The notes below the pieces were generated by a model, which was given only the letters and a program-made list of their open reading frames with translations, made no database searches and was not told the DNA's origin. A program made the position numbers and the translations under genes. DNA of 64,000 nucleotides from Shinella curvata (GTDB lineage Bacteria; Pseudomonadota; Alphaproteobacteria; Rhizobiales; Rhizobiaceae). This document shows positions 1 through 64,000 of the stretch, piece after piece. Where the stretch lies: assembly GCF_022899935.1 (NCBI RefSeq), contig NZ_JALJCJ010000008.1, positions 62,001-126,000 of the forward strand. The letters are read 5' to 3'. Numbering within the stretch: the stretch's first letter is position 1; each line of letters opens with the position of its first letter.

Positions 1-366
1 CTATTTCAGCGCTGGTGGGTGCCTAAATCGGCAACTGGTGTTTTGCTCGTATCGTGTCGCATGGACGTCCGCACCGGCGGTAAATATCGACTGGAGTTTG
101 GTGCCGGTGGCTCGGAGACGATGGCCTTTTACGGCAAGTATCTTGAGGTGGTATCAAATGAGCGCATTGTCTGGACCAATGACGAAGGGGAAGAGGGCGC
201 GGTCACGACTGTGACTTTCGACGATCAGGGCGGGAAGATGCTGCTAACCTTCCACGAAATATATCCGTCGACGGAGGCGCTTGAAGAAGCCCTTCAGGGC
301 AGTGCCGCCGCATTGCCGGAACAGTTGGAGCAACTGGACGAATTGCTTTCCGGCACAGTCAGGTAG
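1..366 (+). CDS. SRPBCC/AHSA1-family protein, C-terminal part
   Basis: The frame is open from base 1 and stops at 364-366, so the true start lies left of the window. The residues after the edge (LFQRWWVPK) and the later stretch GGKYRLEFGAGG... FYGKYLEVVSNERIVWTNDEG followed by TTVTFDDQGGKMLLTF are typical of the AHSA1/SRPBCC fold, a START-like beta-grip cavity that binds hydrophobic ligands. In this family the tryptophan-rich start follows a strand that places the ligand pocket. The visible 121 residues cover most of the usual ~150. Function cannot be narrowed further: such proteins act as stress-related ligand binders or accompany ArsR regulators, and the upstream neighbour is not visible. 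The family call is solid, the role is unknown. Confidence 0.8.
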   Translation, partial: LFQRWWVPKSATGVLLVSCRMDVRTGGKYRLEFGAGGSETMAFYGKYLEVVSNERIVWTNDEGEEGAVTTVTFDDQGGKMLLTFHEIYPSTEALEEALQGSAAALPEQLEQLDELLSGTVR

Positions 367-579
367 CGCAGATCACTGGCAGCCTCACGAGAGATGCTGG
401 ACCAGGGACTGGCAATCGCAGGTCGCTGCCGCTTCGCGCCTTCATTTCGGCCGTTGAGACAATTCGGGCGGACGCCTGAGAGCAGGCAGTCTGCCTATCA
501 CTTCCGCATCGCGCCAATAGCGGTCATAATACCTCGCTCGCAGGGAGCTTCCAGCGAGGTCTTGGAGCCAAGCGATGGT
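367..579. other. Intergenic, nothing seen
   Basis: Short gap between the SRPBCC gene and the end of the convergent nitroreductase gene. A 63-codon frame at 394-585 has no recognisable protein character. No clear terminator was found. Confidence 0.5.
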
Positions 580-1410
580 CTATAGGAGTTTGAATCCTCT
601 GTCCTCGACGGTGGACCGAAGGTTTTCACGCCCATCCATGTAAAGCAGATCGTTTGCGGAAGAGCCTACCGCCTCGACGAAGGTCTTTTCCTTCATGCCG
701 AGGTCCTCGCGGAAATGCTTGAGAGGTTCCTCGTAAGCCGCAATTCTGGATGCCCGATCCGCTTCATAACGGTTTCGATGTAGGACAACATCCTGGGATG
801 GGCGCGGTCGCAGTCGTCCCTGCGCCTCAGGTGCCGGATAGCCAACTACCATGCCGAACGTGACGTAAGCGTAATCAGGCAGTCCCAGCAGATCGGCGAC
901 GTCCTTCGACTTGTTGCGCATCCCGCCGATGTAGACGGTGCCCAATCCAAGCGACTCCGCCGCAAGGGCTGCGTTCTGCGCTGCAAGTGCCGTGTCTATG
1001 GTTGCCATCACGAATGCATCGAGATGATCGTGAACAATGGCGCTTCCACCATTCGCCTTCGAGATCGCATTGTTTCTTGATTGGTCCGCGACCCAAAGCA
1101 GGAAGGCAGGAGCCACTTCGATGAATGGATTGCCGTGACCGGATGTCCGGTACAGTTCCGATTTCATCTTCGGATCAGTAACAGCAACTACGCTCCACAT
1201 GTGCAGATTGGATGAGGATGAGGCCGACTGAGCTGCTGCCACCATCGTTTCCAGCGCACCATCCGGCAAGGTATCAGGAAGATATCGTCGAACCGAGCGG
1301 TGGTTCATCATGTGCTCGATCTGCTCGTTCCAAATGATGCCTTTCGGTTCATGCCCGAGGCCATAACGTTCTTCCAGCATCTGCGCCCGGCGGGCGGCTT
1401 GGTCTGACAT
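580..1410 (-). CDS. Nitroreductase-family FMN oxidoreductase
   Basis: About 276 residues. The N-terminal block HRSVRRYLPDTLPDGALETM is the family signature for FMN phosphate binding (R-S-x-R-x-[FY]), and AAQSASSSSNLHMWSVV corresponds to the SPSSxNxQPW segment. The later QNAALAAESLGLGTVYIGGMR is the conserved LAAxxxGLGxxxIG block. The protein should be a flavin-dependent NAD(P)H oxidoreductase acting on nitroaromatics, quinones or flavins (NfsA-like group, cytoplasmic dimer). I chose the ATG at 1410 because AGGAG lies about 7 bases upstream; the TTG at 1416 sits directly against that site. It is divergent from the LysR gene at 1527, its most likely regulator. The true substrate is not predictable from sequence. 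Confidence 0.9.
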   Translation of the reverse strand: MSDQAARRAQMLEERYGLGHEPKGIIWNEQIEHMMNHRSVRRYLPDTLPDGALETMVAAAQSASSSSNLHMWSVVAVTDPKMKSELYRTSGHGNPFIEVAPAFLLWVADQSRNNAISKANGGSAIVHDHLDAFVMATIDTALAAQNAALAAESLGLGTVYIGGMRNKSKDVADLLGLPDYAYVTFGMVVGYPAPEAQGRLRPRPSQDVVLHRNRYEADRASRIAAYEEPLKHFREDLGMKEKTFVEAVGSSANDLLYMDGRENLRSTVEDRGFKLL

Positions 1411-1526
1411 TCTCAACTCCTGCCGTTTGTCGTGGACAGGATTTACGTTTCAATGGACAAGAGATTTAGCGCCTCCCAGTGGAATGACTTTCCATGCCGA
1501 TGGACAATTGAAGGGCGAAGAAAGCC

Positions 1527-2438
1527 ATGGATCAGTTCAACGCCCTCCGGGCGTTCATGAGGATCGTCGAGACAGGCTCGTTATCCAAGGCGGCAATGAG
1601 CCTCGAAATGCCGAAATCGACAGTCAGCAAACTTCTGGCCGATCTCGAAACACATCTTGGCACGAAACTGCTGCAGCGCTCCACGCGCAGTGTGGCCCTG
1701 ACCGCCGAGGGCGCGACATATTATGAACATGTCGGCCAGGTCATGCTCAGCCTGCAGGATGCCGATCTGTCGGTGCGTGAAAGCAGTGCGAGCCCGAGCG
1801 GACGTGTCCGCATCGACGTACCTTCATCGCTTGCCAACACCCTGGTCATCCCAGCACTGGCGGAATTCCGTACACTCTATCCGGACATCCAATTGGTCAT
1901 AGGGATCAGCGACAGACCGGTTGCACTGATCGAAGAAGCCGTGGATTGCGTGCTGCGTGTTGGCCATTTGCCGGATACGTCCCTGATTGCCAAGACGATC
2001 TATGAAGATCGCTTGATCACTTGCGCTAGTCCAGCCTATCTCGAAACGCGGGATCGGCCCGTGACGCCAGAAGAGCTTCGACAGGGGCACGACACCATCG
2101 GGTACTTTTCCGCCCTGACTGGAGAGGCTCGGCCGCTCGTGTTCAAGCGAGGTGATAGGGTCGTCGAAATCAGCGACACCAATCTGCTCTCAAACGACAG
2201 TACGGGCCAGCGCTCCATGATCCTTTCAGGCTTGGGTATCGGGCAATTGTTCCGCTCGACAGTAGTCACCCATCTGAATACCGGGGCGCTCGTCAGCGTC
2301 CTGGACGATTGGACGGACTACGCCGCCCCAGTCTCCATTCTTTATCCTTCATCGAAGAAACTGACGGCCAGGGTTCGTGTCTTCATCGACTGGCTGACGG
2401 ACCATCTTCGTAGATCACATGGCGGTTATCGGGTATGA
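1527..2438 (+). CDS. LysR-family transcriptional regulator
   Basis: 303 residues, the normal LysR length. The N-terminal winged helix reads FNALRAFMRIVETGSLSKAA and continues to STVSKLLADLETHLGTKLLQ, the classic LysR helix-turn-helix with the linker helix after it. The rest is a two-lobed periplasmic-binding-protein-like effector domain (GRVRIDVPSSLANTLVIPAL). It belongs to the CrgA/DsdC-like aromatic-responsive branch by overall look. It is transcribed away from the nitroreductase gene with a 116-bp shared promoter region, so it very likely controls that gene and itself. The effector is unknown. Confidence 0.92.
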   Translation: MDQFNALRAFMRIVETGSLSKAAMSLEMPKSTVSKLLADLETHLGTKLLQRSTRSVALTAEGATYYEHVGQVMLSLQDADLSVRESSASPSGRVRIDVPSSLANTLVIPALAEFRTLYPDIQLVIGISDRPVALIEEAVDCVLRVGHLPDTSLIAKTIYEDRLITCASPAYLETRDRPVTPEELRQGHDTIGYFSALTGEARPLVFKRGDRVVEISDTNLLSNDSTGQRSMILSGLGIGQLFRSTVVTHLNTGALVSVLDDWTDYAAPVSILYPSSKKLTARVRVFIDWLTDHLRRSHGGYRV

Positions 2439-2507
2439 TCCGCTCGCAGTTCTGAATGACTGGTTGGGCCGATTGGGTTCATCGCGCAGAAGCACCGATC
2501 GCGTCCT

Positions 2508-2906
2508 TCAGACGAACCCGTTGAATGCATCGGCCTCGCTTTGAGTAGCGAATGTGAAGGTGACCAGCTCACTCTCATCGTCCTGACGGATGCCGATTGC
2601 AGTCACGATCAATCGAGCGATCTCGTCCTGCGCCTCATGTCCTGACCGGGATGATTTCACGGCCTTTTCGATGGCCGCCGCGAAGACTTCGCTGATCAGG
2701 CCGAGTCGCATATTGTGTTTCATGATGATGTCCCGGTCCTCGATGATCGCCGCCTGCTCTTCCTTCGGAATTTCGGCATTGTCCATCGCGGCGATCGTGG
2801 CATTGGTCGCGAGCTTGATCGGACCTTCCTGAAGCCACCGCTGGACCATCTGGTGGAACTGATGCATTCGCGCAGCGGGGATTGTTTTCTGGACCGTGAT
2901 CGACAT
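2508..2906 (-). CDS. Conserved-looking hypothetical protein
   Basis: 132 residues from the ATG at 2906, preceded at good spacing by AAAGGA; in-frame starts at 2912 and 2930 are less well placed. The protein is mostly helical (WLQEGPIKLATNATIAAMDN, then a long run with QDEIARLIVTAIG), charged and without signal peptide or membrane segment. I do not recognise a family. It stands alone, convergent with the LysR gene, and its codon use matches the surroundings, so it is probably a real gene. No function is proposed. Confidence 0.6.
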   Translation of the reverse strand: MSITVQKTIPAARMHQFHQMVQRWLQEGPIKLATNATIAAMDNAEIPKEEQAAIIEDRDIIMKHNMRLGLISEVFAAAIEKAVKSSRSGHEAQDEIARLIVTAIGIRQDDESELVTFTFATQSEADAFNGFV

Positions 2907-3315
2907 CTGCATTCCTTTGTCAGCTTCCATTCAAACCGATACTCGCTCCGAGGACAGAGGATCGGCTGCCGCAATCAAATAGAAATTGCCCAGCAGGGTT
3001 TATGGGGCTGAGCCACAAGCTTCAATGCATTTATGCTGGAGATCGAACAGTCAGAGACATGGTGGGCGATCGGGTGGGCGGCTTCATGGCCGCATTAGGC
3101 AATAGGTCTCCTGGCGCAGAAGCGCCATAAATAGTCATTGGATGCTCGCACTCTGTGAAACCTCTGATGAAAACATTTGATGGAAGCGATAGAGGCGGCG
3201 AGATGGATTTGAAAGGTTAGTAGCAATATCGTCGCTCCGCTCAGATCGATCAAGTTTTTCCAACGCGCCGGGCGCTTCCGGTTGCCCTACACTCGGTCAG
3301 TCGAAAAGGTTCTTG
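2907..3315. other. Intergenic region without recognised gene
   Basis: About 400 bases between the divergent hypothetical gene and the acetyltransferase gene. The sequence is somewhat AT-richer than its neighbours and presumably holds both promoters. A small dyad GGCGCagaaGCGCC sits near 3113-3126. No coding homology was recognised on either strand. Confidence 0.5.
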
Positions 3316-3948
3316 ATGTCGCTCCTCAATGCGGACGTAATCCACCCAATCACCCTGCCTGACGGCAGGGTGTATACGGACACAGTTTACCTGAAGAACG
3401 TCATCGACCACCCGCGGATCGAAGTCGGCGACTTCAGCTACTTTACGCATTCTGGAGCACCGCAAGAAACGGCCCAGATACTGGCCCCCTATCTCGGCCA
3501 CGGATGTCGCGAGCGACTGGTGATCGGTAAATTTGTGCAAATTGCTCGGGGCAGCTATTTCATAACCAGTTCAGCCAATCATCCGATGACTGGTTTCACA
3601 ACATATCCATTTCGGGTCTTCAAGCCCGAGACGTTTGGTTACAAAGACCTGCCTGTCAGAGACACGGTGGTCGGCCATGACGTCTGGATCGGCCACAACG
3701 CGGCAATCATGCCCGGCGTGCGTATTGGTGCGGGTGCGATCGTGGCCGCAGCCTCGGTCGTTGCTCGCGATGTCCCACCTTATGCCGTGGTTGGCGGCAA
3801 TCCGGCGGCCGTCATCAGGATGCGTTTTCCTGCCGACGTGATAAACGACCTTCTCGATATTGCCTGGTGGGATTGGTCGATCGAGAAGATCGAAGCCAAT
3901 TTGACATCGCTGAGCAATGGTGACTTGGCCGCTCTCAAAATCGCTTAG
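3316..3948 (+). CDS. CatB/Vat-like hexapeptide-repeat O-acetyltransferase
   Basis: 210 residues, the standard size of CatB-type xenobiotic acyltransferases, acetyl-CoA-dependent trimeric left-handed beta-helix enzymes. The family's active-site region is present: [15 protein letters not shown] places the catalytic His at residue 89, and the hexapeptide coils follow ([18 protein letters not shown], then [20 protein letters not shown]). The C-terminal helical tail with [10 protein letters not shown] is typical. Start: ATG at 3316 with AAAAGG six bases upstream, preferred over the TTG at 3313. Members acetylate chloramphenicol, streptogramins or cell-surface sugars; the actual acceptor here is uncertain, and resistance should not be assumed. 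Confidence 0.88.
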
Positions 3949-4190
3949 CCCGGGATTACCGTTTCGCCACGTCTGCTTCGGGCCGACAACTGACTCCGGC
4001 AAATTGCGGCGGCAAAGCTGCTTTCGTCTCTTGCGCTCGGGAAGCAGTCAGACTGCAGATGGCCCCATATCGGCCCTTCTGCGGAGATGGGGCGGCGCGA
4101 TAAGCTAAACGATTTCAGCGTATTAGGTTTTCTCAAGCAAAGAGGGCGAGCGTTCGATTCCCTTCAGTGTAACCTAATTTACGCATTCAC

Positions 4191-5375
4191 TCAGGCCGCT
4201 TCGCGCGAGAGTTCCGCCAACAAGGCGAGGCACAGCCGGTCGCAGGCCTCATCGCTTGGTTCAGGTTGCGAGGAAAGTTTGGCGATGACCGTTCCGGCGG
4301 ACGGATCGACATGGAGCCATTGGCCATGCACGCCAACGGCCGCGAAGGCGTCGGTGGGGTTTCCTATCTGGTACCATTGGTTGCGGTAGCGGCCATTCGG
4401 AAGCCAGGCATCGCCGGATTCCTGCCAGGCTTGACGGCTGCCCCCGGTGCGGACGGTGTCGTCCACCCAGGCGGCGGGAAGAATGCGCTGGCCGGTGGTG
4501 GAGAGGCCGCCCCGGCGCATCATCTCGCCGAGGCGGGCGAGGTCCCTTGCCGTCATCGAGACACCACCGGCCGCTCTGGCTGCCCCCGTCGCGTCAACGG
4601 TGATCTCCGCATCCTGTGTGGCGCCAAGTGGTTTCCAGAGCCGCTCTGTGGCGAGATCGATGTAGCGCTGGCCGCTGGCGCGCTCAATGACCAGGCCGAG
4701 CATGTCCGAATTCGGCGAACGGTAGCAGAAGGCGCCGCCGTGCGCGCCGGATCCCTTGCGCAGCGTGCGCAGGAAACCGAGCATCGTCGGGTCGATGTCT
4801 CCCGCCTGCGGCGGGTTCCAGAGCACGGCGCGGCGATAACGGCCATAGGCACCTGTCGTGTCGAGATAGCTTTCCTCAAAATTGAGGCTGACGCGCATGT
4901 CGAGCAGGTGGCGCACGGTCGCATCCGCATAGGCCGAACCGGCGATCTCCGGGACATAGGCGCTGACCGGCGCGTCCGGGTCGAGCAAGCCGTCGCCTTC
5001 GACGATGCCGGCGAGAAGCCCCGTTACCGATTTGCTGATCGAAAAGACGATGTGACGGCTGTCCGGGGCCATATACGGCGCGTAGAAATCGGCAATGACG
5101 TGGCCGTTCTTCATCACCACCAGTGCATCGGTGGAGGTCTGCCTCAGGGCTGCCGCGATTGTCCGGTCTTCGCCCGCAAAGGCTAACGGCGCCTCCAGAA
5201 GCCCATACGGATCGCCGATCGCCTGGTCCATTGATGGGGCAGCAGTAGCAATGCGGGCGGAGGGCACCAGTTCGCGCACATGGCCGAAGGACCAGGTGCT
5301 CCACGGCGCTTTGCGCCAGTTGTCGAGCCGGACATCGGTGCGCGCAAAGCCGTACCGGGTGGCAAACGGGATCAT
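4191..5375 (-). CDS. Serine hydrolase, beta-lactamase/NylB-like family
   Basis: 394 residues. The nucleophile motif S-x-x-K is at residues 112-115 (FSISKSVTGL) and the second active-site element is the Tyr in CYRSPNSDMLG, as in class C beta-lactamases, esterase EstB and 6-aminohexanoate-dimer hydrolase. The C-terminal block with GVHGQWLHVDP supplies the strand with the HGQ motif in place of KTG. No signal peptide is seen, so it should be cytoplasmic, as in the NylB branch. Its ATG overlaps the stop of the phzF-like gene (ATGA), which fixes the start at 5375 rather than the longer upstream frame. It is the last gene of an AraC-PhzF-hydrolase operon. The substrate (amide, ester or lactam) is unknown. 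Confidence 0.88.
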   Translation of the reverse strand: MIPFATRYGFARTDVRLDNWRKAPWSTWSFGHVRELVPSARIATAAPSMDQAIGDPYGLLEAPLAFAGEDRTIAAALRQTSTDALVVMKNGHVIADFYAPYMAPDSRHIVFSISKSVTGLLAGIVEGDGLLDPDAPVSAYVPEIAGSAYADATVRHLLDMRVSLNFEESYLDTTGAYGRYRRAVLWNPPQAGDIDPTMLGFLRTLRKGSGAHGGAFCYRSPNSDMLGLVIERASGQRYIDLATERLWKPLGATQDAEITVDATGAARAAGGVSMTARDLARLGEMMRRGGLSTTGQRILPAAWVDDTVRTGGSRQAWQESGDAWLPNGRYRNQWYQIGNPTDAFAAVGVHGQWLHVDPSAGTVIAKLSSQPEPSDEACDRLCLALLAELSREAA

Positions 5376-6265
5376 GACCGGTTTTCCGCATCGTCGCGGC
5401 GCACGGCGCCGCCGATCCAGCATCCCGTCGCGCGGCCGTCCTCGATACGGAAGCGCACGCTGATTTCGGACGGTCGCCGCATCGCAAAGCCCTGGCGGAT
5501 GCGGATCGGCTGTTCTGTTGCCGTGACCGCACCAACAGCCAGCAAGCCGAAGGCGAGGGCGGCGGCGGCGATGCCCGTTGCGGCGTCTTCCGGATAGCCG
5601 GATGATTTTGGAAACTGGCGGGCGGCGAAGACCCGACCGGCGAGATCGTCGGCCGCATAGGGATAGAGGCCGGTCGATCCGATCCGCTCGCACAGGCTTT
5701 CCATGCGAGAGAAGTCCGGCCGGAGCCCGTCGAGAAGCGCGACAGTCTTCAGCGGGACGAGGGTTTTCACTCGGCTGGTGCGGGCGTTCCATATCGGAAA
5801 ATCGGCAAGAGCATCGGCGGTCACCCCGAGCGCGGCGAGAATATCGTCCCGGTCCGGTTCAGGATCGGGCAGGGGCTCGACGATGCCGGCGGGCTGGCTT
5901 ACCTCGACCATGGCCCCCTGTTCTCCACGCTCGATGACCCGTGCTTCTACCAGGCCGCTTTGGGTGGCGATCCATATGTGATCGCGAGGAAGCCGCCCGA
6001 GCCGGTCGAGCAGCCAGACGGCACCGACCGTCGCGTGGCCGCACATGGACATTTCGTGGTTGGGAACCCAGAAGCGAAGGGTGAAGTCACAATTCGGCGC
6101 TTCCGGCGGCGGGGGGAGAACGAAGCCGCTTTCATGGCCATGGGCGCGTGCCACAGCCTGCATCTCCACATCGGACATGCCGGCCGCATCGGCGACGATC
6201 GGTGCCGGGTTGCCGCCGCCCGGGCCGGCGATGAAAACGCTGACAACCTCTACCTGCCTGTCCAT
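5372..6265 (-). CDS. PhzF-family isomerase/epimerase-like protein
   Basis: About 297 residues. The N-terminal VVSVFIAGPGGGNPAPIV is the PhzF signature (V-D-V-F-t-...-GNP-A-V), HGHESGFVL carries the conserved Glu of the active site, and NHEMSMCGHATVGAVWLL is the second conserved block. Near the C-terminus, GYPEDAATGIAAAAL corresponds to the [ED]DPATGSA motif. PhzF enzymes have the diaminopimelate-epimerase double fold and catalyse proton-shift isomerisation. Start: ATG at 6265 with GGGAGG seven bases upstream. It is translationally coupled to the serine hydrolase and lies 92 bases below the AraC gene. The reaction is unknown; secondary-metabolite modification or small amino-acid isomerisation are possibilities. 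Confidence 0.9.
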   Translation of the reverse strand: MDRQVEVVSVFIAGPGGGNPAPIVADAAGMSDVEMQAVARAHGHESGFVLPPPPEAPNCDFTLRFWVPNHEMSMCGHATVGAVWLLDRLGRLPRDHIWIATQSGLVEARVIERGEQGAMVEVSQPAGIVEPLPDPEPDRDDILAALGVTADALADFPIWNARTSRVKTLVPLKTVALLDGLRPDFSRMESLCERIGSTGLYPYAADDLAGRVFAARQFPKSSGYPEDAATGIAAAALAFGLLAVGAVTATEQPIRIRQGFAMRRPSEISVRFRIEDGRATGCWIGGAVRRDDAENRS

Positions 6266-6357
6266 GCCGAGCCTCCCGTAGCCGTTCGCCACAGATTAGC
6301 CTCACCGGATGCAGCCGTCGCGCGCGATCGGGCCATGTTTCAGCGGTGATCGGGCCT

Positions 6358-7176
6358 TTAGGCGTTGGCTCTTGCCTGACGGCGCCACTGATCGGGGTTC
6401 ATGCCGGCCTCGCGCGCGAAGAGGGCAGAAAAATGTGAGGGCGACTGGAAGCCCACGGCTCCGGCGACCTGCAGCACAGAGAGGCGCGTGTGCCGCAGCA
6501 GCTCCTGTGCTCGCCGCATGCGCAGGCGTTGCAGATGGGCAAGGACCGTTTCGCCCGTATGCTCGCAGAACAGCCGGGTGAGGTGGCGGCGCGACAGGTT
6601 GAAGATCGCGGCGAGATCATCCAGCGAGACCGGCTGGTCGAGGTTCTCCGCAAGATGGGTGCAGACATTGCGGACAAGCGCTGCGCCATGCTGCTCGGGC
6701 GATGCACGATGAAGGGCGGGCTCGACGCAGGCGGTGATCATGCATTCGAGCAGGAGGAGTCGGTCGGCGCCTTCCCGCCGAGCCTGCTGATGGGCGGCGT
6801 TGTTCGCCGTCTCGAAGGCTCCTCTCGCGCAAAGCAGGTGGCGCAGCGCAGGACCGGCCTGCCAACTTCCCATTGCGGGCACACCAGTGCCGGATGCCGA
6901 GCGACCGCAGATGTCGCGTAGCGCATGGCGCATATAGTCCGGCTCGACATAGAAAGCGAAATGCCGCTGCCGGTTGCTTAACGCTGCCGTTGAGTGCCCC
7001 CAACCCGGCGGAACAAACAGGAACTGGTGTTCGGCGATGGTTGCGGAGCGGCCATTCTCCTCGTCGGTGAACCGCATGACGCCTCGTTTCGGCATCAGGA
7101 CCATGAATTCCTCATGATCGTGCGGTGCGGTCGTGTAGGCCTGATCGGCATTGAAAACGCTGAAAATCTCGGACAT
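6358..7176 (-). CDS. AraC-family transcriptional regulator
   Basis: About 272 residues from the ATG at 7176; an in-frame start at 7227 would add 17 residues. The N-terminal half is a cupin-like effector domain (HDHEEFMVLMPKRGVMRFTD, then FLFVPPGWGHST). The C-terminal ~100 residues hold two helix-turn-helix units: SLDDLAAIFNLSRRHLTRLF and LSVLQVAGAVGFQSPSHFSA, the AraC signature. It is upstream of and co-directional with the PhzF-like and serine-hydrolase genes and probably activates them. The effector is unknown; the cupin type suggests a small polar ligand. Confidence 0.9.
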   Translation of the reverse strand: MSEIFSVFNADQAYTTAPHDHEEFMVLMPKRGVMRFTDEENGRSATIAEHQFLFVPPGWGHSTAALSNRQRHFAFYVEPDYMRHALRDICGRSASGTGVPAMGSWQAGPALRHLLCARGAFETANNAAHQQARREGADRLLLLECMITACVEPALHRASPEQHGAALVRNVCTHLAENLDQPVSLDDLAAIFNLSRRHLTRLFCEHTGETVLAHLQRLRMRRAQELLRHTRLSVLQVAGAVGFQSPSHFSALFAREAGMNPDQWRRQARANA

Positions 7177-7266
7177 GGACGTTCCATTGACAAATAGCAC
7201 GCGAAGGCGCGAGGCCCATTGAAGCACGTATCCGGTCAGGCGATGATATCCCTTAGTGGTGCGTTC

Positions 7267-7560
7267 TCAACAATAAGTCGTTTCGAGGATTGCGCTCGGC
7301 AGGTCGATCCTCAACGTCTCGCGACCGCTTTGGCGTTTCTCCTTGTCATGCCAGTATCGGCTAAGCAGCACATAGGACCCCAGAGGCTGCCCGTCACGCA
7401 GGACGAGCACCCTTTGTGCATGTCGGAAATTTGCAAAGCTTGCAGCTCGGGCTGCGAGATCAAGCGCAACCGAATGCTTGATGCCCCGCTCCTTGCCGAT
7501 TTCGGCAGCAAGGCGTTTGATGCCGTCGAGCGTCTTCGGACGCACGTCACCAGTTAACAT
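7267..7560 (-). CDS. DUF5623-type protein, N-terminal part only
   Basis: 97 residues starting at the ATG at 7560, with CTGGAG about seven bases upstream. The beginning MLTGDVRPKTLDGIKRLA, followed by KHSVALDLAARAASFANFRH, matches my recollection of the start of DUF5623 proteins, which are several times longer and turn up on mobile elements of Proteobacteria. After RYWHDKEKRQSGRETLRIDL the frame ends abruptly in a short non-family tail, so this is probably a truncated gene rather than a complete small protein. I saw no continuation in the other frames below 7267. The function of DUF5623 is unknown. Whether it should be called a pseudogene needs comparison with a full-length member. Confidence 0.6.
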   Translation of the reverse strand: MLTGDVRPKTLDGIKRLAAEIGKERGIKHSVALDLAARAASFANFRHAQRVLVLRDGQPLGSYVLLSRYWHDKEKRQSGRETLRIDLPSAILETTYC

Positions 7561-7981
7561 AGCCATTCTCCAGGCTTGAAATCGCAAGCGTCACTCGCCG
7601 ACCGCCCCTTCAAGCTCGAATCCCTGTTGAAAGGATCAGGTAGATACACGAGCAGTGCTGCCAGCAGCTTCGGAACGGCGAGGGCCATGCTCGTGCCAAG
7701 AGCGAAAGCAAACGAAAGCTAAACTGCAAACGCGTTCAAGATCGAGTAACGCAGCCATGTGGGGGATGGACCGCCTCGTCCTCGTCCGGCGAGTGTCACG
7801 GCGATGTTTTTGGGCAACCGGCCTTCGGCGGCGAAATCGATGCTGCTGACAAACCGGCTCGTGCAAATTGGTATGACAGCGCTATCGAAATGGATGCTGA
7901 CGGTGGCACCAGTTTGGAGTAGCGATCCCGATGGAAGAGGATAGGGCGGCGATGCCGGCCAGCGGGAGCGGGATCAGAGAC
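7561..7981. other. Intergenic region without recognised gene
   Basis: About 420 bases between the short DUF5623 gene and the GMC oxidoreductase. Several 60-70 codon frames exist on both strands, but none has a recognisable family or a convincing ribosome-binding site. It presumably carries the promoter of the GMC gene. Confidence 0.45.
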
Positions 7982-9598
7982 ATGGATGAATTCGACTACG
8001 TGATCGTCGGAGCAGGGTCGGCAGGCTGCGTACTCGCAAACCGTCTTTCTGCGGACGGGCGCCACAAAGTCGCGCTGCTCGAGGCAGGGGGAAGCGACCT
8101 CAATTTCTGGGTCCGGATGCCGATCGGCTATGGCAAGACCTTCTACCACAATACGCTGAACTGGAAGTACCTCACGGAACCCGTTCCTGGTTTCGACGGC
8201 CGTCAAAGCTACTGGCCTCGCGGCAGAGTGGTCGGCGGATCGAGCTCGATTAATGCCATGGTCTTCATTCGTGGTCAGGCTCAGGATTTCGACGGTTGGC
8301 GTGCTCTTGGAAATCCAGGTTGGGCCTACGAGGACGTACTGCCATTCTTCAAACGCATGGAGGATAATCTTTCCGGTGCCGACCAATGGCGCGGCCGGGG
8401 CGGCCCGCTGACGATCACCAATATCGAAGATGTCGCGCATCCCCTCTGCCAGAACTATCTTGCCGGCGGTGTGGAGGCGGGGCTTGTCCGGAACCAGGAT
8501 TTCAACGGCGCAACGCAGGAAGGCATCGGCATCTATCAGATCACGACGCGCAAGGGTTTTCGCTGCTCTGCCGCGACCGCCTACCTCGCGCCTGCCAGCG
8601 CCCGGTCGAACCTGCGCGTGATCAAGGCTGCCCATGCGACACGCGTCCTCTTCGACGGCAAGCGAGCTGTGGGCATCGAATATCGGCAAGGAAGCGAGCT
8701 GCGAAGCATTCGCGCTCGACGTGAGGTCATCCTTTCGGCGGGAGCCGTTAACACGCCGCAACTCCTGCAGCTCTCAGGGGTCGGCGATCCCGTGCTCTTG
8801 CGGCGTCATGGCCTCGATGTGGTGCTGCCCGCGCCGAATGTCGGGCGAAACCTGCAAGACCATATCGGCTTCGACCATCTCTACAAAAGTACCCAGCCGA
8901 CGCTCAACGATGTATTGCGACCGTGGTGGGGCCGGCTGAAGGTCGGGTTGCGCTATGTGTTGACCTTGAGCGGCCCGCTCTCGCTTAGCGTCAACCAAGG
9001 CGGAGGCTTCTTCCGCACCAACCCCGGACGCACGCGGCCGAACATGCAGCTCTATTTCTCGCCGGTCAGCTACACCCGCGCCGTTCCCGGCAAGAGGGCC
9101 TTGATGAGCCCGGATCCGTTTGCGGGCTTCCTCGTCGGCGTCTCCAATTGCCACCCGACGAGCCTTGGGCAGCTTGCCATCCGATCGGCCGATCCTTTTG
9201 CGCCGCCCGAAATTCAGCCGAACTATCTGTCGACGGAGGAGGACGTGCAGGAATTGCTGGAAGGCGCGCACTTCCTGCGGCGTCTCGCGAAGACCGGGCC
9301 GATGCGGGAAATCATCGAAAGCGAAATCCGCCCCGGGCCCGAGGTCCTGAGCGACGAGGCGCTGATCGCCGACATTCGAGCGCGCTCCGGCTCCGTATTC
9401 CATCCCTGCGGCACCTGCGCCATGGGCGCGGACGCGTCCGCATCCGTGGTCGATCCTCGCCTTCGCGTGCATGGTCTCGAGAGCTTGCGTGTGGTCGACG
9501 CCTCGATCTTTCCGCGGATCACTTCGGGTAACCTCAATGCGCCAACGATCATGGTCGGTGAAAAGGGTGCCGATCTCATTCTCGAGGATGCGCGCTAG
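7982..9598 (+). CDS. GMC-family FAD-dependent alcohol/choline-type dehydrogenase
   Basis: 538 residues from the ATG at 7982, the usual GMC length; an in-frame ATG at 7931 adds 17 unlikely residues. The Rossmann FAD motif is at the very start (DYVIVGAGSAGCVLANRL). The GMC signature GRVVGGSSSINAMVFIRG follows near residue 80. The C-terminal active-site block FHPCGTCAMG contains the conserved His, and SGNLNAPTIMVGEKGAD is the usual last motif. Such enzymes oxidise primary or secondary alcohols to aldehydes or ketones with FAD. It opens a catabolic locus containing a dehydratase, an aldehyde dehydrogenase and an importer, so oxidation of an imported polyol or amino-alcohol is plausible. Its stop overlaps that of the convergent MocR gene by four bases. 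Confidence 0.92.
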   Translation: MDEFDYVIVGAGSAGCVLANRLSADGRHKVALLEAGGSDLNFWVRMPIGYGKTFYHNTLNWKYLTEPVPGFDGRQSYWPRGRVVGGSSSINAMVFIRGQAQDFDGWRALGNPGWAYEDVLPFFKRMEDNLSGADQWRGRGGPLTITNIEDVAHPLCQNYLAGGVEAGLVRNQDFNGATQEGIGIYQITTRKGFRCSAATAYLAPASARSNLRVIKAAHATRVLFDGKRAVGIEYRQGSELRSIRARREVILSAGAVNTPQLLQLSGVGDPVLLRRHGLDVVLPAPNVGRNLQDHIGFDHLYKSTQPTLNDVLRPWWGRLKVGLRYVLTLSGPLSLSVNQGGGFFRTNPGRTRPNMQLYFSPVSYTRAVPGKRALMSPDPFAGFLVGVSNCHPTSLGQLAIRSADPFAPPEIQPNYLSTEEDVQELLEGAHFLRRLAKTGPMREIIESEIRPGPEVLSDEALIADIRARSGSVFHPCGTCAMGADASASVVDPRLRVHGLESLRVVDASIFPRITSGNLNAPTIMVGEKGADLILEDAR

Positions 9599-11112
9599 GC
9601 ACTTGCACGCCCGCGGGCTTGCTGTTTGCGCATATCCTTCAAAACCATACCGAGGGTTTCCGTAGCACTTGCGATCATTCGAGGCGGCGCGGAGCTGAAT
9701 CCGAGGATCAGGCCGCGCTGGCTCACCGGCGTGATCGCGAACCGGCTGATCGGGGAGACGAGGATATTGTGGTCGGCGGCGCGCCGTGCGACGGCAAGCT
9801 CCTCGAAATCCGCGGCGAGACGACCAACCGTATGGAAGCCGGTCTCGGTCGGGGCGACCTCCATCAAGCCCTCCATATGTCGCGCCGCGCCGTCGAGCAA
9901 CGCCTGCAGCCGTTCGGCATAGACGCGCCGCATGCGGCGGATGTGACTGGAGAAGTGGCCGGCTTCGATGAAGCCTGCAACAACCGACTGGAGGCTTGCG
10001 GCCGAACCCTGCAGGGTTGCCCCGGCGATACGGTAGAACACGTCGACGAGGCCAGGTGGGGCGACGACATATCCGAGGCGAAGGGCGGCAAACAACGTCT
10101 TGGAAAAGCTACCGACATAGATGACGCGGCCCGATGTATCGACGCTCTTCAGCGTTGGCGGCGGATGACCGGCATAGTGGAATTCCCCGACATAGTCGTC
10201 CTCGATGATCCACGCGCCCGCCCGCTCGGCGGCGCGCAGCAGTTCGAAGCGGCGCTGCAGGCTCATCGTCACGCCGAGTGGGTGCTGGTGTGCCGGCGTC
10301 ACGAAGGCCAGTCGGAACTCCGGCGCGATTTCCAACCCCTCGGCGACATTGATGCCCTCTTCGTCGATGCTCAGCGGAACAAGCCTGGCGCCTGAGGAAA
10401 TCAGACTGTTGCGGGCGCCGATCGCACCGGGGTTCTCGATCCAGACCGTATCGCCCGGATCGAGCAGCGTGTTGCCGATCCGGTTGAATGCGTCCTGGGC
10501 ACCATTGAAAATGAAGACCTGCTCCGGCTCGCAAGCGATGCCGCGGTTGGCGCGCAGGTGCATGGCGACGGCACGGCGCAATTCCATAAGGCCCTCCGGC
10601 GGCGGATAGCCGAGCAGGAGATTGCGCGGCTGGCGCCAATAGCGCGCCGCCATGCTTGCCCAGAGGGCCATCGGGAATTCGTCGAAGGCAGGAATGCCGG
10701 TGATGAAGGGCCGGGGATTTTCCGGATGCGCGAGACGTGGATAATAATGCTCAGACGCATCGGCGCTCAGTTGTGCAAGTCGCGGCGGGCTGCGGATTTC
10801 GTCGAGCCCTTTGCTCGGCGTCGGAGTAGGGCGTCCGTCGCGCAAGGTCTCCGCCACATAGGCGCCAGCCCCGATGTTGGAACGGATCAATCCCTCGGCA
10901 GCGAGTTGCTCGTAGACACTGATAGCCGTGGTGCGCGACACGCCATGGTCCTTGGCGAGCGTCCGGCTGGACGGCAAGCGCTCTCCCGGCTGCAGCCTGC
11001 CGCTTAAGATCATGTCGCGGAGCGCTGAGCCGAGCTGGACGCTAATCGGTGTCCTCGAATTTCGGTCGAACTGCAGCGTGGGTAAAAGCGCCCCGCCCGG
11101 ATACTTCACCAT
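9595..11112 (-). CDS. MocR/PdxR-type regulator (GntR wHTH + aminotransferase domain)
   Basis: About 505 residues. The N-terminal GntR winged helix (SVQLGSALRDMILSGRLQPG, then ERLPSSRTLAKDHGVSRTTA) is followed by a linker and a fold-type I aminotransferase domain. The PLP-binding lysine lies in YVGSFSKTLFAALRLGY and the phosphate/ring-binding Asp region in WIIEDDYVGEFHY. MocR proteins are dimeric regulators that sense PLP or PLP-amino compounds. Start: ATG at 11112 with GGGAGGGG a few bases upstream; the longer frame to 11178 lacks such a site. It is divergent from the dehydratase/aldehyde dehydrogenase/ABC genes and convergent with the GMC gene, so it is the likely regulator of this locus and hints at an amino compound as inducer. 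Confidence 0.92.
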   Translation of the reverse strand: MVKYPGGALLPTLQFDRNSRTPISVQLGSALRDMILSGRLQPGERLPSSRTLAKDHGVSRTTAISVYEQLAAEGLIRSNIGAGAYVAETLRDGRPTPTPSKGLDEIRSPPRLAQLSADASEHYYPRLAHPENPRPFITGIPAFDEFPMALWASMAARYWRQPRNLLLGYPPPEGLMELRRAVAMHLRANRGIACEPEQVFIFNGAQDAFNRIGNTLLDPGDTVWIENPGAIGARNSLISSGARLVPLSIDEEGINVAEGLEIAPEFRLAFVTPAHQHPLGVTMSLQRRFELLRAAERAGAWIIEDDYVGEFHYAGHPPPTLKSVDTSGRVIYVGSFSKTLFAALRLGYVVAPPGLVDVFYRIAGATLQGSAASLQSVVAGFIEAGHFSSHIRRMRRVYAERLQALLDGAARHMEGLMEVAPTETGFHTVGRLAADFEELAVARRAADHNILVSPISRFAITPVSQRGLILGFSSAPPRMIASATETLGMVLKDMRKQQARGRASA

Positions 11113-11296
11113 CACGCCCCTCCCGGCCGAACTCGGCTCCACTTTTTCCCAGCAATAGTGGTCCGCTCGTAAAAGCATAGTGGACCTTACTGCCCAAGGA
11201 ATTTGCGATGATTGTCGTACCAGTTCGCGGCGTCAAGTGCTCTTCAAACGAGTGTCCGGCGCCCTTAGCCAGCAAGCATCAAAAGATCGTAGGGCC

Positions 11297-12400
11297 ATGA
11301 AGATCACGCGCATCGAGACATTCTGCAATCGCTATGTCGGTTTCGTCCGGGTCACCGACGAAACCGGTGCGACCGGCTGGGGACAGGTCTCGACCTACAA
11401 TTCCGACCTGACGTCCGAAGTGCTGCATCGCCAGGTCGCGCCCTACACACTCGGCGCGCGGATCACCGATCTCGACGACCACCTCGACCGCGTTTTCGAA
11501 CGCGAGCACAAGTTTCCGGGCTCCTACCTCTATCGCGCCATGTGTGGGCTCGATACTGCGATCTGGGACCTGCGCGGCAAGCAGGCTGGCAAGCCGGTCG
11601 CAGAGCTGCTTGGTGGTTCGGCCGGCACCATTCACGCTTACGCCTCCTCGATGAAACGCGACATTACCCCGACGCAGGAAGCCGAGCGCTTCAAGCGCCT
11701 CCGCGACGAGTACGGGTTCACTGCGTTCAAGTTCCGTGTCGGAGCAGAATGCGGCCGCAATGAAGACGAGTGGCCCGGTCGCACAGAAGAGATCATTCCG
11801 ACCATTGCGAAGGCGGTCGGGGCCGGGGCTGACCTGCTTGCTGACGCCAACTCCTGCTACAGCCCTGCGCGCGCCATAGAAGTCGGTAAGATCATGCAGG
11901 ACAACGGCCTCGTGCATTATGAGGAACCGTGCCCATATTGGGAACTCGAGCAGACGAAAGAGGTCACCGATGCCCTCGACATCGATGTTACAGGCGGCGA
12001 ACAGGATTGCGATCTTGCGACCTGGAAACGGATGATCGACATGAGGGCGGTCGATATCGTCCAGCCCGACATCTGCTATCTCGGCGGCATCAGTCGCACT
12101 CTGCGTGTCGTGCGCATGGCCGAGGCGGCGGGTCTTCCCGTCACCCCGCATGCCGCGAACCTGTCGATGGTCACGATCTTCACGATGCACCTGCTGCGCG
12201 CTATCCCGAATGGCGGCAAGTACCTCGAATTCTCTATCGAAGGCGAGGACTACTATCCATGGCAGGATGGCCTCTTCCGCAAGTCGCCCTACACAATCGT
12301 CGATGGCAAGGCCACGGTGACGGACGAGCCCGGTTGGGGCGTGGAAATCGATCCCGAATGGCTGGCGCGCTCCTCCTACAAGATCAGCGAGGTCAATTGA
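11297..12400 (+). CDS. Mandelate racemase/muconate lactonizing enzyme superfamily protein
   Basis: 367 residues from the ATG at 11297 (GTAGGG upstream); the frame is open further left but those residues are not family-like. The enolase-superfamily capping domain is at the N-terminus (MKITRIETFCNRYVGFVRV), followed by the barrel. The strand-2 base motif reads FKFRVG, i.e. K-x-R rather than K-x-K. The three metal ligands are the Asp of LLADANSCY, the Glu of HYEEPCPYWE and the Glu of TGGEQDCD. The strand-7 His is in VTPHAANLS, paired with the Asp of DIVQPDICYLGG, so it belongs to the mandelate-racemase subgroup, whose members dehydrate or epimerise sugar acids and related compounds. The aldehyde dehydrogenase gene follows after one base. 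The substrate is unknown. Confidence 0.9.
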   Translation: MKITRIETFCNRYVGFVRVTDETGATGWGQVSTYNSDLTSEVLHRQVAPYTLGARITDLDDHLDRVFEREHKFPGSYLYRAMCGLDTAIWDLRGKQAGKPVAELLGGSAGTIHAYASSMKRDITPTQEAERFKRLRDEYGFTAFKFRVGAECGRNEDEWPGRTEEIIPTIAKAVGAGADLLADANSCYSPARAIEVGKIMQDNGLVHYEEPCPYWELEQTKEVTDALDIDVTGGEQDCDLATWKRMIDMRAVDIVQPDICYLGGISRTLRVVRMAEAAGLPVTPHAANLSMVTIFTMHLLRAIPNGGKYLEFSIEGEDYYPWQDGLFRKSPYTIVDGKATVTDEPGWGVEIDPEWLARSSYKISEVN

Positions 12401-12401
12401 G

Positions 12402-13889
12402 ATGACCACAGAGGCTCTGGTTGCCGAATACTTCTCCAGCGGCACGCTTGCCGGATTGCCCTCCGGCCACTTCATCGACGGCGGCTTCGTTGCCGCCTCA
12501 GGCGGGCGAATGATGGAGACGTTCGATCCGGGTGCATCCCGGGCATATCATTCGTTCGCTGCCGGCAATGGCGATGACGTCGATCGGGCGGTTGCCGCGG
12601 CACGTCGTGCCGGGCGAGAATGGGGGTGGACAAAGGCCGGCGCGCGCGGGGCGATCCTCTTTCGCGCCGCACAGATCATCCGGGCGGAAGCCGGGCGGCT
12701 CGCGGTGGTGGAGAGCCTCGATAGCGGCAAGACCCTGCAGGAAGCCGAGGGCGATGTCGCCGGCGCCGTACGCTGCTTCGAATATTACGCAGGCGCTGCC
12801 GACAAGATCCAGGGCGACACTTTCCCGATCGGCGCCGACTACATCGGCTATTCGATCGAGGAACCGGTCGGCGTCACGGCCCATGTCATTCCCTGGAATT
12901 ACCCGCTTTCGACGGCGGCGCGCAGCATTGCGCCAGCGCTTGCCGCCGGCTGCACCGTCGTCGCCAAGCCGGCCGAGCAGACACCGCTGACGGCCCTTAT
13001 GCTCGCTGACATTCTCTTGCGTGCCGGCCTACCTGCCGGCGTGTGCAATGTCATCACAGGAACCGGCGCAGAGGCCGGTGGCCCCCTGGTTGCTCATCCC
13101 GATGTCCGCCACGTCACCTTCACGGGATCGGTTGCGACCGGAATCCGCGTGATGCAGTCGGCTGCAGCCAATGTCGCCAGCGTCGTGCTTGAGCTTGGGG
13201 GCAAGTCGCCGCTCATCGTCATGGCCGATGCGGATATGGATGCGGCCGTCGAAGGCGTGCTCGGTGCCATCTACGAAAATGCAGGGCAGATTTGCTCGGC
13301 GGGATCGCGCCTTGTCGTCGAACGGAAGATCCACGCCGAGATGGTCGAGCGTCTTTCGGCCCGTGCCGGCAGCCTCAGGCTTGGCCATGGCCTGCGTCGC
13401 CCTGAGGTCGGTGCGTTGAGCTCGGCTGCCCATCTCGTCAAGATCGAGGGCTATATCGAGGGCGCGCGGACGCGCGGCATTGCGATCGCGGCAGGTGGCT
13501 CGCGGGCGTCGGATCCGGAGAACGGCAAGGGATGGTTCTTCCAGCCGACCATCCTGGACGCTGTGAGTGCCGACGATCCGGTCGTCCAGGAGGAAATCTT
13601 CGGACCTGTCCTTTCGGTGCAGGTGGTCGAGGATGAAGAGGAGGCCGTCGCAGTGGCGAACGGGACGGACTTCGGCCTCGTTGCGGGAATCTACACCGGC
13701 GATTTCGGCCGCGCGCACCGCATGGCGCGCGATATCGATGCCGGCCAAGTCTATATCAACGAATACTTCGCAGGCGGCATAGAGGTGCCTTTCGGCGGCA
13801 ACAAGCTTTCTGGCTTCGGGCGCGAGAAGGGCTTCCAGGCACTACGGAGCTATACGCGCACCAAGAGCCTGACCGCGAAAATAAGCTGA
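12402..13889 (+). CDS. NAD(P)-dependent aldehyde dehydrogenase
   Basis: 495 residues, the full length of the ALDH superfamily. The oxyanion and binding region PWNYPLSTAARSIAPALAAG, the Gly-rich turn FTGSVATGIRVM, the general-base Glu of LELGGKSPLIV and the catalytic Cys of NAGQICSAGSRLVVE are all present in the right order. The C-terminal EEIFGPVLSVQVV and PFGGNKLSGFGREKG blocks complete it. It begins one base after the stop of the dehydratase-like gene, so the two are translated together. It should oxidise the aldehyde produced in this pathway (perhaps by the GMC enzyme) to the acid. It resembles betaine-aldehyde and gamma-amino-aldehyde dehydrogenases, but substrate cannot be assigned. Confidence 0.93.
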   Translation: MTTEALVAEYFSSGTLAGLPSGHFIDGGFVAASGGRMMETFDPGASRAYHSFAAGNGDDVDRAVAAARRAGREWGWTKAGARGAILFRAAQIIRAEAGRLAVVESLDSGKTLQEAEGDVAGAVRCFEYYAGAADKIQGDTFPIGADYIGYSIEEPVGVTAHVIPWNYPLSTAARSIAPALAAGCTVVAKPAEQTPLTALMLADILLRAGLPAGVCNVITGTGAEAGGPLVAHPDVRHVTFTGSVATGIRVMQSAAANVASVVLELGGKSPLIVMADADMDAAVEGVLGAIYENAGQICSAGSRLVVERKIHAEMVERLSARAGSLRLGHGLRRPEVGALSSAAHLVKIEGYIEGARTRGIAIAAGGSRASDPENGKGWFFQPTILDAVSADDPVVQEEIFGPVLSVQVVEDEEEAVAVANGTDFGLVAGIYTGDFGRAHRMARDIDAGQVYINEYFAGGIEVPFGGNKLSGFGREKGFQALRSYTRTKSLTAKIS

Positions 13890-14069
13890 TCGTCATAATG
13901 GCCTTAACGCAAGCGGATAATGGACCTTCCAGAGGAGCCAATCCCATTCTTTGATGTCATCGGCTGAAAATCGGGAGCGGGACCCAACCGTTGGGAACGG
14001 ATTGGTCCTTTGAGGAGAAAACGCCGGAAAAACGGCGACTATAACGGCCAAACGAAAGAGGAGAACATC

Positions 14070-15146
14070 ATGAAATCGAAATTCGCGCTTGCCGCGACGA
14101 CGGCGCTTGCCCTGTTCGTTGCGAATACTGACGCCAACGCCGAAACGCTGCGCCTGCTCACCTGGGGCGGCTATGCGCCTGATAATGTCATCAAGCTCTT
14201 CGAGGAGGCGAACCCCGATATCACCGTCGAGGTGACGCTCTCCAACAACGAAGAAATGATTGCCAAGCTCCGCGCGACCGGCGGCGCCGGCTACGACCTC
14301 GCACAGCCGAGCCATGACCGCATCTTCGCGGCCCAGAAGGAGTATAACATCTACAAGCCGCTGGATCTTTCCAAGGTCGGCGCGGCAAGCCTCGATGCCA
14401 ACCTGCTTGAGGGCGTGAAGGCCAATGCGACCATCGATGGCGAGCTCTATGCCGTGCCGCACCAGTGGGGTACGTCCGGGATCGTCGCCGACATCTCGAA
14501 AGCACCGAACGTCAAGGGTTGGGGCGACCTCTGCAATCCGGAATACAAGGGGCGCACCTCAATGCGCCTGCGCCGGACGATCCTGCTCGGTACGGCCTTC
14601 GGGCTTGGGAAGGATCCGTTCGCGCTCTATGCCGACAAGGCTGCCTACCAGAAGATGCTCGATGAGGTCACGGACACGTTGATCGCCTGCAAGGACAATG
14701 TGAAGACCTACTGGAACGGCGGGGACGATCTCTCGACACTTCTTTTGTCGGGTGAAGTTGTCGTCTCGGAAGCCTGGGATTCCACCGCTTTCAAGCTTTA
14801 CGGCCAGAACAAGAACCTCGTCTATGTACCACCGGAAACCGGTGCGCTTGCCTGGATCGACACCTTCGTCCTCCCGCGCAAGAGTGAGGCCGACGAAGCC
14901 GCGTATAAGTGGATCAACTTCGTCATGAAGCCGGAGATCGTGAAGCTGATGTCGGATTCGACAGGTGCAATCGCGGCCGTCAAGAACGGCATCGATCTCC
15001 TGCCCGACGACAAGAAGGCAGCGGTAAAGGCCGCCTTCGACGACAAGGATCTCGCCAACCTCAAGTTCTTCGCCAACATTCCGGCTGGCCTTGAGGACAT
15101 GGAAGGCAAGGCGCTCGAGCGCATCAAGGCCGCGACGTCGAACTGA
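14070..15146 (+). CDS. PotD-like ABC transporter substrate-binding protein
   Basis: 358 residues. A Sec signal peptide is clear: MKSKFALAATTALALFV with cleavage near NANA-ET, giving a periplasmic protein. The mature start ETLRLLTWGGYAPDNVIKLF is the PotD/PotF pattern, and YAVPHQWGTSGIVADISK and YAWIDTFVLPRK-like segments (GALAWIDTFVLPRK) belong to the polyamine-binding subfamily. Start: the ATG at 14070 follows AAAGAGGAGAA. It is the first gene of a binding protein-ATPase-two permease series and is separated from the ATPase by a stable hairpin. Ligand: probably a polyamine-like, opine-like or otherwise cationic compound, but the pocket residues cannot be read reliably. Confidence 0.92.
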   Translation: MKSKFALAATTALALFVANTDANAETLRLLTWGGYAPDNVIKLFEEANPDITVEVTLSNNEEMIAKLRATGGAGYDLAQPSHDRIFAAQKEYNIYKPLDLSKVGAASLDANLLEGVKANATIDGELYAVPHQWGTSGIVADISKAPNVKGWGDLCNPEYKGRTSMRLRRTILLGTAFGLGKDPFALYADKAAYQKMLDEVTDTLIACKDNVKTYWNGGDDLSTLLLSGEVVVSEAWDSTAFKLYGQNKNLVYVPPETGALAWIDTFVLPRKSEADEAAYKWINFVMKPEIVKLMSDSTGAIAAVKNGIDLLPDDKKAAVKAAFDDKDLANLKFFANIPAGLEDMEGKALERIKAATSN

Positions 15147-15168
15147 TCGCCTCTCACGGCAACGACCA

Positions 15169-15195
15169 GCCGGCCGAGGGTCTTCCTTGGCCGGC
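15169..15195 (+). terminator. Intercistronic stem-loop after the binding-protein gene
   Basis: GCCGGCCGAGG at 15169-15179 pairs with CCTTGGCCGGC at 15185-15195 (11 bp, one G-T pair) around a five-base loop. No long T-run follows, so it probably works as a partial terminator or RNA-stabilising hairpin that keeps the binding protein more abundant than the rest of the transporter. Confidence 0.65.
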
Positions 15196-15241
15196 CGCTT
15201 TCGAAATGGCCGCCCGGCGGCCCGCGACCTATGAGCCCACC

Positions 15242-16315
15242 ATGCACGATCTTCAATGCGAAAGCCTGGTAAAGCGCTTCGGCGCCTACACCGCCGTCAA
15301 CAGCGTGTCCTTCAACGTCCCGCGCGGTTCCTTCTTCTCTATCCTCGGACCTTCAGGTTGCGGCAAGACCACGCTGATGCGGATGATCGCAGGCTTCGAG
15401 GCGCCGTCGAGCGGAGATATCCGCATCAAGGGAAAATCGGTCCTCTCGACACCGCCGAACAAACGCCCAGTGAAAATGGTGTTCCAGCATCTGGCGCTCT
15501 TCCCCATGATGAATGTCGGCGAGAACATTGCCTATGGCCTGCGTTGCCGCGGCGAAAACAAGGCGGATATCGGCGGCAAAGTGGCGCGGGTCCTCGATCG
15601 GGTTGGCCTCCCCGGGACTGAGCACAAGCAGGTCTCTCAGCTTTCCGGTGGCCAGAAGCAGCGCATCGCGATCGCCCGCTGCATGGTTCTCGAACCAGAC
15701 GTCCTGCTGCTCGACGAGCCTCTCGGTGCCCTGGACCTGAAACTGCGCGAGCGTATGAAGATCGAGCTGAAGCAACTCCAGCACCAGTTCGAGACGACCT
15801 TCCTCTACATCACGCATGACCAGTCGGAGGCCCTCCTCATGTCCGACAATGTCGCCGTGATGAATGCCGGCCAGTTCGAGCAGATCGGCTCGCCGCAGGA
15901 ACTCTACAACAATCCGAAGACCGGCTTCGTTGCAGGCTTTGTCGGCGACAGCAACCGCTGGTCCGGGCGCGTAGTCTCGTTGTCCGAGGGTAAGGTCCGC
16001 GTCGCAATCGACGGCGGTGGCGAAGTGACCGCGCTTGCCGGCGACAACAGGATCGCGGCCGGCGGATCCGTAGAGGTCTTCGTGCGCCCCGAGGCGATCT
16101 CGATCGGTGGCGGCCGTGACGAGGTCTTGGGCGGCACAGTCGAAAGTCTGCTGTTCAATGGCGCAAGCAGCCGCATCCTCGTTCGCATGGACAACGGACA
16201 CCTCGTGGAGGTCGGCCAGGCAGTCATGGACGGATCAGTAACAGTCTCACCCGGCGAGAAGGTCCAGATATGCTGGAGCCAGCTCCACGGTCGCGCCTTC
16301 ACCACTGCGAGGTAG
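15242..16315 (+). CDS. PotA-like ABC transporter ATP-binding protein
   Basis: 357 residues. Walker A is GPSGCGKTT, the Q-loop lies in VFQHLALFPMM, the signature is LSGGQKQRIAIAR, Walker B is VLLLDEPLGALD and the switch His is in ITHDQSEALLM. The C-terminal ~120 residues form a TOBE-type regulatory domain (VFVRPEAISIGG), as in the PotA/FbpC class. Start: ATG at 15242, which matches where the family begins (CESLVKRFGAYTAVNSVSF). The following permease gene starts five bases after the stop. It powers the adjacent importer at the inner membrane. Confidence 0.93.
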   Translation: MHDLQCESLVKRFGAYTAVNSVSFNVPRGSFFSILGPSGCGKTTLMRMIAGFEAPSSGDIRIKGKSVLSTPPNKRPVKMVFQHLALFPMMNVGENIAYGLRCRGENKADIGGKVARVLDRVGLPGTEHKQVSQLSGGQKQRIAIARCMVLEPDVLLLDEPLGALDLKLRERMKIELKQLQHQFETTFLYITHDQSEALLMSDNVAVMNAGQFEQIGSPQELYNNPKTGFVAGFVGDSNRWSGRVVSLSEGKVRVAIDGGGEVTALAGDNRIAAGGSVEVFVRPEAISIGGGRDEVLGGTVESLLFNGASSRILVRMDNGHLVEVGQAVMDGSVTVSPGEKVQICWSQLHGRAFTTAR

Positions 16316-16320
16316 GGACG

Positions 16321-17190
16321 ATGGCGCGCACCGACGTCGGCAAACTCTCCTTCATCCTTCTCTTCGCGCCCTTCGCGCTCTGGATCGCACTCCTGATCAT
16401 CCTGCCGCAGCTCGGCATCGGCTACATCTCCTTGCGCGAGAAGGTGGGGCCGGGCGAGTATACGTTCGGCTTTTCGAACTATGTCGCCTTCCTGTCCGAG
16501 CCGATCTATTGGAATACGCTTTTGCGGACCGCCTGGATGTCGATCCTGGTGACCGCCATGGCGCTCGCCGTCGGCTTTCCGGTCGCCTACTATATCGCCA
16601 AGATCGCCCAGCGCCGATCGCGTGCCGCGCTTTTCCTGATGTGCCTCATCCCGCTCTGGGTGAGCGACCTTGTGCGCGCCTTCGGCTGGATCGTCATCCT
16701 GCGTGAGACGGGACTTGTCTCCAGTCTTCTCCAGAAGATCGGCCTGGTCAGCGGGCCGGTCGAGCTTCTCTACAACGACGCGACCGTCGTCATGGGGCTC
16801 GTTTATACCGTTGTGCTCTTCATGATCGTACCGCTCGTCTCGACACTCGACGGAATGGATAACTCGCTGATCGAGGCGGGTTACAATCTCGGCGGCAGCC
16901 GCTTAACCGTCTTCCGCCGCATCGTCGTGCCATACGCGATGCCGGGCATCGTCGCCGGCTGTATCATCGTGTTCATGCTGACGGCTGGCAGCTACCTGAC
17001 ACCCATCCTGCTCGGGGGCAAGAACAGCATGTGGTTCACCGAGCAGATCTACGAGCAGTTCGTGACGCGCTACAACTGGGAATCCGGTGCGACCTTCGGT
17101 GTCCTCCTGCTCGTCTTCACATCGTTCGTCGTCTGGCTCGGCCTGCGGCTGACCGGCCAGAGCTTGGCCTCTACCGTCGCAAAGGACTGA
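16321..17190 (+). CDS. PotB-like ABC transporter permease
   Basis: 289 residues with about six hydrophobic segments beginning LSFILLFAPFALWIALLIIL. The EAA cytoplasmic loop that docks the ATPase is visible as EAGYNLGGSRLTVFRRIVVP (E-A-x3-G-x9-V-P). Start: ATG at 16321, preceded by GAGGTAGGG at the end of the ATPase gene. It forms the heterodimeric channel together with the PotC-like protein that follows three bases later. Confidence 0.92.
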   Translation: MARTDVGKLSFILLFAPFALWIALLIILPQLGIGYISLREKVGPGEYTFGFSNYVAFLSEPIYWNTLLRTAWMSILVTAMALAVGFPVAYYIAKIAQRRSRAALFLMCLIPLWVSDLVRAFGWIVILRETGLVSSLLQKIGLVSGPVELLYNDATVVMGLVYTVVLFMIVPLVSTLDGMDNSLIEAGYNLGGSRLTVFRRIVVPYAMPGIVAGCIIVFMLTAGSYLTPILLGGKNSMWFTEQIYEQFVTRYNWESGATFGVLLLVFTSFVVWLGLRLTGQSLASTVAKD

Positions 17191-17193
17191 CCC

Positions 17194-18060
17194 ATGAACG
17201 TCGCGGCCCCACAATCGCCCTTCCTTCAATGGCTCTATCGCGGCTATATGCTGGCCTTCCTCGCCTATCTGGCGGCACCGCTTTTTGCGGCCGGCATGTT
17301 CGCCTTCAACGATTCCATGTTTCCCGCATTGCCGTGGAATGGGTTCACGCTGGATTGGTTCTTCAGCAGCACCGAACCGAAGATCGGCATGTTTCATGAT
17401 CGTCGTCTGCTGCGCGGCCTCGAAAACTCGCTTTATATCGGGGTGCTCGTCTCGGCGCTCGCCGTCGCGGCCGGCACCTGCAACGCCTTCCTGTTCGAGC
17501 GCAAGCAGTTCCCGGGCAAGAACGTCTTCTACATCCTGATGATCGTGCCGCTGGTCATTCCTGGCGTTATCCTCGGCATCTCGATCCTCGTCTTCGCCAG
17601 CATGATCGCAAATGGCCTGGAGGAGACCTTCGGCATCGAATGGGATTTCCTGCGGCCCGGCCTCTTCCTCGTCATCCTCGGCCAGTTTTCGTTCCTGACG
17701 ACCATCACGTCGCTGGTGATCGCTGCGCGCCTTCGGAAATTCGATATTTCCTTGGAGGAGGCAGCGCTTAACCTCGGCGCAACGCGCCTGCGGGTCCTGA
17801 TGACGGTGACGCTGCCCTATCTGATGCCTGCATTGTTCTCGGCCTTCGTCGTCGCGTTTCTCGTCTCCTTCGAGAATTTCAACACGACGCTGATGCTCGT
17901 CGGTTCCGATGCACCGCTGACCATTACCATGTACGATCGAATGGTGAAGGTCGGATCGACCCCGGTCCTCAATGCGGTTTCGTTCTTCCTGATGGTCGGT
18001 TCTGGAATGCTTGCGCTGCTCAGCGTGGTTGTCCAGAAGAAGGACGAGCCGGCGACGTGA
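17194..18060 (+). CDS. PotC-like ABC transporter permease
   Basis: 288 residues, six predicted membrane segments. The EAA loop reads EEAALNLGATRLRVLMTVTLP. FEERKxF-like cytoplasmic loop residues (FLFERKQFPGKNVF) are typical of PotC. It is the last gene of the importer operon, and its stop is only 18 bases from the edge of the decayed integrase remnant on the other strand. The extra loop containing SSTEPKIGMFHDRR near residue 60 is longer than in classic PotC and is shared by related alphaproteobacterial members as far as I recall. Confidence 0.92.
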   Translation: MNVAAPQSPFLQWLYRGYMLAFLAYLAAPLFAAGMFAFNDSMFPALPWNGFTLDWFFSSTEPKIGMFHDRRLLRGLENSLYIGVLVSALAVAAGTCNAFLFERKQFPGKNVFYILMIVPLVIPGVILGISILVFASMIANGLEETFGIEWDFLRPGLFLVILGQFSFLTTITSLVIAARLRKFDISLEEAALNLGATRLRVLMTVTLPYLMPALFSAFVVAFLVSFENFNTTLMLVGSDAPLTITMYDRMVKVGSTPVLNAVSFFLMVGSGMLALLSVVVQKKDEPAT

Positions 18061-18078
18061 GGACGACGGACCGCAATC

Positions 18079-18350
18079 TCTGCGCCGGCGGCCGCCCGAG
18101 GCAAAGGCGGCCATCAGCAGCGCCCGGTCGCGCAGGCTACCGAAGGCGCGGGTCACCAGCAATTGGGTGAGCACGTCGCCGCTAACCGCCTTGGCACTCT
18201 TGCGACGCCGCGTCCGCGGCACGGCGCGAGCGGCAAGACGAAAGGCGGATATCCGGGCAGGGGAGGCAAAGGCGCCTTACAAGCCGCGCCACCGTGTCAA
18301 GGTCGACCAGTTGGCCAGCCGGCGCGTGCGGACCGATGGCTCTTCGCTGA
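18079..18350 (-). pseudogene. Tyrosine recombinase (phage-type integrase) remnant
   Basis: Reading leftward, the frame gives EEPSVRTRRLANWSTLTRWR then a TAA at 18279-18277, and continues in the same frame as GAFASPARISAFRLAARAV, RRRKSAKAVSGDVLTQLL and LRDRALLMAAFASGGRRR. This is the end of the core-binding domain and the start of the catalytic domain of a tyrosine-type site-specific integrase, including the first catalytic Arg region (GGRRR-x-E in intact members; here it degenerates right after). An internal stop and missing ends show that it is dead. The right boundary with the TraG-like fragment is approximate. Confidence 0.75.
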
Positions 18351-18560
18351 GGGCGCTCGCGATTATGTCTTGATCGGCGAAGCGGTTCTGTTGAGCCCGC
18401 GCTGCCATGTCCTTGCGCCGGAGTAGACAGCGCGGCCGTAGCGCAGGTGAGGGTGGCCCTGGATGATGATGTGCTCGTCTTTGCGCATGGTTTGTGTGAC
18501 CTCGTGCGGCATGATGAGCGGCTGGCGCTGATAGCTGACGCTTTCCGTCGCCTTCTGCAG
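18350..18560 (-). pseudogene. TraG/VirD4-type coupling-protein C-terminal remnant
   Basis: From 18560 leftward one frame reads YQRQPLIMPHEVTQTMRKDE, then HIIIQGHPHLRYGRAVY. At about 18423 the reading shifts by one base and continues LRRKDMAARAQQNRFADQ. This is the C-terminal tail of type IV secretion coupling proteins (TraG/VirD4), with the R-x-D-E-x-I and CGRAxYFRRKDM-like blocks. The rest of the gene is absent and the frameshift proves decay. Together with the integrase remnant it marks an old mobile-element boundary. Confidence 0.7.
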
Positions 18561-18637
18561 TTAACCTAAGGCGGAGGAGGCAATTGCCGCTCACTGCAGC
18601 CCATTGCACCGGTCGTTGGTTCGATTCCGCTCAAGAG

Positions 18638-19843
18638 CTAAACGATCTGAGAACCCCTGTTTTGATCGCTGGTAGCGAGAGTCAAGATGACTGCTATCAA
18701 TGCTGCCCCCAGCATGGCCACGGCCGTCAGCACAAACGGACTCCACCAACCGACACGGTCGAACAGCAGGCCGCCGGCGAATGCTCCCGACGTAATGGCG
18801 AACTGGATGAGCGCGACAAACCAGGCGCCGCCTTCTTCAAGGCGATTGGGAATGACCCGGGTCATCCAGGTTGTCCAGGCTGCCGGCACGGGCGTCGTGA
18901 GGAGCCCCCATAAGAGAAGCAGCCCAGTTGTGGCAAGCGCGAAGGGGCCAAGTCCGAAGAGCGCCAGGGCGACGAGTGCCAGAATCGCCGGAAACCCGAT
19001 CATGATATGCGCCATGTGGGAGCGCAGAATGGACGGGATAAACCAGGTGCCGACAAGGCCAGCAAGCCCGATCCCGAGAAGGACGAGCGAAAGTGCGTTG
19101 ACGCCGAGATGGGTGATGTCTTCCAGGAATGGCCGAAGATAGGTCGAGAGGGCAAACTGTCCCACGAAGAACAGGATCATCGCCATCATTCCTAGAGCGA
19201 AGGTGCGGTTGCCCATGAGGCTGAACGTGCGTGCGAGCGAACCTCTGCTGCCTCCAGGCATGCGGGGGAGGGCGACGACCTGCCAGAGAAAGGCGGCCAC
19301 GCCGACCGGCACGACGACGAAGAACGCGCCGCGCCAGCCGATCAGGCCTCCGAGGAAGCTCCCCAGCGGCGCTGCGATGACGGCGGCCAGCGCGCTGCCG
19401 CCTTGCAGCATGGCCAGCGCCTTCGGGACGTCCGGGCCGGAGGCGAGGCGGGCGACGATAGCAGTTGATAGGGACCAGTAGCCGCCGATGGATACGCCGA
19501 TGAGCGCGCGGCCGACCATGAACAAGAGGTAGTTTGGGGCAAACGTGACCATGAGACCCGAAGCGATCAGCACAGCGGTATAGGCAAGGACGACCATGCG
19601 CCTGTCGAACCGGCCGAGCACGACGTTGCTCAACAGAGCGGTGATGACCGCGAAGAAACCCGAGACCGAGATCGCCTGACCTGCCTGGCCGGCGGTGATC
19701 GCAAGCTCGTCGGCAATCGGGGTCAGCAGGCTTACGGGCATGAACTCCGAGGCGACAAGCACGAAGGAGGTGAGCATCATGCAGATGACCGCGCTCCAGG
19801 GCGTGGTTTCGGTTCGTGATTGCGCGTTGAATGTCGTGTCCAT
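18638..19843 (-). CDS. MFS efflux transporter, NepI/AraJ-like
   Basis: 401 residues with twelve hydrophobic segments. The first helix FVLVASEFMPVSLLTPIADE is the hallmark of the DHA1 group that includes NepI (purine ribonucleoside efflux) and sugar-efflux proteins. The loop 2-3 motif A is present as SNVVLGRFDRRMVVL, and GRALIGVSIGGYWSLSTAI is motif B-like. Start: ATG at 19843; the TTG before it is not favoured. It lies downstream of and co-directional with the cyclophilin-like and alcohol dehydrogenase genes. The exported compound is unknown. Confidence 0.9.
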   Translation of the reverse strand: MDTTFNAQSRTETTPWSAVICMMLTSFVLVASEFMPVSLLTPIADELAITAGQAGQAISVSGFFAVITALLSNVVLGRFDRRMVVLAYTAVLIASGLMVTFAPNYLLFMVGRALIGVSIGGYWSLSTAIVARLASGPDVPKALAMLQGGSALAAVIAAPLGSFLGGLIGWRGAFFVVVPVGVAAFLWQVVALPRMPGGSRGSLARTFSLMGNRTFALGMMAMILFFVGQFALSTYLRPFLEDITHLGVNALSLVLLGIGLAGLVGTWFIPSILRSHMAHIMIGFPAILALVALALFGLGPFALATTGLLLLWGLLTTPVPAAWTTWMTRVIPNRLEEGGAWFVALIQFAITSGAFAGGLLFDRVGWWSPFVLTAVAMLGAALIAVILTLATSDQNRGSQIV

Positions 19844-19907
19844 CAAAATTCTGCTTCAAAAAGGCTGTTCAGTCTTGTCCGGTAATCCCCACCTTGGCGG
19901 CGGGACG

Positions 19908-20387
19908 TCACTTGAGGGCTTCGATCGTCATAGGGGCTCCATCGGGAATGGCGCGCAGCTCCTCGACACTGGCTTTGATCTTCCCGAGCGGCACCTTGCC
20001 GGGCCAATAACCGATCGGGCCGTAGTAGAGGGCGATCCAGTTGCCGGGCTCGTAGTAGCCGACCTCCGGGATCAGCGGTTCGTCGCCGGGAGGCGCGCCT
20101 TCCATGGAAAGGGGAATCTGAAGCCGGACCACTTTCTCGTCATAGCCGGGATAGTCGTTCGCTTTCAGCGTCATCGGTAGCTTGGCGAGCAGATCTCTGG
20201 CGGTCGGGTTTTCATAGAGATCGACACGGAAGGTGGTTCCGTCGATCCGCAGGTTTATGCTGCTGCCGATCGGTTTGCGCAGTTCGGTGTTCAAGGGGCT
20301 CTCCTGCGCCTGTGTCTGAAGCAAGCCGGCGAATCCCAGGCATGCCAAGCAGAGCGCCGTCGCCAGCGCGATATGTCTCGTCTTCAT
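19908..20387 (-). CDS. Exported cyclophilin-like fold protein
   Basis: 159 residues. Signal peptide MKTRHIALATALCLACLGFA with cleavage near QTQA-QE. The mature part (INLRIDGTTFRVDLYENPTA, then LLAKLPMTLKANDYPGYDEK, and GDLIPEVGYYEPGNWIALYYG-like text at the centre) fits the cyclophilin-like domain family described in bacterial periplasmic proteins often encoded next to oxidoreductases. It lacks the classic proline-isomerase active site as far as visible, so peptidyl-prolyl isomerase activity should not be assumed. It sits 35 bases below the alcohol dehydrogenase gene. Confidence 0.8.
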   Translation of the reverse strand: MKTRHIALATALCLACLGFAGLLQTQAQESPLNTELRKPIGSSINLRIDGTTFRVDLYENPTARDLLAKLPMTLKANDYPGYDEKVVRLQIPLSMEGAPPGDEPLIPEVGYYEPGNWIALYYGPIGYWPGKVPLGKIKASVEELRAIPDGAPMTIEALK

Positions 20388-20422
20388 CGTCGTGATCCTT
20401 GGTGTAATCCAGATACTCGGCG

Positions 20423-21439
20423 TCACATCCGCAGAAGCGTCTTGATCGCGGAACGCTCGTCCATCGCCCGGTAGCCATGGGCGACGTCGGCAAGCGGCAC
20501 TTCGAGATCGAACACCTTTCCGGGATTGATCTTGCGGGTCATCACGAGGTCGATCAGATGCGGCAGGAAGCGCCGGACCGGCGCCGGGCCGCCCAGGAGG
20601 TTCTTCTGCTGGAAGAACAGCATCTGCCCGTCGAGGCTCACGCCATGGGGAACGCCGACAAAACCTATGGAGCCGCCGGGGCGGCACGCATTGATCGCCT
20701 GCATCATCGATTCCTGCGTGCCGACGCATTCCAGCACCGAATCCGCGCCGATGCCGCTCGTCAATTCCCTGATCTTGGCCACGCCTTCGTCACCACGCTC
20801 GATGACGATATCGGTTGCTCCGTATTCGAGCGCGAGCTCTTGGCGCTGCTTGTGGCGGCTCATCGCGATGATACGGCCGGCGCCGAGTTGTTTGGCGGCG
20901 AGGACACCCATGAGACCAACGGCGCCGTCGCCCACCACGACCGCCGTGCAGCCCGGCGTCACGCGTGCCGCATCGGCCGCGTACCAGCCCGTGCCGAGAA
21001 CGTCTGAAGCCGCGAGCAGGCTCGGGATCAGGTCGTCGGAGGGCATGGTGTCGGTGGCGACGAGCGTGCCGTCGGCAAGCGCCACCCGGGCATAGGGCGC
21101 CTGCGCGCCGGACATGAATTCTCGGTGCTCGCAGGAGCTCTGGAAGCCGGAACGGCAGTGGGGGCAAGTGTTGTCGGACAGGCAGAACGAGCCGACGACG
21201 AATTGGCCTGGACGGATGGTTTTGACCGCGCTCCCAACCTCCACGACCACGCCGCAATATTCATGACCCATGTGTTGCGGTTCATTCACCGGCTGCAGCC
21301 CGCGATAGGGCCAGAGGTCCGAACCGCAGACGCAGGATGCCGAGAGCTTTATGATCGCATCGGTGGGCTTGAGGATCCTGGGGTCCGCAACCTCCTCGCA
21401 ACGAATATCGCCGGGGGCGCGAAGGACTGTGCCGAGCAT
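20423..21439 (-). CDS. Zinc-dependent alcohol dehydrogenase (MDR family)
   Basis: 338 residues. Catalytic zinc ligands: Cys of SCVCGSDLWPY and the GHE of QHMGHEYCGVVVEVGS. The structural zinc four-Cys lobe is CLSDNTCPHCRSGFQSSCEH. The NAD(P) Rossmann motif is VVVGDGAVGLMGVLAAKQLG. It should oxidise an alcohol or reduce an aldehyde in the cytoplasm. It is the first gene of a minus-strand unit with the cyclophilin-like and MFS genes and is divergent from the LysR gene at 21588, which probably regulates it. The substrate is not predictable. Confidence 0.93.
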   Translation of the reverse strand: MLGTVLRAPGDIRCEEVADPRILKPTDAIIKLSASCVCGSDLWPYRGLQPVNEPQHMGHEYCGVVVEVGSAVKTIRPGQFVVGSFCLSDNTCPHCRSGFQSSCEHREFMSGAQAPYARVALADGTLVATDTMPSDDLIPSLLAASDVLGTGWYAADAARVTPGCTAVVVGDGAVGLMGVLAAKQLGAGRIIAMSRHKQRQELALEYGATDIVIERGDEGVAKIRELTSGIGADSVLECVGTQESMMQAINACRPGGSIGFVGVPHGVSLDGQMLFFQQKNLLGGPAPVRRFLPHLIDLVMTRKINPGKVFDLEVPLADVAHGYRAMDERSAIKTLLRM

Positions 21440-21548
21440 TGTGATCTCCTATCCGGGTGAGAGGTCCGCCTCATTCTTCCAGAAGAGAGATAGCACCGGC
21501 TCATCTTGCGGATTAGTCGGCGCAATTTGCATGGACTTATCGAAATCG

Positions 21549-21563
21549 GCTATCAATTATAGC
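21549..21563. promoter_or_regulatory. Dyad GCTAT-N5-ATAGC, candidate LysR operator
   Basis: A perfect 5+5 inverted repeat lies in the 148-bp gap between the divergent alcohol dehydrogenase and LysR genes, 24 bases before the LysR start codon. Position and symmetry fit a LysR-type binding half; the T-N11-A consensus itself is not exact. Assignment is inferred. Confidence 0.4.
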
Positions 21564-21587
21564 AGATGATCAGCCGGAGTGTTCATC

Positions 21588-22487
21588 ATGGCCCGCGAGA
21601 ATTTCAACGAGCTTCTGCTTTTTTTGGCGGTTGCTGAGGAGAAGAGTTTCACGAAGGCTGCGGCCAAGCTCGGCATCGCGCAATCGACGCTCAGCTACGG
21701 GGTGAAGGAGCTCGAAGCGCGGATGGGGTTGCGGCTCCTGACGCGCACGACACGAAGCGTCGCAACAACCGAAGCCGGAGCACGCCTGCACCAGTCGCTC
21801 GCGCCGCGCATCTCTGAGATCGAAGCCGAGATCGAGGCGTTGATGGCCTATCGCGACAAACCCGCCGGTACGGTCAGGATCACCTTGCCGAGCCACGCGA
21901 TGGAAAGCGTCGTGTGGCCGAAGCTCGCTCCCATTATCGGGGACTACCCGGACATCAAGCTGGAGCTCAGCGTCGACAATGTCTTCCGCAACATTGTCGA
22001 GGACGGCTTTGACGCGGGCGTGCGCCTGGGTGAAAGCGTGGAGAAGGACATGGTAGCGGTGCGGATCGGGCCGGATTGGCGTTTGGTCTGCGTGGGGTCG
22101 CCGGATTATTTCAAAGCCCGGTCCGTTCCGACGATGCCGCAGGACCTCATGCAGCACAACTGCATTAACCGCAGGCTCGATCGCGTCGGCGGCCTCTACG
22201 CCTGGGAGTTCGAAAAGGACAAGGAGGAGGTGCGGATTAGGGTGGAAGGCCAGCTCACCTTCAATACAGATCGCGAAATGGTCGATGCAGCGCTGCAAGG
22301 ATACGGCATCACCTTCGTGCCCGAGAGCTACGTCGAAAAGCATATTGCCGACCGACGCCTGCAGCTCATCCTCGACGACTGGACCCCTAAGTTTGCGGGC
22401 TACTACCTGTACTATCCAAGCCGCCGACAAAGCCGGCCGGCGTTTTCGGTGATCGCGGAAGCTTTGCGCGACAAAGTCATGCGATAA
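21588..22487 (+). CDS. LysR-family transcriptional regulator
   Basis: 299 residues. The helix-turn-helix is LLFLAVAEEKSFTKAAAKLG followed by STLSYGVKELEARMGLRLLT. The effector domain begins at about residue 90 (GTVRITLPSHAMESVVWPKL). Start: ATG at 21588 with GGAG eight bases upstream; the GTG at 21579 overlaps that site. It shares a promoter region with the alcohol dehydrogenase unit on the other strand. Aldehyde/alcohol-responsive regulators of similar layout (YhjC/PgrR-like group) often control such neighbours, which is an inference here. Confidence 0.92.
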   Translation: MARENFNELLLFLAVAEEKSFTKAAAKLGIAQSTLSYGVKELEARMGLRLLTRTTRSVATTEAGARLHQSLAPRISEIEAEIEALMAYRDKPAGTVRITLPSHAMESVVWPKLAPIIGDYPDIKLELSVDNVFRNIVEDGFDAGVRLGESVEKDMVAVRIGPDWRLVCVGSPDYFKARSVPTMPQDLMQHNCINRRLDRVGGLYAWEFEKDKEEVRIRVEGQLTFNTDREMVDAALQGYGITFVPESYVEKHIADRRLQLILDDWTPKFAGYYLYYPSRRQSRPAFSVIAEALRDKVMR

Positions 22488-22835
22488 TGCACTGTGGCTA
22501 AGCCTAAGGTTTCTTGTCGGATCGGATCCCAAAATGCTGCTTGGAGGGCTCAGGCGGCAGGCATCGTCAACACTCCGCGCCAACCGGCTATGCAGTCCGC
22601 GCGCTCACGGTATCGATGAGCAACAGCAAAGCCTTATCCGCGGTCAAGAAATCACGAATGGCGGCGGTGATGCTTTTCCTTCGGAAGAGACCTTGAGAAA
22701 TTAAGGAACACCGGGACGCTTCGCCAGAAGGGCATCCCATGAAGAGCGATAGACAAGCGACAAATGGTATCGAACCTGGAAGCCATGGGCAGAAACCCAC
22801 GAACGCTCGTCCGTAACAACTCCCATGATTGCTCC
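22488..22835. other. Intergenic region without recognised gene
   Basis: About 350 bases after the LysR gene. Only short frames with no family resemblance occur. Base composition shifts towards AT from about 22830, where the orphan-gene segment begins. Confidence 0.45.
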
Positions 22836-23315
22836 TTAGAAGCTATTGCCGTAACTTTTGGTTATTGATGGATAAGTGGAAACACCCGATGTTCGCAGCC
22901 GAGCATCGTAAAACGTATCTGATAATAGTGTTTTTAATCTGCAGTAAACTGTTGGATCGGCGCACAATGTTTCAAAATAATTTTGATGAATTGCGTAATA
23001 CGCCTCGGAGAAGGCTGGTCTGAATATAAATACGTCAGGGTTGGTCATTACGACATCAGCCTGCGATCTAATTTGATCGACGCTTATGTGGCATCTCCTG
23101 ATGTATTGGTTGAGGTTTTTATCTCTCAAAACCAGTACGGCTACCCTCAAACTGTATTCATCACCGCAGCCTTTGGTGGTCGTGTTGAGCGCATTAACAA
23201 TTTTCTCGCGTTGTTCTTCAGAGACTATCAAGAGCCTCGATAAAAGGAGCCCACCGAGCGTAATCGAAGCGAGTACGAGAAAGCTGATTACCAAAAGGCG
23301 CGTTCGTCTAAGCAT
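22836..23315 (-). CDS. Hypothetical membrane-anchored protein
   Basis: 159 residues. The N-terminus MLRRTRLLVISFLVLASITL is basic followed by one long hydrophobic segment reaching LLLSRLLIV, a signal anchor or signal peptide. The remainder is polar and contains four cysteines (KGCGDEYSL, IRRCHIS, ETLCADP, VYCRLK), suggesting disulfides in the periplasm. No family is recognised. The gene is AT-richer than the surroundings and stands in an isolated segment with another orphan, consistent with recent acquisition. Confidence 0.55.
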   Translation of the reverse strand: MLRRTRLLVISFLVLASITLGGLLLSRLLIVSEEQREKIVNALNTTTKGCGDEYSLRVAVLVLRDKNLNQYIRRCHISVDQIRSQADVVMTNPDVFIFRPAFSEAYYAIHQNYFETLCADPTVYCRLKTLLSDTFYDARLRTSGVSTYPSITKSYGNSF

Positions 23316-23464
23316 GCTAAAAACTCACTCACTGGCGCGCGAAGGAGTCGGTTTGAACTGTGACCGTTCCGACAAGACGGGTGCGTTGCTTATTGGCATG
23401 TTGAATCGCTACGCTATACCTGACCGGTAGTACCCTTTTCAACGCGTGTGAACCGCTTCCCAGC

Positions 23465-23941
23465 CTATTGGTTCTGGTGCCCGAGGGTTCCCCAAAAATC
23501 AGGATAAAGAACGTCGAATACCTTTGCTGCTTTTCGCTCGATCATTTCCACAAGGTGGTCGTGACCAGACCGAGAAATCTCCGACGCAGGACGAACCGTT
23601 GTACCTGCTTCGTCCAAAATCAGCTGAAACGCTTTAACACATTGCTTAGGTGTCGTATCGAATGCGCCGATTTCGGTGAGCAACACTTCCTCGACGGGAG
23701 CCAACACGGAACTGTCGTTTTTCGCTCTGCGCCTGTGTCGTTCAGGAAGAGTCTCGAAGATGTCGAACAGCACTTCGAGGCCATGATGCAACCGATCGTT
23801 TTTCAAAAGGTCGGTTAGGCTGCTCTCAGCCTCTCGGCAATTGCTTCCACTGGACTGCCAGTGGCGAAAAACTGATACGACAAACGCCTCCTCACTGGTC
23901 AGATCGGAAAAGCCGAGAGGGGTGAAATCGCTGAATTCCAT
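23465..23941 (-). CDS. Hypothetical protein
   Basis: 158 residues from the ATG at 23941 (AGGAA close upstream; an in-frame start at 23965 adds eight residues). The protein is soluble, acidic to neutral and mostly helical (SDLTSEEAFVVSVFRHWQSS, then EVLFDIFETLPERHRRRAK). It has no signal peptide. I recognise no domain. The overall helical layout recalls small regulatory or immunity-type proteins, but that is only an impression. It lies 149 bases downstream of nothing obvious and is AT-richer than the aconitase gene beside it. Confidence 0.5.
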   Translation of the reverse strand: MEFSDFTPLGFSDLTSEEAFVVSVFRHWQSSGSNCREAESSLTDLLKNDRLHHGLEVLFDIFETLPERHRRRAKNDSSVLAPVEEVLLTEIGAFDTTPKQCVKAFQLILDEAGTTVRPASEISRSGHDHLVEMIERKAAKVFDVLYPDFWGTLGHQNQ

Positions 23942-24122
23942 AATTCCTATCCGACACGCTGGCATGTAGCCATTTTAACGGCTTAAACCTGAATGAAGAA
24001 TACCAGTTTTTTACGGTAATACGATATCTTGCCAGGTGGCGTTGGCTCACGTACTCGATGCTTATGAGAAGCTGCGCCGGTTAACGCCGAGGCGCCACAC
24101 ACTTCAAGACGTTGGGATGACG

Positions 24123-26912
24123 ATGAACCTTTACCTGGATTACCTGGCCGAAATCAAAAGCAGAGAAACGCAAGGGCTTGATCCGAAGCCGATCGACGAG
24201 GGTGCGTTGACCGCCGAGATCATCGCGCTGATTGAGGATACGGGTAGCGAGTATCGGGCGGATGCCCTGAAATTCTTCATCTACAATACGTTGCCGGGCA
24301 CAACGAGCGCGGCGGGCGCCAAGGCCGCATTCCTGAAGAAGATCATTCGCAGCGAAACGGTCGTCCCGGAGATCACCCCCCAACTTGCTCTCGAGCTGCT
24401 GTCACACATGAAGGGTGGGCCTTCGGTCGACGTGTTGCTCGACATCGCGCTTGGCGAGGATGCCGGGATCGCCGGAGAGGCCGGTGAAGTGCTGAAAACC
24501 CAAGTCTTCCTCTACGACGCCGACATGTTCCGGTTACGCGACGCCTTCAGGGCTGGCAACGCCGTCGCTAAGGGCGTTCTCGAAAGCTACGCCAAGGCCG
24601 AGTTCTTCACCAAGCTTCCGGATGTCGAGGACGAAATCAAGATCGTGACCTTCATCGCCGCGGAAGGCGACATCTCGACGGACCTTCTGTCTCCCGGCAA
24701 CCAGGCGCATTCGCGCTCTGACCGCCAGTTGCACGGCCAGTGCATGATCACGCCGGAAGCACAGGCGGAAATCGTCGCGCTCCAGAAGCAGCATCCCGAC
24801 AAGCGCGTGATGATGATCGCCGAGAAGGGCACGATGGGTGTGGGCTCCTCCCGCATGTCGGGCGTGAACAACGTTGCGCTATGGACTGGCAAGCAGGCCA
24901 GCCCCTACGTACCCTTCGTCAACTATGCACCCGTCGTCGCGGGTACCAACGGCATCTCGCCGATCTTCGCGACCACGGTCGATGTGACCGGCGGTATCGG
25001 TATCAACCTGAAAAACTGGGTCAAGAAGACCGGCGAAGACGGCAAGCCGGTCCTTAACAATGACGGCAATCCGGTGCTCGAGCAGAAGTTTTCGGTCGAG
25101 ACTGGTACGGTCCTGAAGATCGATGTGAAGAACAAGAAGCTGCGCGACGACAACGGCCAGGAATTGGTCGATGTGGCCGCGGCCTTCACGCCGCAGAAGA
25201 TGGAGTTCATGAAGGCTGGCAGTTCCTATGCCATTGTCTTCGGCAAGAAGCTCCAGACCTTCGCCGCTCAGACCCTCGGCGTCGAGCCGACGCCGGTCTT
25301 TGCGCCGAACAAGGAAATTGCGATCGAAGGTCAGGGCCTGACCGCTGTCGAGAAGATCTTCAACCGCAACGCCGTCGGCGTGACCCCGGGCAAGGTGCTG
25401 CATGCCGGCTCCGACGTCCGGGTGAAGGTCAACATCGTCGGTTCGCAGGACACGACCGGTCTGATGACCGCGCAGGAACTCGAGGCGATGGCCGCGACCG
25501 TCATTTCGCCGCTTGTCGACGGTGCCTATCAGTCGGGCTGCCACACGGCGTCCGTCTGGGATAAGAAGGCCCAGGCGAACATCCCCAAACTCATGTCCTT
25601 CATGAACAACTTCGGCGTGATCACCGCGCGCGACCCTAAGGGCGCCTATCACTCGATGACGGACGTGATCCACAAGGTCCTGAACGATATAACCGTGGAT
25701 GACTGGGCGATCATCATCGGCGGCGACAGCCATACCCGGATGTCGAAGGGCGTGGCCTTCGGCGCAGACTCCGGCACGGTAGCGCTTGCGCTGGCCACCG
25801 GTGAGGCGACGATGCCGATCCCGCAGTCGGTCAAGGTGACCTTCAAGGGTACGATGCAGCCTTACATGGACTTCCGTGACGTGGTGCATGCCACCCAGGC
25901 ACAGATGCTCAAGCAGCACGGCGACAACGTCTTCCAGGGCCGCATCATCGAAGTGCATATCGGCACGCTGCTCGCCGACCAGGCCTTCACCTTCACCGAC
26001 TGGACGGCCGAGATGAAGGCCAAGGCCTCGATCTGTATCTCGCAGGACGACACGCTGATCAGTTCGCTTGAGATCGCCAAGTCACGCATCCAGATCATGA
26101 TCGACAAGGGCATGGACAATGCCGCCGAGACGCTCAAGGGCCTCATCGCCAAAGCGGATCAGCGCATTGCCGAGATACGCTCGGGTGAAAAGCCGGCGCT
26201 CGCCCCGGATGAAAACGCGAAGTATTTTGCCGAAGTCGTCGTTGATCTTGACGTGATCGATGAACCAATGATCGCCGACCCGGATGTCAACAATGCAGAT
26301 GTGTCCCGGCGCTATACGCACGATACGATCCGTCCGGTTTCGTATTACGGCGGCGCCAAGAAGGTCGATCTTGGCTTCGTCGGTTCATGCATGGTGCATA
26401 AGGGCGACATGAAGATCGTTGCCCAGATGCTGAAGAACATCGAAAAAGCCGAAGGGAAGGTCGAGTTCAGGGCGCCGCTGGTCGTCGCTGCTCCGACTTA
26501 TAATATTATCGATGAGTTGAAGGCCGAGGGGGATTGGGAGATCCTGCAGAAGTATTCGGGCTTCGAGTTCGATGACCTGAAGCCCAAGACAAGCAACCGC
26601 ACCGAGTACGAGAACATTCTCTATCTCGAGCGTCCCGGCTGCAATCTGTGCATGGGCAACCAGGAGAAGGCCGAAAAGGGCGATACCGTCCTGGCGACGT
26701 CCACGCGCCTATTCCAGGGGCGCGTTGTGGAGGACACTGCCGAAAAGAAGGGTGAATCGCTTCTGGCCTCGACGCCGGTCGTGGTCCTGTCGGCAATCCT
26801 CGGTCGGACCCCCAGTCTCGACGAATATCGCACTGCGGTCGTCGGGATAGATCTGACGAAGTTTGCGCCGCCGAAGGCGACGCGAATCGATTCGTTGTCA
26901 GTCCACTATTAG
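24123..26912 (+). CDS. acnB: Aconitate hydratase B
   Basis: 929 residues. It starts at MNLYLDYLAEIKSRETQGL, typical of the longer alphaproteobacterial AcnB; GGGA precedes the ATG at good spacing, and an in-frame ATG is at 24117. An N-terminal HEAT-like domain (first ~160 residues) and a swivel domain precede the catalytic core. The 4Fe-4S ligands are the Cys of GFVGSCMVHKGDM and the pair in RPGCNLCMGNQEKA. IIGGDSHTRMSKGVAFGADS and the LSPGNQAHSRSDRQLHGQC-like block carry active-site residues. It interconverts citrate and isocitrate and can also process 2-methyl-cis-aconitate. It is a lone gene here between accessory segments. Apo-AcnB binds mRNA in other bacteria under iron limitation, notable beside an iron locus. 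Confidence 0.95.
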   Translation: MNLYLDYLAEIKSRETQGLDPKPIDEGALTAEIIALIEDTGSEYRADALKFFIYNTLPGTTSAAGAKAAFLKKIIRSETVVPEITPQLALELLSHMKGGPSVDVLLDIALGEDAGIAGEAGEVLKTQVFLYDADMFRLRDAFRAGNAVAKGVLESYAKAEFFTKLPDVEDEIKIVTFIAAEGDISTDLLSPGNQAHSRSDRQLHGQCMITPEAQAEIVALQKQHPDKRVMMIAEKGTMGVGSSRMSGVNNVALWTGKQASPYVPFVNYAPVVAGTNGISPIFATTVDVTGGIGINLKNWVKKTGEDGKPVLNNDGNPVLEQKFSVETGTVLKIDVKNKKLRDDNGQELVDVAAAFTPQKMEFMKAGSSYAIVFGKKLQTFAAQTLGVEPTPVFAPNKEIAIEGQGLTAVEKIFNRNAVGVTPGKVLHAGSDVRVKVNIVGSQDTTGLMTAQELEAMAATVISPLVDGAYQSGCHTASVWDKKAQANIPKLMSFMNNFGVITARDPKGAYHSMTDVIHKVLNDITVDDWAIIIGGDSHTRMSKGVAFGADSGTVALALATGEATMPIPQSVKVTFKGTMQPYMDFRDVVHATQAQMLKQHGDNVFQGRIIEVHIGTLLADQAFTFTDWTAEMKAKASICISQDDTLISSLEIAKSRIQIMIDKGMDNAAETLKGLIAKADQRIAEIRSGEKPALAPDENAKYFAEVVVDLDVIDEPMIADPDVNNADVSRRYTHDTIRPVSYYGGAKKVDLGFVGSCMVHKGDMKIVAQMLKNIEKAEGKVEFRAPLVVAAPTYNIIDELKAEGDWEILQKYSGFEFDDLKPKTSNRTEYENILYLERPGCNLCMGNQEKAEKGDTVLATSTRLFQGRVVEDTAEKKGESLLASTPVVVLSAILGRTPSLDEYRTAVVGIDLTKFAPPKATRIDSLSVHY

Positions 26913-27210
26913 GGCAATTGAGCACGCAGTTCACGCCGAGCGGGGCGATGGTGGTTTCCTTGGGATTACAAGGAATTGACCCGCTTGGTGTGCCTGCTGT
27001 CCATCAACATGGAGCCGGACCTTATTGCGCTGAAGCGCATCACCTTCAGCGAAGCTGTCGTGTTCGAGAAGAAAGGTCCAAATCCACCGCAGCCCGACCC
27101 CGGTTGACGTACGAACGCCGGTCGTAGACATCCCCGCCACCAATATTCGCAAGGCCGAAGGCCGTGGAAATGGCCCACGCCCGTCGGCTCGAATGGCGAT
27201 GTTTTCTGAT
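26913..27210. other. Gap after acnB with an unexplained coding-like relic
   Basis: On the plus strand from about 26940 to 27104 a start-less frame reads WWFPWDYKELTRLVCLLSIN then MEPDLIALKRITFSEAVVF and ends at TGA. It looks protein-like but I do not recognise it; it may be a fragment of a lost gene. No terminator for acnB was identified. Confidence 0.35.
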
Positions 27211-27492
27211 TTACATCTTCCCGATCAGAACGAGCCGGCCGGGTTCGATAACGTGAATGGCGTGCTCGACACCGGCGCCGACGACAAGGTGATCACCGGG
27301 CAGGCAGGTTCGTGTCGTGCCGTTCATGATCAGTTCGAACCGTCCGGAGACGACGATGGCGAACTCTTCCGCCTCTCCGGCATGGGCGGGGATATCCGCC
27401 GCGACATCGGCGTCGATGACGAGCATGTCACCTAGTTTTCCGGTAATGCGACCGCGGAAGCCCGGCGCATCGATGATGCTTTCGTCGCTCAC
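27211..27492 (-). CDS. Small cupin-domain protein
   Basis: 93 residues forming a single cupin barrel. Motif 1 is degenerate (PAHAGEAEEFAIVVSGRFEL) and motif 2 is PGDHLVVGAGVEHAIHV. One or two His and one Glu could bind a metal. Its ATG overlaps the stop of the methyltransferase gene, so it is the last gene of the TonB receptor-permease-methyltransferase-cupin operon. In that setting a role in handling imported siderophore or iron is possible but unproven. Confidence 0.85.
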   Translation of the reverse strand: MSDESIIDAPGFRGRITGKLGDMLVIDADVAADIPAHAGEAEEFAIVVSGRFELIMNGTTRTCLPGDHLVVGAGVEHAIHVIEPGRLVLIGKM

Positions 27493-28121
27493 AGTGTCTT
27501 CTCCTTGCGGGCGACAAAGAGATAGCCGGCATTGGCAACCTCACGTGTTTCGATCGGCGTCAGGCCGGCTTCCCCTGCCCATCGGGCGAGTGTTTCCGGC
27601 GTGTCGAACCGCATGTTGTCGGCCATGTTGCGGGAAAACCTCTCGATCTGTGGGCGAAAGGCCGGTGGGGATGTGATCAGGGCCAGCCGGCCTTCGGGTT
27701 TCAGCGCCCGCGCCATCTCCTTGAGGCTCTCGGCAGGCTGCGGAAAGAAGAAGAAGGCATTGAGGCAATAGGCCTTGTCCACCATGCCGTCTGCGACGGG
27801 TAGGGTTGCGGCGTCCGCCTGATGGAGTTCCAGTCGACCCTTTGCAATGGGAAGGGCATTCAGTTTGGCGGAATTGGCAATCATGTCCGCGCTGTGATCG
27901 ATGGCGATGGCACGACAGCCGCTTTTGAGAAGCCGGCGCAGGAAGACGCCGCCGCCACATCCGACCTCCAGAACGAGATCGTCCTTTTCCGGTGGCAGAT
28001 GGTTCAGTGCCAGATCGAACCCGGGCTTATGGCCGATGGGAAAACGATAGAGCAGGTAGCCGAGGAGGCCGCCCGGTCGTCGCGCGATGCGATCGACCAT
28101 GGTGGACGAGAGAGAGAGCAT
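27489..28121 (-). CDS. Class I SAM-dependent methyltransferase
   Basis: 210 residues. Motif I is LVLEVGCGGGVFLRRLLKSG, the acidic end of strand 2 is AIDHSADMI, motif II region QADAATLPVADGMVDKAYCL, and the post-motif AFFFFPQPAESLKEMARAL is typical of the Methyltransf_11 group. It has no membrane segment. It lies 13 bases after the RhtX-like permease gene with GAGG before the ATG, and overlaps the cupin gene. Its presence in a siderophore-uptake operon suggests modification of an imported ligand or a chelator; the acceptor is unknown. Confidence 0.9.
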   Translation of the reverse strand: MLSLSSTMVDRIARRPGGLLGYLLYRFPIGHKPGFDLALNHLPPEKDDLVLEVGCGGGVFLRRLLKSGCRAIAIDHSADMIANSAKLNALPIAKGRLELHQADAATLPVADGMVDKAYCLNAFFFFPQPAESLKEMARALKPEGRLALITSPPAFRPQIERFSRNMADNMRFDTPETLARWAGEAGLTPIETREVANAGYLFVARKEKTL

Positions 28122-28134
28122 GGAGGAGCCTCGT

Positions 28135-29403
28135 TTATCGGGTCACGAGAAGGGCGCGGGCGGCGCGCGAGACGAAGAGGAGAGCGAGGACGAGCGTGGC
28201 CGCCGCACCGGCGAAGGTGACGGCATAGCCGGTGCGGCCGGCAAACCAGACGACCAGGCCGGCAATTGCCATCTCGCCGAACACGTTGGCGCTCTGGAGG
28301 ACGGTTACGTCGGTACCCGCCTGCTCGCCCGCGCCACCGAAGGCCATGATGATTGTCGCCGCCGCGACGGCGATGAATCCGCTGGCCACCGAAAGTACAC
28401 TGATCGCTGCAAGGACGATCGGCCAGCTCGCAGGCAGGACGCCGCCGGCGATCAGTGCCCATAACGCGAACGAAACGGCAGCGAGTGCCATGCCCACGCC
28501 CATAGCGATCCAGCGATTGCGCGCCGTCAGGACACTACCAAGCGGGCATCCGAGCGCGAGCATGACAAGGCCGCTTACGGTTGCGATGAGGCCGGTCTGC
28601 TGATTGGACCAGCCGAGATCCACGAGAAAGATCTTGCTGACGCTCAGGCCGCCGGCATGTGCGCCACCATAGATGAAAGCGAGAATCAGCAGCAGGAACA
28701 CGCCCGGGCGGCGGAATGTGTTGGCAAGCCGCGCCTTTTGGCTCTGCTGAGCCTTCTCAGGGCGCGAGGGCTCACGCCAGGAAAGCGTGAGGCCGATTGT
28801 CAGCAGCGGAACGAGGGCGAGCAGCAGGAAGATACCCTGCTGGCCGAGAGTATCGGCGACCATAAGCACGCCGCCGCCGCCAATCATGAAGCCGGCCATC
28901 ATGCCGCCGACCTGCAAGGCATTTGCGTAGGCGAGCCCGCGCCCGGCAAGCTGCTCGGCCGCGAGGCCGTCCGTCGCCGTGTCCTGCGTGGCGCTAGCAA
29001 TCGTGCCGATGACGAGTGCGGCAACCGCGATCCAGAGGCCGGTGCCTTCGAGCGAGACGAAAGCAAGCAGGATGAGGCAGGCGGTGAGGATGGTCTGCAT
29101 CGGCACGATCCAACTCTTGCGCCGGCCAAGACCGGGCTTCCAGCGGTTGTCGACCATCGGCGCCCACAGGAATTTGATGATCCAGGGCAGTCCGGCGAGC
29201 GGCACCAGAGCGATGATGTCCATGGAGACGCCGCTCTGGCGCATCATGACCGGCACGGCTTCCATGGACAGGCCCATCGGAAGCCCTTGCGTGAAGTACA
29301 GGGCTCCGATCAGCAGGAAGAAGCGAAGATCTCCGGCTTTGGCGGATGCCGTTGAGGCGCTGTCGGGGAGGGCGAGGGAGATGGCCTGATTGTTTCCGCG
29401 CAT
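28135..29403 (-). CDS. MFS permease of the RhtX/FptX siderophore-uptake type
   Basis: About 422 residues with twelve hydrophobic segments. The N-terminal FLLIGALYFTQGLPMGLSME and the SATQDTATDGLAAEQLAGRG segment are shared by AmpG-like and RhtX/FptX permeases, which carry ferric siderophores across the inner membrane as single proteins (rhizobactin 1021 in Sinorhizobium, pyochelin in Pseudomonas). Start: ATG at 29403 overlapping the receptor stop (TAATG), proving translational coupling with the TonB receptor. That pairing is the strongest reason to prefer siderophore import over muropeptide import. Confidence 0.85.
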   Translation of the reverse strand: MRGNNQAISLALPDSASTASAKAGDLRFFLLIGALYFTQGLPMGLSMEAVPVMMRQSGVSMDIIALVPLAGLPWIIKFLWAPMVDNRWKPGLGRRKSWIVPMQTILTACLILLAFVSLEGTGLWIAVAALVIGTIASATQDTATDGLAAEQLAGRGLAYANALQVGGMMAGFMIGGGGVLMVADTLGQQGIFLLLALVPLLTIGLTLSWREPSRPEKAQQSQKARLANTFRRPGVFLLLILAFIYGGAHAGGLSVSKIFLVDLGWSNQQTGLIATVSGLVMLALGCPLGSVLTARNRWIAMGVGMALAAVSFALWALIAGGVLPASWPIVLAAISVLSVASGFIAVAAATIIMAFGGAGEQAGTDVTVLQSANVFGEMAIAGLVVWFAGRTGYAVTFAGAAATLVLALLFVSRAARALLVTR

Positions 29404-31523
29404 TACCACACCTTTGCGAGCGTGAAGCCGATCGTGCGGCCGGCGGCGGCGACGCCCATATCCGTGCCGCTATAGTTGAAGTAGTTCTTCAGGTAGCGTT
29501 CGTCGGTCAGGTTCTTGGCCCATAGCGTGCCGCTCCAGCCGTTCTTCTCTATGCCGACATGCGCGTCCAACAGGTGGGTCGGGTCCTGCCGGTACTTGTT
29601 GTCGGACGTGAAAGCGTAGGAGCTGCGGAATGTGTAATCGATGCCGGCCTTAAGCGTTGTTCCCATGTCGAGCTCGCGGGTGATGTTCACCCCAGTGCTG
29701 AAACTATGGCGGGGTGCGAAAGGCAGGTCGTTGCCGGTATAGACGGCTCCCATAACCGTATCGACGAAGTCGTCGTACCGGCCATGCGTATAGCCGTAGG
29801 CGGCGCGCAGGCCGATTTCCTCTGTCAGCTGCGCCGTTGCCTCTATTTCGAACCCCTTCGACGTCGCGGCGGCGGCGTTACGGTAAACGCGCGTGAACGG
29901 CGTGGTATAGATGACCGCCTGCTGATCTCTCCAATCGATGTAGAACAGCGAGGTCGAGAGCGTGAAACGACCATCGTCCGACGTCGTCTTTGCTCCCAGT
30001 TCGTAAGAGGTGGTGATTTCCGGATCATAACGGTTGGCCGAACCATCTGCCTCGATATAGGGGCTGATGCCGCCCGACTTGTAGCCGCGGCTGATCTTGC
30101 CGTAGACGAGATTGCCTTCCGACACATGATAGGTGAGGGCTGCTTCCGGCGAGAAGTTGGAGAAGGAAACATCCCCTTCCGCCCGGCCGGGCGTGCCGAA
30201 CATGAAGCTGCCGCTTGGCGAGGAGATTTCGCTCGTCGTGGACTTGCGGTCATAGGTGTAGCGACCGCCGGCCGAAAGCTCCCATTCGGGCGTTACGAAG
30301 TAGCTTGCCTCGCCGAAGACGGAGAAGGTATCGGCCGACTGCTCGAAGACGTCGCGGCTCCACAGGCTCTGCGGGAAGGAGACGAGGTCGAAGAACTGCG
30401 TACCCTCGAAGCGCTCGTGCATGTAGAAGAGGCCGCCGCTCCAGCGGAAAACGTCGTCGTCGAACGAAGACAGGCGCAGTTCCTGGCTGAACTGGCGTTG
30501 CCTCTCCTCCTGTCCCTGGCCGATAAAGGGCGTGGCTGTGAAGTCGCCATCAAGGTAGCTGCTCATGTCATGTCCGCGGAAAGCGGTGATGGAGGTCAGT
30601 CTTACCGTTTCGAAATCGTGATCGATCCGCGCGGAGAGGCCGGCGCTGTCCACCTTGTTGTCCGGCTCGAAATCGTGAGTTGCCTTATGGTCGAAGGCGA
30701 GTGGCAGCGGAGCATACCAGAGTCCACCATCACCATGGTCACGCGTGACGTCGCCAATGATCTTGACCCGTGTCCCGTCGCCCACCTCGCCGGTGGCCAC
30801 GATGCGACCAGACAGAAGATCGCTGTCGCTCACATCCTCGCCGTTGACGAGGTTTTCGATATAGCCGCGGTTGCCGCTCCACGCGGTAGAGGCGCGCACG
30901 GCCCAGTCGGTCCCCTCGATCGGCGTCTCAAAGGCCGCCTTGAACCGGCTGTCGAGATTTGTGCCGATGGTTGCCGAAAATTCGCCGCCTGTGGTTTCGC
31001 CAGGTTCGCGGGAAATGAGGTTGACCGCGCCGCCGATCGTATTCTTGCCATAGAGCGTCGCCTGCGAGCCGCGGACGATTTCGACCCGTTCCAGGTCTTC
31101 GAGGACGAGCGGGTAGCCGATGGGACGGGCGAGATAGATGTCGTCGAGGAACATGCCGACAGCTGGCTGGCGGTCCACGCCGCCGGAAATGCCGAGCGAC
31201 GTGACACCGCGAATGCTGACCGGGCCGCCCTGGCCGTTGAAGAGCACGTTCGGCGCTCTGAAGGCGGCGTCCTCCATCGTGTCCGTCCGGCCCTTGCGCA
31301 GGTCTTCGGCGGGAATGGCCGTAACAGCCACTGGTGCATTCTGGATCTTTTCTTCGCGTCGGCGGGCCGTCACGACGATCTGTTCCAGCACCGTCGCTTC
31401 ATTGGCGGTGTCTGCAGCCTGTTCCTGCTCTTGTGCCGCGAGCCCGGCGGCATCGAACAGCACGAATCCGGCGGTGGCGAGAAGAGTGGCGGTGCACAAG
31501 GCGGTGTGGCGGTTTTTATTCAT
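29403..31523 (-). CDS. TonB-dependent outer-membrane siderophore receptor
   Basis: 706 residues. Signal peptide MNKNRHTALCTATLLATAGF with cleavage after GLAA. The TonB box lies in TVLEQIVVTARRR. The plug domain follows (FNGQGGPVSIRGVTSLGIS, VFLDDIY-type FLDDIYLARP, VEIVRGSQATLYGKNTIGGA). The ~22-strand barrel ends in RTIGFTLAKVW with the terminal aromatic required for outer-membrane assembly. It imports a ferric chelate using TonB energy. It is the first gene of the receptor-RhtX-methyltransferase-cupin operon, preceded by a 21-bp-spaced direct repeat and an AraC gene, the usual layout of PchR/AlcR-type siderophore sensors. Confidence 0.93.
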   Translation of the reverse strand: MNKNRHTALCTATLLATAGFVLFDAAGLAAQEQEQAADTANEATVLEQIVVTARRREEKIQNAPVAVTAIPAEDLRKGRTDTMEDAAFRAPNVLFNGQGGPVSIRGVTSLGISGGVDRQPAVGMFLDDIYLARPIGYPLVLEDLERVEIVRGSQATLYGKNTIGGAVNLISREPGETTGGEFSATIGTNLDSRFKAAFETPIEGTDWAVRASTAWSGNRGYIENLVNGEDVSDSDLLSGRIVATGEVGDGTRVKIIGDVTRDHGDGGLWYAPLPLAFDHKATHDFEPDNKVDSAGLSARIDHDFETVRLTSITAFRGHDMSSYLDGDFTATPFIGQGQEERQRQFSQELRLSSFDDDVFRWSGGLFYMHERFEGTQFFDLVSFPQSLWSRDVFEQSADTFSVFGEASYFVTPEWELSAGGRYTYDRKSTTSEISSPSGSFMFGTPGRAEGDVSFSNFSPEAALTYHVSEGNLVYGKISRGYKSGGISPYIEADGSANRYDPEITTSYELGAKTTSDDGRFTLSTSLFYIDWRDQQAVIYTTPFTRVYRNAAAATSKGFEIEATAQLTEEIGLRAAYGYTHGRYDDFVDTVMGAVYTGNDLPFAPRHSFSTGVNITRELDMGTTLKAGIDYTFRSSYAFTSDNKYRQDPTHLLDAHVGIEKNGWSGTLWAKNLTDERYLKNYFNYSGTDMGVAAAGRTIGFTLAKVW

Positions 31524-31585
31524 GACGAAATCCCTCAGCTTTGTTTGGGTCTTCGCATGCGCTCCGCCACGAGCACAATCGGAGC

Positions 31586-31617
31586 GGTGTTCGGGATTGC
31601 GGCAAAGGTGTTCGGGA
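31586..31617 (-). promoter_or_regulatory. Direct repeat with 21-bp period upstream of receptor 1
   Basis: GGTGTTCGGGA occurs at 31586-31596 and again at 31607-31617 (plus-strand sense), 11 of 11 identical and exactly two helical turns apart, 63-94 bases upstream of the receptor start. This is the geometry of AraC-family operators, and an AraC gene lies directly upstream. Confidence 0.65.
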
Positions 31618-31736
31618 ACCGGACTTCCTGCCAGGCCCTGGAGCCGATCGGTAAAAAGCGCCAAGCGGCTTTTTGCGTGGAGTTTGTGAAAACAGAGAGA
31701 TAGCGGGCTCCGAAGCTTGATGAAAAGCAACTCGCT

Positions 31737-32564
31737 CTAGCGCGCCTTGCCGGCGATCATCGTAGGCGCAACGCCAAAACGGCGGCGAAATTCGGTGGCA
31801 AAATGCTGCGGCTGATAGCCGACTTGCCGCGCGACATGGGCGATCGATGTCTCACCGCCCTCCAGCAGCAGGCGCGCCGTATCGAGCCTGCTTGTCTTGA
31901 CGAAACCGTAAACGGTGGCGCCGAACAGGGACTGAAAGCCTGCGCCGAGCTTCTTTGCGTTGGTGCCCACCCGGCGGGCAAGTTCTGGCACGCTGGGTGG
32001 ATGCACAAGTTCTGCCAACAGGATGCTACGCGCTTCATGCAGACGGGCGACATCGCGCGCTGACCAGCCAGCAGGCGTCTCGTCATGATCAGGCGCGGTC
32101 GCGTTATCGAGGATATGCGCCACCATCTCCATCGCCTTGCCGGTCATGTAGAGGCGTCGTGCAGTACCCTGTAGCGGGCAGCCGAGCATCTGCCATGCGA
32201 TCGTCCGGGCGGCGTCCGGCAGGGCGAACCGGGGATCGGGCGTCTTGCGTGCGATGAGGGACAAGGTGTCGCCGCCAACCAGCGGTTCCGCCATGTCGGC
32301 CTCGATCTGCACGAATACCGCCGCGACGCTGCCGTCGCGCAGCACGACATGACGCGTATGAACGGGCTCACTGGCGGAAAAGATCGTGCCCCCTCCACTC
32401 TGCCAGAGATGCTCGCCGAGCCCGGTCTGCTCCACCGCTAGGCTGCCTTTGAGCAGTGTGCCGATCCAGTGGCCGGGCGGAGTTACGCTCTCCCAGACCA
32501 TGTTGCGTTGGACGGCTGCAGTCTCCAGAAAAATGTTGAGGCCGCAGGCGCGGATGATTTCCAC
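31737..32564 (-). CDS. AraC-family regulator, siderophore-sensing (PchR-like) type
   Basis: 275 residues. The C-terminal DNA-binding domain has SVPELARRVGTNAKKLGAGF and TSIAHVARQVGYQPQHFATE as its two helix-turn-helix units; the insertion of 'GTNAKKL' in place of 'N-S-x-R-x-L' is typical of the PchR/YbtA/AlcR group that bind ferric siderophores. It lies directly upstream of the receptor gene and probably activates that operon. A TGA-N9-TCA box is in its own promoter, suggesting repression by RirA when iron is plentiful. Confidence 0.9.
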   Translation of the reverse strand: MEIIRACGLNIFLETAAVQRNMVWESVTPPGHWIGTLLKGSLAVEQTGLGEHLWQSGGGTIFSASEPVHTRHVVLRDGSVAAVFVQIEADMAEPLVGGDTLSLIARKTPDPRFALPDAARTIAWQMLGCPLQGTARRLYMTGKAMEMVAHILDNATAPDHDETPAGWSARDVARLHEARSILLAELVHPPSVPELARRVGTNAKKLGAGFQSLFGATVYGFVKTSRLDTARLLLEGGETSIAHVARQVGYQPQHFATEFRRRFGVAPTMIAGKAR

Positions 32565-32649
32565 GATGTACTCCGAAGGAGGGTTTACGCATCCTGAGGC
32601 CTGTCGTTTACCCGGAGACGCGCTTCGTCGTCGGAACGATCACAATATA

Positions 32650-32664
32650 TGAGTATAATAGTCA
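32650..32664. promoter_or_regulatory. Iron-responsive operator, TGA-N9-TCA
   Basis: TGAGTATAATAGTCA in an AT-rich stretch 86 bases upstream of the AraC start matches the rhizobial IRO consensus TGA-N9-TCA bound by RirA. It shares TGA-x-TA-x-AA-x-AGTCAA with the second box at 40909. The regulator gene is not in the window. Confidence 0.6.
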
Positions 32665-32756
32665 AGTTATTTATCGAAAACCCGCTTGCGTGCCACTGAA
32701 ACCTTTGGTCGGGCACGCGCCCAGCATTTGGAAAGCATGCCGGTTGTGCCCGTCAG

Positions 32757-33177
32757 GTGACCGACGATCGCCAGATCTATTTCGGCGACTATGCCGGTGA
32801 CGGCGCCATTCGCCCTGATGGGAAAACGATTGCCCGTACAGCCCATACTGTCGATGAGACAGCCAGCTTGTTCACCATCGACAATCAGTTGCAATATGAC
32901 GCGTCGGCCGGCATCGTCGAAAACAAGTTGCTTGTCGGTCTCGACTACAATCGCTGGAATCTCGATGGGGTCAATCAGGCCGGCGCCGGCTATCTCTTCG
33001 ACAATGGCCTTCCCCCTACGCCAGCCGCCTTGCCGGTTTCAGCGCGGGCGCGGGTGCCCGTTACATAGGGTCCCTCCTAGGTGACGAGGACAGCACCGTT
33101 AGCGTGCCGCACGGGCGAAGGCTCCTATTACGGAAGGCGCCGCAATATCACCGGAAGTGTGCGCATCAAACTCTGAG
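32757..33177 (+). pseudogene. Degraded TonB-dependent siderophore receptor (FhuA-like)
   Basis: Two receptor pieces survive. At about 32757-33015 the frame reads TDDRQIYFGDYAGDGAIRPD, then DETASLFTIDNQLQYDAS and LLVGLDYNRWNLDGVNQAGA, a barrel segment of FhuA-type hydroxamate/ferrichrome receptors. At about 33107-33177 another frame gives ACRTGEGSYYGRRRNITGSV ending RIKL-stop, the receptor C-terminus. The signal peptide, plug and most strands are absent, so a large internal deletion has killed it. It points to a third uptake system once carried here. Confidence 0.75.
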
Positions 33178-33229
33178 GTTGTTCTAGCCCCGGGACTGCC
33201 CATTGCCGTTCCGCGATAGACTGACACTT

Positions 33230-34939
33230 TCACACGAGCGCCCAGTCTTTCGCCTGTCGCCGGCTGTTCCAATAGGTGGCGAAGCGGCCTTCGGCGGCGA
33301 TCAGATCATCGCGCTTACCGGCTTCGACGATACGGCCGCCTTCTACGAAGAGAATATGATCGGCCCTTGCGATCGTTTCGATGCGATGCGCGACGACGAG
33401 AGTGGTATGGTGGCCGAAGCGGGCGAGGGCGGTGGCGACGGCGACTTCGTTGAGCGTATCGAGGCCGCTCGTCGCCTCGTCAAGCAAAAGGATTGGCGCG
33501 TTCTTGAGCAGAGCACGGGCGATGCTGACGCGTTGGCGCTCGCCTCCGGAGAGATTGTTGCCCCCTTCGCCGACCGGCGACTCCCAGCCCCCGAGGCGCT
33601 CCGCGATCTCATCGACCTGCGCTGCGGCTGCGGCCTCGTACCATTCCGCTTCGCTGGCGTCTGGCCGGGCAAGGCGGATATTCTCCGCAATGCCACCTTC
33701 GAAGAGCTGAACATTCTGGAAGACGATCGAGAGTTGATTCATCAGCGTCGCAGGCGTGTAGGCACGCACATCACGACCTGCCACGCGAATTTCACCCTCG
33801 GATACGTCGTGCAGACGGGCGATCAGCGAGAGGATCGTGCTCTTGCCGGACCCCGATGGCCCGACCAGCGCGGTCGTCTTGCCGGCGGGGACCGTGAAGG
33901 TGACGCCGTTGAGGATCGGGGTTCCATTCGCGTTGAAATGCACGTTGAGAAATTGGACGTCCGGGGTGCCGGGCCTGCTGTCCTGCTTAGGAACCGGCTG
34001 GGCAGGGACATCGAGAAGTGCAAGCGTTCGTCCGGCAGCGGCGCGAGTTGATTCGAGCGCGGGGAAGAGTTCCGATAGCGTGTTCAGTGGTTCAAGAAAG
34101 CGGAGCACGACGACGATCAGCGCGACCGTGCGCGCGGCATCCATAGCGCCATCGATATAGAGAAGGGCGAGGACGGTCACCATGGCGACAAGGCTCACCT
34201 GCATGGCAAGCGAAAAGAGCAACGTGCCGGGCAGTGTGAACCAGAGAACGCGCAGCCCTTTGGATTTCTGGGCATCGAGGGCTGCTCCGAGCGGCGTGCC
34301 TTCCGCATCCGTGCGGCCGGCCGCGCGGAGCAGGAGCTGGCTGCGGGCAAACTCCTCCGTGCGAGCGGCGGCCTCGCTTGAGGCGGCAGCGAAATCCGCC
34401 TCGGCCTTGCGCATCAGCCGCCCGCCTAGGAGCAGGGCGCCCAGCAGCAAAGGAGCGGCGGCCAGGGCTGCCACGCCGAGAGGCCAAGCGACGAAAAGAA
34501 GGCCGATGGCAAGGGTGAATGGCAGCGTTAAGGCGATGGAGGCCTGCGTCGCCAGATTGACCGAGCTGGCGAAGAGTTCCGGTACGGCACCTGCCAAGGC
34601 CCGTTTCGCGAGCGCCTGCTGTTCCGCCGCAAACCAGCCGATCGGCAAGGCGAGGAGATGATCGACGAGGCGCTTGTTCATCGATGTCATCATGGCAAAG
34701 CCAAGGTCGAAGGCGCGGATCACCAGAAACCGCTCCAGCATCCAGCCTGCGGCGACGCTTGCCGCGAGCAATCCGAGCCACGGAACGGCACCTTGCGGTT
34801 CCCGTGAAAACAACGCGCCGAGCAAGGGAACGAGCGAAAGAGCGGATGTCGCGCGCAAGACGGCTGCCACGACGACGAAGACCGCAAAGGGCGTCAAGCG
34901 CGGACGAGCTTCCGGCGGCAGCAGAGCGGAGACGATCAC
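33230..34939 (-). CDS. ABC exporter-fold transporter, IrtB-like half
   Basis: 569 residues: an N-terminal six-helix type IV membrane domain (ending near residue 300) and a C-terminal nucleotide-binding domain with Walker A GPSGSGKST, signature LSGGERQRVSIARAL and Walker B ILLLDEATSGLD. It starts with GTG at 34939, overlapping the stop of the SIP-ABC gene by four bases (GTGA), so the two halves are made together as a heterodimer. The mycobacterial counterpart IrtAB has an exporter fold but imports ferric mycobactin/carboxymycobactin. A comparable import role is inferred from the TonB receptor at the head of this operon. Export of a siderophore is the alternative. Confidence 0.88.
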   Translation of the reverse strand: MIVSALLPPEARPRLTPFAVFVVVAAVLRATSALSLVPLLGALFSREPQGAVPWLGLLAASVAAGWMLERFLVIRAFDLGFAMMTSMNKRLVDHLLALPIGWFAAEQQALAKRALAGAVPELFASSVNLATQASIALTLPFTLAIGLLFVAWPLGVAALAAAPLLLGALLLGGRLMRKAEADFAAASSEAAARTEEFARSQLLLRAAGRTDAEGTPLGAALDAQKSKGLRVLWFTLPGTLLFSLAMQVSLVAMVTVLALLYIDGAMDAARTVALIVVVLRFLEPLNTLSELFPALESTRAAAGRTLALLDVPAQPVPKQDSRPGTPDVQFLNVHFNANGTPILNGVTFTVPAGKTTALVGPSGSGKSTILSLIARLHDVSEGEIRVAGRDVRAYTPATLMNQLSIVFQNVQLFEGGIAENIRLARPDASEAEWYEAAAAAQVDEIAERLGGWESPVGEGGNNLSGGERQRVSIARALLKNAPILLLDEATSGLDTLNEVAVATALARFGHHTTLVVAHRIETIARADHILFVEGGRIVEAGKRDDLIAAEGRFATYWNSRRQAKDWALV

Positions 34940-37494
34940 GATGTTTTCCTTTCGCCGGCCTGCCAGAGGTCGCGATAGAGGCCGGGCTCGGCCATCAGTG
35001 CCGCATGGGTGCCTTGCTGGACAATGCGTCCGCGATCCATGACGGCGATACGATCAGCGTGCACCACGGTGTGAAGCCGGTGCGCCACGACGAGCACCGT
35101 GCGCTTGCCGATAAGCGCGCCGAGTGCCTGTTGTACGAGATGTTCGGATTCGGGATCGGCGAAGGCTGTCGCCTCGTCGAGCACGAGGATCGGAGGATCG
35201 GCGATGAGCGCGCGGGCGATGGAAAGGCGCTGCGCCTCGCCGCCGGAGAGCTGGATATCCTCGCCGACGATGCTGTCGTAGCCTCTCGGTGCCTCGGTGA
35301 TGCGCTGGTGGATGTGGGCGGCGCAGGCGGCTGCTTCGATTTCGGCCTGGCTCGCGTCCGGACGCGAAAGCGCGATGTTCTCACGCAGCGTTCCCTTGAT
35401 GAGGCGCACATCCTGGAAGACAAAGCCGACGGTGCGCTGGAGAACCTGCGGATTGATATCGCGGATGTCGATTTCCGTTTCTCCGGCAACTAGCCGGATT
35501 GCACCTTCCGTCACGTCGTGGAAGCGGCCCGGCAGGCCGGCGAGGGTGGATTTGCCGGCTCCGCTAGGGCCAACCAGAGCCGTCAGTGTGCCGGGCGCCA
35601 GGATGAGGTCGATATCCTGAAGCACCGGCTTGCGCGGACGATAGCCGAAGCCGACCTTCTGGAAGCGCAGACCGAGCGAGCCGGGCGAGAGCGCGCGAAG
35701 CGAACGGCTACGGTCGAGTTCCGGCGCCTCGAGCAATGTTCCGATGCGGTTTGCGGCTTGCCTGGCCTCGCGCATCGGCACGAAGCCGTACATGACGGCG
35801 GTGATCTGCGTGCCGAAGGCCGTGCCGAGAAAGAGGAAGGGCAGGAGATCGGCTGGTAGCATGGCTCCGGAAAGGATGCGCCAGCACCCGGCGGCCGTTA
35901 TGAGGAGGAGGAAGGCCGGTGGTTGGATGGCGAGTTGCGCGGCGACCTTGCGTCCGGCCATCGGGCGCTGCCAGCCATTGAGGAAGGCCGCCTGGCCATT
36001 CAGCACTTTGCGCACCGCGTCTGCGTTTCCGCCGAAGACGCGCACGACAGGCAGGGCCTCGATAAAGGCACTGGCCGCGGCATTAGCGCGCTTCGTCCAG
36101 TCCGCATATTCCACCAGCTTGTCCGCGACGCCGCGCATCATGTGAGCGAAGAGACCGACAAACGCCAGGAGCGGAAGGAAGAGCAAGCCGGCGAGCGCCG
36201 CGTCCACCGTGAAGAGATAGGTGATAACGGCGAGCGGCGTGACGATCCCCGCGACGACGTCGGGCACGGCATGGGTCACCATATAGTGCAATCGTCCGGC
36301 ATCCTCCTGCACCGCCTGATGCACGCTGGCGGCATTGCGATCGGTAAACCAGCCGAGCGGCAGACGGGCGAGCTTGGCGACGACCGACCGGCGCAGGTCG
36401 TGGCCGAAGCGGGCGTCCACCGCATGCAGCCAGACCATCAGCACGGTCGAGAGCAATGCGGCGCCGCCGAAAAGGCCAAGCGTCCAAAAGATCAGCGGCG
36501 TCAGCGTTTCCGAATTCGCCTCACCTGCCAGCAATCGGCGCCCGAGCTCGGCGAGCAGCACCAGCGGCGCAAGCTGCATGAGTGAAATGACGGCCTGCAG
36601 CACGCCGGCGGCGCGCAGCTTCCAGCGCAACGAGGCGAGCAGTTCCTGTCCGCCTTGCGAACGCCAGCGTGGTGGCGTCTTCTGCAGGGTCTCGGCAGGC
36701 TGCGGCAGGGCGGGTGCGGTGACCGGAGCTGTCGTTTCGGTTTCGTCTCTGCCGGTCTCCTTGCGCAGGCGCATTGCCTTCCCGCGCATCCAGTAGGCGG
36801 TATGCCTGATATCGGCGAGCGGAAAGCCGTGCACGCGGTTGAGCGTCGCGCGCAGCTCCTTGATCGCGGCGTGCTCGGCGGCGACCCACGCATACCAGTT
36901 CGACCAGTCCCGTGCAGGAACGGCCGCGGCGAGCGCGCCGGTGCCGTCCCCTGTCCAGAACACCTGCGCGCCCGGATGGAATGTCACGGGGATATCGCGG
37001 TCGCCGGGCAGCTGGGCCTGAAGGATGACAATAACGGCCACTTCCGACGGCAGCACGGAAAGAATGCCGTTGATGGCCGGGATGGCCGCCGGATCGCCCA
37101 TCAGCAGGTAACCTTCCGGATTTTCCGGCGGCTCGAATTTCTGGAACATGTAGTAGGAGGCGTTGATCGTATCGCCGGGCTTGGCCGCTGCTGCCCAGGC
37201 GGAGGCCGGCCCCATCGGCTCATGCAGCACGAAGTCGAAACTCACTTCGCCCGTCGCAGCATCGGGATCGACCAGCGTATAGCCGCGCTGGTGCACCTTG
37301 GCCGGATCCTCGGGGTCAGGCGCCCAAAGGCGGACATAGCTTGCTGTCGGCGTCTCTCGCCCGTCGATCATGGTCGGGGCGGAGAAGCGGATGCGGCGAA
37401 AGCCGAGCGTGAGGTTGGTTGCCGAGATCACGGTCATGACGTGATCGGTGGCCCCAAGCGCCTTCATCATCGTCCGTTGAAAACGCGCGCCCAT
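34936..37494 (-). CDS. Siderophore-interacting (SIP) domain fused to ABC transporter, IrtA-like
   Basis: 852 residues. Residues ~10-265 are a siderophore-interacting flavoreductase domain: RRIRFSAP, the FAD-binding RGYTLVDPDA, HEPMGPASAWAAAAKPGD, YLLMGDPAAIPAINGILS and the C-terminal RHTAYWMRGKA. After a Pro-rich linker come six membrane helices (~290-590) and a nucleotide-binding domain with Walker A GPSGAGKST (about residue 645), signature LSGGEAQRLSIARAL and Walker B ILVLDEATAFAD. In Mycobacterium IrtA this arrangement reduces and imports ferric siderophore. Start: ATG at 37494 with GAGG upstream; the longer frame to 37698 runs into the receptor gene. It lies between the TonB receptor and the IrtB-like half. 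Confidence 0.9.
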   Translation of the reverse strand: MGARFQRTMMKALGATDHVMTVISATNLTLGFRRIRFSAPTMIDGRETPTASYVRLWAPDPEDPAKVHQRGYTLVDPDAATGEVSFDFVLHEPMGPASAWAAAAKPGDTINASYYMFQKFEPPENPEGYLLMGDPAAIPAINGILSVLPSEVAVIVILQAQLPGDRDIPVTFHPGAQVFWTGDGTGALAAAVPARDWSNWYAWVAAEHAAIKELRATLNRVHGFPLADIRHTAYWMRGKAMRLRKETGRDETETTAPVTAPALPQPAETLQKTPPRWRSQGGQELLASLRWKLRAAGVLQAVISLMQLAPLVLLAELGRRLLAGEANSETLTPLIFWTLGLFGGAALLSTVLMVWLHAVDARFGHDLRRSVVAKLARLPLGWFTDRNAASVHQAVQEDAGRLHYMVTHAVPDVVAGIVTPLAVITYLFTVDAALAGLLFLPLLAFVGLFAHMMRGVADKLVEYADWTKRANAAASAFIEALPVVRVFGGNADAVRKVLNGQAAFLNGWQRPMAGRKVAAQLAIQPPAFLLLITAAGCWRILSGAMLPADLLPFLFLGTAFGTQITAVMYGFVPMREARQAANRIGTLLEAPELDRSRSLRALSPGSLGLRFQKVGFGYRPRKPVLQDIDLILAPGTLTALVGPSGAGKSTLAGLPGRFHDVTEGAIRLVAGETEIDIRDINPQVLQRTVGFVFQDVRLIKGTLRENIALSRPDASQAEIEAAACAAHIHQRITEAPRGYDSIVGEDIQLSGGEAQRLSIARALIADPPILVLDEATAFADPESEHLVQQALGALIGKRTVLVVAHRLHTVVHADRIAVMDRGRIVQQGTHAALMAEPGLYRDLWQAGERKTS

Positions 37495-37522
37495 CAGCGG
37501 CCTCGCGGAAAAACGGCGAAAT

Positions 37523-37549
37523 CCAGCCCGACCGACGTGGCCGGGCTGG
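37523..37549 (-). terminator. Hairpin between receptor 2 and the SIP-ABC gene
   Basis: CCAGCCCG (37523-37530) pairs perfectly with CGGGCTGG (37542-37549), followed downstream on the minus strand by a T5 run some ten bases away. It probably attenuates rather than ends transcription, lowering transporter relative to receptor expression. Confidence 0.5.
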
Positions 37550-37570
37550 GCAGGATTACAGCAGCCGTCC

Positions 37571-39736
37571 TTACCACTTGATCGTCGCTCCAAGGCCAAC
37601 GACGCGGCCGCGGCCGACATAAGCTGCCGTCGTGCCCGGCTGGAACGCGAAGGCATAGGACAGCGGATGCTCGTCGAGCAGGTTGCGGCCGAAGGCATAG
37701 ACCTTCAGATTGTCCTTCTCCCATCCGATTTCCGCATTCACGATATGATAGGCATCCATCTTCGCGTTGTTCTGGATGTCGGAATAGCGTGTACCGACAT
37801 ATTGGTAGCTCGCACTGGCTAGGAACTCGCCGGCCAAGCCGAGCACATCGGCGTCCGTGCGATAGTTGAGGCCGACATTGGCGGAGAAGCCCGGCACCTG
37901 CGGCACCTCGTTGCCTTCCAGCGCGCCGGCGAGCAGCGACTGCGGGATGACGTCGACGAGGCGCGAATTGATGAGCGCGCCGCCGACGGTGAGGTCAAGC
38001 CCGTCGGCAATGGTGGCAATCACGTTGGCTTCGACGCCGTAGCTCTCGAAGGCCTGGTTCGTCATGAAGGGCAGCAGCGTCACCGGGTCGAAGCCTGTCA
38101 GCTGGCCATCCTTCACGTCATTGTAGAAGACTGCGCCGCTGACCCGGATCGCATCGTTCAGCTCGGCCTTGGTGCCGATCTCATAGGTCCAGGAGGTTGC
38201 CGGCAAGAAGGGCGTCGAAGGCAGGCCGAAGCCGGCATAGGCTGTCGTCTTCTCGAAGCCGCCGGAGGAATAGCCGCGCGCGATGGAGGCGTAGCTCATC
38301 GCGCGGTCGTTCCATTCGTAGGACAACGCCATGCGGCCCGTCAGATAGGTGTCGCTGAATTCATTGCTCTGGGCGAAGGCGGGCACTGTGCCGGGGAAGC
38401 CGTTCGAGACGTAGTTGGCGTCGAGCGTCTGCTTGTCATGGGCCAGGCGCAGGCCGCCGGAAAGCGTGAAACGATCATTGAGCGGCACCGCCGCGTCAGC
38501 AAAGGCGGCGATCGTCTGGCTGTTGATCTCGTTGTCGAACGTGCCGTTCAATGTCGGCGAGAAGCTGCCGACATCCTGCAAACGGTGGGTCGTGAAATCA
38601 GATTTGAAGTAGTTGGCGCCGACCACCCACTGCACGGGAGCATCCTCGTGCGAGTTGAGGCGGACCTCCTGGTTGAAGATGCGTTCGTGGTCGTCGTAGC
38701 TGACCTTTTGCGTATTGGGATCGTTGAAAAACGACGGCGGCAGGCCGGTGATGCTCGAGAAGATGAAGGCGTCGGTGAAATCACCGGTATTGTGCAGTTT
38801 GATGTCCTGATAGCTCGTCGTCGATGTCAGGATGAAGGGCTCGAATTCCTTTGTGACCTTGATCGAGCCATGGGCGATCTGCTGGCGGTTGATCGGCGTC
38901 GTGTCGGCGCCGCTCATTGGGAAGTCGGGCGATTCCATCAACAGGAAGGCGGAGTTGTGCCGCGTGTCCTTGGAGAAACCACCTGTGAGATCGATGGTGA
39001 AACTGTCATCCGGCGTGAAGCGCAGTGTGCCACGCGCCGCCCCGAGCTTCGCGCCGCCTTCATCTTTGCCGGTGATCGGGTTCGGGATATCGCCATCGAA
39101 CTTCTGCAGCCGCAGCGTCGCGCGGCCGGCCAGCACATCATCGACCAGCCAGCCGCCCGTCGTGCCCTCGATGAAAGCATGGCCGTTGGTGCCGATCTCG
39201 GTGCTGAGAATGGTTTCCTGCGTTCCGTCGGCGGGCTTGCTCACCACGTTGATTGCGCCGGCAAAGGCGTTTCGGCCGAAGGTCGTGCCCTGCGGGCCGC
39301 GCAGCACTTCGACCTGCTCGACGTCGAGGAAGGGGGCGCCGATGGCCGAAAGCGTCGTCGGTACACCATCGACGGAAAGACCGATGACGCTGTCGAGTGA
39401 ATTCATCGCCGAACCGAGTGTCGAGAGACCGCGCATAGTCATGTAGCTCTCGCCAAAGCGGCCGAAGTCCAGGAAGTTCGTTCCGGGGGTCTGGCGGGCG
39501 ACGTCGCCGATCGGATCGAGCGAGGACGGTTTCACGTTTTCCGGGCCGAGGATCGTCGTGGCGACGGGTAGCGAGGCATCGTCCTGCGGCCGTTTCGTAC
39601 CGGTGACGACGACGGCTTCGAGCGTCGTTGTCTCCTCGGCCTGCTGGGCGCGTGCCTGGCCGCTCGCCGCGATGGTGAAACCTAGAGCCGCAAACGCCGT
39701 GGTGGAAACCAGTCGTGCGCGTGAAATCGTATTCAT
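37571..39736 (-). CDS. TonB-dependent outer-membrane receptor
   Basis: 721 residues. Signal peptide MNTISRARLVSTTAFAALGF with cleavage after GQARA. The TonB box is TTLEAVVVTGTKR. Plug motifs: SYMTMRGLSTLG, IGLSVDGVPTTLS, VEVLRGPQGTTFGRNAFAGA. The barrel ends in GRGRVVGLGATIKW with terminal Trp. It is the head of an operon with the SIP-ABC and IrtB-like genes and lies behind its own AraC regulator. Ligand probably a ferric siderophore; specificity cannot be read from sequence. Start: ATG at 39736, where the signal peptide begins; the longer frame to 39835 is not family-like. Confidence 0.93.
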   Translation of the reverse strand: MNTISRARLVSTTAFAALGFTIAASGQARAQQAEETTTLEAVVVTGTKRPQDDASLPVATTILGPENVKPSSLDPIGDVARQTPGTNFLDFGRFGESYMTMRGLSTLGSAMNSLDSVIGLSVDGVPTTLSAIGAPFLDVEQVEVLRGPQGTTFGRNAFAGAINVVSKPADGTQETILSTEIGTNGHAFIEGTTGGWLVDDVLAGRATLRLQKFDGDIPNPITGKDEGGAKLGAARGTLRFTPDDSFTIDLTGGFSKDTRHNSAFLLMESPDFPMSGADTTPINRQQIAHGSIKVTKEFEPFILTSTTSYQDIKLHNTGDFTDAFIFSSITGLPPSFFNDPNTQKVSYDDHERIFNQEVRLNSHEDAPVQWVVGANYFKSDFTTHRLQDVGSFSPTLNGTFDNEINSQTIAAFADAAVPLNDRFTLSGGLRLAHDKQTLDANYVSNGFPGTVPAFAQSNEFSDTYLTGRMALSYEWNDRAMSYASIARGYSSGGFEKTTAYAGFGLPSTPFLPATSWTYEIGTKAELNDAIRVSGAVFYNDVKDGQLTGFDPVTLLPFMTNQAFESYGVEANVIATIADGLDLTVGGALINSRLVDVIPQSLLAGALEGNEVPQVPGFSANVGLNYRTDADVLGLAGEFLASASYQYVGTRYSDIQNNAKMDAYHIVNAEIGWEKDNLKVYAFGRNLLDEHPLSYAFAFQPGTTAAYVGRGRVVGLGATIKW

Positions 39737-39807
39737 ATGCCTGTCCCCGAGTCCATGATGGATGTCACAAATAGCGGTTCGGGCATTCTTGAGGATAGAA
39801 CTCGACT

Positions 39808-39841
39808 TTCGCGCAACGCAGGCAAACATTCGCAAAACGCA
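39808..39841 (-). promoter_or_regulatory. Direct repeat with 21-bp period upstream of receptor 2
   Basis: TTCGC-N2-AACGCA occurs at 39808-39820 and 39829-39841 on the plus strand, again exactly 21 bp apart, 72-105 bases upstream of the receptor start and just below an AraC gene. The sequence differs from the repeat at receptor 1, as expected if each AraC protein has its own site. Confidence 0.6.
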
Positions 39842-39882
39842 AAAGTTTGCCGCGCGCCTCAGCTCGGCCGCATCTGGGCGTG

Positions 39883-40863
39883 CTACCGATGTTCCGATCG
39901 CGGCGGATGGCCGAAATGCTTGCGGTAGGCGGCGCTGAATGCGGATGGCCGGGAGAAGCCGACGCGACGACCGGCTTCCGCCACCGATAGCCGGTATTCC
40001 TGAAGCAGGATCCTCGCCATCATCAGCCGTTGTTCACGCACATGGGCGAAGATCGTCCGGCCGAACGCGGCCTTGAAATTGGACTGCAGGGTCGTGACGT
40101 TGATGCCGACGCGACGCGCCAGCTCCAGCGTTGTCGGCGTGTTGACGAGGTCGCCGTCGAGAATTTCGCGGGCATGCACCACCCGGTCGTATTCGCGCCG
40201 TCCAAGAAGAGCGAGGAGGCGCCGTTCATCCTTCAGCGTCTGCGCCACCTCGATCACATAGGCGAGCGCATTGCTTTCAAGAAACAAACGGCCGAGATGG
40301 CCACCATAGGGATGGTCGAGGCAGTGCCGGGCAATCTCGCCGACGCGCGGCGAATGGGTGATGGCCGCCGTCCGGAAGCCGCCGGTCATCAGCTCGCGCA
40401 ACGCGCTGATGCCATCGTCATCCATGTCGTCGCCGAACCGGTCGAAGAAGGTGGACTGCAGCACAAAGCCGGCCGTACGAAAATTCCGTCCACGCTCCAG
40501 CGGTGTCGTGTAGCGGATGGGCCGGTCGAAGCCCATCAGATTGACCTGATGCGGTTGGCGAACAAAACTGCCGTAGCCTTCGACCTCAGTGCGGACGGGG
40601 TCACCCGAAAGCATGATGCCGCAGACGAGGGCCGGCTCCATCTCGACGGCGAAACTCTGGTCACTGATGTAGGTGACATCCCCCGCGCTGAGCATCAGGC
40701 CCTGCTGGACCTCATGAGCTAGAAGACGCCCCGTATAAATAGGGGTTTCCAACACCTGCGGTGCCATGTCGATCGGTTCGACACCAAGCGCGAACTCGGC
40801 GCCAAGCCGAACAAGATCGCTTGGCGTCATGCCGCCTGGTGGTATCAGGTTGTCTAAGCTCAT
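39883..40863 (-). CDS. AraC-family regulator, siderophore-sensing (PchR-like) type
   Basis: 326 residues. The C-terminal pair of helix-turn-helix units is TTLELARRVGINVTTLQSNF and LSVAEAGRRVGFSRPSAFSA. The variant first unit (G-I-N-x-T-x-L-x-x-x-F) is that of PchR-type regulators that bind ferric siderophore. The N-terminal half is a beta-rich sensing domain (TYISDQSFAVEMEPALVCGI). It lies upstream of and co-directional with receptor 2 and should activate that operon. A TGA-N9-TCA box sits 46 bases before its start codon. Confidence 0.9.
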   Translation of the reverse strand: MSLDNLIPPGGMTPSDLVRLGAEFALGVEPIDMAPQVLETPIYTGRLLAHEVQQGLMLSAGDVTYISDQSFAVEMEPALVCGIMLSGDPVRTEVEGYGSFVRQPHQVNLMGFDRPIRYTTPLERGRNFRTAGFVLQSTFFDRFGDDMDDDGISALRELMTGGFRTAAITHSPRVGEIARHCLDHPYGGHLGRLFLESNALAYVIEVAQTLKDERRLLALLGRREYDRVVHAREILDGDLVNTPTTLELARRVGINVTTLQSNFKAAFGRTIFAHVREQRLMMARILLQEYRLSVAEAGRRVGFSRPSAFSAAYRKHFGHPPRSEHR

Positions 40864-41312
40864 ACCGACTGCGCTCTACCCCGCGTATCGGACGAAGGTA
40901 TGATAACTTGACTAGAAAAGTCAAATTTATCTGCGTTCCATTGTTCAGCGGGTTCAAATCCTCGCGCAGCAATTCCATCGAACTCATCATGGAATATGCC
41001 GCATCCAACAGGAGCATCAGGTTCACCGCAATGGCTGGATGCGGCGGGGCCAGGTTGCTGAGGGCCGCTTCCGCTTTGCAAGGCTGGAAAATCGGCGGCT
41101 GTCGGAAATGCTCTATCTCTGTGCGGCGGCAATGCCCCGCTGGGGCCGTTTCAGGCGGCTTGTTCATGAGGTCTCAGCAGGGTTTTCCCTCAAAACCCAT
41201 TTCGACGGCGACGCACCACGGCGATGTGCCATGGCGTACATGCGCGTGAGACACATGGACCAAGCGATTTCAATGTCGTATCTAGGGAGATAGAAATTGA
41301 TGGTTATGCCCC
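40864..41312. other. Intergenic region between AraC and TetR genes
   Basis: About 450 bases with the divergent promoters of the AraC and TetR genes and the IRO box near its left end. Frames of up to ~150 codons occur on both strands, but none resembles a protein family or has matching codon character. Confidence 0.45.
40909..40923. promoter_or_regulatory. Iron-responsive operator, TGA-N9-TCA
   Basis: TGACTAGAAAAGTCA, part of the larger dyad TTGACT-N5-AGTCAA at 40908-40924, lies upstream of the AraC gene. It fits the RirA-bound IRO consensus and resembles the box at 32650. Confidence 0.62.
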
Positions 41313-41948
41313 ATGCCAAAGCCAATCTCGGAAATCCGTCGCCCGGAGATCGTCCAGGCCGCCTTGAAGGTTATCAATGACCGCGGGTTGCCAATACCAT
41401 CCTACGATCAGGTCGCCGATGAAGCGGATATGTCGAGGCAGTTGATCAGGCACTATTTTCCTGACCCGGAGCAGCTGATGGTCGCCGTTTGCGATGCGCT
41501 CGCGGAGCGTTATCGCGAGTGCCTGATGCAGGGCATAATTGCGGCGAATGCCACAGAGCGCCTGCCGATGTTTCTCGATTTCTATTTCAATTTTCTGGCT
41601 GGCAAGGGTTTGCGCAAGCCTGCAGATGACGCCGTCTACGATGCCATGTTCTCGCTCGCGGCCGCATCGCCAGCAGTTCGCGCAAATCTGAGGGAACAGT
41701 ACCATATTCTCCAGTTCACCATTGCCCACGAAGTACAGATCAGCAATCCCTCGCTGAGCCAGCCGGCTTGCAAGGAGATAGGCTTCCTGTTCGTCAGCCT
41801 GATGTATGGGCATTGGAAAATGGTGGCGACACTCGGCTTCAGCGAGGAATACAATGCAGTTACCCGAGCCGCCGTCGATCGGCTGATTGCTTCCTACCTC
41901 GGCCATTATATCGACCCATCGGACATCGGGCCGCCGTTGTCTGCATGA
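41313..41948 (+). CDS. TetR-family transcriptional regulator
   Basis: 211 residues. The N-terminal helix-turn-helix is RRPEIVQAALKVINDRGLPI then YDQVADEADMSRQLIRHYFP, the TetR signature (A-x4-S...L-Y-x-H/YF). The remainder is an all-helical ligand domain without recognisable subfamily. BetI-like spacing is seen in the DNA-binding part. It is convergent with the RTX protease gene and has no obvious partner; the divergent AraC gene is 449 bases away. The target is unknown. Confidence 0.88.
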   Translation: MPKPISEIRRPEIVQAALKVINDRGLPIPSYDQVADEADMSRQLIRHYFPDPEQLMVAVCDALAERYRECLMQGIIAANATERLPMFLDFYFNFLAGKGLRKPADDAVYDAMFSLAAASPAVRANLREQYHILQFTIAHEVQISNPSLSQPACKEIGFLFVSLMYGHWKMVATLGFSEEYNAVTRAAVDRLIASYLGHYIDPSDIGPPLSA

Positions 41949-41952
41949 CACG

Positions 41953-42003
41953 GCTCACACGAAATCGTGAGCTCCCATCGGTCCTGCCAAGACGTTTGTC
42001 TTG
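41953..42003. terminator. Two tandem hairpins between convergent genes
   Basis: GCTCAC (41953-41958)/GTGAGC (41967-41972) and CAAGAC (41988-41993)/GTCTTG (41998-42003) form two perfect 6-bp stems. The second begins right after the protease stop codon. T-runs are weak, so strength is uncertain, but position suits ending both converging transcripts. Confidence 0.5.
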
Positions 42004-42004
42004 C

Positions 42005-45000
42005 TCACAGTATGAAGTCTGCGCTCTTCATCGCCAGACTAAGATCCAGCTTGATCGAAAAGTCTGAAGTCCCGTCACCATTGGTATCGGCGAAAATGTA
42101 TGTATCGCCGGATTTCTTCTCATAGCGCAGCTCGCCGGCCTTCTTGTGGAATTTGTCGGTGCCAATGAATGTGAATGCATCATCGGCTTTGGTTTTCGTA
42201 TTGGCATCGATACCCTTGAGGTCGATCTTGTCGCCTTCCTTGCGGGAGAAATCGAAGATCGTATCCAGGCCTTTTGAAGAAACCGTCGAGTCAGCTGTGG
42301 ATTTGAAAACGAACGTGTCACGCCCCGAGCCGCCGTAGAGCTTGTCAGCGCCTGCACCGCCGATCAACCGGTCGCTGCCAGCATCGCCCCTCAGGATATC
42401 GTCGCCCTTGCCGCCATCGAGCGTATTGTTCGCTCCATTGCCTGTCAGCCTATTGGCGATATTATTGCCCGTTGCATTGATCTTGCCGGAGCCGGTAAGC
42501 GTGAGGTCTTCGATATTGCCAGCCAGCGAATAACTGACCGACGCTCTAACGAGGTCGGTGCCTTCGCCCGCGTTTTCGATGACATCATCTTTTTGGTTGT
42601 CAACGATGTAGGTGTCATTGCCCTTGCCGCCGGTCATTCGATCAGCACCGGTCTTGCCGTCAAGCGTGTTATCGGCACTGTTGCCAACAAGGATATTGGC
42701 AAGGGTGTTACCCATTGCGCTGATTTTTCCCGAGCCGGTAAGGGTCAGATTCTCGACATTGGCGCTGAGCGTGTATGAGACGGAAGCCTTCACGAGGTCT
42801 GTACCTTCGTTCGCGGCTTCGACGACGACATCCTTGTTGTTGTCGACGATATAGGTATCGTTACCCTTGCCGCCGGTCATGCGATCCGCACCGGCCTTGC
42901 CGTCAAGCGTGTTGTCGGCACTGTTGCCAACAAGGATATTGGCAAGGGTGTTGCCCGTTGCGCTGATCTTTCCCGAGCCGATAAGGGTCAGGTTTTCGAC
43001 ATTGGCGCTGAGCGTGTATGAGGCGGAAGCCTTCACGAGGTCTGTACCTTCGTTCGCGGCTTCGACGACGACATCCTTGGTGTTGTCGACGATATAGGTG
43101 TCATTGCCCTTGCCGCCGACCATGCGATCCGCACCGGCCTTGCCGTCGAGGGTGTTGTTGGCGCTTGTACCCGTCAGGACATTGGCAAGGGTGTTGCCGA
43201 CGCCGATTGTTGCGGAACCCGTGAGTATCAGGTTCTCAACATTCGCGGCGAGCGTATAATTGACGGAAGCCCTGACGAGGTCCGTTCCCTTATTTGCGCG
43301 CTCGACGACCGTATCGCCGGTATTGTCGACGATATAAGTATCGTTGCCCGCACCACCATCCAGGCGATCCGCACCGGCACGACCGTCCAGAATATCGTTA
43401 CCCCGCATTCCCATCAGGTGGTTTTTGAGGCCGTTGCCATAAATCGTGTCGTTCCCGTCACCGGTGGCGACATTCTCGAATTTTTCACCAGAAGCAGCCA
43501 GCTTGAACCAGCTTGCGCCGTTGACACGGATGTCGCCGGCGGCGGCCAGATTGACGCTCATGGTGCCTGCGACACCAGCGAGATTGATCCAGTCCGAACC
43601 GCCATTTGTGTCATCGAGCGTTCCGCGCTGAGGCTCGATCTTCAGCAGCTTCAGGAAGTCATCGGTATAGGTGTAGATGTCGTTTGCGGTATTCTCGGAG
43701 CCGAAAAACTCGAGTTTCGCGTCGTAGATGTAGCCACCGGATTGCGGAACTATGTCTCTGGCTACGACATACCACGTGCCCTTGCTCGACTGGCCACGCA
43801 AGGCCTCGACGGCAAACGTCCACTTCAGGCCGTTCTGGAAGGCGAACTGCGTGTCGTTCTCATTGGTCATCAGCGGGATTTCATACCCGTCCGGTCGAAC
43901 GAGCGTCAGTGCGAGGTCATAGCCTCGCTGGTGCGCGATCTCGATCGTTACATAGACGGTGTCTATGTCGAGATCCTGGGCGACATTGAAGGTAAGCGCT
44001 TGTTGTCCGGGGATGATATTGGCGTTCCAGTCGAAGCCGGCATCGGGAATGGAGACGATCGGGCCATTGTAGTCGACCGTAACCTTTTTCTCATTGGCGC
44101 TGGTTGCGGCAGCTCCATTCATGACGTTCCAGATTTCAGCCATTCTGACGGCCGCATAGGCATCGACCATGCCGTAGCCATAGGACAAGTGATAGGCGGA
44201 GGAGCCGCCGTTCCACTGTGTGCCGCCCATGGACATCCATGTGCCTTTTTCCAAAATAGCGGCTGCCCCGTCATAGGCCGATCCCGTGTGAGCAGCTGAT
44301 ACCGCGAGGATCTTGGCGACGTCGCGCCAGCCCAGTCCCTTATTGGTCTCGAGCATCAAGGCGACGACACCAGCGACTGTCGGCGTTGCTGCCGATGTTC
44401 CGTCCATCGAATTGCGGTAATCGACGGGGAGGGGGTCGTCGTCGCGTGAGTTGTTACGGCCGTCCTCGCCGGTCAGGTCGGTCGTCACTGCGGATGCCGG
44501 GGCTGCAAGAAGCAGGCTGACGCCGAAATTGGAGTAGTAGGCGGTCATGCCGTCCTTCTCCGTCGCCGCAATCGATAGCGTATAACGCGACGCGTTGACG
44601 CCATCGCCGTTGGCGTTCAGCGTGTCGTTTCCAGCGGCCTGCAGAATGACCGTACCCAGCCCGCCGCGCCCGGTTTGCACGACATGCTGGAAAGCGGCAT
44701 CCGCCTGTGCCTGGGTCGATACGCTCTGATCTACGGCCAGAGACTGGTCGGCACCCCAGAGCGGCTTGCGTCCCCAACTGTTGCTCATGATATCGAATTT
44801 GGCCGCCCAGCGAAGGCTCGCATTGGCGATCTCGGCGCTGAGGTTCTGAATGTCCATCAGATAATTGACGCCGGTCATGCGGACACCCGGAGCAACACCG
44901 GTGCCGCCCAGTCCGTTGAACGCAACCGCGCCGATCAGGCCCGCACACGAGGTTCCGTGCGCATCCGTCTTGGATTTGGGCATAGGATCATAGGTCACTC

Positions 45001-45187
45001 CGTTGTAGCGGAAATGGAGCGAGGCATCGTAGTTGGCGGCAAGATCAGGATGATCATACTCGAAACCGTCGTCGTACACGGCGACACGCACGCCATTGCC
45101 ACGGTATTCGTCCCACACACGGGTGATATTCCCGATCAGGCCAAAATGCCATTGTTCGTTGAAAAGCGGATCTGTCGGTTTGGCCAT
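42005..45187 (-). CDS. RTX-secreted subtilisin-like protease with P-domain
   Basis: 1060 residues. Peptidase S8 domain (~1-370): catalytic Asp39 in VAVYDDGFEYDH, His77 in DAHGTSCAG, oxyanion Asn187 in LQAAGNDT and Ser265 in SMDGTSAATPTVAG, all in order as in kexin/furin-type subtilases. A proprotein-convertase P-domain (~385-510; QRGYDLALTLVRPDGYEIPL) follows. The C-terminal half has calcium-binding RTX nonapeptides (GGAGNDTYIVDN, GGKGDDILRG) in long repeats and ends with a type I secretion signal region (LSLAMKSADFIL). It has no N-terminal signal peptide, as expected for type I export. No ABC/MFP exporter genes are in the window. It is 15 bases downstream of a small exported protein. Confidence 0.92.
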   Translation of the reverse strand: MAKPTDPLFNEQWHFGLIGNITRVWDEYRGNGVRVAVYDDGFEYDHPDLAANYDASLHFRYNGVTYDPMPKSKTDAHGTSCAGLIGAVAFNGLGGTGVAPGVRMTGVNYLMDIQNLSAEIANASLRWAAKFDIMSNSWGRKPLWGADQSLAVDQSVSTQAQADAAFQHVVQTGRGGLGTVILQAAGNDTLNANGDGVNASRYTLSIAATEKDGMTAYYSNFGVSLLLAAPASAVTTDLTGEDGRNNSRDDDPLPVDYRNSMDGTSAATPTVAGVVALMLETNKGLGWRDVAKILAVSAAHTGSAYDGAAAILEKGTWMSMGGTQWNGGSSAYHLSYGYGMVDAYAAVRMAEIWNVMNGAAATSANEKKVTVDYNGPIVSIPDAGFDWNANIIPGQQALTFNVAQDLDIDTVYVTIEIAHQRGYDLALTLVRPDGYEIPLMTNENDTQFAFQNGLKWTFAVEALRGQSSKGTWYVVARDIVPQSGGYIYDAKLEFFGSENTANDIYTYTDDFLKLLKIEPQRGTLDDTNGGSDWINLAGVAGTMSVNLAAAGDIRVNGASWFKLAASGEKFENVATGDGNDTIYGNGLKNHLMGMRGNDILDGRAGADRLDGGAGNDTYIVDNTGDTVVERANKGTDLVRASVNYTLAANVENLILTGSATIGVGNTLANVLTGTSANNTLDGKAGADRMVGGKGNDTYIVDNTKDVVVEAANEGTDLVKASASYTLSANVENLTLIGSGKISATGNTLANILVGNSADNTLDGKAGADRMTGGKGNDTYIVDNNKDVVVEAANEGTDLVKASVSYTLSANVENLTLTGSGKISAMGNTLANILVGNSADNTLDGKTGADRMTGGKGNDTYIVDNQKDDVIENAGEGTDLVRASVSYSLAGNIEDLTLTGSGKINATGNNIANRLTGNGANNTLDGGKGDDILRGDAGSDRLIGGAGADKLYGGSGRDTFVFKSTADSTVSSKGLDTIFDFSRKEGDKIDLKGIDANTKTKADDAFTFIGTDKFHKKAGELRYEKKSGDTYIFADTNGDGTSDFSIKLDLSLAMKSADFIL
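42480..43420 (-). repeat. About four tandem 243-bp repeats inside the RTX protease gene
   Basis: Each unit encodes ~81 residues with GGKGNDTYIVDN, EGTDLVKAS, LTGSGKISA and GNTLANILVGN. Equivalent points at about 42611, 42854, 43097 and 43337 are 243, 243 and 240 bases apart. The middle copies are nearly identical at DNA level, indicating recent duplication or gene conversion. Confidence 0.85.
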
Positions 45188-45202
45188 GGTCGGGTTCCGG
45201 CG

Positions 45203-45511
45203 TTATCTGGAATAGCTGATAATTCTGAATGTGCGCCCCTGCATGCAGGGAGAGGCGTTCAACCAATGCCCGACGAGTGCCCATTTGCCGTCTGAAGGCG
45301 GAATCTCCCCTGACAAAGTCACCATCTCACCGGTATCGAGCTGGAATAAAGGACATTCCACGCCTTGGCCGGCTGTATTGCCATTGATCTTCACTGTATT
45401 GTTCTGGGAGAGGGACGTTTCTGCAGACAATTCACCCTCCTGAAGAAAAATAAAAACGACGCTTGCCAACGCGATCGCCGCCGCGCGACGGAGCCTTCTA
45501 TGAAATGCCAT
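45203..45511 (-). CDS. Small exported protein, DUF5818-like
   Basis: 102 residues from the ATG at 45511. Signal peptide MAFHRRLRRAAAIALASVVF with cleavage near ELSA-ET. The mature part GVECPLFQLDTGEMVTLSGE followed by WALVGHWLNASPCMQGRTF resembles the DUF5818 pattern (conserved ECP...C-M-Q-G and a short beta-barrel). Two cysteines could form a disulfide. Its stop is 15 bases from the protease start, so the two are co-transcribed. An inhibitor or chaperone role for the protease is conceivable, as with the periplasmic Inh inhibitors of serralysins, but is inference only. Confidence 0.65.
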   Translation of the reverse strand: MAFHRRLRRAAAIALASVVFIFLQEGELSAETSLSQNNTVKINGNTAGQGVECPLFQLDTGEMVTLSGEIPPSDGKWALVGHWLNASPCMQGRTFRIISYSR

Positions 45512-46026
45512 ACGCATTGAGGCTCCCGTTTATTTCGCAAATGCTATAGAAATTTTCTATTACGTAGGCGCTCTTCGGAAGGCAATGTTTATGTATTTTC
45601 TTTCATGTGCGAAGTCCCGCAGGAAAGAAATCGGCTGTTTTATTCACTACTGTCCGAGAACGTTTTGCACATTCACCCCAGGCCAAAGAATGGCATTTCG
45701 GAAATAAATTTTCAATTCGAAAATTCACTCCCCGATGGAGCAAATTGGGTGGGGCTTTCGCTGCATCGCGAAGCTCCCTTGTGTTTTGGTGTGGTGTTTG
45801 ACCCCGCAATTGGCACTAACGGCGGGCTTCAGTCATAAAGGGGAAAACACAGATTACGCAGTATAATAAATTAACGAGTCCGGGGTATTCTTCCGCGCCG
45901 AAATGGGCGTTGCTCCCGCAATTTCCAGCTTGGTGAAAAAAAATCCCGATCCAGCAAAAGTCTGCTTATAGTCATTTCGCAAGACTATTTGTAGAATTCG
46001 CGTGTGAGTTTGGGGGCGTTGCTCTT
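45512..46026. other. Intergenic region, AT-richer, no recognised gene
   Basis: About 515 bases separating the divergent protease operon and the cyclase gene. It holds promoters for both. Overlapping frames of 60-77 codons near 45603-45838 on both strands have no family resemblance. Confidence 0.45.
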
Positions 46027-47790
46027 ATGCGTGAACAACGGCATCCTCGACAGATTGCGACGGTGGTTTCCGCTGATGCTGTCGGATTCTCCAAACTCAT
46101 GCATGTCGACGTGGAGGAAGCGCTGCGGCTGTTCGATGAACGCCGCGCCTTGATCGTAGAGGCCGTCGACCGGGCCGGTGGTGACATCTTCGGCGCCGCC
46201 GGCGACAGCATCATGGCGTTGTTCGGCAATCCCATCGTTGCGTTGCGCGTGGTGTTGCAGTTCCAGGCGGCTGTCCTTGAAGCCAATAGCAAAGCGCCGC
46301 GTCATCACGGGATGCCATTTCGTGCGGGTATAAGCTCCGGACCGGTCGTCATCCGCGACGACGGCGTGTTCGGCGACACCGTGAATATTGCCGCGCGCGT
46401 GCAGGAGTTTTCGCCTCATGGCGGCGTCGCCCTCACGGAGACCGTCCATTCGCAACTGCAGCAGCAGTTCGATCTTCCGTTCACGGATCTCGGACCGTTC
46501 CAACTCAAGAACATCGCCGTTCCCGTTCGGGTGTTTATCTCCAGCAGTGGTACCAATGCTGTGCCGGCAATGCTGATGAGAGGCCGGCAATCCCCGACGT
46601 TGACGGCGGAAGTCGATCTGCCGGCGCTTACGGTGCTGCCCTTCCAGAATCTCACCGGTGATCCGCGCCTTGCCTATCTTTGCGACGGCATCGCCGATGA
46701 CATCCTGACGGGGGTGGCGAATACACGCTCTGTTCCGGTCATATCTCGGGATTCGAGTTTTCAGTTTCGGGAACCCTCCCTCACGACGGCGACGATCGGC
46801 CATCTGCTCGGCGCGCGCTATGTGGTAACCGGCACCGTTTCGGGTGATGATCGGCGTTTGAGCCTCAACGCTTCGCTCGCTGACAGTTCGAATTCCCGCG
46901 TCATCTGGGCAGGGCGCTTCGAGCGCGATTTCGAGGAACTGTTGCGGCTCCAGCGGGAGTTGGGCGGCGAGATCGTCTCCCGTCTTGAAAACGAGTTCGA
47001 GCGCGTCGAGCAAATCCGTACGTTCCAGGTGCCGCCGGAGGCGCTTTCGGCGTGGCAAATGCTGCGCCGCGGACGCTGGCACATGCGGCGGCGCTCCTCC
47101 GAGGATACGGCGAAGGCCTATGAGTATTTCCGGCAGGCCTATGACGAGGACGCCAACTCCAGTGCGGCGCTGAACGAACTTGCCTGGTGGCACCTCTGGA
47201 AAGCGTGGCTGAACTTCGCTGATACCGACGAATTGAAGATCGTCGCCGGCTATGCGCGTCGCGCGGCGCTGATGGATAGCCTCGACGCGCGCTCCTACTG
47301 CTACCTCGGTTTCGTCGAAATTCTGGAGGCACGGCCGCATTCGGCGGTCGACCTGTTCCACCAGGCGATCGACATCAACCCGAGCTATTCGCTGGCGCTG
47401 ACCGGTCTCGGCAGTGCCCGTGGCCTTCTGCTCCAGACGCGGGATGCCATCCACAACCTGAAAGAGGCGATCCGACTCAGCCCGTTCGAACCCTATCTCT
47501 TCCACAATCTCGGCGAGCTTGCCGCCGCACACACCATCGACCAGAACTGGCCGGCTGCGATCGAGGCCGCGGACCGCTCGCTCTCGCTCGCTCCCAACTA
47601 TTTTTATGCAAGTTATCTGAGGGCCGGGGCCCTGGCGCGCAGCGAACGGTTTGCCGAGGCTCAGCAGGAGGCAAAGCTCTTCCGTACACGTCACCCGGGA
47701 TTCGAACGCCGCTGGATCGAATGGATTCCTTTCAAGGACCGTTCCGTCAACGAAGGCATGATCGAGAATTTTCAGCTCGCCGGCGAATAA
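46027..47790 (+). CDS. Class III adenylate/guanylate cyclase with TPR domain
   Basis: 587 residues. The cyclase homology domain fills residues ~8-170: metal-binding Asp17 (VVSADAVGFSKLM) and Asp60 (GAAGDSIMALF), and transition-state residues Asn120 and Arg124 (DTVNIAARVQ), so it should be active. A middle domain (LTVLPFQNLTGDPRLAYLCD, then ARYVVTGTVSG) is of the FlgO/TolB-like type common in rhizobial cyclases, and the C-terminal ~250 residues are TPR-like helices. No membrane segment is seen; it is a soluble cAMP or cGMP producer. It sits directly upstream of the P450-DyP gene and near a Crp-family gene, a striking association. Start: ATG at 46027. Confidence 0.9.
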   Translation: MREQRHPRQIATVVSADAVGFSKLMHVDVEEALRLFDERRALIVEAVDRAGGDIFGAAGDSIMALFGNPIVALRVVLQFQAAVLEANSKAPRHHGMPFRAGISSGPVVIRDDGVFGDTVNIAARVQEFSPHGGVALTETVHSQLQQQFDLPFTDLGPFQLKNIAVPVRVFISSSGTNAVPAMLMRGRQSPTLTAEVDLPALTVLPFQNLTGDPRLAYLCDGIADDILTGVANTRSVPVISRDSSFQFREPSLTTATIGHLLGARYVVTGTVSGDDRRLSLNASLADSSNSRVIWAGRFERDFEELLRLQRELGGEIVSRLENEFERVEQIRTFQVPPEALSAWQMLRRGRWHMRRRSSEDTAKAYEYFRQAYDEDANSSAALNELAWWHLWKAWLNFADTDELKIVAGYARRAALMDSLDARSYCYLGFVEILEARPHSAVDLFHQAIDINPSYSLALTGLGSARGLLLQTRDAIHNLKEAIRLSPFEPYLFHNLGELAAAHTIDQNWPAAIEAADRSLSLAPNYFYASYLRAGALARSERFAEAQQEAKLFRTRHPGFERRWIEWIPFKDRSVNEGMIENFQLAGE

Positions 47791-47800
47791 CGCCGTCGAC

Positions 47801-47816
47801 TGTGAGGCATTTCACA
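47801..47816. promoter_or_regulatory. Perfect CRP-type palindrome upstream of the P450-DyP gene
   Basis: TGTGAGGCATTTCACA matches TGTGA-N6-TCACA at all ten consensus positions, 55 bases before the ATG at 47872. It shares TGTGAGG with the second site at 52990. The likely ligand is the Crp-family protein encoded at 52129-52938. Confidence 0.75.
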
Positions 47817-47871
47817 GAGGCAGGGCCGCGTAAGGCCGATTGCTGGAACCGTCAGCGTCGAAGAGGCAACC

Positions 47872-50800
47872 ATGGTTTTCAAGTGTAGCCCCAAATACTT
47901 CCAGCGCCTGAGGGAGGCGCAGGCCGAAACGCCCGTCACTGCCACCGTCCCGCCTTTCGATCTCCAGCGCATGCGTTCCACCGGCATTCTGGCTCGGTTG
48001 ACTGGCTATTTCATCGAGCACCCTGACTGGTGGCTTGCGGTGTTGCGGGCGGTCCTGCCGCGTGCACGTTGTGGGCGGTTCCTGCTTCTGACACGGAGCG
48101 CCGACGTCCGCGAAGTGCTGGAGCGTCAGGCCGATTTCGAGACACCCTACGGCCCGGAGATGATGGAGTTCGCCGGCGGGGCGAATTTCATTCTCGGCAT
48201 GAGCGACGGGGAGGAGTATCGGCGCCTGAAATCGGTCGTGCTCAGCGCTTTCCCGCCGGCAGAGGTGGAGGAGCGCGTGCGTTCCATCGCGGCGCGCCGT
48301 GCACGCGAAATCGTTGATGGCGCCGGCACGTCGTTGAACGCTGCCTGGGATTTGTTTCGCCCGGTTTCCTCAACGATCTGCCGCGACTACTACGGTATTG
48401 TCGTCGATGATGAAGGCGAGTTTGCCGATTGGGCCATCGCGCTGAGCACCGTGTTTTTCGGGGATCCGACGGCCGACAAGGTGGTGCGCGAACTAGCCAT
48501 CGCTGCTTCACGCAACATGCGCCTCGCAATCGACCGCTCGATCGACGCGGTTCTGTCCGCCGAGACCTTGCAGGAGAGGCCAATCGATCGGCTGGTCAGC
48601 GCCATGCAGCAGGGGCGCATCGGCCGACCGGATATCCATGCCATCATGATGGGCATGGTTACAGGCTTCGGGCCGACGACATTGCTCGGTGGCGGCAATT
48701 GCCTCGAGGTCGCGCTGTCACGCAAGGAGATCTTCGACGAGATGGCGGCGGCGGTCGCGGCGGACGATGGCAAAAGGCTCGACCGCGCGATCGTCGAAGC
48801 CATGCGCTTCAAGCCGATCTGGATCAGCCCCTGGCGCTATGCGCGGCATGAGCAGAAGATCGGCGGCGAGCACGGAAAACCCTATACGATCAAGGGCGAC
48901 ACGGTCGTCTGGCCCGCCACGCGTTCGGCGATGTTCGACAGGCGTGCGGTATCCGATCCCTCCGATTTTCGCCCGGACCGGCCGGAGTTGCAGTCTCTTG
49001 TCTTCGGTCATGGCATCCACAAATGCATCGGTGCGCTTCTTGCACGGGTTCAGACGGCCGAATGCCTACGCGTGCTGTTCTCGAAACCCGGTTTTCGTCG
49101 GGCGGCGGGTCGGTGGGGGCGCTTGCAGCGGCTTGGCCCCTATCCGGAAAAGCTGGTGGTCGAGTTCGATCCTGTGGACCAGCAGTCGATGGTCACGGTG
49201 ATCGTTCCGGCAAAGCCCGGCATCGAGGTCGCTGCCATTCGCGACGAGCTGGACCGTCTCGGCAATCCCTGCACCGGCGATGCGCGGCGCGGTCTGGACG
49301 AGACCGGCGTCATCCACTTCGCCAGCATGTCTCTCCTTGAGACGGGTGCGCGCGACGCCGGGACGCCCACCCATCATCTGGTCATGGAGATGAGCGGAGA
49401 TGGAAGCAGCAAAGCGGTCCTGGCGGCCTTCGCAGAAGGGCTTGGGGCGCAACTTCGAAAAATCGTCGAGGACGTTTCCGCCGAGGCCATCGGTGCTGAC
49501 CTTGTAACTTTCATGGAGAAACATTCGCAGGATGTCTCTCCGCATTTCGGCAGCGTCAGCGGTCTGGTCTTCTGCGGCACACCCGGCCACACGGTCGAAC
49601 GCATTCGCCGTGAAGCCGCTCTTGCGCACGACGCGATGCGCATGGTCGAAAAAATCTCGGCAAGACCGGGCGGTGACGCTGCCAAGGTTCTTGAAACCGT
49701 GCGGAAAGGGCTGCGTCGGCGTCCCCGATACGACTGGGCCTTCGCGCCGGCCGCCAGCGCGCTCGCCGCGCCGCCCAAGGGTGTCGGGAGCGCGATCCGC
49801 AAGACGCTTCTGGCAAAACCCGTCACCCTCACGCTGATCGTCGTCTATGCGCTGTGCTGGTACACGACCTACCATCTCGTCTTCGAGATCCCGGATACGT
49901 GGCCGGCCTATCTCCTGCGGCTCGGCACCGCCTTCGTGCTGGCTGGCCTTGGCATCCTGACCACGGTGTCGATTGCGCTCGCGCTTGCTCTCGTCTGGCT
50001 GCGGCGGATCGAAAGAGTGAGCGAGCCCGCGACCGGCTCCATCTTGCCGGTAGACCTGGAGGGGTTGCAGAAGGGGGAGGACCGCGAGTTCCAGAACCAC
50101 ATGACGGCCGTTTCTACTCTCAAGGCCGGGCGTTTTCGGCGACTGCTCCTGCGCCTCGCTTTCTATCTCATCTCGATTTCCGCCACCCATATCTTCCGGC
50201 CGGGGTTCCTCTCCACGATCGGGACCATTCATTTCGCGCGCTGGGTGCGCATTCCCGGCACGGACAGGCTCGTCTTCTTCAGCAACTACGGTGGCAGCTG
50301 GGAGAGCTACCTGGAGGATTTCATCACCAAGGCTTCAGCCGGCCTTACGGGCGTCTGGAGCAATGCTATCGGATTTCCGTCGACGAAATTCCTGTTCTTC
50401 GACGGTGCGCGGGACGGCGATCGCTTCAAGCGCTGGGCCAGGACGCAGCAGGTTCCGACCGGTTTCTGGTACAGCGCCTATCCCCGGCTTTCCACCGCAC
50501 ATATCCGCACCAACGCGCTGATCCGCCAAGGCATTTGTTCGGCACGCCTCAGCGAGGCGCGTGACTGGATAAGCCTGTTCTCTTCTACCGAACGGCAGCC
50601 GCGCACGCGGCTCAATGCGGTGCAGCGTCTGCTTCTGCCCGATCCGGCTCCCTCCGAGAACCTCGAACAGGGCGAGATCCAATCGATCGTCTTCGGCCCG
50701 CTCGGCCGGCTTGGTCACGGCAGGATGCTCGCCTTGCGCGTGCCGGAAGGTCTTGCTGCGACAGCACGCCGGCAATGGCTGACCTTTCTCGTGCAAAAAC

Positions 50801-52125
50801 TATCCTTCGGTGACACGGCTCCCGCGAAAACCGCCATGATGGCTTTCTTCGGTCCGGACGGATTGCGACAGCTCGGGGTCGGTCCCGATGGGGCGGGCGA
50901 GGCCGAGGCGCTTGAGAGTTTTCCGCTTGCCTTTCGGCAGGGCATGGCCAATCCCTACCGCAGCCGGATCCTCGACGATACGGGGTCGAATGACCCCGCG
51001 CGATGGTGCTGGGGTGGTGAGAAGACGGCGGTCGACGTCGTCATCAACTGTTATGCCGACACCCAGGAAAATCTGGACACCATGGTGCAGGAACTGGACA
51101 CAGTTTCCCAGGCGGCCGGCATTCCGATCGTCCATCGCCTTGATCTTTCGATCCTGTCGGCCGAAGGGGGCAGGGGGCGGGATCATTTCGGCTTTGCCGA
51201 CGGCATTTCCCAGCCCGTCATGCGTGGAAGTTGGCAGGATACGGGCAGCCCGGTTCACGCCATGCATCTCGTCAATCCGGGCGAATTCCTGTTCGGTTAC
51301 CGCGACGAACATGGCTTTTATCCGCCTGGTCCCACCGTTCCGGCCCATAGCGACCCGCTCGGTATCCTGCGCGCGATCGAAGTCGACGGCAGCATAACCG
51401 CCGGAAAATCCCGCTGGCATGATTTCGGACGGAACGGCACCTTTGTCGTGATGCGTCAGCTCCAGCAGCATGTCGACCGTTTCGAGAGCTATTGCCGGTT
51501 CGCGGCTGACAACATCAGGACGGTAACCGGGGAGGGCGTGGAGCCCGACTGGGTCGGCGCCCGCATTGTCGGGCGCTGGAAGAACGGTTCCTCGTTGGTC
51601 AAGAGCCCGCACAAACCTGCCGATGGCCCGCCGGATAACCGGTTTACCTTCGGTGCGGAGGATCCGCAGGGGCTTCGCTGCCCGCTCGGCGCCCATGTTC
51701 GGCGCTCCAATCCGCGCGCTTCGCTCAACACGGATCTCGATACCGAACTGCGCATCAACAAGCGTCATCGCATCTTTCGCGTCGGAAGAACCTACGCGAC
51801 AGCGGACGCACAAGGGGTTACGGAAAAAGGGCTGCTCTTCATCTGCATCAATGCGAGCATCGAGCGTCAATACGAATTCATCCAGCAGACCTGGATGGCG
51901 TCTGGCAGCTTTCACGGCCTGCGCGGCGAAAAGGATCCGTTGATCGGTACGCAGAAGGTTACGGCGGGCGGCAGACCGAAAGGCCGCTTTGCCCTGCCCC
52001 GCTGGGAAGGGTCGCTTGCGCTCGAAGGCATGCCGTCCTTCATCACCACACGGGGCGGCGGTTACTTCTTCCTGCCGAGCCGGTCGGCCCTGCGCTACAT
52101 GCTCTATCGTTTGGAGAGGTTGTAG
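47872..52125 (+). CDS. Cytochrome P450 - membrane - DyP-type peroxidase fusion protein
   Basis: 1417 residues. P450 domain (~1-430): I-helix TGFGPTTLLGG (265-270, acid before TT replaced by Pro), ExxR at 309-312 (EAMR), haem Cys385 in FGHGIHKCIGA. Residues ~430-645 resemble the N-terminal extension of large DyP-like proteins (HLVMEMSGDGS). Two hydrophobic segments follow at ~651-672 and ~681-710. A domain with HFARWVRIPGTDRLVFFSNY precedes the DyP part (~940-1417): GxxDG motif FGFADGISQP with Asp1110 and proximal His1275 in CPLGAHVRRSNPR. So two haem centres sit in one membrane-bound chain. No frameshift was seen, and codon use is uniform. Its start follows a CRP-type site. Substrate unknown; fatty-acid or lipid oxidation is a guess. 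Confidence 0.9.
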   Translation: MVFKCSPKYFQRLREAQAETPVTATVPPFDLQRMRSTGILARLTGYFIEHPDWWLAVLRAVLPRARCGRFLLLTRSADVREVLERQADFETPYGPEMMEFAGGANFILGMSDGEEYRRLKSVVLSAFPPAEVEERVRSIAARRAREIVDGAGTSLNAAWDLFRPVSSTICRDYYGIVVDDEGEFADWAIALSTVFFGDPTADKVVRELAIAASRNMRLAIDRSIDAVLSAETLQERPIDRLVSAMQQGRIGRPDIHAIMMGMVTGFGPTTLLGGGNCLEVALSRKEIFDEMAAAVAADDGKRLDRAIVEAMRFKPIWISPWRYARHEQKIGGEHGKPYTIKGDTVVWPATRSAMFDRRAVSDPSDFRPDRPELQSLVFGHGIHKCIGALLARVQTAECLRVLFSKPGFRRAAGRWGRLQRLGPYPEKLVVEFDPVDQQSMVTVIVPAKPGIEVAAIRDELDRLGNPCTGDARRGLDETGVIHFASMSLLETGARDAGTPTHHLVMEMSGDGSSKAVLAAFAEGLGAQLRKIVEDVSAEAIGADLVTFMEKHSQDVSPHFGSVSGLVFCGTPGHTVERIRREAALAHDAMRMVEKISARPGGDAAKVLETVRKGLRRRPRYDWAFAPAASALAAPPKGVGSAIRKTLLAKPVTLTLIVVYALCWYTTYHLVFEIPDTWPAYLLRLGTAFVLAGLGILTTVSIALALALVWLRRIERVSEPATGSILPVDLEGLQKGEDREFQNHMTAVSTLKAGRFRRLLLRLAFYLISISATHIFRPGFLSTIGTIHFARWVRIPGTDRLVFFSNYGGSWESYLEDFITKASAGLTGVWSNAIGFPSTKFLFFDGARDGDRFKRWARTQQVPTGFWYSAYPRLSTAHIRTNALIRQGICSARLSEARDWISLFSSTERQPRTRLNAVQRLLLPDPAPSENLEQGEIQSIVFGPLGRLGHGRMLALRVPEGLAATARRQWLTFLVQKLSFGDTAPAKTAMMAFFGPDGLRQLGVGPDGAGEAEALESFPLAFRQGMANPYRSRILDDTGSNDPARWCWGGEKTAVDVVINCYADTQENLDTMVQELDTVSQAAGIPIVHRLDLSILSAEGGRGRDHFGFADGISQPVMRGSWQDTGSPVHAMHLVNPGEFLFGYRDEHGFYPPGPTVPAHSDPLGILRAIEVDGSITAGKSRWHDFGRNGTFVVMRQLQQHVDRFESYCRFAADNIRTVTGEGVEPDWVGARIVGRWKNGSSLVKSPHKPADGPPDNRFTFGAEDPQGLRCPLGAHVRRSNPRASLNTDLDTELRINKRHRIFRVGRTYATADAQGVTEKGLLFICINASIERQYEFIQQTWMASGSFHGLRGEKDPLIGTQKVTAGGRPKGRFALPRWEGSLALEGMPSFITTRGGGYFFLPSRSALRYMLYRLERL

Positions 52126-52128
52126 CGG

Positions 52129-52938
52129 TTACGCGTCATTCCCGTCCGTTACCAGACGGCGAAGGCGTGCGCGGTTGGCAACCTTGATATGGCCGCGCCT
52201 GATGTCGATGAGCGTGCGACTGCGCCAGCCGTTCAGCAGCTTGTTGACGGATTCGCGCGTCGCACCGAGGAATTCTGCAATCTCACTCTGCGAGATCGCG
52301 ATCCAGCCGGTCGGGTCGGCAAGCAGCTTGTCCAGCAGCAGCAAACGCTTGGCGAGCCGGGCCTCGACACCGAGAAAGGCCTGGTCGCCGAGGGATTCAC
52401 TCACCCAGCGGAACCGGTCGCAAAGCAGCCGCAGCATCGAACGGGCAAGAAGCGGACTTTCCTCTATACGCTTGAGAAGCTGTGCGCGCTCCAGTGAAAC
52501 GATCTGGCAGTCGGTCCGGCATATTGCGGTCGCCGTGCGCAGGTTGCCGTCAAGCGCACCAACCTCACCGATAATCGTTGGGGCCGTCTGCATGTTGGCG
52601 ACGAGTTTCTGGCCATCGATCGAGTATATGGATATCTCGACGGAGCCCTCGATCAATCCGAACACCCGGTCCGACCTGTCCTCCTGCAGGAAGAGATGCC
52701 GCCCGGCCGGCACCTTGTCGGCTAGGCAGTTGTCGAACAGAAGGTCGAACAGGTCGCGACCAGAAGAGCTCTGATCGTGGCTTTCCGCCGCTTGCGCGGA
52801 TTGATCCTGCTTGGTTTTGCTGGCACGTCGCGAGGCTGGCCGGCGGGAGTCCAGCCAGACAATCTTGTCGGCGACGAAACTTTTCTTGTCCATGACAAGC
52901 GCTGCTCTTTTGGGACGCGGCTTCACTTTGCCCGACAT
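52129..52938 (-). CDS. Crp/Fnr-family regulator
   Basis: 269 residues with a basic, low-complexity N-terminal extension of ~60 residues before the cNMP-binding domain (~60-175). The phosphate-binding segment retains IIGEVGAL (Gly124-Glu125) and LRTATA (Arg134-Thr135), equivalent to the cAMP-contacting Glu72, Arg82 and Ser83 of E. coli Crp. The recognition helix ATRESVNKLL keeps Arg228 and Glu229 with Lys233 for Arg185, fitting TGTGA sites. FNR-type iron-sulfur cysteines are absent. It lies convergent with the P450-DyP gene and divergent from the beta-rich operon, and both promoters contain TGTGA-N6-TCACA. Start at 52938; an alternative ATG is at 52893. Confidence 0.9.
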   Translation of the reverse strand: MSGKVKPRPKRAALVMDKKSFVADKIVWLDSRRPASRRASKTKQDQSAQAAESHDQSSSGRDLFDLLFDNCLADKVPAGRHLFLQEDRSDRVFGLIEGSVEISIYSIDGQKLVANMQTAPTIIGEVGALDGNLRTATAICRTDCQIVSLERAQLLKRIEESPLLARSMLRLLCDRFRWVSESLGDQAFLGVEARLAKRLLLLDKLLADPTGWIAISQSEIAEFLGATRESVNKLLNGWRSRTLIDIRRGHIKVANRARLRRLVTDGNDA

Positions 52939-52989
52939 TCAACCCGTCAGACAAGCGAATATCGCGCTTTCCTGATTTTATCCGACCTG

Positions 52990-53005
52990 TGTGAGGTAGC
53001 TCACA
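52990..53005. promoter_or_regulatory. Perfect CRP-type palindrome between crp and the beta-rich operon
   Basis: TGTGAGGTAGCTCACA matches TGTGA-N6-TCACA exactly, 51 bases from the crp start and 59 bases from the start at 53065. It can serve autoregulation and activation of the operon. Confidence 0.78.
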
Positions 53006-53064
53006 GTCCGCCTCTCCCGTCGCAGGCATGCTGGCTCATCGAATGACGGTGGGAGACCAGATCG

Positions 53065-55488
53065 ATGCCGAGGGCGGACGAACTTTACGTCATCAATCGC
53101 GACATGTCGGTTCTTTCGCTGCGCGATTCGGTACGCCATCGGCGGTCATCGGTCACTCCGTTACCCTTCACCGTCGATCCGACCGACCCGTCCACGGAAG
53201 TCCAGATTCTCGAACCCGAACCCATCCCTGATACCGGGGGAACCGTGGACGGTGCCTTTCCGCAGGACGCCTTGCCTGTCAGCTCGGATGGCGACCTGGT
53301 GCCAGGCGTTGCCTATCCGGTTTCGAATGATGCCGACTACAGTCTCGCTCTGCCGATCTACGAGTTGCAGGAAACCGGCGGACGCTATGCAACCAGCCTC
53401 AAATGGCTGGCAAGCGCCGCCCCGGGCGGTCCTGTTGCGCGCCTTACCGTGGGTCTGTCACGACGCCTGCCGTCCTCGGTCGGCCCGATCAAGGAGATCG
53501 AGCACGAAGTCTCCGCGCGGCTCGTCTACGCAGTGACCGTGGAAAACGGGACGGACACGCCCGGGGAAAGCTGGTTGACCATCCCGCTTGGTGCGGTCAA
53601 CCGTCTCGATGGAGACACGTCCCAAGTTGTCCTCGATCTCAACACGAAGGCCGAGTTCGACAAGTTGTGGTCGGCGATGACCGAGCCGGCGGCGAAGGGC
53701 CGACTGGAACTGCGCTGCTTTGCGACGATCGGCCGGCGCACCTGGCGGCAAGTCATTCCGGATCACTTCGGTGTCGAGGATCAGGTCCATCTGCTTGATC
53801 GTGGCGTGCTGTTGACGACGATGGTCAAGCCGGAGGAGTGGCGGCGCGAACGGCCGAGCCGCAACCGGCCGCTGCCGCATTGGCACCACCGGAACCTCGC
53901 CCGGCGTATCCAGACGCGGCCATTCACGACCGTTACCCAGGACGCTGCCGCGCTCCATCTCGGCACGGTGCGCACCCTCAATACTGCGGTCTTGATGCGT
54001 GGTTTCGATGGCCCCATGCCCGTTTTGATGGAAACGGCGCCGCGCGCGCTCACACCCGCCGTCTCGCGTGAAATGCTGACGGAAGTGTTTCGCCCGGATC
54101 TCGGCGAGGCGTTTCAGGTCAGCGATATCCTTGTCGGCGAGCGGCGTGTCCTGCCGATCAACGCGATCATCGACCGGATGGGCCGACCGGCGCTGATCCG
54201 CATACAGGCCGAGGCGCTCCAGACGGTCCCATTCGGGTTCGATGTCGGCGTGAACGCCTACATGTTCGACGTGCCTGGCGATTTGCGCCCGAACATGACG
54301 CGTGTGCTCCTGCGGGCGGAATTCGACGCGGGCGAGGGGCGCCCTCCGGTCGTTTACTACCAGGACACTGCCTTCCCGAAGCAATACTACTACGAGCCCC
54401 AGGAATTCCGTATCCCCCGCCGCGAAGAGGCACCGTACCTCCCAGCCGTCAGCATCGCCTTCTTCGACGTCGTCGAGGCCTCGGACGCGAATGAGAATTC
54501 CATTCTCTACCACGCCTATATGGCCTATCGCGCCGTGCCCTATCTGGACCGGGCGGTGCTGGCAAGGCTGAGCCGTTTCCTCGGCTCTGGTGCTCTCCTC
54601 TCGGCATTGATCCCGGAGCAGGCGACACTAAAACTGCGGCTGCCTGATGATGCCGGCACGGCCTTTACCGAACGCGCCCGGCCGGGCGCCACCATCAGCC
54701 TCGATGACGGCGTCATCGATGATGTGCAACTGACACCCGAGGCACTGGCCGCCGTCATCACTGCACTGCAGACCGGCGGTCTTGATGGTCTCGTAACCGC
54801 CTCCCTTCCCGGCGCGGCAAACACATCCATTCCTGTCCGTCTTTCCCTGCATGATGCGAGTGGCGTGTTGCTCGACCGCACGTTTCGCGGTCCTGTGGGG
54901 ACCGATCGGGTCCGCGTTACTCTGCGTAACCGCATCGAAAGCCCGCTGACGATTGGTGAGTTTCTCGCGACGCCAGCCGGCGATGGCATGGCGTTTCCCG
55001 ATGCCAGTCCGGGACTGCAGATCGCCTCGAATGGGCAAGCCGATATAGACTATCGCCTCGATCCGCCGGGGACCGTTGTCACGGATGTCGATCCCGTACT
55101 GCGCATGACTGTTCAGCCCGACATGCCGGCACTGTTGCCTTCAATCATGGTCAACCGCGGTTATTCCAGCCAGACCTTTTCGCTGTCTCTCTCCATCGAT
55201 CCCATCTATTTCGGCCAGATCATGCCCGGCGATGCGGAGGCATTGGCCGCTGTCCTGGTCGAGTTCGAGGGCGACGCGAAGCTTGTCCTCGACGCTGCTG
55301 CGCCCGCTGACGAGGTGAGGTTGCGTCTGCCAATCCTCGACTGGCTCCTGAAGCGCCCGCAATCCGAGCGTTACCGCTACCGCGTCGTCAACCTCACTGG
55401 CGCGGCCGGCAATATCAGGGGCGGTGTCGGCGCGTGGATAGAAGGCCTTGGTGGCGGTGCTGTCGCCATCATTCCGGCGGGGGCGTGA
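53065..55488 (+). CDS. Large beta-rich protein of unknown function (operon gene 1)
   Basis: 807 residues, no signal peptide (MPRADELYVINRDMSVLSLR) and no membrane segment. The sequence is dominated by short alternating hydrophobic strands separated by turns, with acidic Asp/Glu-Pro runs, suggesting tandem beta-sandwich domains. Examples are YAVTVENGTDTPGESWLTIP and RTLNTAVLMRGFDGPMPVLM. I recognise no family. It is the first gene of a co-directional series with gaps of 7, 34, 33 and 9 bases, starting 59 bases from a CRP-type site. GGGAGA precedes the ATG. Later genes in the series are paralogous to each other; this one shares only the general style. Structural or binding role is possible, enzymatic motifs are not visible. 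Confidence 0.75.
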   Translation: MPRADELYVINRDMSVLSLRDSVRHRRSSVTPLPFTVDPTDPSTEVQILEPEPIPDTGGTVDGAFPQDALPVSSDGDLVPGVAYPVSNDADYSLALPIYELQETGGRYATSLKWLASAAPGGPVARLTVGLSRRLPSSVGPIKEIEHEVSARLVYAVTVENGTDTPGESWLTIPLGAVNRLDGDTSQVVLDLNTKAEFDKLWSAMTEPAAKGRLELRCFATIGRRTWRQVIPDHFGVEDQVHLLDRGVLLTTMVKPEEWRRERPSRNRPLPHWHHRNLARRIQTRPFTTVTQDAAALHLGTVRTLNTAVLMRGFDGPMPVLMETAPRALTPAVSREMLTEVFRPDLGEAFQVSDILVGERRVLPINAIIDRMGRPALIRIQAEALQTVPFGFDVGVNAYMFDVPGDLRPNMTRVLLRAEFDAGEGRPPVVYYQDTAFPKQYYYEPQEFRIPRREEAPYLPAVSIAFFDVVEASDANENSILYHAYMAYRAVPYLDRAVLARLSRFLGSGALLSALIPEQATLKLRLPDDAGTAFTERARPGATISLDDGVIDDVQLTPEALAAVITALQTGGLDGLVTASLPGAANTSIPVRLSLHDASGVLLDRTFRGPVGTDRVRVTLRNRIESPLTIGEFLATPAGDGMAFPDASPGLQIASNGQADIDYRLDPPGTVVTDVDPVLRMTVQPDMPALLPSIMVNRGYSSQTFSLSLSIDPIYFGQIMPGDAEALAAVLVEFEGDAKLVLDAAAPADEVRLRLPILDWLLKRPQSERYRYRVVNLTGAAGNIRGGVGAWIEGLGGGAVAIIPAGA

Positions 55489-55495
55489 GGTGATC

Positions 55496-57298
55496 ATGTT
55501 CAGCAACCTTCCCGATCTGGCGCCGATTCGTCCGGGCGAAGGCTTTCCCGATCACGAGGAGCTGCGCGTGCTGCATGTCCTGCCGGGCGGCCTCACCGCC
55601 GCTCGCGAGGCCGATGGCACGCCACGCTTTGCGCTGAGCCGATTCCGCGATACGGCGATCGAGGCGGCTGGCGGCATGATGCATCTCGAGCTCGATTTCG
55701 CCACGCTCGACCCCGCCCTCCTCGGGGCGGCTGCCGTCGATGGCTGGGTACTGCGCCTTGTCGGATTTACAGCCGCGCGGGCACGCCTGCGCAGTCATGT
55801 GCCCGGCTTTCCGGATGTCAACCTCCAGGACGCCTGGAGGCCGGCCCGCCTCTCCAGCCGAACCTTGGCGGTCGAAAAACACCTGTTCGATGTGCGCACG
55901 GTGCAGATGCTCGATGCGCTGCTTTCCTCGGACGCCGGCGACATCGAGGTCGAGGTGGAGGCGCGCTACGAAGGACTGGAGCAGCCAATCCCTGTGCTCG
56001 CTGGCGCCGACCTCGATGCGCTCTTCGCCCTCCTGCGACCACAGGCGGAGGGGCTCACGTTCGACCAGATCGAGGCAATGGTCCTTTCTGCGCCGACCGG
56101 CGCGGGATCGCTCTTTCGTCTCGAACGGCTGGAAGGGGAGATTGTCACGGATGGACCGGCCCTTCGCCATCTTCTGGCGCTGGCGATCCGTGATGACGTT
56201 TTCACCGCTCAGTCGAACGTCGATGCCTGGGCTGAAGTTCGCTACCACTGGCGCGATGACGTGCCCGCCGACGGGCGCCGGGCTTGGGATCTGTCCGTCT
56301 ATCGCCGCAGTGGTCGATCGTGGCATGCGCGCTGGTCGTTGCGCAATTTCCTCAGCGGTCTGGACCCGTCCGAGCGCGCGGAACTGTTCCCAGCCTTTTC
56401 GGGAATTGCACCGTTCGCCGTTGTCCCGGTCACGCTTATCGCTCCGGTGGGGCTCGACACCCGCTTCGTGCGGCACGTGCAGGTCGATGTACTCGCGAGC
56501 GGACCAGGCGGCGTCCCGCAGCAGAGCAGTTTTCTCTATCCGCCAACGCCGGCTTTCCATCGTTTTCCCGTCACCTATCCGGCGTTGACGGGCGATCTCA
56601 ACCTCTCCGCCCATGTCGCAGCAACGCTTGCGCCCCTGGAAGGCGCGGTGCCCTCGCTGCCACGGCCTCTTGGCCGGCGGTCGCTTGACGTTGGGAGTGC
56701 CGTTGCCTGGACGGCGGAGGATGCCGGGTTCGAGACGCTGGCCATCTCCGCGATGCCCGGCCTTTTCGAACGCGCCTCGCGCATTGAGGTGAGCGTCGCC
56801 GTTGAAAGCGAACTGCTCTGCCTGGCGGTCCTGATGCGCGAGGCGCCCGAGGCGGGGCTTGCCTGGCCAGCGCAGCCGGTAAAGCCGACGCTCCGCGTCG
56901 TGGCGCTGCGCGACGCCGTGGATGGTCCGGCCGTGACCATCCATTCAGGTGTCGTCGAGGGTGCGCTGCTCCTGCGCCCGGACATGCTGGACGTGCTGGA
57001 GCCGGATCTCGTTCTGGTTTCGCTCGATCCGGTGACGGCCGGCAATGCCGCCTATGTCGCGGTGACGCTTCGTGACCCGACCGGACGACAGAGATCGTTC
57101 TCGCTGGAGCTGGCGGAGACGGTCGAGTGGCGCTGCTGGGCGGCCTCGCGCTTCGATCGCCTGGCCTACGAATATCGGTTGCAACACATTCCGCGCATGC
57201 CGGATGGCACCACGCGGCCGCTTGTCACAGGCGATTGGCTGCCAGCGGGGGAGACGGTCCTGCAGATCGTTCTGCCACCGGTGGAGGACGCGCCATGA
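55496..57298 (+). CDS. Beta-rich protein of unknown function (operon gene 2)
   Basis: 600 residues, no signal peptide. It begins LRVLHVLPGGLTAAREADGT then PRFALSRFRDTAIEAAGGMM and HLELDFATLDPALL; this 'property-rich strand, D-x-x-G-x-P-x-F, GG-x-x-L-x-x-D' layout is the same as at the N-termini of operon genes 3, 4 and 5, though more divergent. The C-terminal part has FxLELAETVEWRCWAASRFD-like strands and ends near YRLQHIPRMPDGTTRPLV. Start: ATG at 55496, preceded by GAGGTG, seven bases after the previous stop. The longer upstream frame is rejected. Likely a domain relative of the following proteins. Confidence 0.72.
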   Translation: MFSNLPDLAPIRPGEGFPDHEELRVLHVLPGGLTAAREADGTPRFALSRFRDTAIEAAGGMMHLELDFATLDPALLGAAAVDGWVLRLVGFTAARARLRSHVPGFPDVNLQDAWRPARLSSRTLAVEKHLFDVRTVQMLDALLSSDAGDIEVEVEARYEGLEQPIPVLAGADLDALFALLRPQAEGLTFDQIEAMVLSAPTGAGSLFRLERLEGEIVTDGPALRHLLALAIRDDVFTAQSNVDAWAEVRYHWRDDVPADGRRAWDLSVYRRSGRSWHARWSLRNFLSGLDPSERAELFPAFSGIAPFAVVPVTLIAPVGLDTRFVRHVQVDVLASGPGGVPQQSSFLYPPTPAFHRFPVTYPALTGDLNLSAHVAATLAPLEGAVPSLPRPLGRRSLDVGSAVAWTAEDAGFETLAISAMPGLFERASRIEVSVAVESELLCLAVLMREAPEAGLAWPAQPVKPTLRVVALRDAVDGPAVTIHSGVVEGALLLRPDMLDVLEPDLVLVSLDPVTAGNAAYVAVTLRDPTGRQRSFSLELAETVEWRCWAASRFDRLAYEYRLQHIPRMPDGTTRPLVTGDWLPAGETVLQIVLPPVEDAP

Positions 57299-57332
57299 CC
57301 CTGCCCGAAGCTTCATTGGAAGGAATGACGCC

Positions 57333-59921
57333 ATGCTGCTGATCCCGTCCATCGACCGTGTTGGCAAGGTTACCGTCTATGCCGACGACACGCTTTTCTA
57401 CCGCTTTTATCCTGTCGCCGATGCGCCGCGCCTGCGCATGGACGATACCGGGGATCCGGTGTTTCTTCTGCTCTCCTACGCCCTATCCGACGAGGATCGC
57501 GCCGCCAATCCGGGGTTGCCATCCGGTGGCGGCTACCTGTCCTTCGACACGAGCTTCGAGCCGACGCCTGCGGAACTGTCGGCGGTGCGCGAGGCACTGG
57601 CTCCACGCGTTGCAGCCGAATGGAACCGCCTGCGCAATGGAACGCCGCAGGAGCAGGCACAGCCGGGCGTCGCCGGCACCAGCGAGCCGCCGGCCATCGA
57701 ACTCGCATCGCCCACCTGGACGGAGGGCGTGGTGTCGATGGATGCCCCGACGGATGCCCAGTTGATCGAAGCGCGCGTGGCCGAATCCGCGCCGTCTCTG
57801 CTCGCCGGCAACATTGCCAGCTTCTCGATGGACCTGACCCCGGCGGGCGCCGCCTTCATGGAGCAGACGCTGCTCGCCGACGACGAGGCGGCGGACGAAA
57901 CGCCGATTCAGATCGCCTATGACCTGCGCTTCTGGGCGCGCCTGCCGCCAGCCCGTATTCACCTCGAGGTGAATGCCGAACGCATGTACAAATATATTGA
58001 GGAACAGTTCCGCGGGCGCCATGTCGAAGTCTGCACCGGCTACGACTATTCGAACGCGGATGTAGATACGGAATCGCTAACGCTCTCCGGCGCCGTCACG
58101 GTGCAGATCGACACCGGGTCTGGATCGCTGCCGGAAGAAGTCATCGCTGAACTGCGTGCCTACGCCTTCGACCTGGTGAAGCAGCTTGTCCAGCACAGCT
58201 TTTTCAGCCTTGAGGGCGGCGGCGAGGCCGCGCCTGCGCCGCAGCGCGGGGCGGACGGTCGGCCGATCATCATGCCGCTGCGCCATCGCATGCTCGGTCG
58301 TCATAAACTGGTGCGCAAGCAGATCGACGAGCAGACGATGTCAATCAAGCTCGATCTGGAGCAGAGCAGCGTCGTGCCGTGGACGATCTTTCCGCGCGGG
58401 ACCTTGCAAACCCTGCTGCCGGGCGAACTGGCGGCGAGGCGTCGGCATGTGCGCAAGCTGCGTCTCAACGACCCCTTTTTCGCGACGATCGAGACCGCCA
58501 TCGAGGTCTTCGCCGAATTTGCCCTGATCGATCATGTGGAGGTCGAGCTTGCCTACGAGGCAACCGACGAACGGGGAAACCCGCATGCCACCGGCACCGT
58601 ATTGAGTTTTCGCGACGGAACCCCGCAGGTTTGGCGCACGGCTGTCGTCGGCGGCATCAGGGAGTACCGCTGGCGCCAGCGCTCGGTGCTGACCGGCGGG
58701 CGTGTTGGTGCATTCAGCGAATGGACCGTGACCCATGCCCCCCGCGTGCCGATCTCCATCGAGGCGCCCGGCATGCTGGAAGTCTCGGTCGTTTCGGGTG
58801 CCATCGACTACGAGACGCTCGTGCGCAGCGTGCAGGTCACGCTTGCCTATGAGGATATCGCTTCCGGTGTGCCACGTGAGGAGACGGTTGCGATCCTAGA
58901 CGCGCAGAAGCCCTCAATGACGTACATGCGGCAGATCGATGCAACACAGACCCACCCCGTCCTGGCGAAGGTGCGTTTCGACCTTCAATCCGGCGATGTC
59001 ATCGAAAATGCGGAATGGGTGCCGGTGCAGGGGCGGCAGCTCGTCGTCAACCAGCCCAGTGAGGCGGTGTTGGAAGTGAGCCTTCTGCCCTCGGGCAATG
59101 GCTGGGCCGATGTCGTCGCGGTCCTGGTGGATCTGGCCTATGAAGACCACACCAACGACGTTTCGATCCGCGACACCTTCACCCTGAGGTCGCTGGATGC
59201 GTTCGTCACGTGGAGCGTCTATCTGCGGGACCGGGCGCGACGTGGCTACCGCTATCGCTGGACCGCGTCCTTTGCCAATGGCGATCTCGTCGAGCAGGGT
59301 TGGCAGGACAATCCCGGTGATCCGGTGCTACCGGTCCGCATCCAGCGCTCGGGCATCACGGTGACCGTCGTGGCGGACGCCTTGGAGTTCTCCGATTGCC
59401 CGCTGACGGAAGTGACCATCGTGCATGACGTCCCGGGCGGTGCGAGCGAGACCCTGGTCTTCCGCAACAAGGCCCCCCAGACGTGGCATGTCGAGGCGCC
59501 GACAGGAAGCCCGGCCGCTTTCCGCTACCGCGTCACGCATTTTCCCGTCGGGCGCGATCCCGTCCAGCTTGCCGAGCGACGGGAGAGCGACACCATGATC
59601 GTGCTCCCGCCCTATCTTGCCGTCAGCGCCGGCGAGTTGAAGGTGCAGATCCTGGCGACGCTCGTGGATTTTACTGTGACCCCGATCGTCGCGGTCGATC
59701 TTAAATACCAGGACCCGGATAACGACCTCGACCTCAGCCAGTCGTTGACCCTGACGATCGACGAGCAGGCGGCGTCCTGGATCACGCCGACACGCGATTT
59801 CCGCGTCACCGGTTTCCGCAGCCGCATCACCTACTTTCTCGCCGATGGCACCGAGAAGCAGGGCGAATGGGTCGCCAACACGATCCCCCGGATCGTGGTG
59901 CCCGCCTACCGCCCCGCCTGA
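57333..59921 (+). CDS. Beta-repeat protein of unknown function (operon gene 3)
   Basis: 862 residues. N-terminal conserved domain: VTVYADDTLFYRFYPV, DDTGDPVFLLLSYALSDEDR, GGGYLSFDTSF. A second block has ASPTWTEGVVSM, LAGNIASFSMDLTPAGAAFM and PIQIAYDLRFWARLPP. From about residue 385 five ~85-95-residue units follow, each with a hydrophobic lead, '-V-x-L-x-Y-E-D-', a W-containing strand and a YRYRxT-type ending (for example VQVTLAYEDIASGVPREETV and VLVDLAYEDHTNDVSIRDTF). It is a clear paralogue of gene 4. Start: ATG at 57333 after GGAAGGA. No signal peptide, cysteine-poor. Role unknown; the repeats suggest an elongated binding or scaffold protein. Confidence 0.78.
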   Translation: MLLIPSIDRVGKVTVYADDTLFYRFYPVADAPRLRMDDTGDPVFLLLSYALSDEDRAANPGLPSGGGYLSFDTSFEPTPAELSAVREALAPRVAAEWNRLRNGTPQEQAQPGVAGTSEPPAIELASPTWTEGVVSMDAPTDAQLIEARVAESAPSLLAGNIASFSMDLTPAGAAFMEQTLLADDEAADETPIQIAYDLRFWARLPPARIHLEVNAERMYKYIEEQFRGRHVEVCTGYDYSNADVDTESLTLSGAVTVQIDTGSGSLPEEVIAELRAYAFDLVKQLVQHSFFSLEGGGEAAPAPQRGADGRPIIMPLRHRMLGRHKLVRKQIDEQTMSIKLDLEQSSVVPWTIFPRGTLQTLLPGELAARRRHVRKLRLNDPFFATIETAIEVFAEFALIDHVEVELAYEATDERGNPHATGTVLSFRDGTPQVWRTAVVGGIREYRWRQRSVLTGGRVGAFSEWTVTHAPRVPISIEAPGMLEVSVVSGAIDYETLVRSVQVTLAYEDIASGVPREETVAILDAQKPSMTYMRQIDATQTHPVLAKVRFDLQSGDVIENAEWVPVQGRQLVVNQPSEAVLEVSLLPSGNGWADVVAVLVDLAYEDHTNDVSIRDTFTLRSLDAFVTWSVYLRDRARRGYRYRWTASFANGDLVEQGWQDNPGDPVLPVRIQRSGITVTVVADALEFSDCPLTEVTIVHDVPGGASETLVFRNKAPQTWHVEAPTGSPAAFRYRVTHFPVGRDPVQLAERRESDTMIVLPPYLAVSAGELKVQILATLVDFTVTPIVAVDLKYQDPDNDLDLSQSLTLTIDEQAASWITPTRDFRVTGFRSRITYFLADGTEKQGEWVANTIPRIVVPAYRPA

Positions 59922-59954
59922 GTTTGAACCCAGCCCCACCCGGAGGACACGCGC

Positions 59955-62648
59955 ATGCTAAAACTTCCCGAATGGCGCACCTTCCAGGAGCAGCGCGTCA
60001 CCGTCTATCAGGACGACACGCTCTTCTGGAAATTCTATCTGGTCCCCAACTATGTGACGATCCGCAAGGATGACAGCGGCAAGCCGGTGTTTTTGCTGAT
60101 TGCCTATTCGTTCGGCGACCAGGACCGAGAAGAGAACCCCGACCTGCCGCGCGGCGGCGGTTACATGGTTCTCGACGTCGAGATGCGCGTCGATCCCGAT
60201 GACGAAGCGGTCATCAAGGAGCAGCTCCAGCGTGATGTCGACCAGATGTGGCACGAGCTGAAGCGCCTTGCCGAACAGGCCGGCCGGAACGTGCAGAGCT
60301 ACCGCATTACCAGCCATCACAATCTGCCGCGGCTCAGCACCGAGGTTTCGCTCGGTGTCGACGACGTGCTTCTGGGTCTCGGACCGGATCTGCCCGAAGC
60401 CCCTCCCGGCGACCAGCCGCCGAAGGTGGTTCTTGCGAGCCCGACCTGGGTGGAGGGCACGTTCAAGGTCTCCGCGCCGCAAAGCGAGCACCTGGTTTCC
60501 AACCGGCTTGCCGAGGGAAAGACCTCGCTGATCGGCACGAATGTCGCCTCCGCCAATCTCGATCTTACCCCGGCGGGCGCGGCCTTCATGGTGGAGACGC
60601 TGGTCGATCCCAACGGCACGGGCGTTACCGATCTGACGCCGATCCAGATCACCTATAATCTCAAATTCGTGGCCCGCGTTCCCCCGGTCAGCGTCGTCGC
60701 GTCCGCCAATACGCGCAGCGTCTACGCCGCCGTGAAGGGCATTTTCCACGACTACGAAGGCGGCGGCTGCGACGAGGACACGGTTTCCCACTCCGAGCAG
60801 AACATGGAGATGGCCGTATCCTCCGGCCTGATCGATATGAAGATCGATGTGGGCTGGCCAGACGTGCCCGACGATCTCGTCAACCAGATGCGCTCCGACG
60901 CAATGAAGAGCGTGCAGGATGCCCTGACCAAGCGGCTTGCCGACAAGAAGCCAGCCCCCGTGCCCGCGGCCGACGATCCGACGCGCGAGTTCGTCAACCG
61001 CGAAAGCGACATCTTCTACCTGAAGACCGAGATGAGCATGGACTTCACCACGTTCACGCATCAGGAGACGATGGCGAGCACCCGCAAGCAGGACATCAAT
61101 CCGCAGGGCACGCTTCAGGCCTTTCTGCACGGCCTCTCGCCGCAGGAAATCCGCCAGTTCGTTCGCAAGATCGACCTGGACGACCCCTTCTTCCAGACGC
61201 TGGACCTGAAAGCCTGGGTCTTCGGCATCGACTGGGACAAGGACCCCATCGATTTCGTTGAAGTCGAGATCGGCTATAGCGGCACGGACGAAAACGGCCA
61301 GCAGGTCAACAAGGCGACCACCTTCATCTTCACGAAGGACAAGAAGGAGTTCGCCTGGGATCCGAGCCTGATCGGGGCGAAGCGCGAATACCGCTGCCGG
61401 TGGCGTATTGGCTATCGAGGCCACGCGGAGAGCGAATGGAGCGCCTGGGAGACCAAGGCGAGCAACCGCCTCAGCCTCAGCGTGCAGCCGCCGGGCAAGG
61501 TCGATCTCTCGCTGAAGGTCGGCGATATCAGCTTCGACACGGTGACCAAAAGCGTGCAGGTCGAGATCGAGTACGAGGACGCCTCCCGCGGCGTTCCGCG
61601 CATCGGCACGATGGTCAAGCTCGACGCGGGAACGGCGGAGCAGCGCTTCACGAACTGGATCTTCAAGCCGCGCAGCAAGCCGGTGCGCTATCGCCCGACC
61701 TTCTTCCTGAAAAACGGCCAGACGGTCGTCGGCGAATGGCAGGAAACGTCGTCCGATACCGTGCTGATCAACGAGCCGCGTTCGGAAAACCGCCTCGACG
61801 TTCTTCTGGTGCCGAGTGGCCGGAGCTGGGCGCAGGTCGTGCAGTCGGTGGTGACCATGCGCTATGCCGACATCCGCAACGGCGTCATGGCCGAGGCCTT
61901 CTACCAGTTGAAGTCGTTGGAAGAATTCAAGCAGTTTGCCGTCTATGTCGCAAACGGCGGTCCGCGCAAATTCGAATACCAGGTCGTCACGACATTCCAG
62001 GACGGCTCCAGCGAGGAAAGCGGCTGGCTGAACGGCGATGGAGACAGCACGGTGCAGATCGCCGTGAAGGAGCCGCCGGAACTGGTGGTCGATGTCCTGC
62101 CGATGATGCTCGATTTCGCCTTTACGCCGGTGGTCGAGGTCGGGTTGCGCTACGAGGATCCGGCGAACGGCATCCACGAGAGCCAGACCTTCGCGCTGAC
62201 CTCCAAGGACAATCAGACCTGGTCGGTGCCACTCAGCAATCCCGCCAAGACGGATTTCTCGGTCCGCTACACATACAATTGCGCCGACGGGCAGGTGGTC
62301 GAACGGCCGGAAGAAATGGCGCCGGATCCGAAGGTGACGGTGCCGAAACTCCTGGTGCCCGAGGTCTTCGCCTCTTTCGTGCCACGGATGATCGACTTTG
62401 CAGCCACGCCCGTGGTCGAAGTCAATATCGGCTATTCCGATCCGTCTCGCGGGCAGGACGTGCAGGAGACCTTTACCTTCATCGACACGACGCCGCAGAC
62501 GTTCCGCGTCCAGGTGGATGCGGCCGCGCCGAAAACCTATCAGGTGGAGATCGTCTACTATCTCGCGGATGGGCAGATCGTCACGCGGCCGGCCGTGACG
62601 TCGAACAAGACGCAGATCACCATCCCGAAATACGTCCATGCGGCGTGA
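59955..62648 (+). CDS. Beta-repeat protein of unknown function (operon gene 4)
   Basis: 897 residues, paralogous to operon gene 3 along its whole length: VTVYQDDTLFWKFYLV, DDSGKPVFLLIAYSFGDQDR, GGGYMVLDVEM, ASPTWVEGTFKV, NVASANLDLTPAGAAFM, PIQITYNLKFVARVPP. About five repeats fill the C-terminal half; the last two are closest to each other (LDFAFTPVVEVGLRYEDPA and IDFAATPVVEVNIGYSDPS). Each unit likely forms one beta-sandwich. No signal peptide. It starts 33 bases after gene 3 with GGAGGA upstream and ends nine bases before gene 5. Confidence 0.8.
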   Translation: MLKLPEWRTFQEQRVTVYQDDTLFWKFYLVPNYVTIRKDDSGKPVFLLIAYSFGDQDREENPDLPRGGGYMVLDVEMRVDPDDEAVIKEQLQRDVDQMWHELKRLAEQAGRNVQSYRITSHHNLPRLSTEVSLGVDDVLLGLGPDLPEAPPGDQPPKVVLASPTWVEGTFKVSAPQSEHLVSNRLAEGKTSLIGTNVASANLDLTPAGAAFMVETLVDPNGTGVTDLTPIQITYNLKFVARVPPVSVVASANTRSVYAAVKGIFHDYEGGGCDEDTVSHSEQNMEMAVSSGLIDMKIDVGWPDVPDDLVNQMRSDAMKSVQDALTKRLADKKPAPVPAADDPTREFVNRESDIFYLKTEMSMDFTTFTHQETMASTRKQDINPQGTLQAFLHGLSPQEIRQFVRKIDLDDPFFQTLDLKAWVFGIDWDKDPIDFVEVEIGYSGTDENGQQVNKATTFIFTKDKKEFAWDPSLIGAKREYRCRWRIGYRGHAESEWSAWETKASNRLSLSVQPPGKVDLSLKVGDISFDTVTKSVQVEIEYEDASRGVPRIGTMVKLDAGTAEQRFTNWIFKPRSKPVRYRPTFFLKNGQTVVGEWQETSSDTVLINEPRSENRLDVLLVPSGRSWAQVVQSVVTMRYADIRNGVMAEAFYQLKSLEEFKQFAVYVANGGPRKFEYQVVTTFQDGSSEESGWLNGDGDSTVQIAVKEPPELVVDVLPMMLDFAFTPVVEVGLRYEDPANGIHESQTFALTSKDNQTWSVPLSNPAKTDFSVRYTYNCADGQVVERPEEMAPDPKVTVPKLLVPEVFASFVPRMIDFAATPVVEVNIGYSDPSRGQDVQETFTFIDTTPQTFRVQVDAAAPKTYQVEIVYYLADGQIVTRPAVTSNKTQITIPKYVHAA

Positions 62649-62657
62649 GGTGCGGCC

Positions 62658-64000
62658 ATGTTGTACCTCAATCCACCGTTTTTCGAGTACGAGGGCGTCG
62701 TCGTCGGGCGCGACTACAGCGATCCGAAGCAATTCTGGTACTATCCGAACAGGCCCAGGATCGGTACGGACGAACAGGGCCGCCCGGCCGTCCGCCTCAT
62801 CGTCTACAAGGAAATCCTGGAGAATCTCGAAGCCACCGACGACGAGGTGGCCGCCGGGTTCCTGCTCTTCGACACAGTGCTCGACTGGGAACCGGAGCGG
62901 TTGAAGCGCGTGGCGGCGCGCATCAAGGACGAGATGGATCTCGACGACCTGCCGCGGCTCGCACCGTTGCAGTATCGCTCGGGCAGGGTGCGCATGACCT
63001 TTCTCGACCGCAAGAGCCCCCTGCCGGGAGACCCGCCGCCGGGCGAAGACGTTCCGGATAGCGAATGGGTAAGCTTTCTGGAGAGTTCGGGCGTGCCTTC
63101 GCTCTATGCCGACAACCGGGCGATCTTCAGCGTGGAACTCACGGCCAAAGGGACGCGCTTTATCCTCGGCTCCTTCGACGGCTTCATTCCCGCCGGTGTC
63201 GTCTATGAATTGAACTATGTGGCGATGCAGCGCGCCTACAATGTCAAGGTCGAGGCCGACTGGAATCTCGTCTACGAATACATCCGCGACTACGAACAGG
63301 ACCGCTTCTTCTTCTGGAATGACGAGATCGAGAAGATCGTCGAGAAGCTGGAAGAAGAGCGGATCATCAAGTTCACCGCGTCGATCGAGGGCGTGGGCGA
63401 CGAGGGCATGGAGGGTGAATATGCCGAGGTGCGCAAGCAACTGACGCAGTTCATCTACGAAAAATTCTTCGAGCCCAAGATCAACCCGAAGGCACTGCTC
63501 GACCGCGATACGCCCGGTTCCATTGTCGCACTTCTTTCGGGCGTGCGTGACACTGGCCTGCCGATGCAGTTCGGAGGATCGAAGCGGGAGCTGAATGTCG
63601 AGCAGCGCCGCAGTTTCGAGGCCGACGTTTCCACCTACCGCGCTGTCGAGCGCATGATTGCACCGCAAGGCCATCTCAGCATGTTCTGGGAGGACTTCAA
63701 TCTTAGCCGCGATCAGGTGATCACCGTTGTCGACGAAAAGGACGATGTGTGGAGGATCTCGGAACTCGGCGTCACCGCTGTTGCCAATTTCGACGACAAT
63801 GCGGTCGCCCATATCGTCGTCGATATCGTCTATGGCGGTCTCACCGACGGCCGGCCGGCACAGGACGCGCGGACCTTCAGCCTTGTGCTGGACAAGGAGC
63901 ATCGAAAGGGCACTGTCCGCAACTGGTACGATCCAGACGTGGGCGCACGGTTTCACTATCGGTTCACGGTAGCCTTCGGGCCGGGTGCGGTGGTCGGCGA
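62658..64000 (+). CDS. Paralogous beta-rich protein (operon gene 5), cut by the window edge
   Basis: Open from the ATG at 62658 (GAGGTG upstream) to base 64000, 447 codons and still open. It begins MLYLNPPFFEYEGVVVGRDY, then FWYYPNRPRIGTDEQGRPAV, RLIVYKE and AAGFLLFDTVLDWEPERLK, the same N-terminal layout as genes 3 and 4. The second block DNRAIFSVELTAKGTRFI and IPAGVVYELNYVAMQ corresponds to the LTPAGAAFM/YDLRFWAR block. From about residue 365 a repeat-like unit starts (VANFDDNAVAHIVVDIVYGG), suggesting that C-terminal repeats continue beyond the window. A helical insert (VYEYIRDYEQDRFFFWNDEI) distinguishes it. Confidence 0.75.
   Translation, partial: MLYLNPPFFEYEGVVVGRDYSDPKQFWYYPNRPRIGTDEQGRPAVRLIVYKEILENLEATDDEVAAGFLLFDTVLDWEPERLKRVAARIKDEMDLDDLPRLAPLQYRSGRVRMTFLDRKSPLPGDPPPGEDVPDSEWVSFLESSGVPSLYADNRAIFSVELTAKGTRFILGSFDGFIPAGVVYELNYVAMQRAYNVKVEADWNLVYEYIRDYEQDRFFFWNDEIEKIVEKLEEERIIKFTASIEGVGDEGMEGEYAEVRKQLTQFIYEKFFEPKINPKALLDRDTPGSIVALLSGVRDTGLPMQFGGSKRELNVEQRRSFEADVSTYRAVERMIAPQGHLSMFWEDFNLSRDQVITVVDEKDDVWRISELGVTAVANFDDNAVAHIVVDIVYGGLTDGRPAQDARTFSLVLDKEHRKGTVRNWYDPDVGARFHYRFTVAFGPGAVVG

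Follow-up and report, generated by a model that had tools for sequence, protein, structure and literature searches.

The window analysed here, a stretch of 64,000 nucleotides from Shinella curvata, contains a cyclase gene (CYC), a gene for a P450-DyP fusion and, convergent to the latter, the gene of a CRP-type regulator. An operon of eight genes, A-H, starts behind the CRP gene and is divergent to it. The following features were assigned (window coordinates):

46027..47790, + strand: CYC (Pfam PF00211, E = 1.6e-10; TPR; alignment to 3mr7; residues in 36 orthologues)
47801..47816, no strand: CRP palindrome TGTGAGGCATTTCACA, between CYC and P450-DyP
47872..52125, + strand: P450-DyP fusion, 1417 amino acids (Pfam, NCBIfam and PDB matches; 11 aligned fusions)
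52129..52938, - strand: CRP-type regulator (Pfam cNMP_binding and HTH_Crp_2; residues in 34 orthologues)
52990..53005, no strand: CRP palindrome TGTGAGGTAGCTCACA, in the gap that separates CRP from gene A
53065..55488, + strand: gene A, 807 amino acids, no known family (family-library scans)
55496..57298, + strand: gene B, 600 amino acids, N-terminal part related to gene H
57333..59921, + strand: gene C, 862 amino acids, C/D/E/H paralogue family
59955..62648, + strand: gene D, 897 amino acids, C/D/E/H paralogue family
62658..64000 (window end), on to 64934, + strand: gene E, 758 amino acids (neighbouring stretch, same contig)
about 64931-65845, window numbering, outside the window: gene F (neighbouring stretch, same contig)
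about 65833-67599, window numbering, outside the window: gene G (neighbouring stretch, same contig)
about 67612-70098, window numbering, outside the window: gene H (neighbouring stretch, same contig)

An earlier note on this DNA had reported a cyclase, a P450-DyP fusion, a CRP and a beta-rich operon, and all four were found where it had placed them. The operon, described there as comprising at least five genes, has eight and ends 6.1 kb past the window. The intergenic spacing suggests that A-H are transcribed as one unit.

CYC consists of a class III nucleotide cyclase domain (about residues 9-161), a middle part which we take to be TolB-like and a C-terminal TPR half. The two metal Asp residues and the transition-state Asn/Arg pair typical of class III enzymes were present in 36 of 36 orthologues. 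In Shinella CYC, Gly stands at the position of the Lys that specifies adenine and at that of its partner Asp. The Lys position was Gly in every orthologue, and the partner position was occupied by Ser (15), Arg (8), Gly (7), Leu (3), Cys (2) or Asn (1), never by Asp. Thus, the canonical adenylate cyclase signature is absent, and the reported completeness of the catalytic residues holds for the metal Asp pair and the Asn/Arg pair but not for the residues that specify adenine.

The CRP-type regulator carries the recognition helix RESVNK. Its best PDB matches were 3h3u, 3mzh, 3d0s and 3i54, presumably all M. tuberculosis CRP. Residues were numbered as in E. coli, using an alignment to the E. coli sequence. 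The phosphate/ribose positions Glu72, Arg82 and Ser83 were conserved among 34 orthologues (Glu in 34, Arg in 34, Thr in 33 and Ser in one). At the Thr127 position we found Val (27), Ile (6) or Leu (1), never Thr, and at the Ser128 position Ser (32), Thr (1) or Asn (1). The adenine-contact pair Thr127/Ser128 is consequently retained only in its second member; the cyclic nucleotide-binding residues, previously called intact, are so for Glu, Arg, Ser/Thr and Ser128, with Thr127 as the exception in 34 of 34. The recognition helix was nearly invariant (Arg 34; Glu 34; Ser 34; Val 31, Ile 3; Asn 34; Lys 33, Arg 1). Its Arg-Glu pair, found in all orthologues, confirmed the TGTGA-reading residues and, together with the conserved palindromes, predicts a TGTGA-binding regulator.

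The P450-DyP protein comprises an N-terminal P450 part (Pfam p450, E = 1.3e-8), a hydrophobic stretch near position 655 and a C-terminal DyP peroxidase part (NCBIfam Dyp_perox_fam, E = 6.5e-30, above cut-off; Pfam Dyp_perox_C, slightly below cut-off with 18.8 of 20 bits). Both DyP and P450 structures were among its PDB matches. The ExxR motif and the haem-ligand Cys of P450s were present in 11 of 11 aligned fusions, as were the GxxDG Asp and the proximal His of DyP peroxidases. O2-activating P450s possess an acid-alcohol pair in the I-helix. The corresponding segment of all 11 fusions reads GF[GAIV]PT; the acid is replaced by Pro, the Thr is kept and the pair is thereby lost. We read the protein as a two-haem oxidase which is probably membrane-anchored and probably driven by peroxide.

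Perfect TGTGA-N6-TCACA sites occurred in the window solely at 47801-47816 and 52990-53005, which verified the earlier assignment to the two relevant promoters. With up to two mismatches nine matches were found against 17.4 expected. This number is not above chance and, therefore, only the perfect sites are given weight. The Shinella genome (6,072,409 bases) contained three perfect sites, two of them at this locus, and a reversed control pattern gave zero perfect matches in the same sequence. The two gaps measure 81 and 126 bp, and two of three genomic sites would fall into them by chance with a probability of about 1e-9. The first palindrome was perfect and located 3' of the CYC stop codon in all four genomes that contain the 11-gene unit; in Root552 it was about 277 bp 5' of the P450-DyP start found. 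Five core-bearing genomes (G265, G229, G105, G248 and G299) harboured 5-7 perfect sites each, 3-5 of these away from the unit, and 1-2 were present in G069, G136 and G209, which belong to the same genus but lack P450-DyP. One or no perfect site lay outside the unit in Root483D2 and in the genome studied here. The sites are not private in every core-bearing genome. In total, 21 extra perfect sites were counted across seven core-bearing genomes (G000, G105, G229, G248, G265, G297 and G299). No relatives of unit genes were detected near the nine of these 21 sites that were examined in six genomes. Genes near some of the extra sites resemble what we take to be dnaE, alanine dehydrogenase and clpS/clpA.

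Cyclase, P450-DyP and CRP were adjacent in 28 of 34 related loci, and a CRP site with no more than one mismatch was located at most 250 bp 5' of P450-DyP in 32 of the 34. Of 297 family genomes, 26 carried the three core genes next to one another (our own genome, G105 and 24 of the retrieved loci). The combination had been described as rarely seen together, which is true of the 11-gene unit and not of the recurrent core. Incomplete cores were also observed. One locus (L106) kept cyclase and site, with no CRP found within about 10.8 kb. The upstream site of P450-DyP was absent from L119 and L128, and the sole upstream site of L127, L129 and L130 was imperfect and 218-247 bp away. At seven distant P450-DyP loci the partner appears to carry a SARP-like domain instead of the cyclase; CRP and site were found at none of the seven. 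The SARP-like assignment follows an NCBI label for L017 and sequence resemblance for the others. A Pfam search of the partners in L017, L018 and L082, in which an N-terminal winged-helix/BTAD was sought, gave TPR alone at E <= 0.001. Cyclase domain, CRP gene and site are thus present or absent together across the deepest split of the P450-DyP family (43-81% versus 32-40% identity). Since the change of partner coincides with this split, the association is confounded by ancestry.

We consider it likely that the locus encodes a locally wired cyclic nucleotide/CRP circuit which would drive a double-haem oxidase and an exchangeable cargo. The TPR/TolB-like half of CYC may sense a cue and turn on the cyclase domain. 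The resulting cyclic nucleotide, cAMP or a related compound, would bind to the CRP encoded next door, as suggested by the cNMP-binding domain of the latter. CRP is then predicted, from the sites and their conservation, to bind the palindromes 5' of its two targets. In this way it would turn on the P450-DyP enzyme and also any cargo located behind the second site, here A-H. The earlier note had proposed a self-contained signalling unit using cAMP. The conserved core order, the CRP sites, the position of two of the three perfect genomic sites and the joint presence or absence of cyclase domain, CRP gene and site at the deepest P450-DyP split lend such a unit strong comparative support; however, membership of the operon is only partial, and cAMP as the messenger is not established because CYC lacks the specifying Lys and Asp and CRP carries Val, Ile or Leu in place of Thr127.

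Alternatively, CRP might be fed by the general cAMP pool, with CYC otherwise employed or non-catalytic. The locus would then represent a cAMP-responsive operon and not a private circuit. The missing Lys and Asp of CYC would fit this explanation, as would two further class III cyclases in the genome, both of which retain the Lys, and two loci (L114, L118) where CRP and site are kept and no cyclase was found in the stretch examined. On the other hand, CYC lies immediately 5' of P450-DyP in 32 of 34 loci, and the invariance of the metal Asp pair and of Asn/Arg in all 36 orthologues would be needless for a dead domain. Moreover, the accessible text on a Ma1120 double mutant (Asp to Gly and Lys to Glu, hence not to Gly) describes it as still active (PMC4215837). 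Overall, we regard a supply from the general pool as rather unlikely.

The genes behind the second site vary. A-H occupy this position in four rhizobial genomes, and other relatives carry different genes there (an RTX protein, a subtilase, an aminomethyltransferase). At 33 of 34 other core loci no A-H genes were found beside the core in the stretch examined. A-H in turn are present in other phyla, where no full-length P450-DyP accompanies them. Thus, the core is separable from its cargo. The proposed neighbourhood search accordingly showed core and A-H together in the four rhizobial genomes and each of them apart elsewhere, so that the beta-protein operon can only partly be regarded as integral to the unit. 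One could argue from this separability, and from the absence of a second perfect site in 25 of 34 core loci, that the operon is a mere neighbour and that CRP controls P450-DyP and itself alone. We hold this to be improbable: the second palindrome is kept before gene A in four of four operon genomes (three perfect, one with a single mismatch), it is intact at L101, where the core lies beside remnants of gene A with no other trace of A-H in the stretch examined, and in eight loci a perfect site precedes genes other than A-H. In L077 and L080 a LuxR-like gene is located between CRP and the second site and might be an alternative target of this site.

A-H constitute a set of unnamed protein families which were unrecognised by the libraries used. 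In relatives, too, the cassette starts with gene A; hhalign did not establish a relation of A to C/D/E/H, the highest probability being 51.6 with H. For gene B a probability of 97.0 was obtained with H. The gene order C-H is common to six bacterial lineages, and H and G are about 50% identical across phyla. The Gln/Cys/His/Asn set of clan CA was found in 54, 53, 59 and 59 of 59 gene G relatives, respectively, the Cys being missing in six. Gene G looks papain-like by these residues; a Foldseek search with G was without a match at E <= 0.001, and the G profile matched nothing at E <= 1 among PDB sequences. The structure model of H was moderate (pLDDT 73, pTM 0.41), with VIA rows chiefly for residues 429-820. 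No fold is named for the N-terminal half of H because the model is too uncertain there. The H profile gave nothing significant against PDB sequences (best E = 0.052). A phage- or prophage-derived structure, to which mostly phage FN3/Ig-like BFVD matches of the H model (E down to 3e-11) and two weak PHROG matches, one of F (E = 0.0045) and one of G to a major head protein (E = 0.0027), might point, was rejected as highly implausible, since H has no relative in IMG/VR, the TM score was at most 0.30 among the 50 BFVD rows listed, PHROGs gave nothing at E <= 0.1 for A, B, D, E and H, the C-H order is shared by bacterial lineages and repeated beta-sandwiches match one another through fold alone. 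Within the circuit favoured here, A-H may form a hetero-oligomeric assembly of fixed order from the paralogous FN3/Ig-repeat scaffolds C, D, E and H. Gene B shares a domain with this scaffold, and the assembly would carry G as a putative papain-like protease or transferase. Conflict-type neighbours were observed in an Anaerolineae MAG (TIR-WD40) and in Paracoccus (EAD1, a STAND-type ATPase, trypsin); none were seen beside the rhizobial units.

More speculatively, and only as a tentative extension, the locus could represent a family-wide chassis in which a SARP-like output was exchanged for a cyclase and a dedicated CRP. Its messenger would be other than cAMP, or its base choice relaxed. Matched substitutions in the two proteins (cyclase Lys to Gly, CRP Thr127 to Val/Ile/Leu) would keep it separate from the global Clr pool, and it would drive the oxidase and exchangeable cargo, including the cross-phylum A-H protease-scaffold assembly.

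It is an open question how several cyclic nucleotide circuits stay separate within a single bacterial cytoplasm. In the present case cyclase, CRP and target sites travel as a set, the changes in the two nucleotide pockets are correlated, and the insulation of the circuit is directly testable. The double-haem enzyme P450-DyP, so far uncharacterised, moreover comes with a clear regulatory handle. No published description of this unit was found among the best-ranked open-licence PMC papers, judged by titles and abstract openings.

The fungal PpoA is reportedly a peroxidase/dioxygenase-P450 fusion. A peroxidase/dioxygenase and a P450 share one chain also in oomycete CYP5619, according to the available part of PMC5919972. 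P450-DyP resembles both in this respect and differs by its DyP-type peroxidase, its N-terminal P450, its bacterial origin and the CRP sites upstream.

Pycsar likewise places a class III cyclase without adenine-specifying residues beside a cNMP-binding protein. The Pycsar effector is a TIR or membrane CNBD protein, whereas the CRP described here has an HTH and no TIR. CYC matched PycC only at E = 0.0035 (14.8 bits), and CRP matched PycTIR-type models in the CNBD part alone (E down to 3.9e-8). PADLOC, applied to the proteins other than P450-DyP, yielded these two matches, a weak match of H to GajB (E = 0.022) and nothing more, and a known defence system was rejected. The uracil-reading Asn143 of PycTIR, as given in the accessible portion of PMC11224242, corresponds to the Ser128 position, which is Ser in 32 and Asn in one of 34 CRPs; cUMP is disfavoured as the messenger because of this retained Ser.

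M. tuberculosis CRP Rv3676 has the recognition helix RETVNK in place of RESVNK. Its site is described as very similar to the E. coli CRP site in the available text of PMC4005916, and 191 target sites by ChIP are given in that of PMC4117774. These many targets contrast with the three perfect sites of the Shinella genome, as does the Val, Ile or Leu at the Thr127 position of our regulator.

The closest parallel in a rhizobium is CyaC-Clr-CycR of S. meliloti, in which a specific cyclase likewise acts through a cyclic nucleotide and a CRP-type regulator on a subset of genes. As far as the accessible part of PMC10463352 describes it, Clr works there alongside CycR, a TetR-like protein, and the cyclase is bound to the membrane; in Shinella the CRP is encoded within the unit. 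The available text of PMC10127613 gives HGTYHCNNNNGRWACA as the Clr consensus, which neither window site matches, and GTNNCNNNNGNNAC for the targets of Clr as a cluster G CRP. Both window sites carry G where this core needs C.

The earlier note had proposed a self-contained cAMP unit in the window (G000:C18:62001-126000; genome size 6.07 Mb). Judged from its named relatives, the host probably belongs to the Rhizobiaceae. Its four elements, a cyclase-TPR protein, a P450-DyP fusion, a CRP-type regulator and an operon from 53065, were borne out by our analysis. The two perfect TGTGA-N6-TCACA palindromes that it had located in the window were also recovered:

46027-47790, plus strand: class III cyclase-TPR protein (CYC)
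47801: first perfect palindrome
47872-52125, plus strand: P450-DyP fusion of 1417 amino acids
52129-52938, minus strand: CRP-type regulator (CRP)
52990: second perfect palindrome
53065-70098, plus strand: operon of eight genes, A-H (end in window numbering, the sequence being continued into the same contig)

Four of the eight proteins (C, D, E and H) form a paralogous group, B and H have a domain in common, and A, F and G represent separate families. No match over the cut-off was obtained for any of the eight proteins in Pfam or for the seven scanned against NCBIfam (F left out). PHROG matches were weak and limited to F and G (seven scanned, C left out). The best reading of A-H, itself a rather improbable one, is that of a scaffold-plus-protease assembly.

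The same 11 genes were found in the same order in three other genomes, namely on a Pararhizobium qamdonense plasmid, in Rhizobium sp. Root483D2 and in Mesorhizobium sp. Root552. Relatives of P450-DyP were detected in 38 of 297 genomes of the family (E <= 1e-100), 22 of 297 of the order (E <= 1e-30, partial matches counted) and 3 of 385 of the class (E <= 1e-60), where the full-length protein was confined to the own genome. Of the 38 family genomes, 34 supplied a sample of 35 loci; the other four are the own genome, G105 and two that were excluded, G1042 as a contig fragment and G1267 because it matched in the DyP part only. Together with L077-L080, four of seven loci from another search, 39 loci were obtained. 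Five of these with 32-40% P450-DyP identity were set aside, four having a partner without cyclase domain and the fifth, L133, having a P450-DyP match that begins at residue 438 and no partner gene. The remaining 34 core loci show 43-81% identity.

CYC is located upstream of P450-DyP in 32 of these 34 loci (missing in L114 and L118). CRP is directly convergent with P450-DyP in 30 and separated from it by one gene in L124 and L125; it was not seen in L123, whose contig ends 1.1 kb past P450-DyP, nor in the stretch of L106 examined. All three genes lie side by side in 28 of 34 loci. In L124 a PAS-MCP chemoreceptor gene (L124:8421-10010) is inserted between P450-DyP and CRP, and L125 has a similar-looking gene there. 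Within the 250 bp before P450-DyP, 32 loci have a site with no more than one mismatch, and in 13 loci it is perfect. In 29 loci the site lies within 130 bp, the median distance between site centre and approximate start being 70 bp (range 48-110).

The own genome contains three perfect sites, and none of the reversed control pattern. Both perfect sites of Root483D2 (G297) lie within the 11-gene unit. Five were counted in G299, G265 and G248 (one in the unit each), five in G105 and seven in G229 (two in the unit each), and 1-2 in each of three P450-DyP-less genomes of the same genus as G265, G248, G105 and G229; the reversed control gave 0-3 matches across these nine compared genomes. In the four genomes with the 11-gene unit, the P450-DyP and gene A promoters carry eight sites, of which seven are perfect: the second site, before gene A, is perfect in three genomes and has one mismatch in the fourth. 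The P450-DyP site of Root552 lies directly behind the CYC stop, yet approximately 277 bp upstream of the start codon found. Beyond the P450-DyP-upstream and second sites, the 39 stretches (693,179 bp) contain 17 sites with at most one mismatch. The third perfect site of the own genome (G000:C11:252974-252989; L091:6974) is situated at the 5' end of a small gene, presumably clpS-like and preceding clpA.

A perfect second site was found beyond CRP in 9 of 34 other core loci.

Cargo behind the second site
L078, L079: subtilase protein with HExxH-like segment (our reading of the sequence)
L077, L080: RTX protein
L129, L130: GCV_T aminomethyltransferase (Pfam for L129, sequence likeness for L130)
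L128: putative GntR-like gene, then CoA-ligase-type gene
L127: CoA-ligase-like gene further on, not first behind the site

A LuxR-like gene stands between CRP and the second site in L080, and the layout of L077 is similar. L101 (G1224) retains a core of 80-86% identity and an intact second site; within the 10 kb examined only pieces of A are left and no B-H was found. Judged from these remains, L101 is a case of cargo lost and core kept. Just upstream of the unit the window encodes a subtilase-like protein with RTX-type repeats, as read from its sequence (42005-45187, minus strand); the cargo of the relatives L077-L080 again includes proteases and RTX proteins. The core forms a separate module, and a wiring in which CYC would act through CRP on P450-DyP and the cargo is well supported by comparison among loci.

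In seven distant loci (Novosphingobium L017, Sulfitobacter L018, L082, L131, L132, L134 and L135) the gene preceding P450-DyP combines the CYC C-terminal half with a SARP-like N-terminus. This label stems from NCBI for L017 and from sequence resemblance for the other six, L134 being cut at its end; Pfam called TPR alone in the three partners tested. No CRP was detected in the stretches examined, nor any site in the 250 bp before P450-DyP. Compared with 29 of 34 core loci this corresponds to a Fisher p of 4e-5, but the genomes are related to one another and the split coincides with the deepest one in P450-DyP. In L081 and L083 a longer cyclase protein, assigned AAA and TPR domains by Pfam in L081 and read from sequence in L083, is followed by P450 and DyP as separate genes, with no upstream CRP site. 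We read these arrangements as one sensor with interchangeable output, which would act either by binding DNA directly or through a cyclase and CRP.

Relatives of A-H with gene order kept and gaps present occur in Anaerolineae, Phormidesmis, Hydrogenophaga, Pontixanthobacter and a Mariprofundaceae MAG, and none of these genomes contains a full-length P450-DyP. A P450-DyP search of 11 genomes or records gave four matches, two of them full-length and both rhizobial; none was obtained for L006, a Mesorhizobium MAG contig beginning just before H. Counted by genome H is rare, being found in 1 of 297 genomes of the order (own genome only) and 2 of 388 of the phylum (own and one other). Among 7999 candidates scored, 126 H relatives were nevertheless obtained at E <= 0.001, many sharing about 50% identity along their whole length. 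Several of the cassettes have distinct features. In L011:6453-9980 and L012:6493-9969 an S8 subtilase domain is fused to the N-terminus of the G homologue. A divergent A-H-like cassette on a Paracoccus plasmid (L016:4950-29865) stands beside genes for a tyrosinase, a PLD-like protein, a trypsin-like protease, a STAND-type ATPase and an EAD1 protein. A TIR-WD40 protein is encoded divergently from the cassette of an Anaerolineae MAG (L056:8520-11363), and a NAL1-like protein and an amidase are among the genes downstream of H in the Mariprofundaceae MAG (L014:12573-16746). The Phormidesmis locus (L058:15853-19998, G301:C28:48301-50757) looks damaged, with A and D partial, B and C not detected and two in-frame stops in H. 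Cassette genes with near or adjacent locus tags were noted in Starkeya sp. ORNL1 (A, G and H; protein matches P0220, P0130 and P0023) and in Amycolatopsis sp. cg5 (G and H; P0139 and P0033).

Both metal-binding Asp residues and the Asn/Arg pair are invariant in the 36 CYC orthologues. The adenine-specifying Lys is Gly in all 36, and the partner Asp position is never Asp. CYC may well be active, since a double mutant of Ma1120 (Lys to Glu, Asp to Gly) remains partly active on ATP and becomes active on GTP (PMC4215837). The Thr127 position holds Val, Ile or Leu in all 34 CRPs, 32 of which keep Ser128. The recognition helix, RESVNK, is similar to the RETVNK helix of the closest match in PDB, which we take to be M. 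tuberculosis CRP. According to PMC4005916, the site of the CRP with the RETVNK helix strongly resembles the E. coli one. Rhizobial Clr reads a site different from the palindromes of this unit (PMC10127613).
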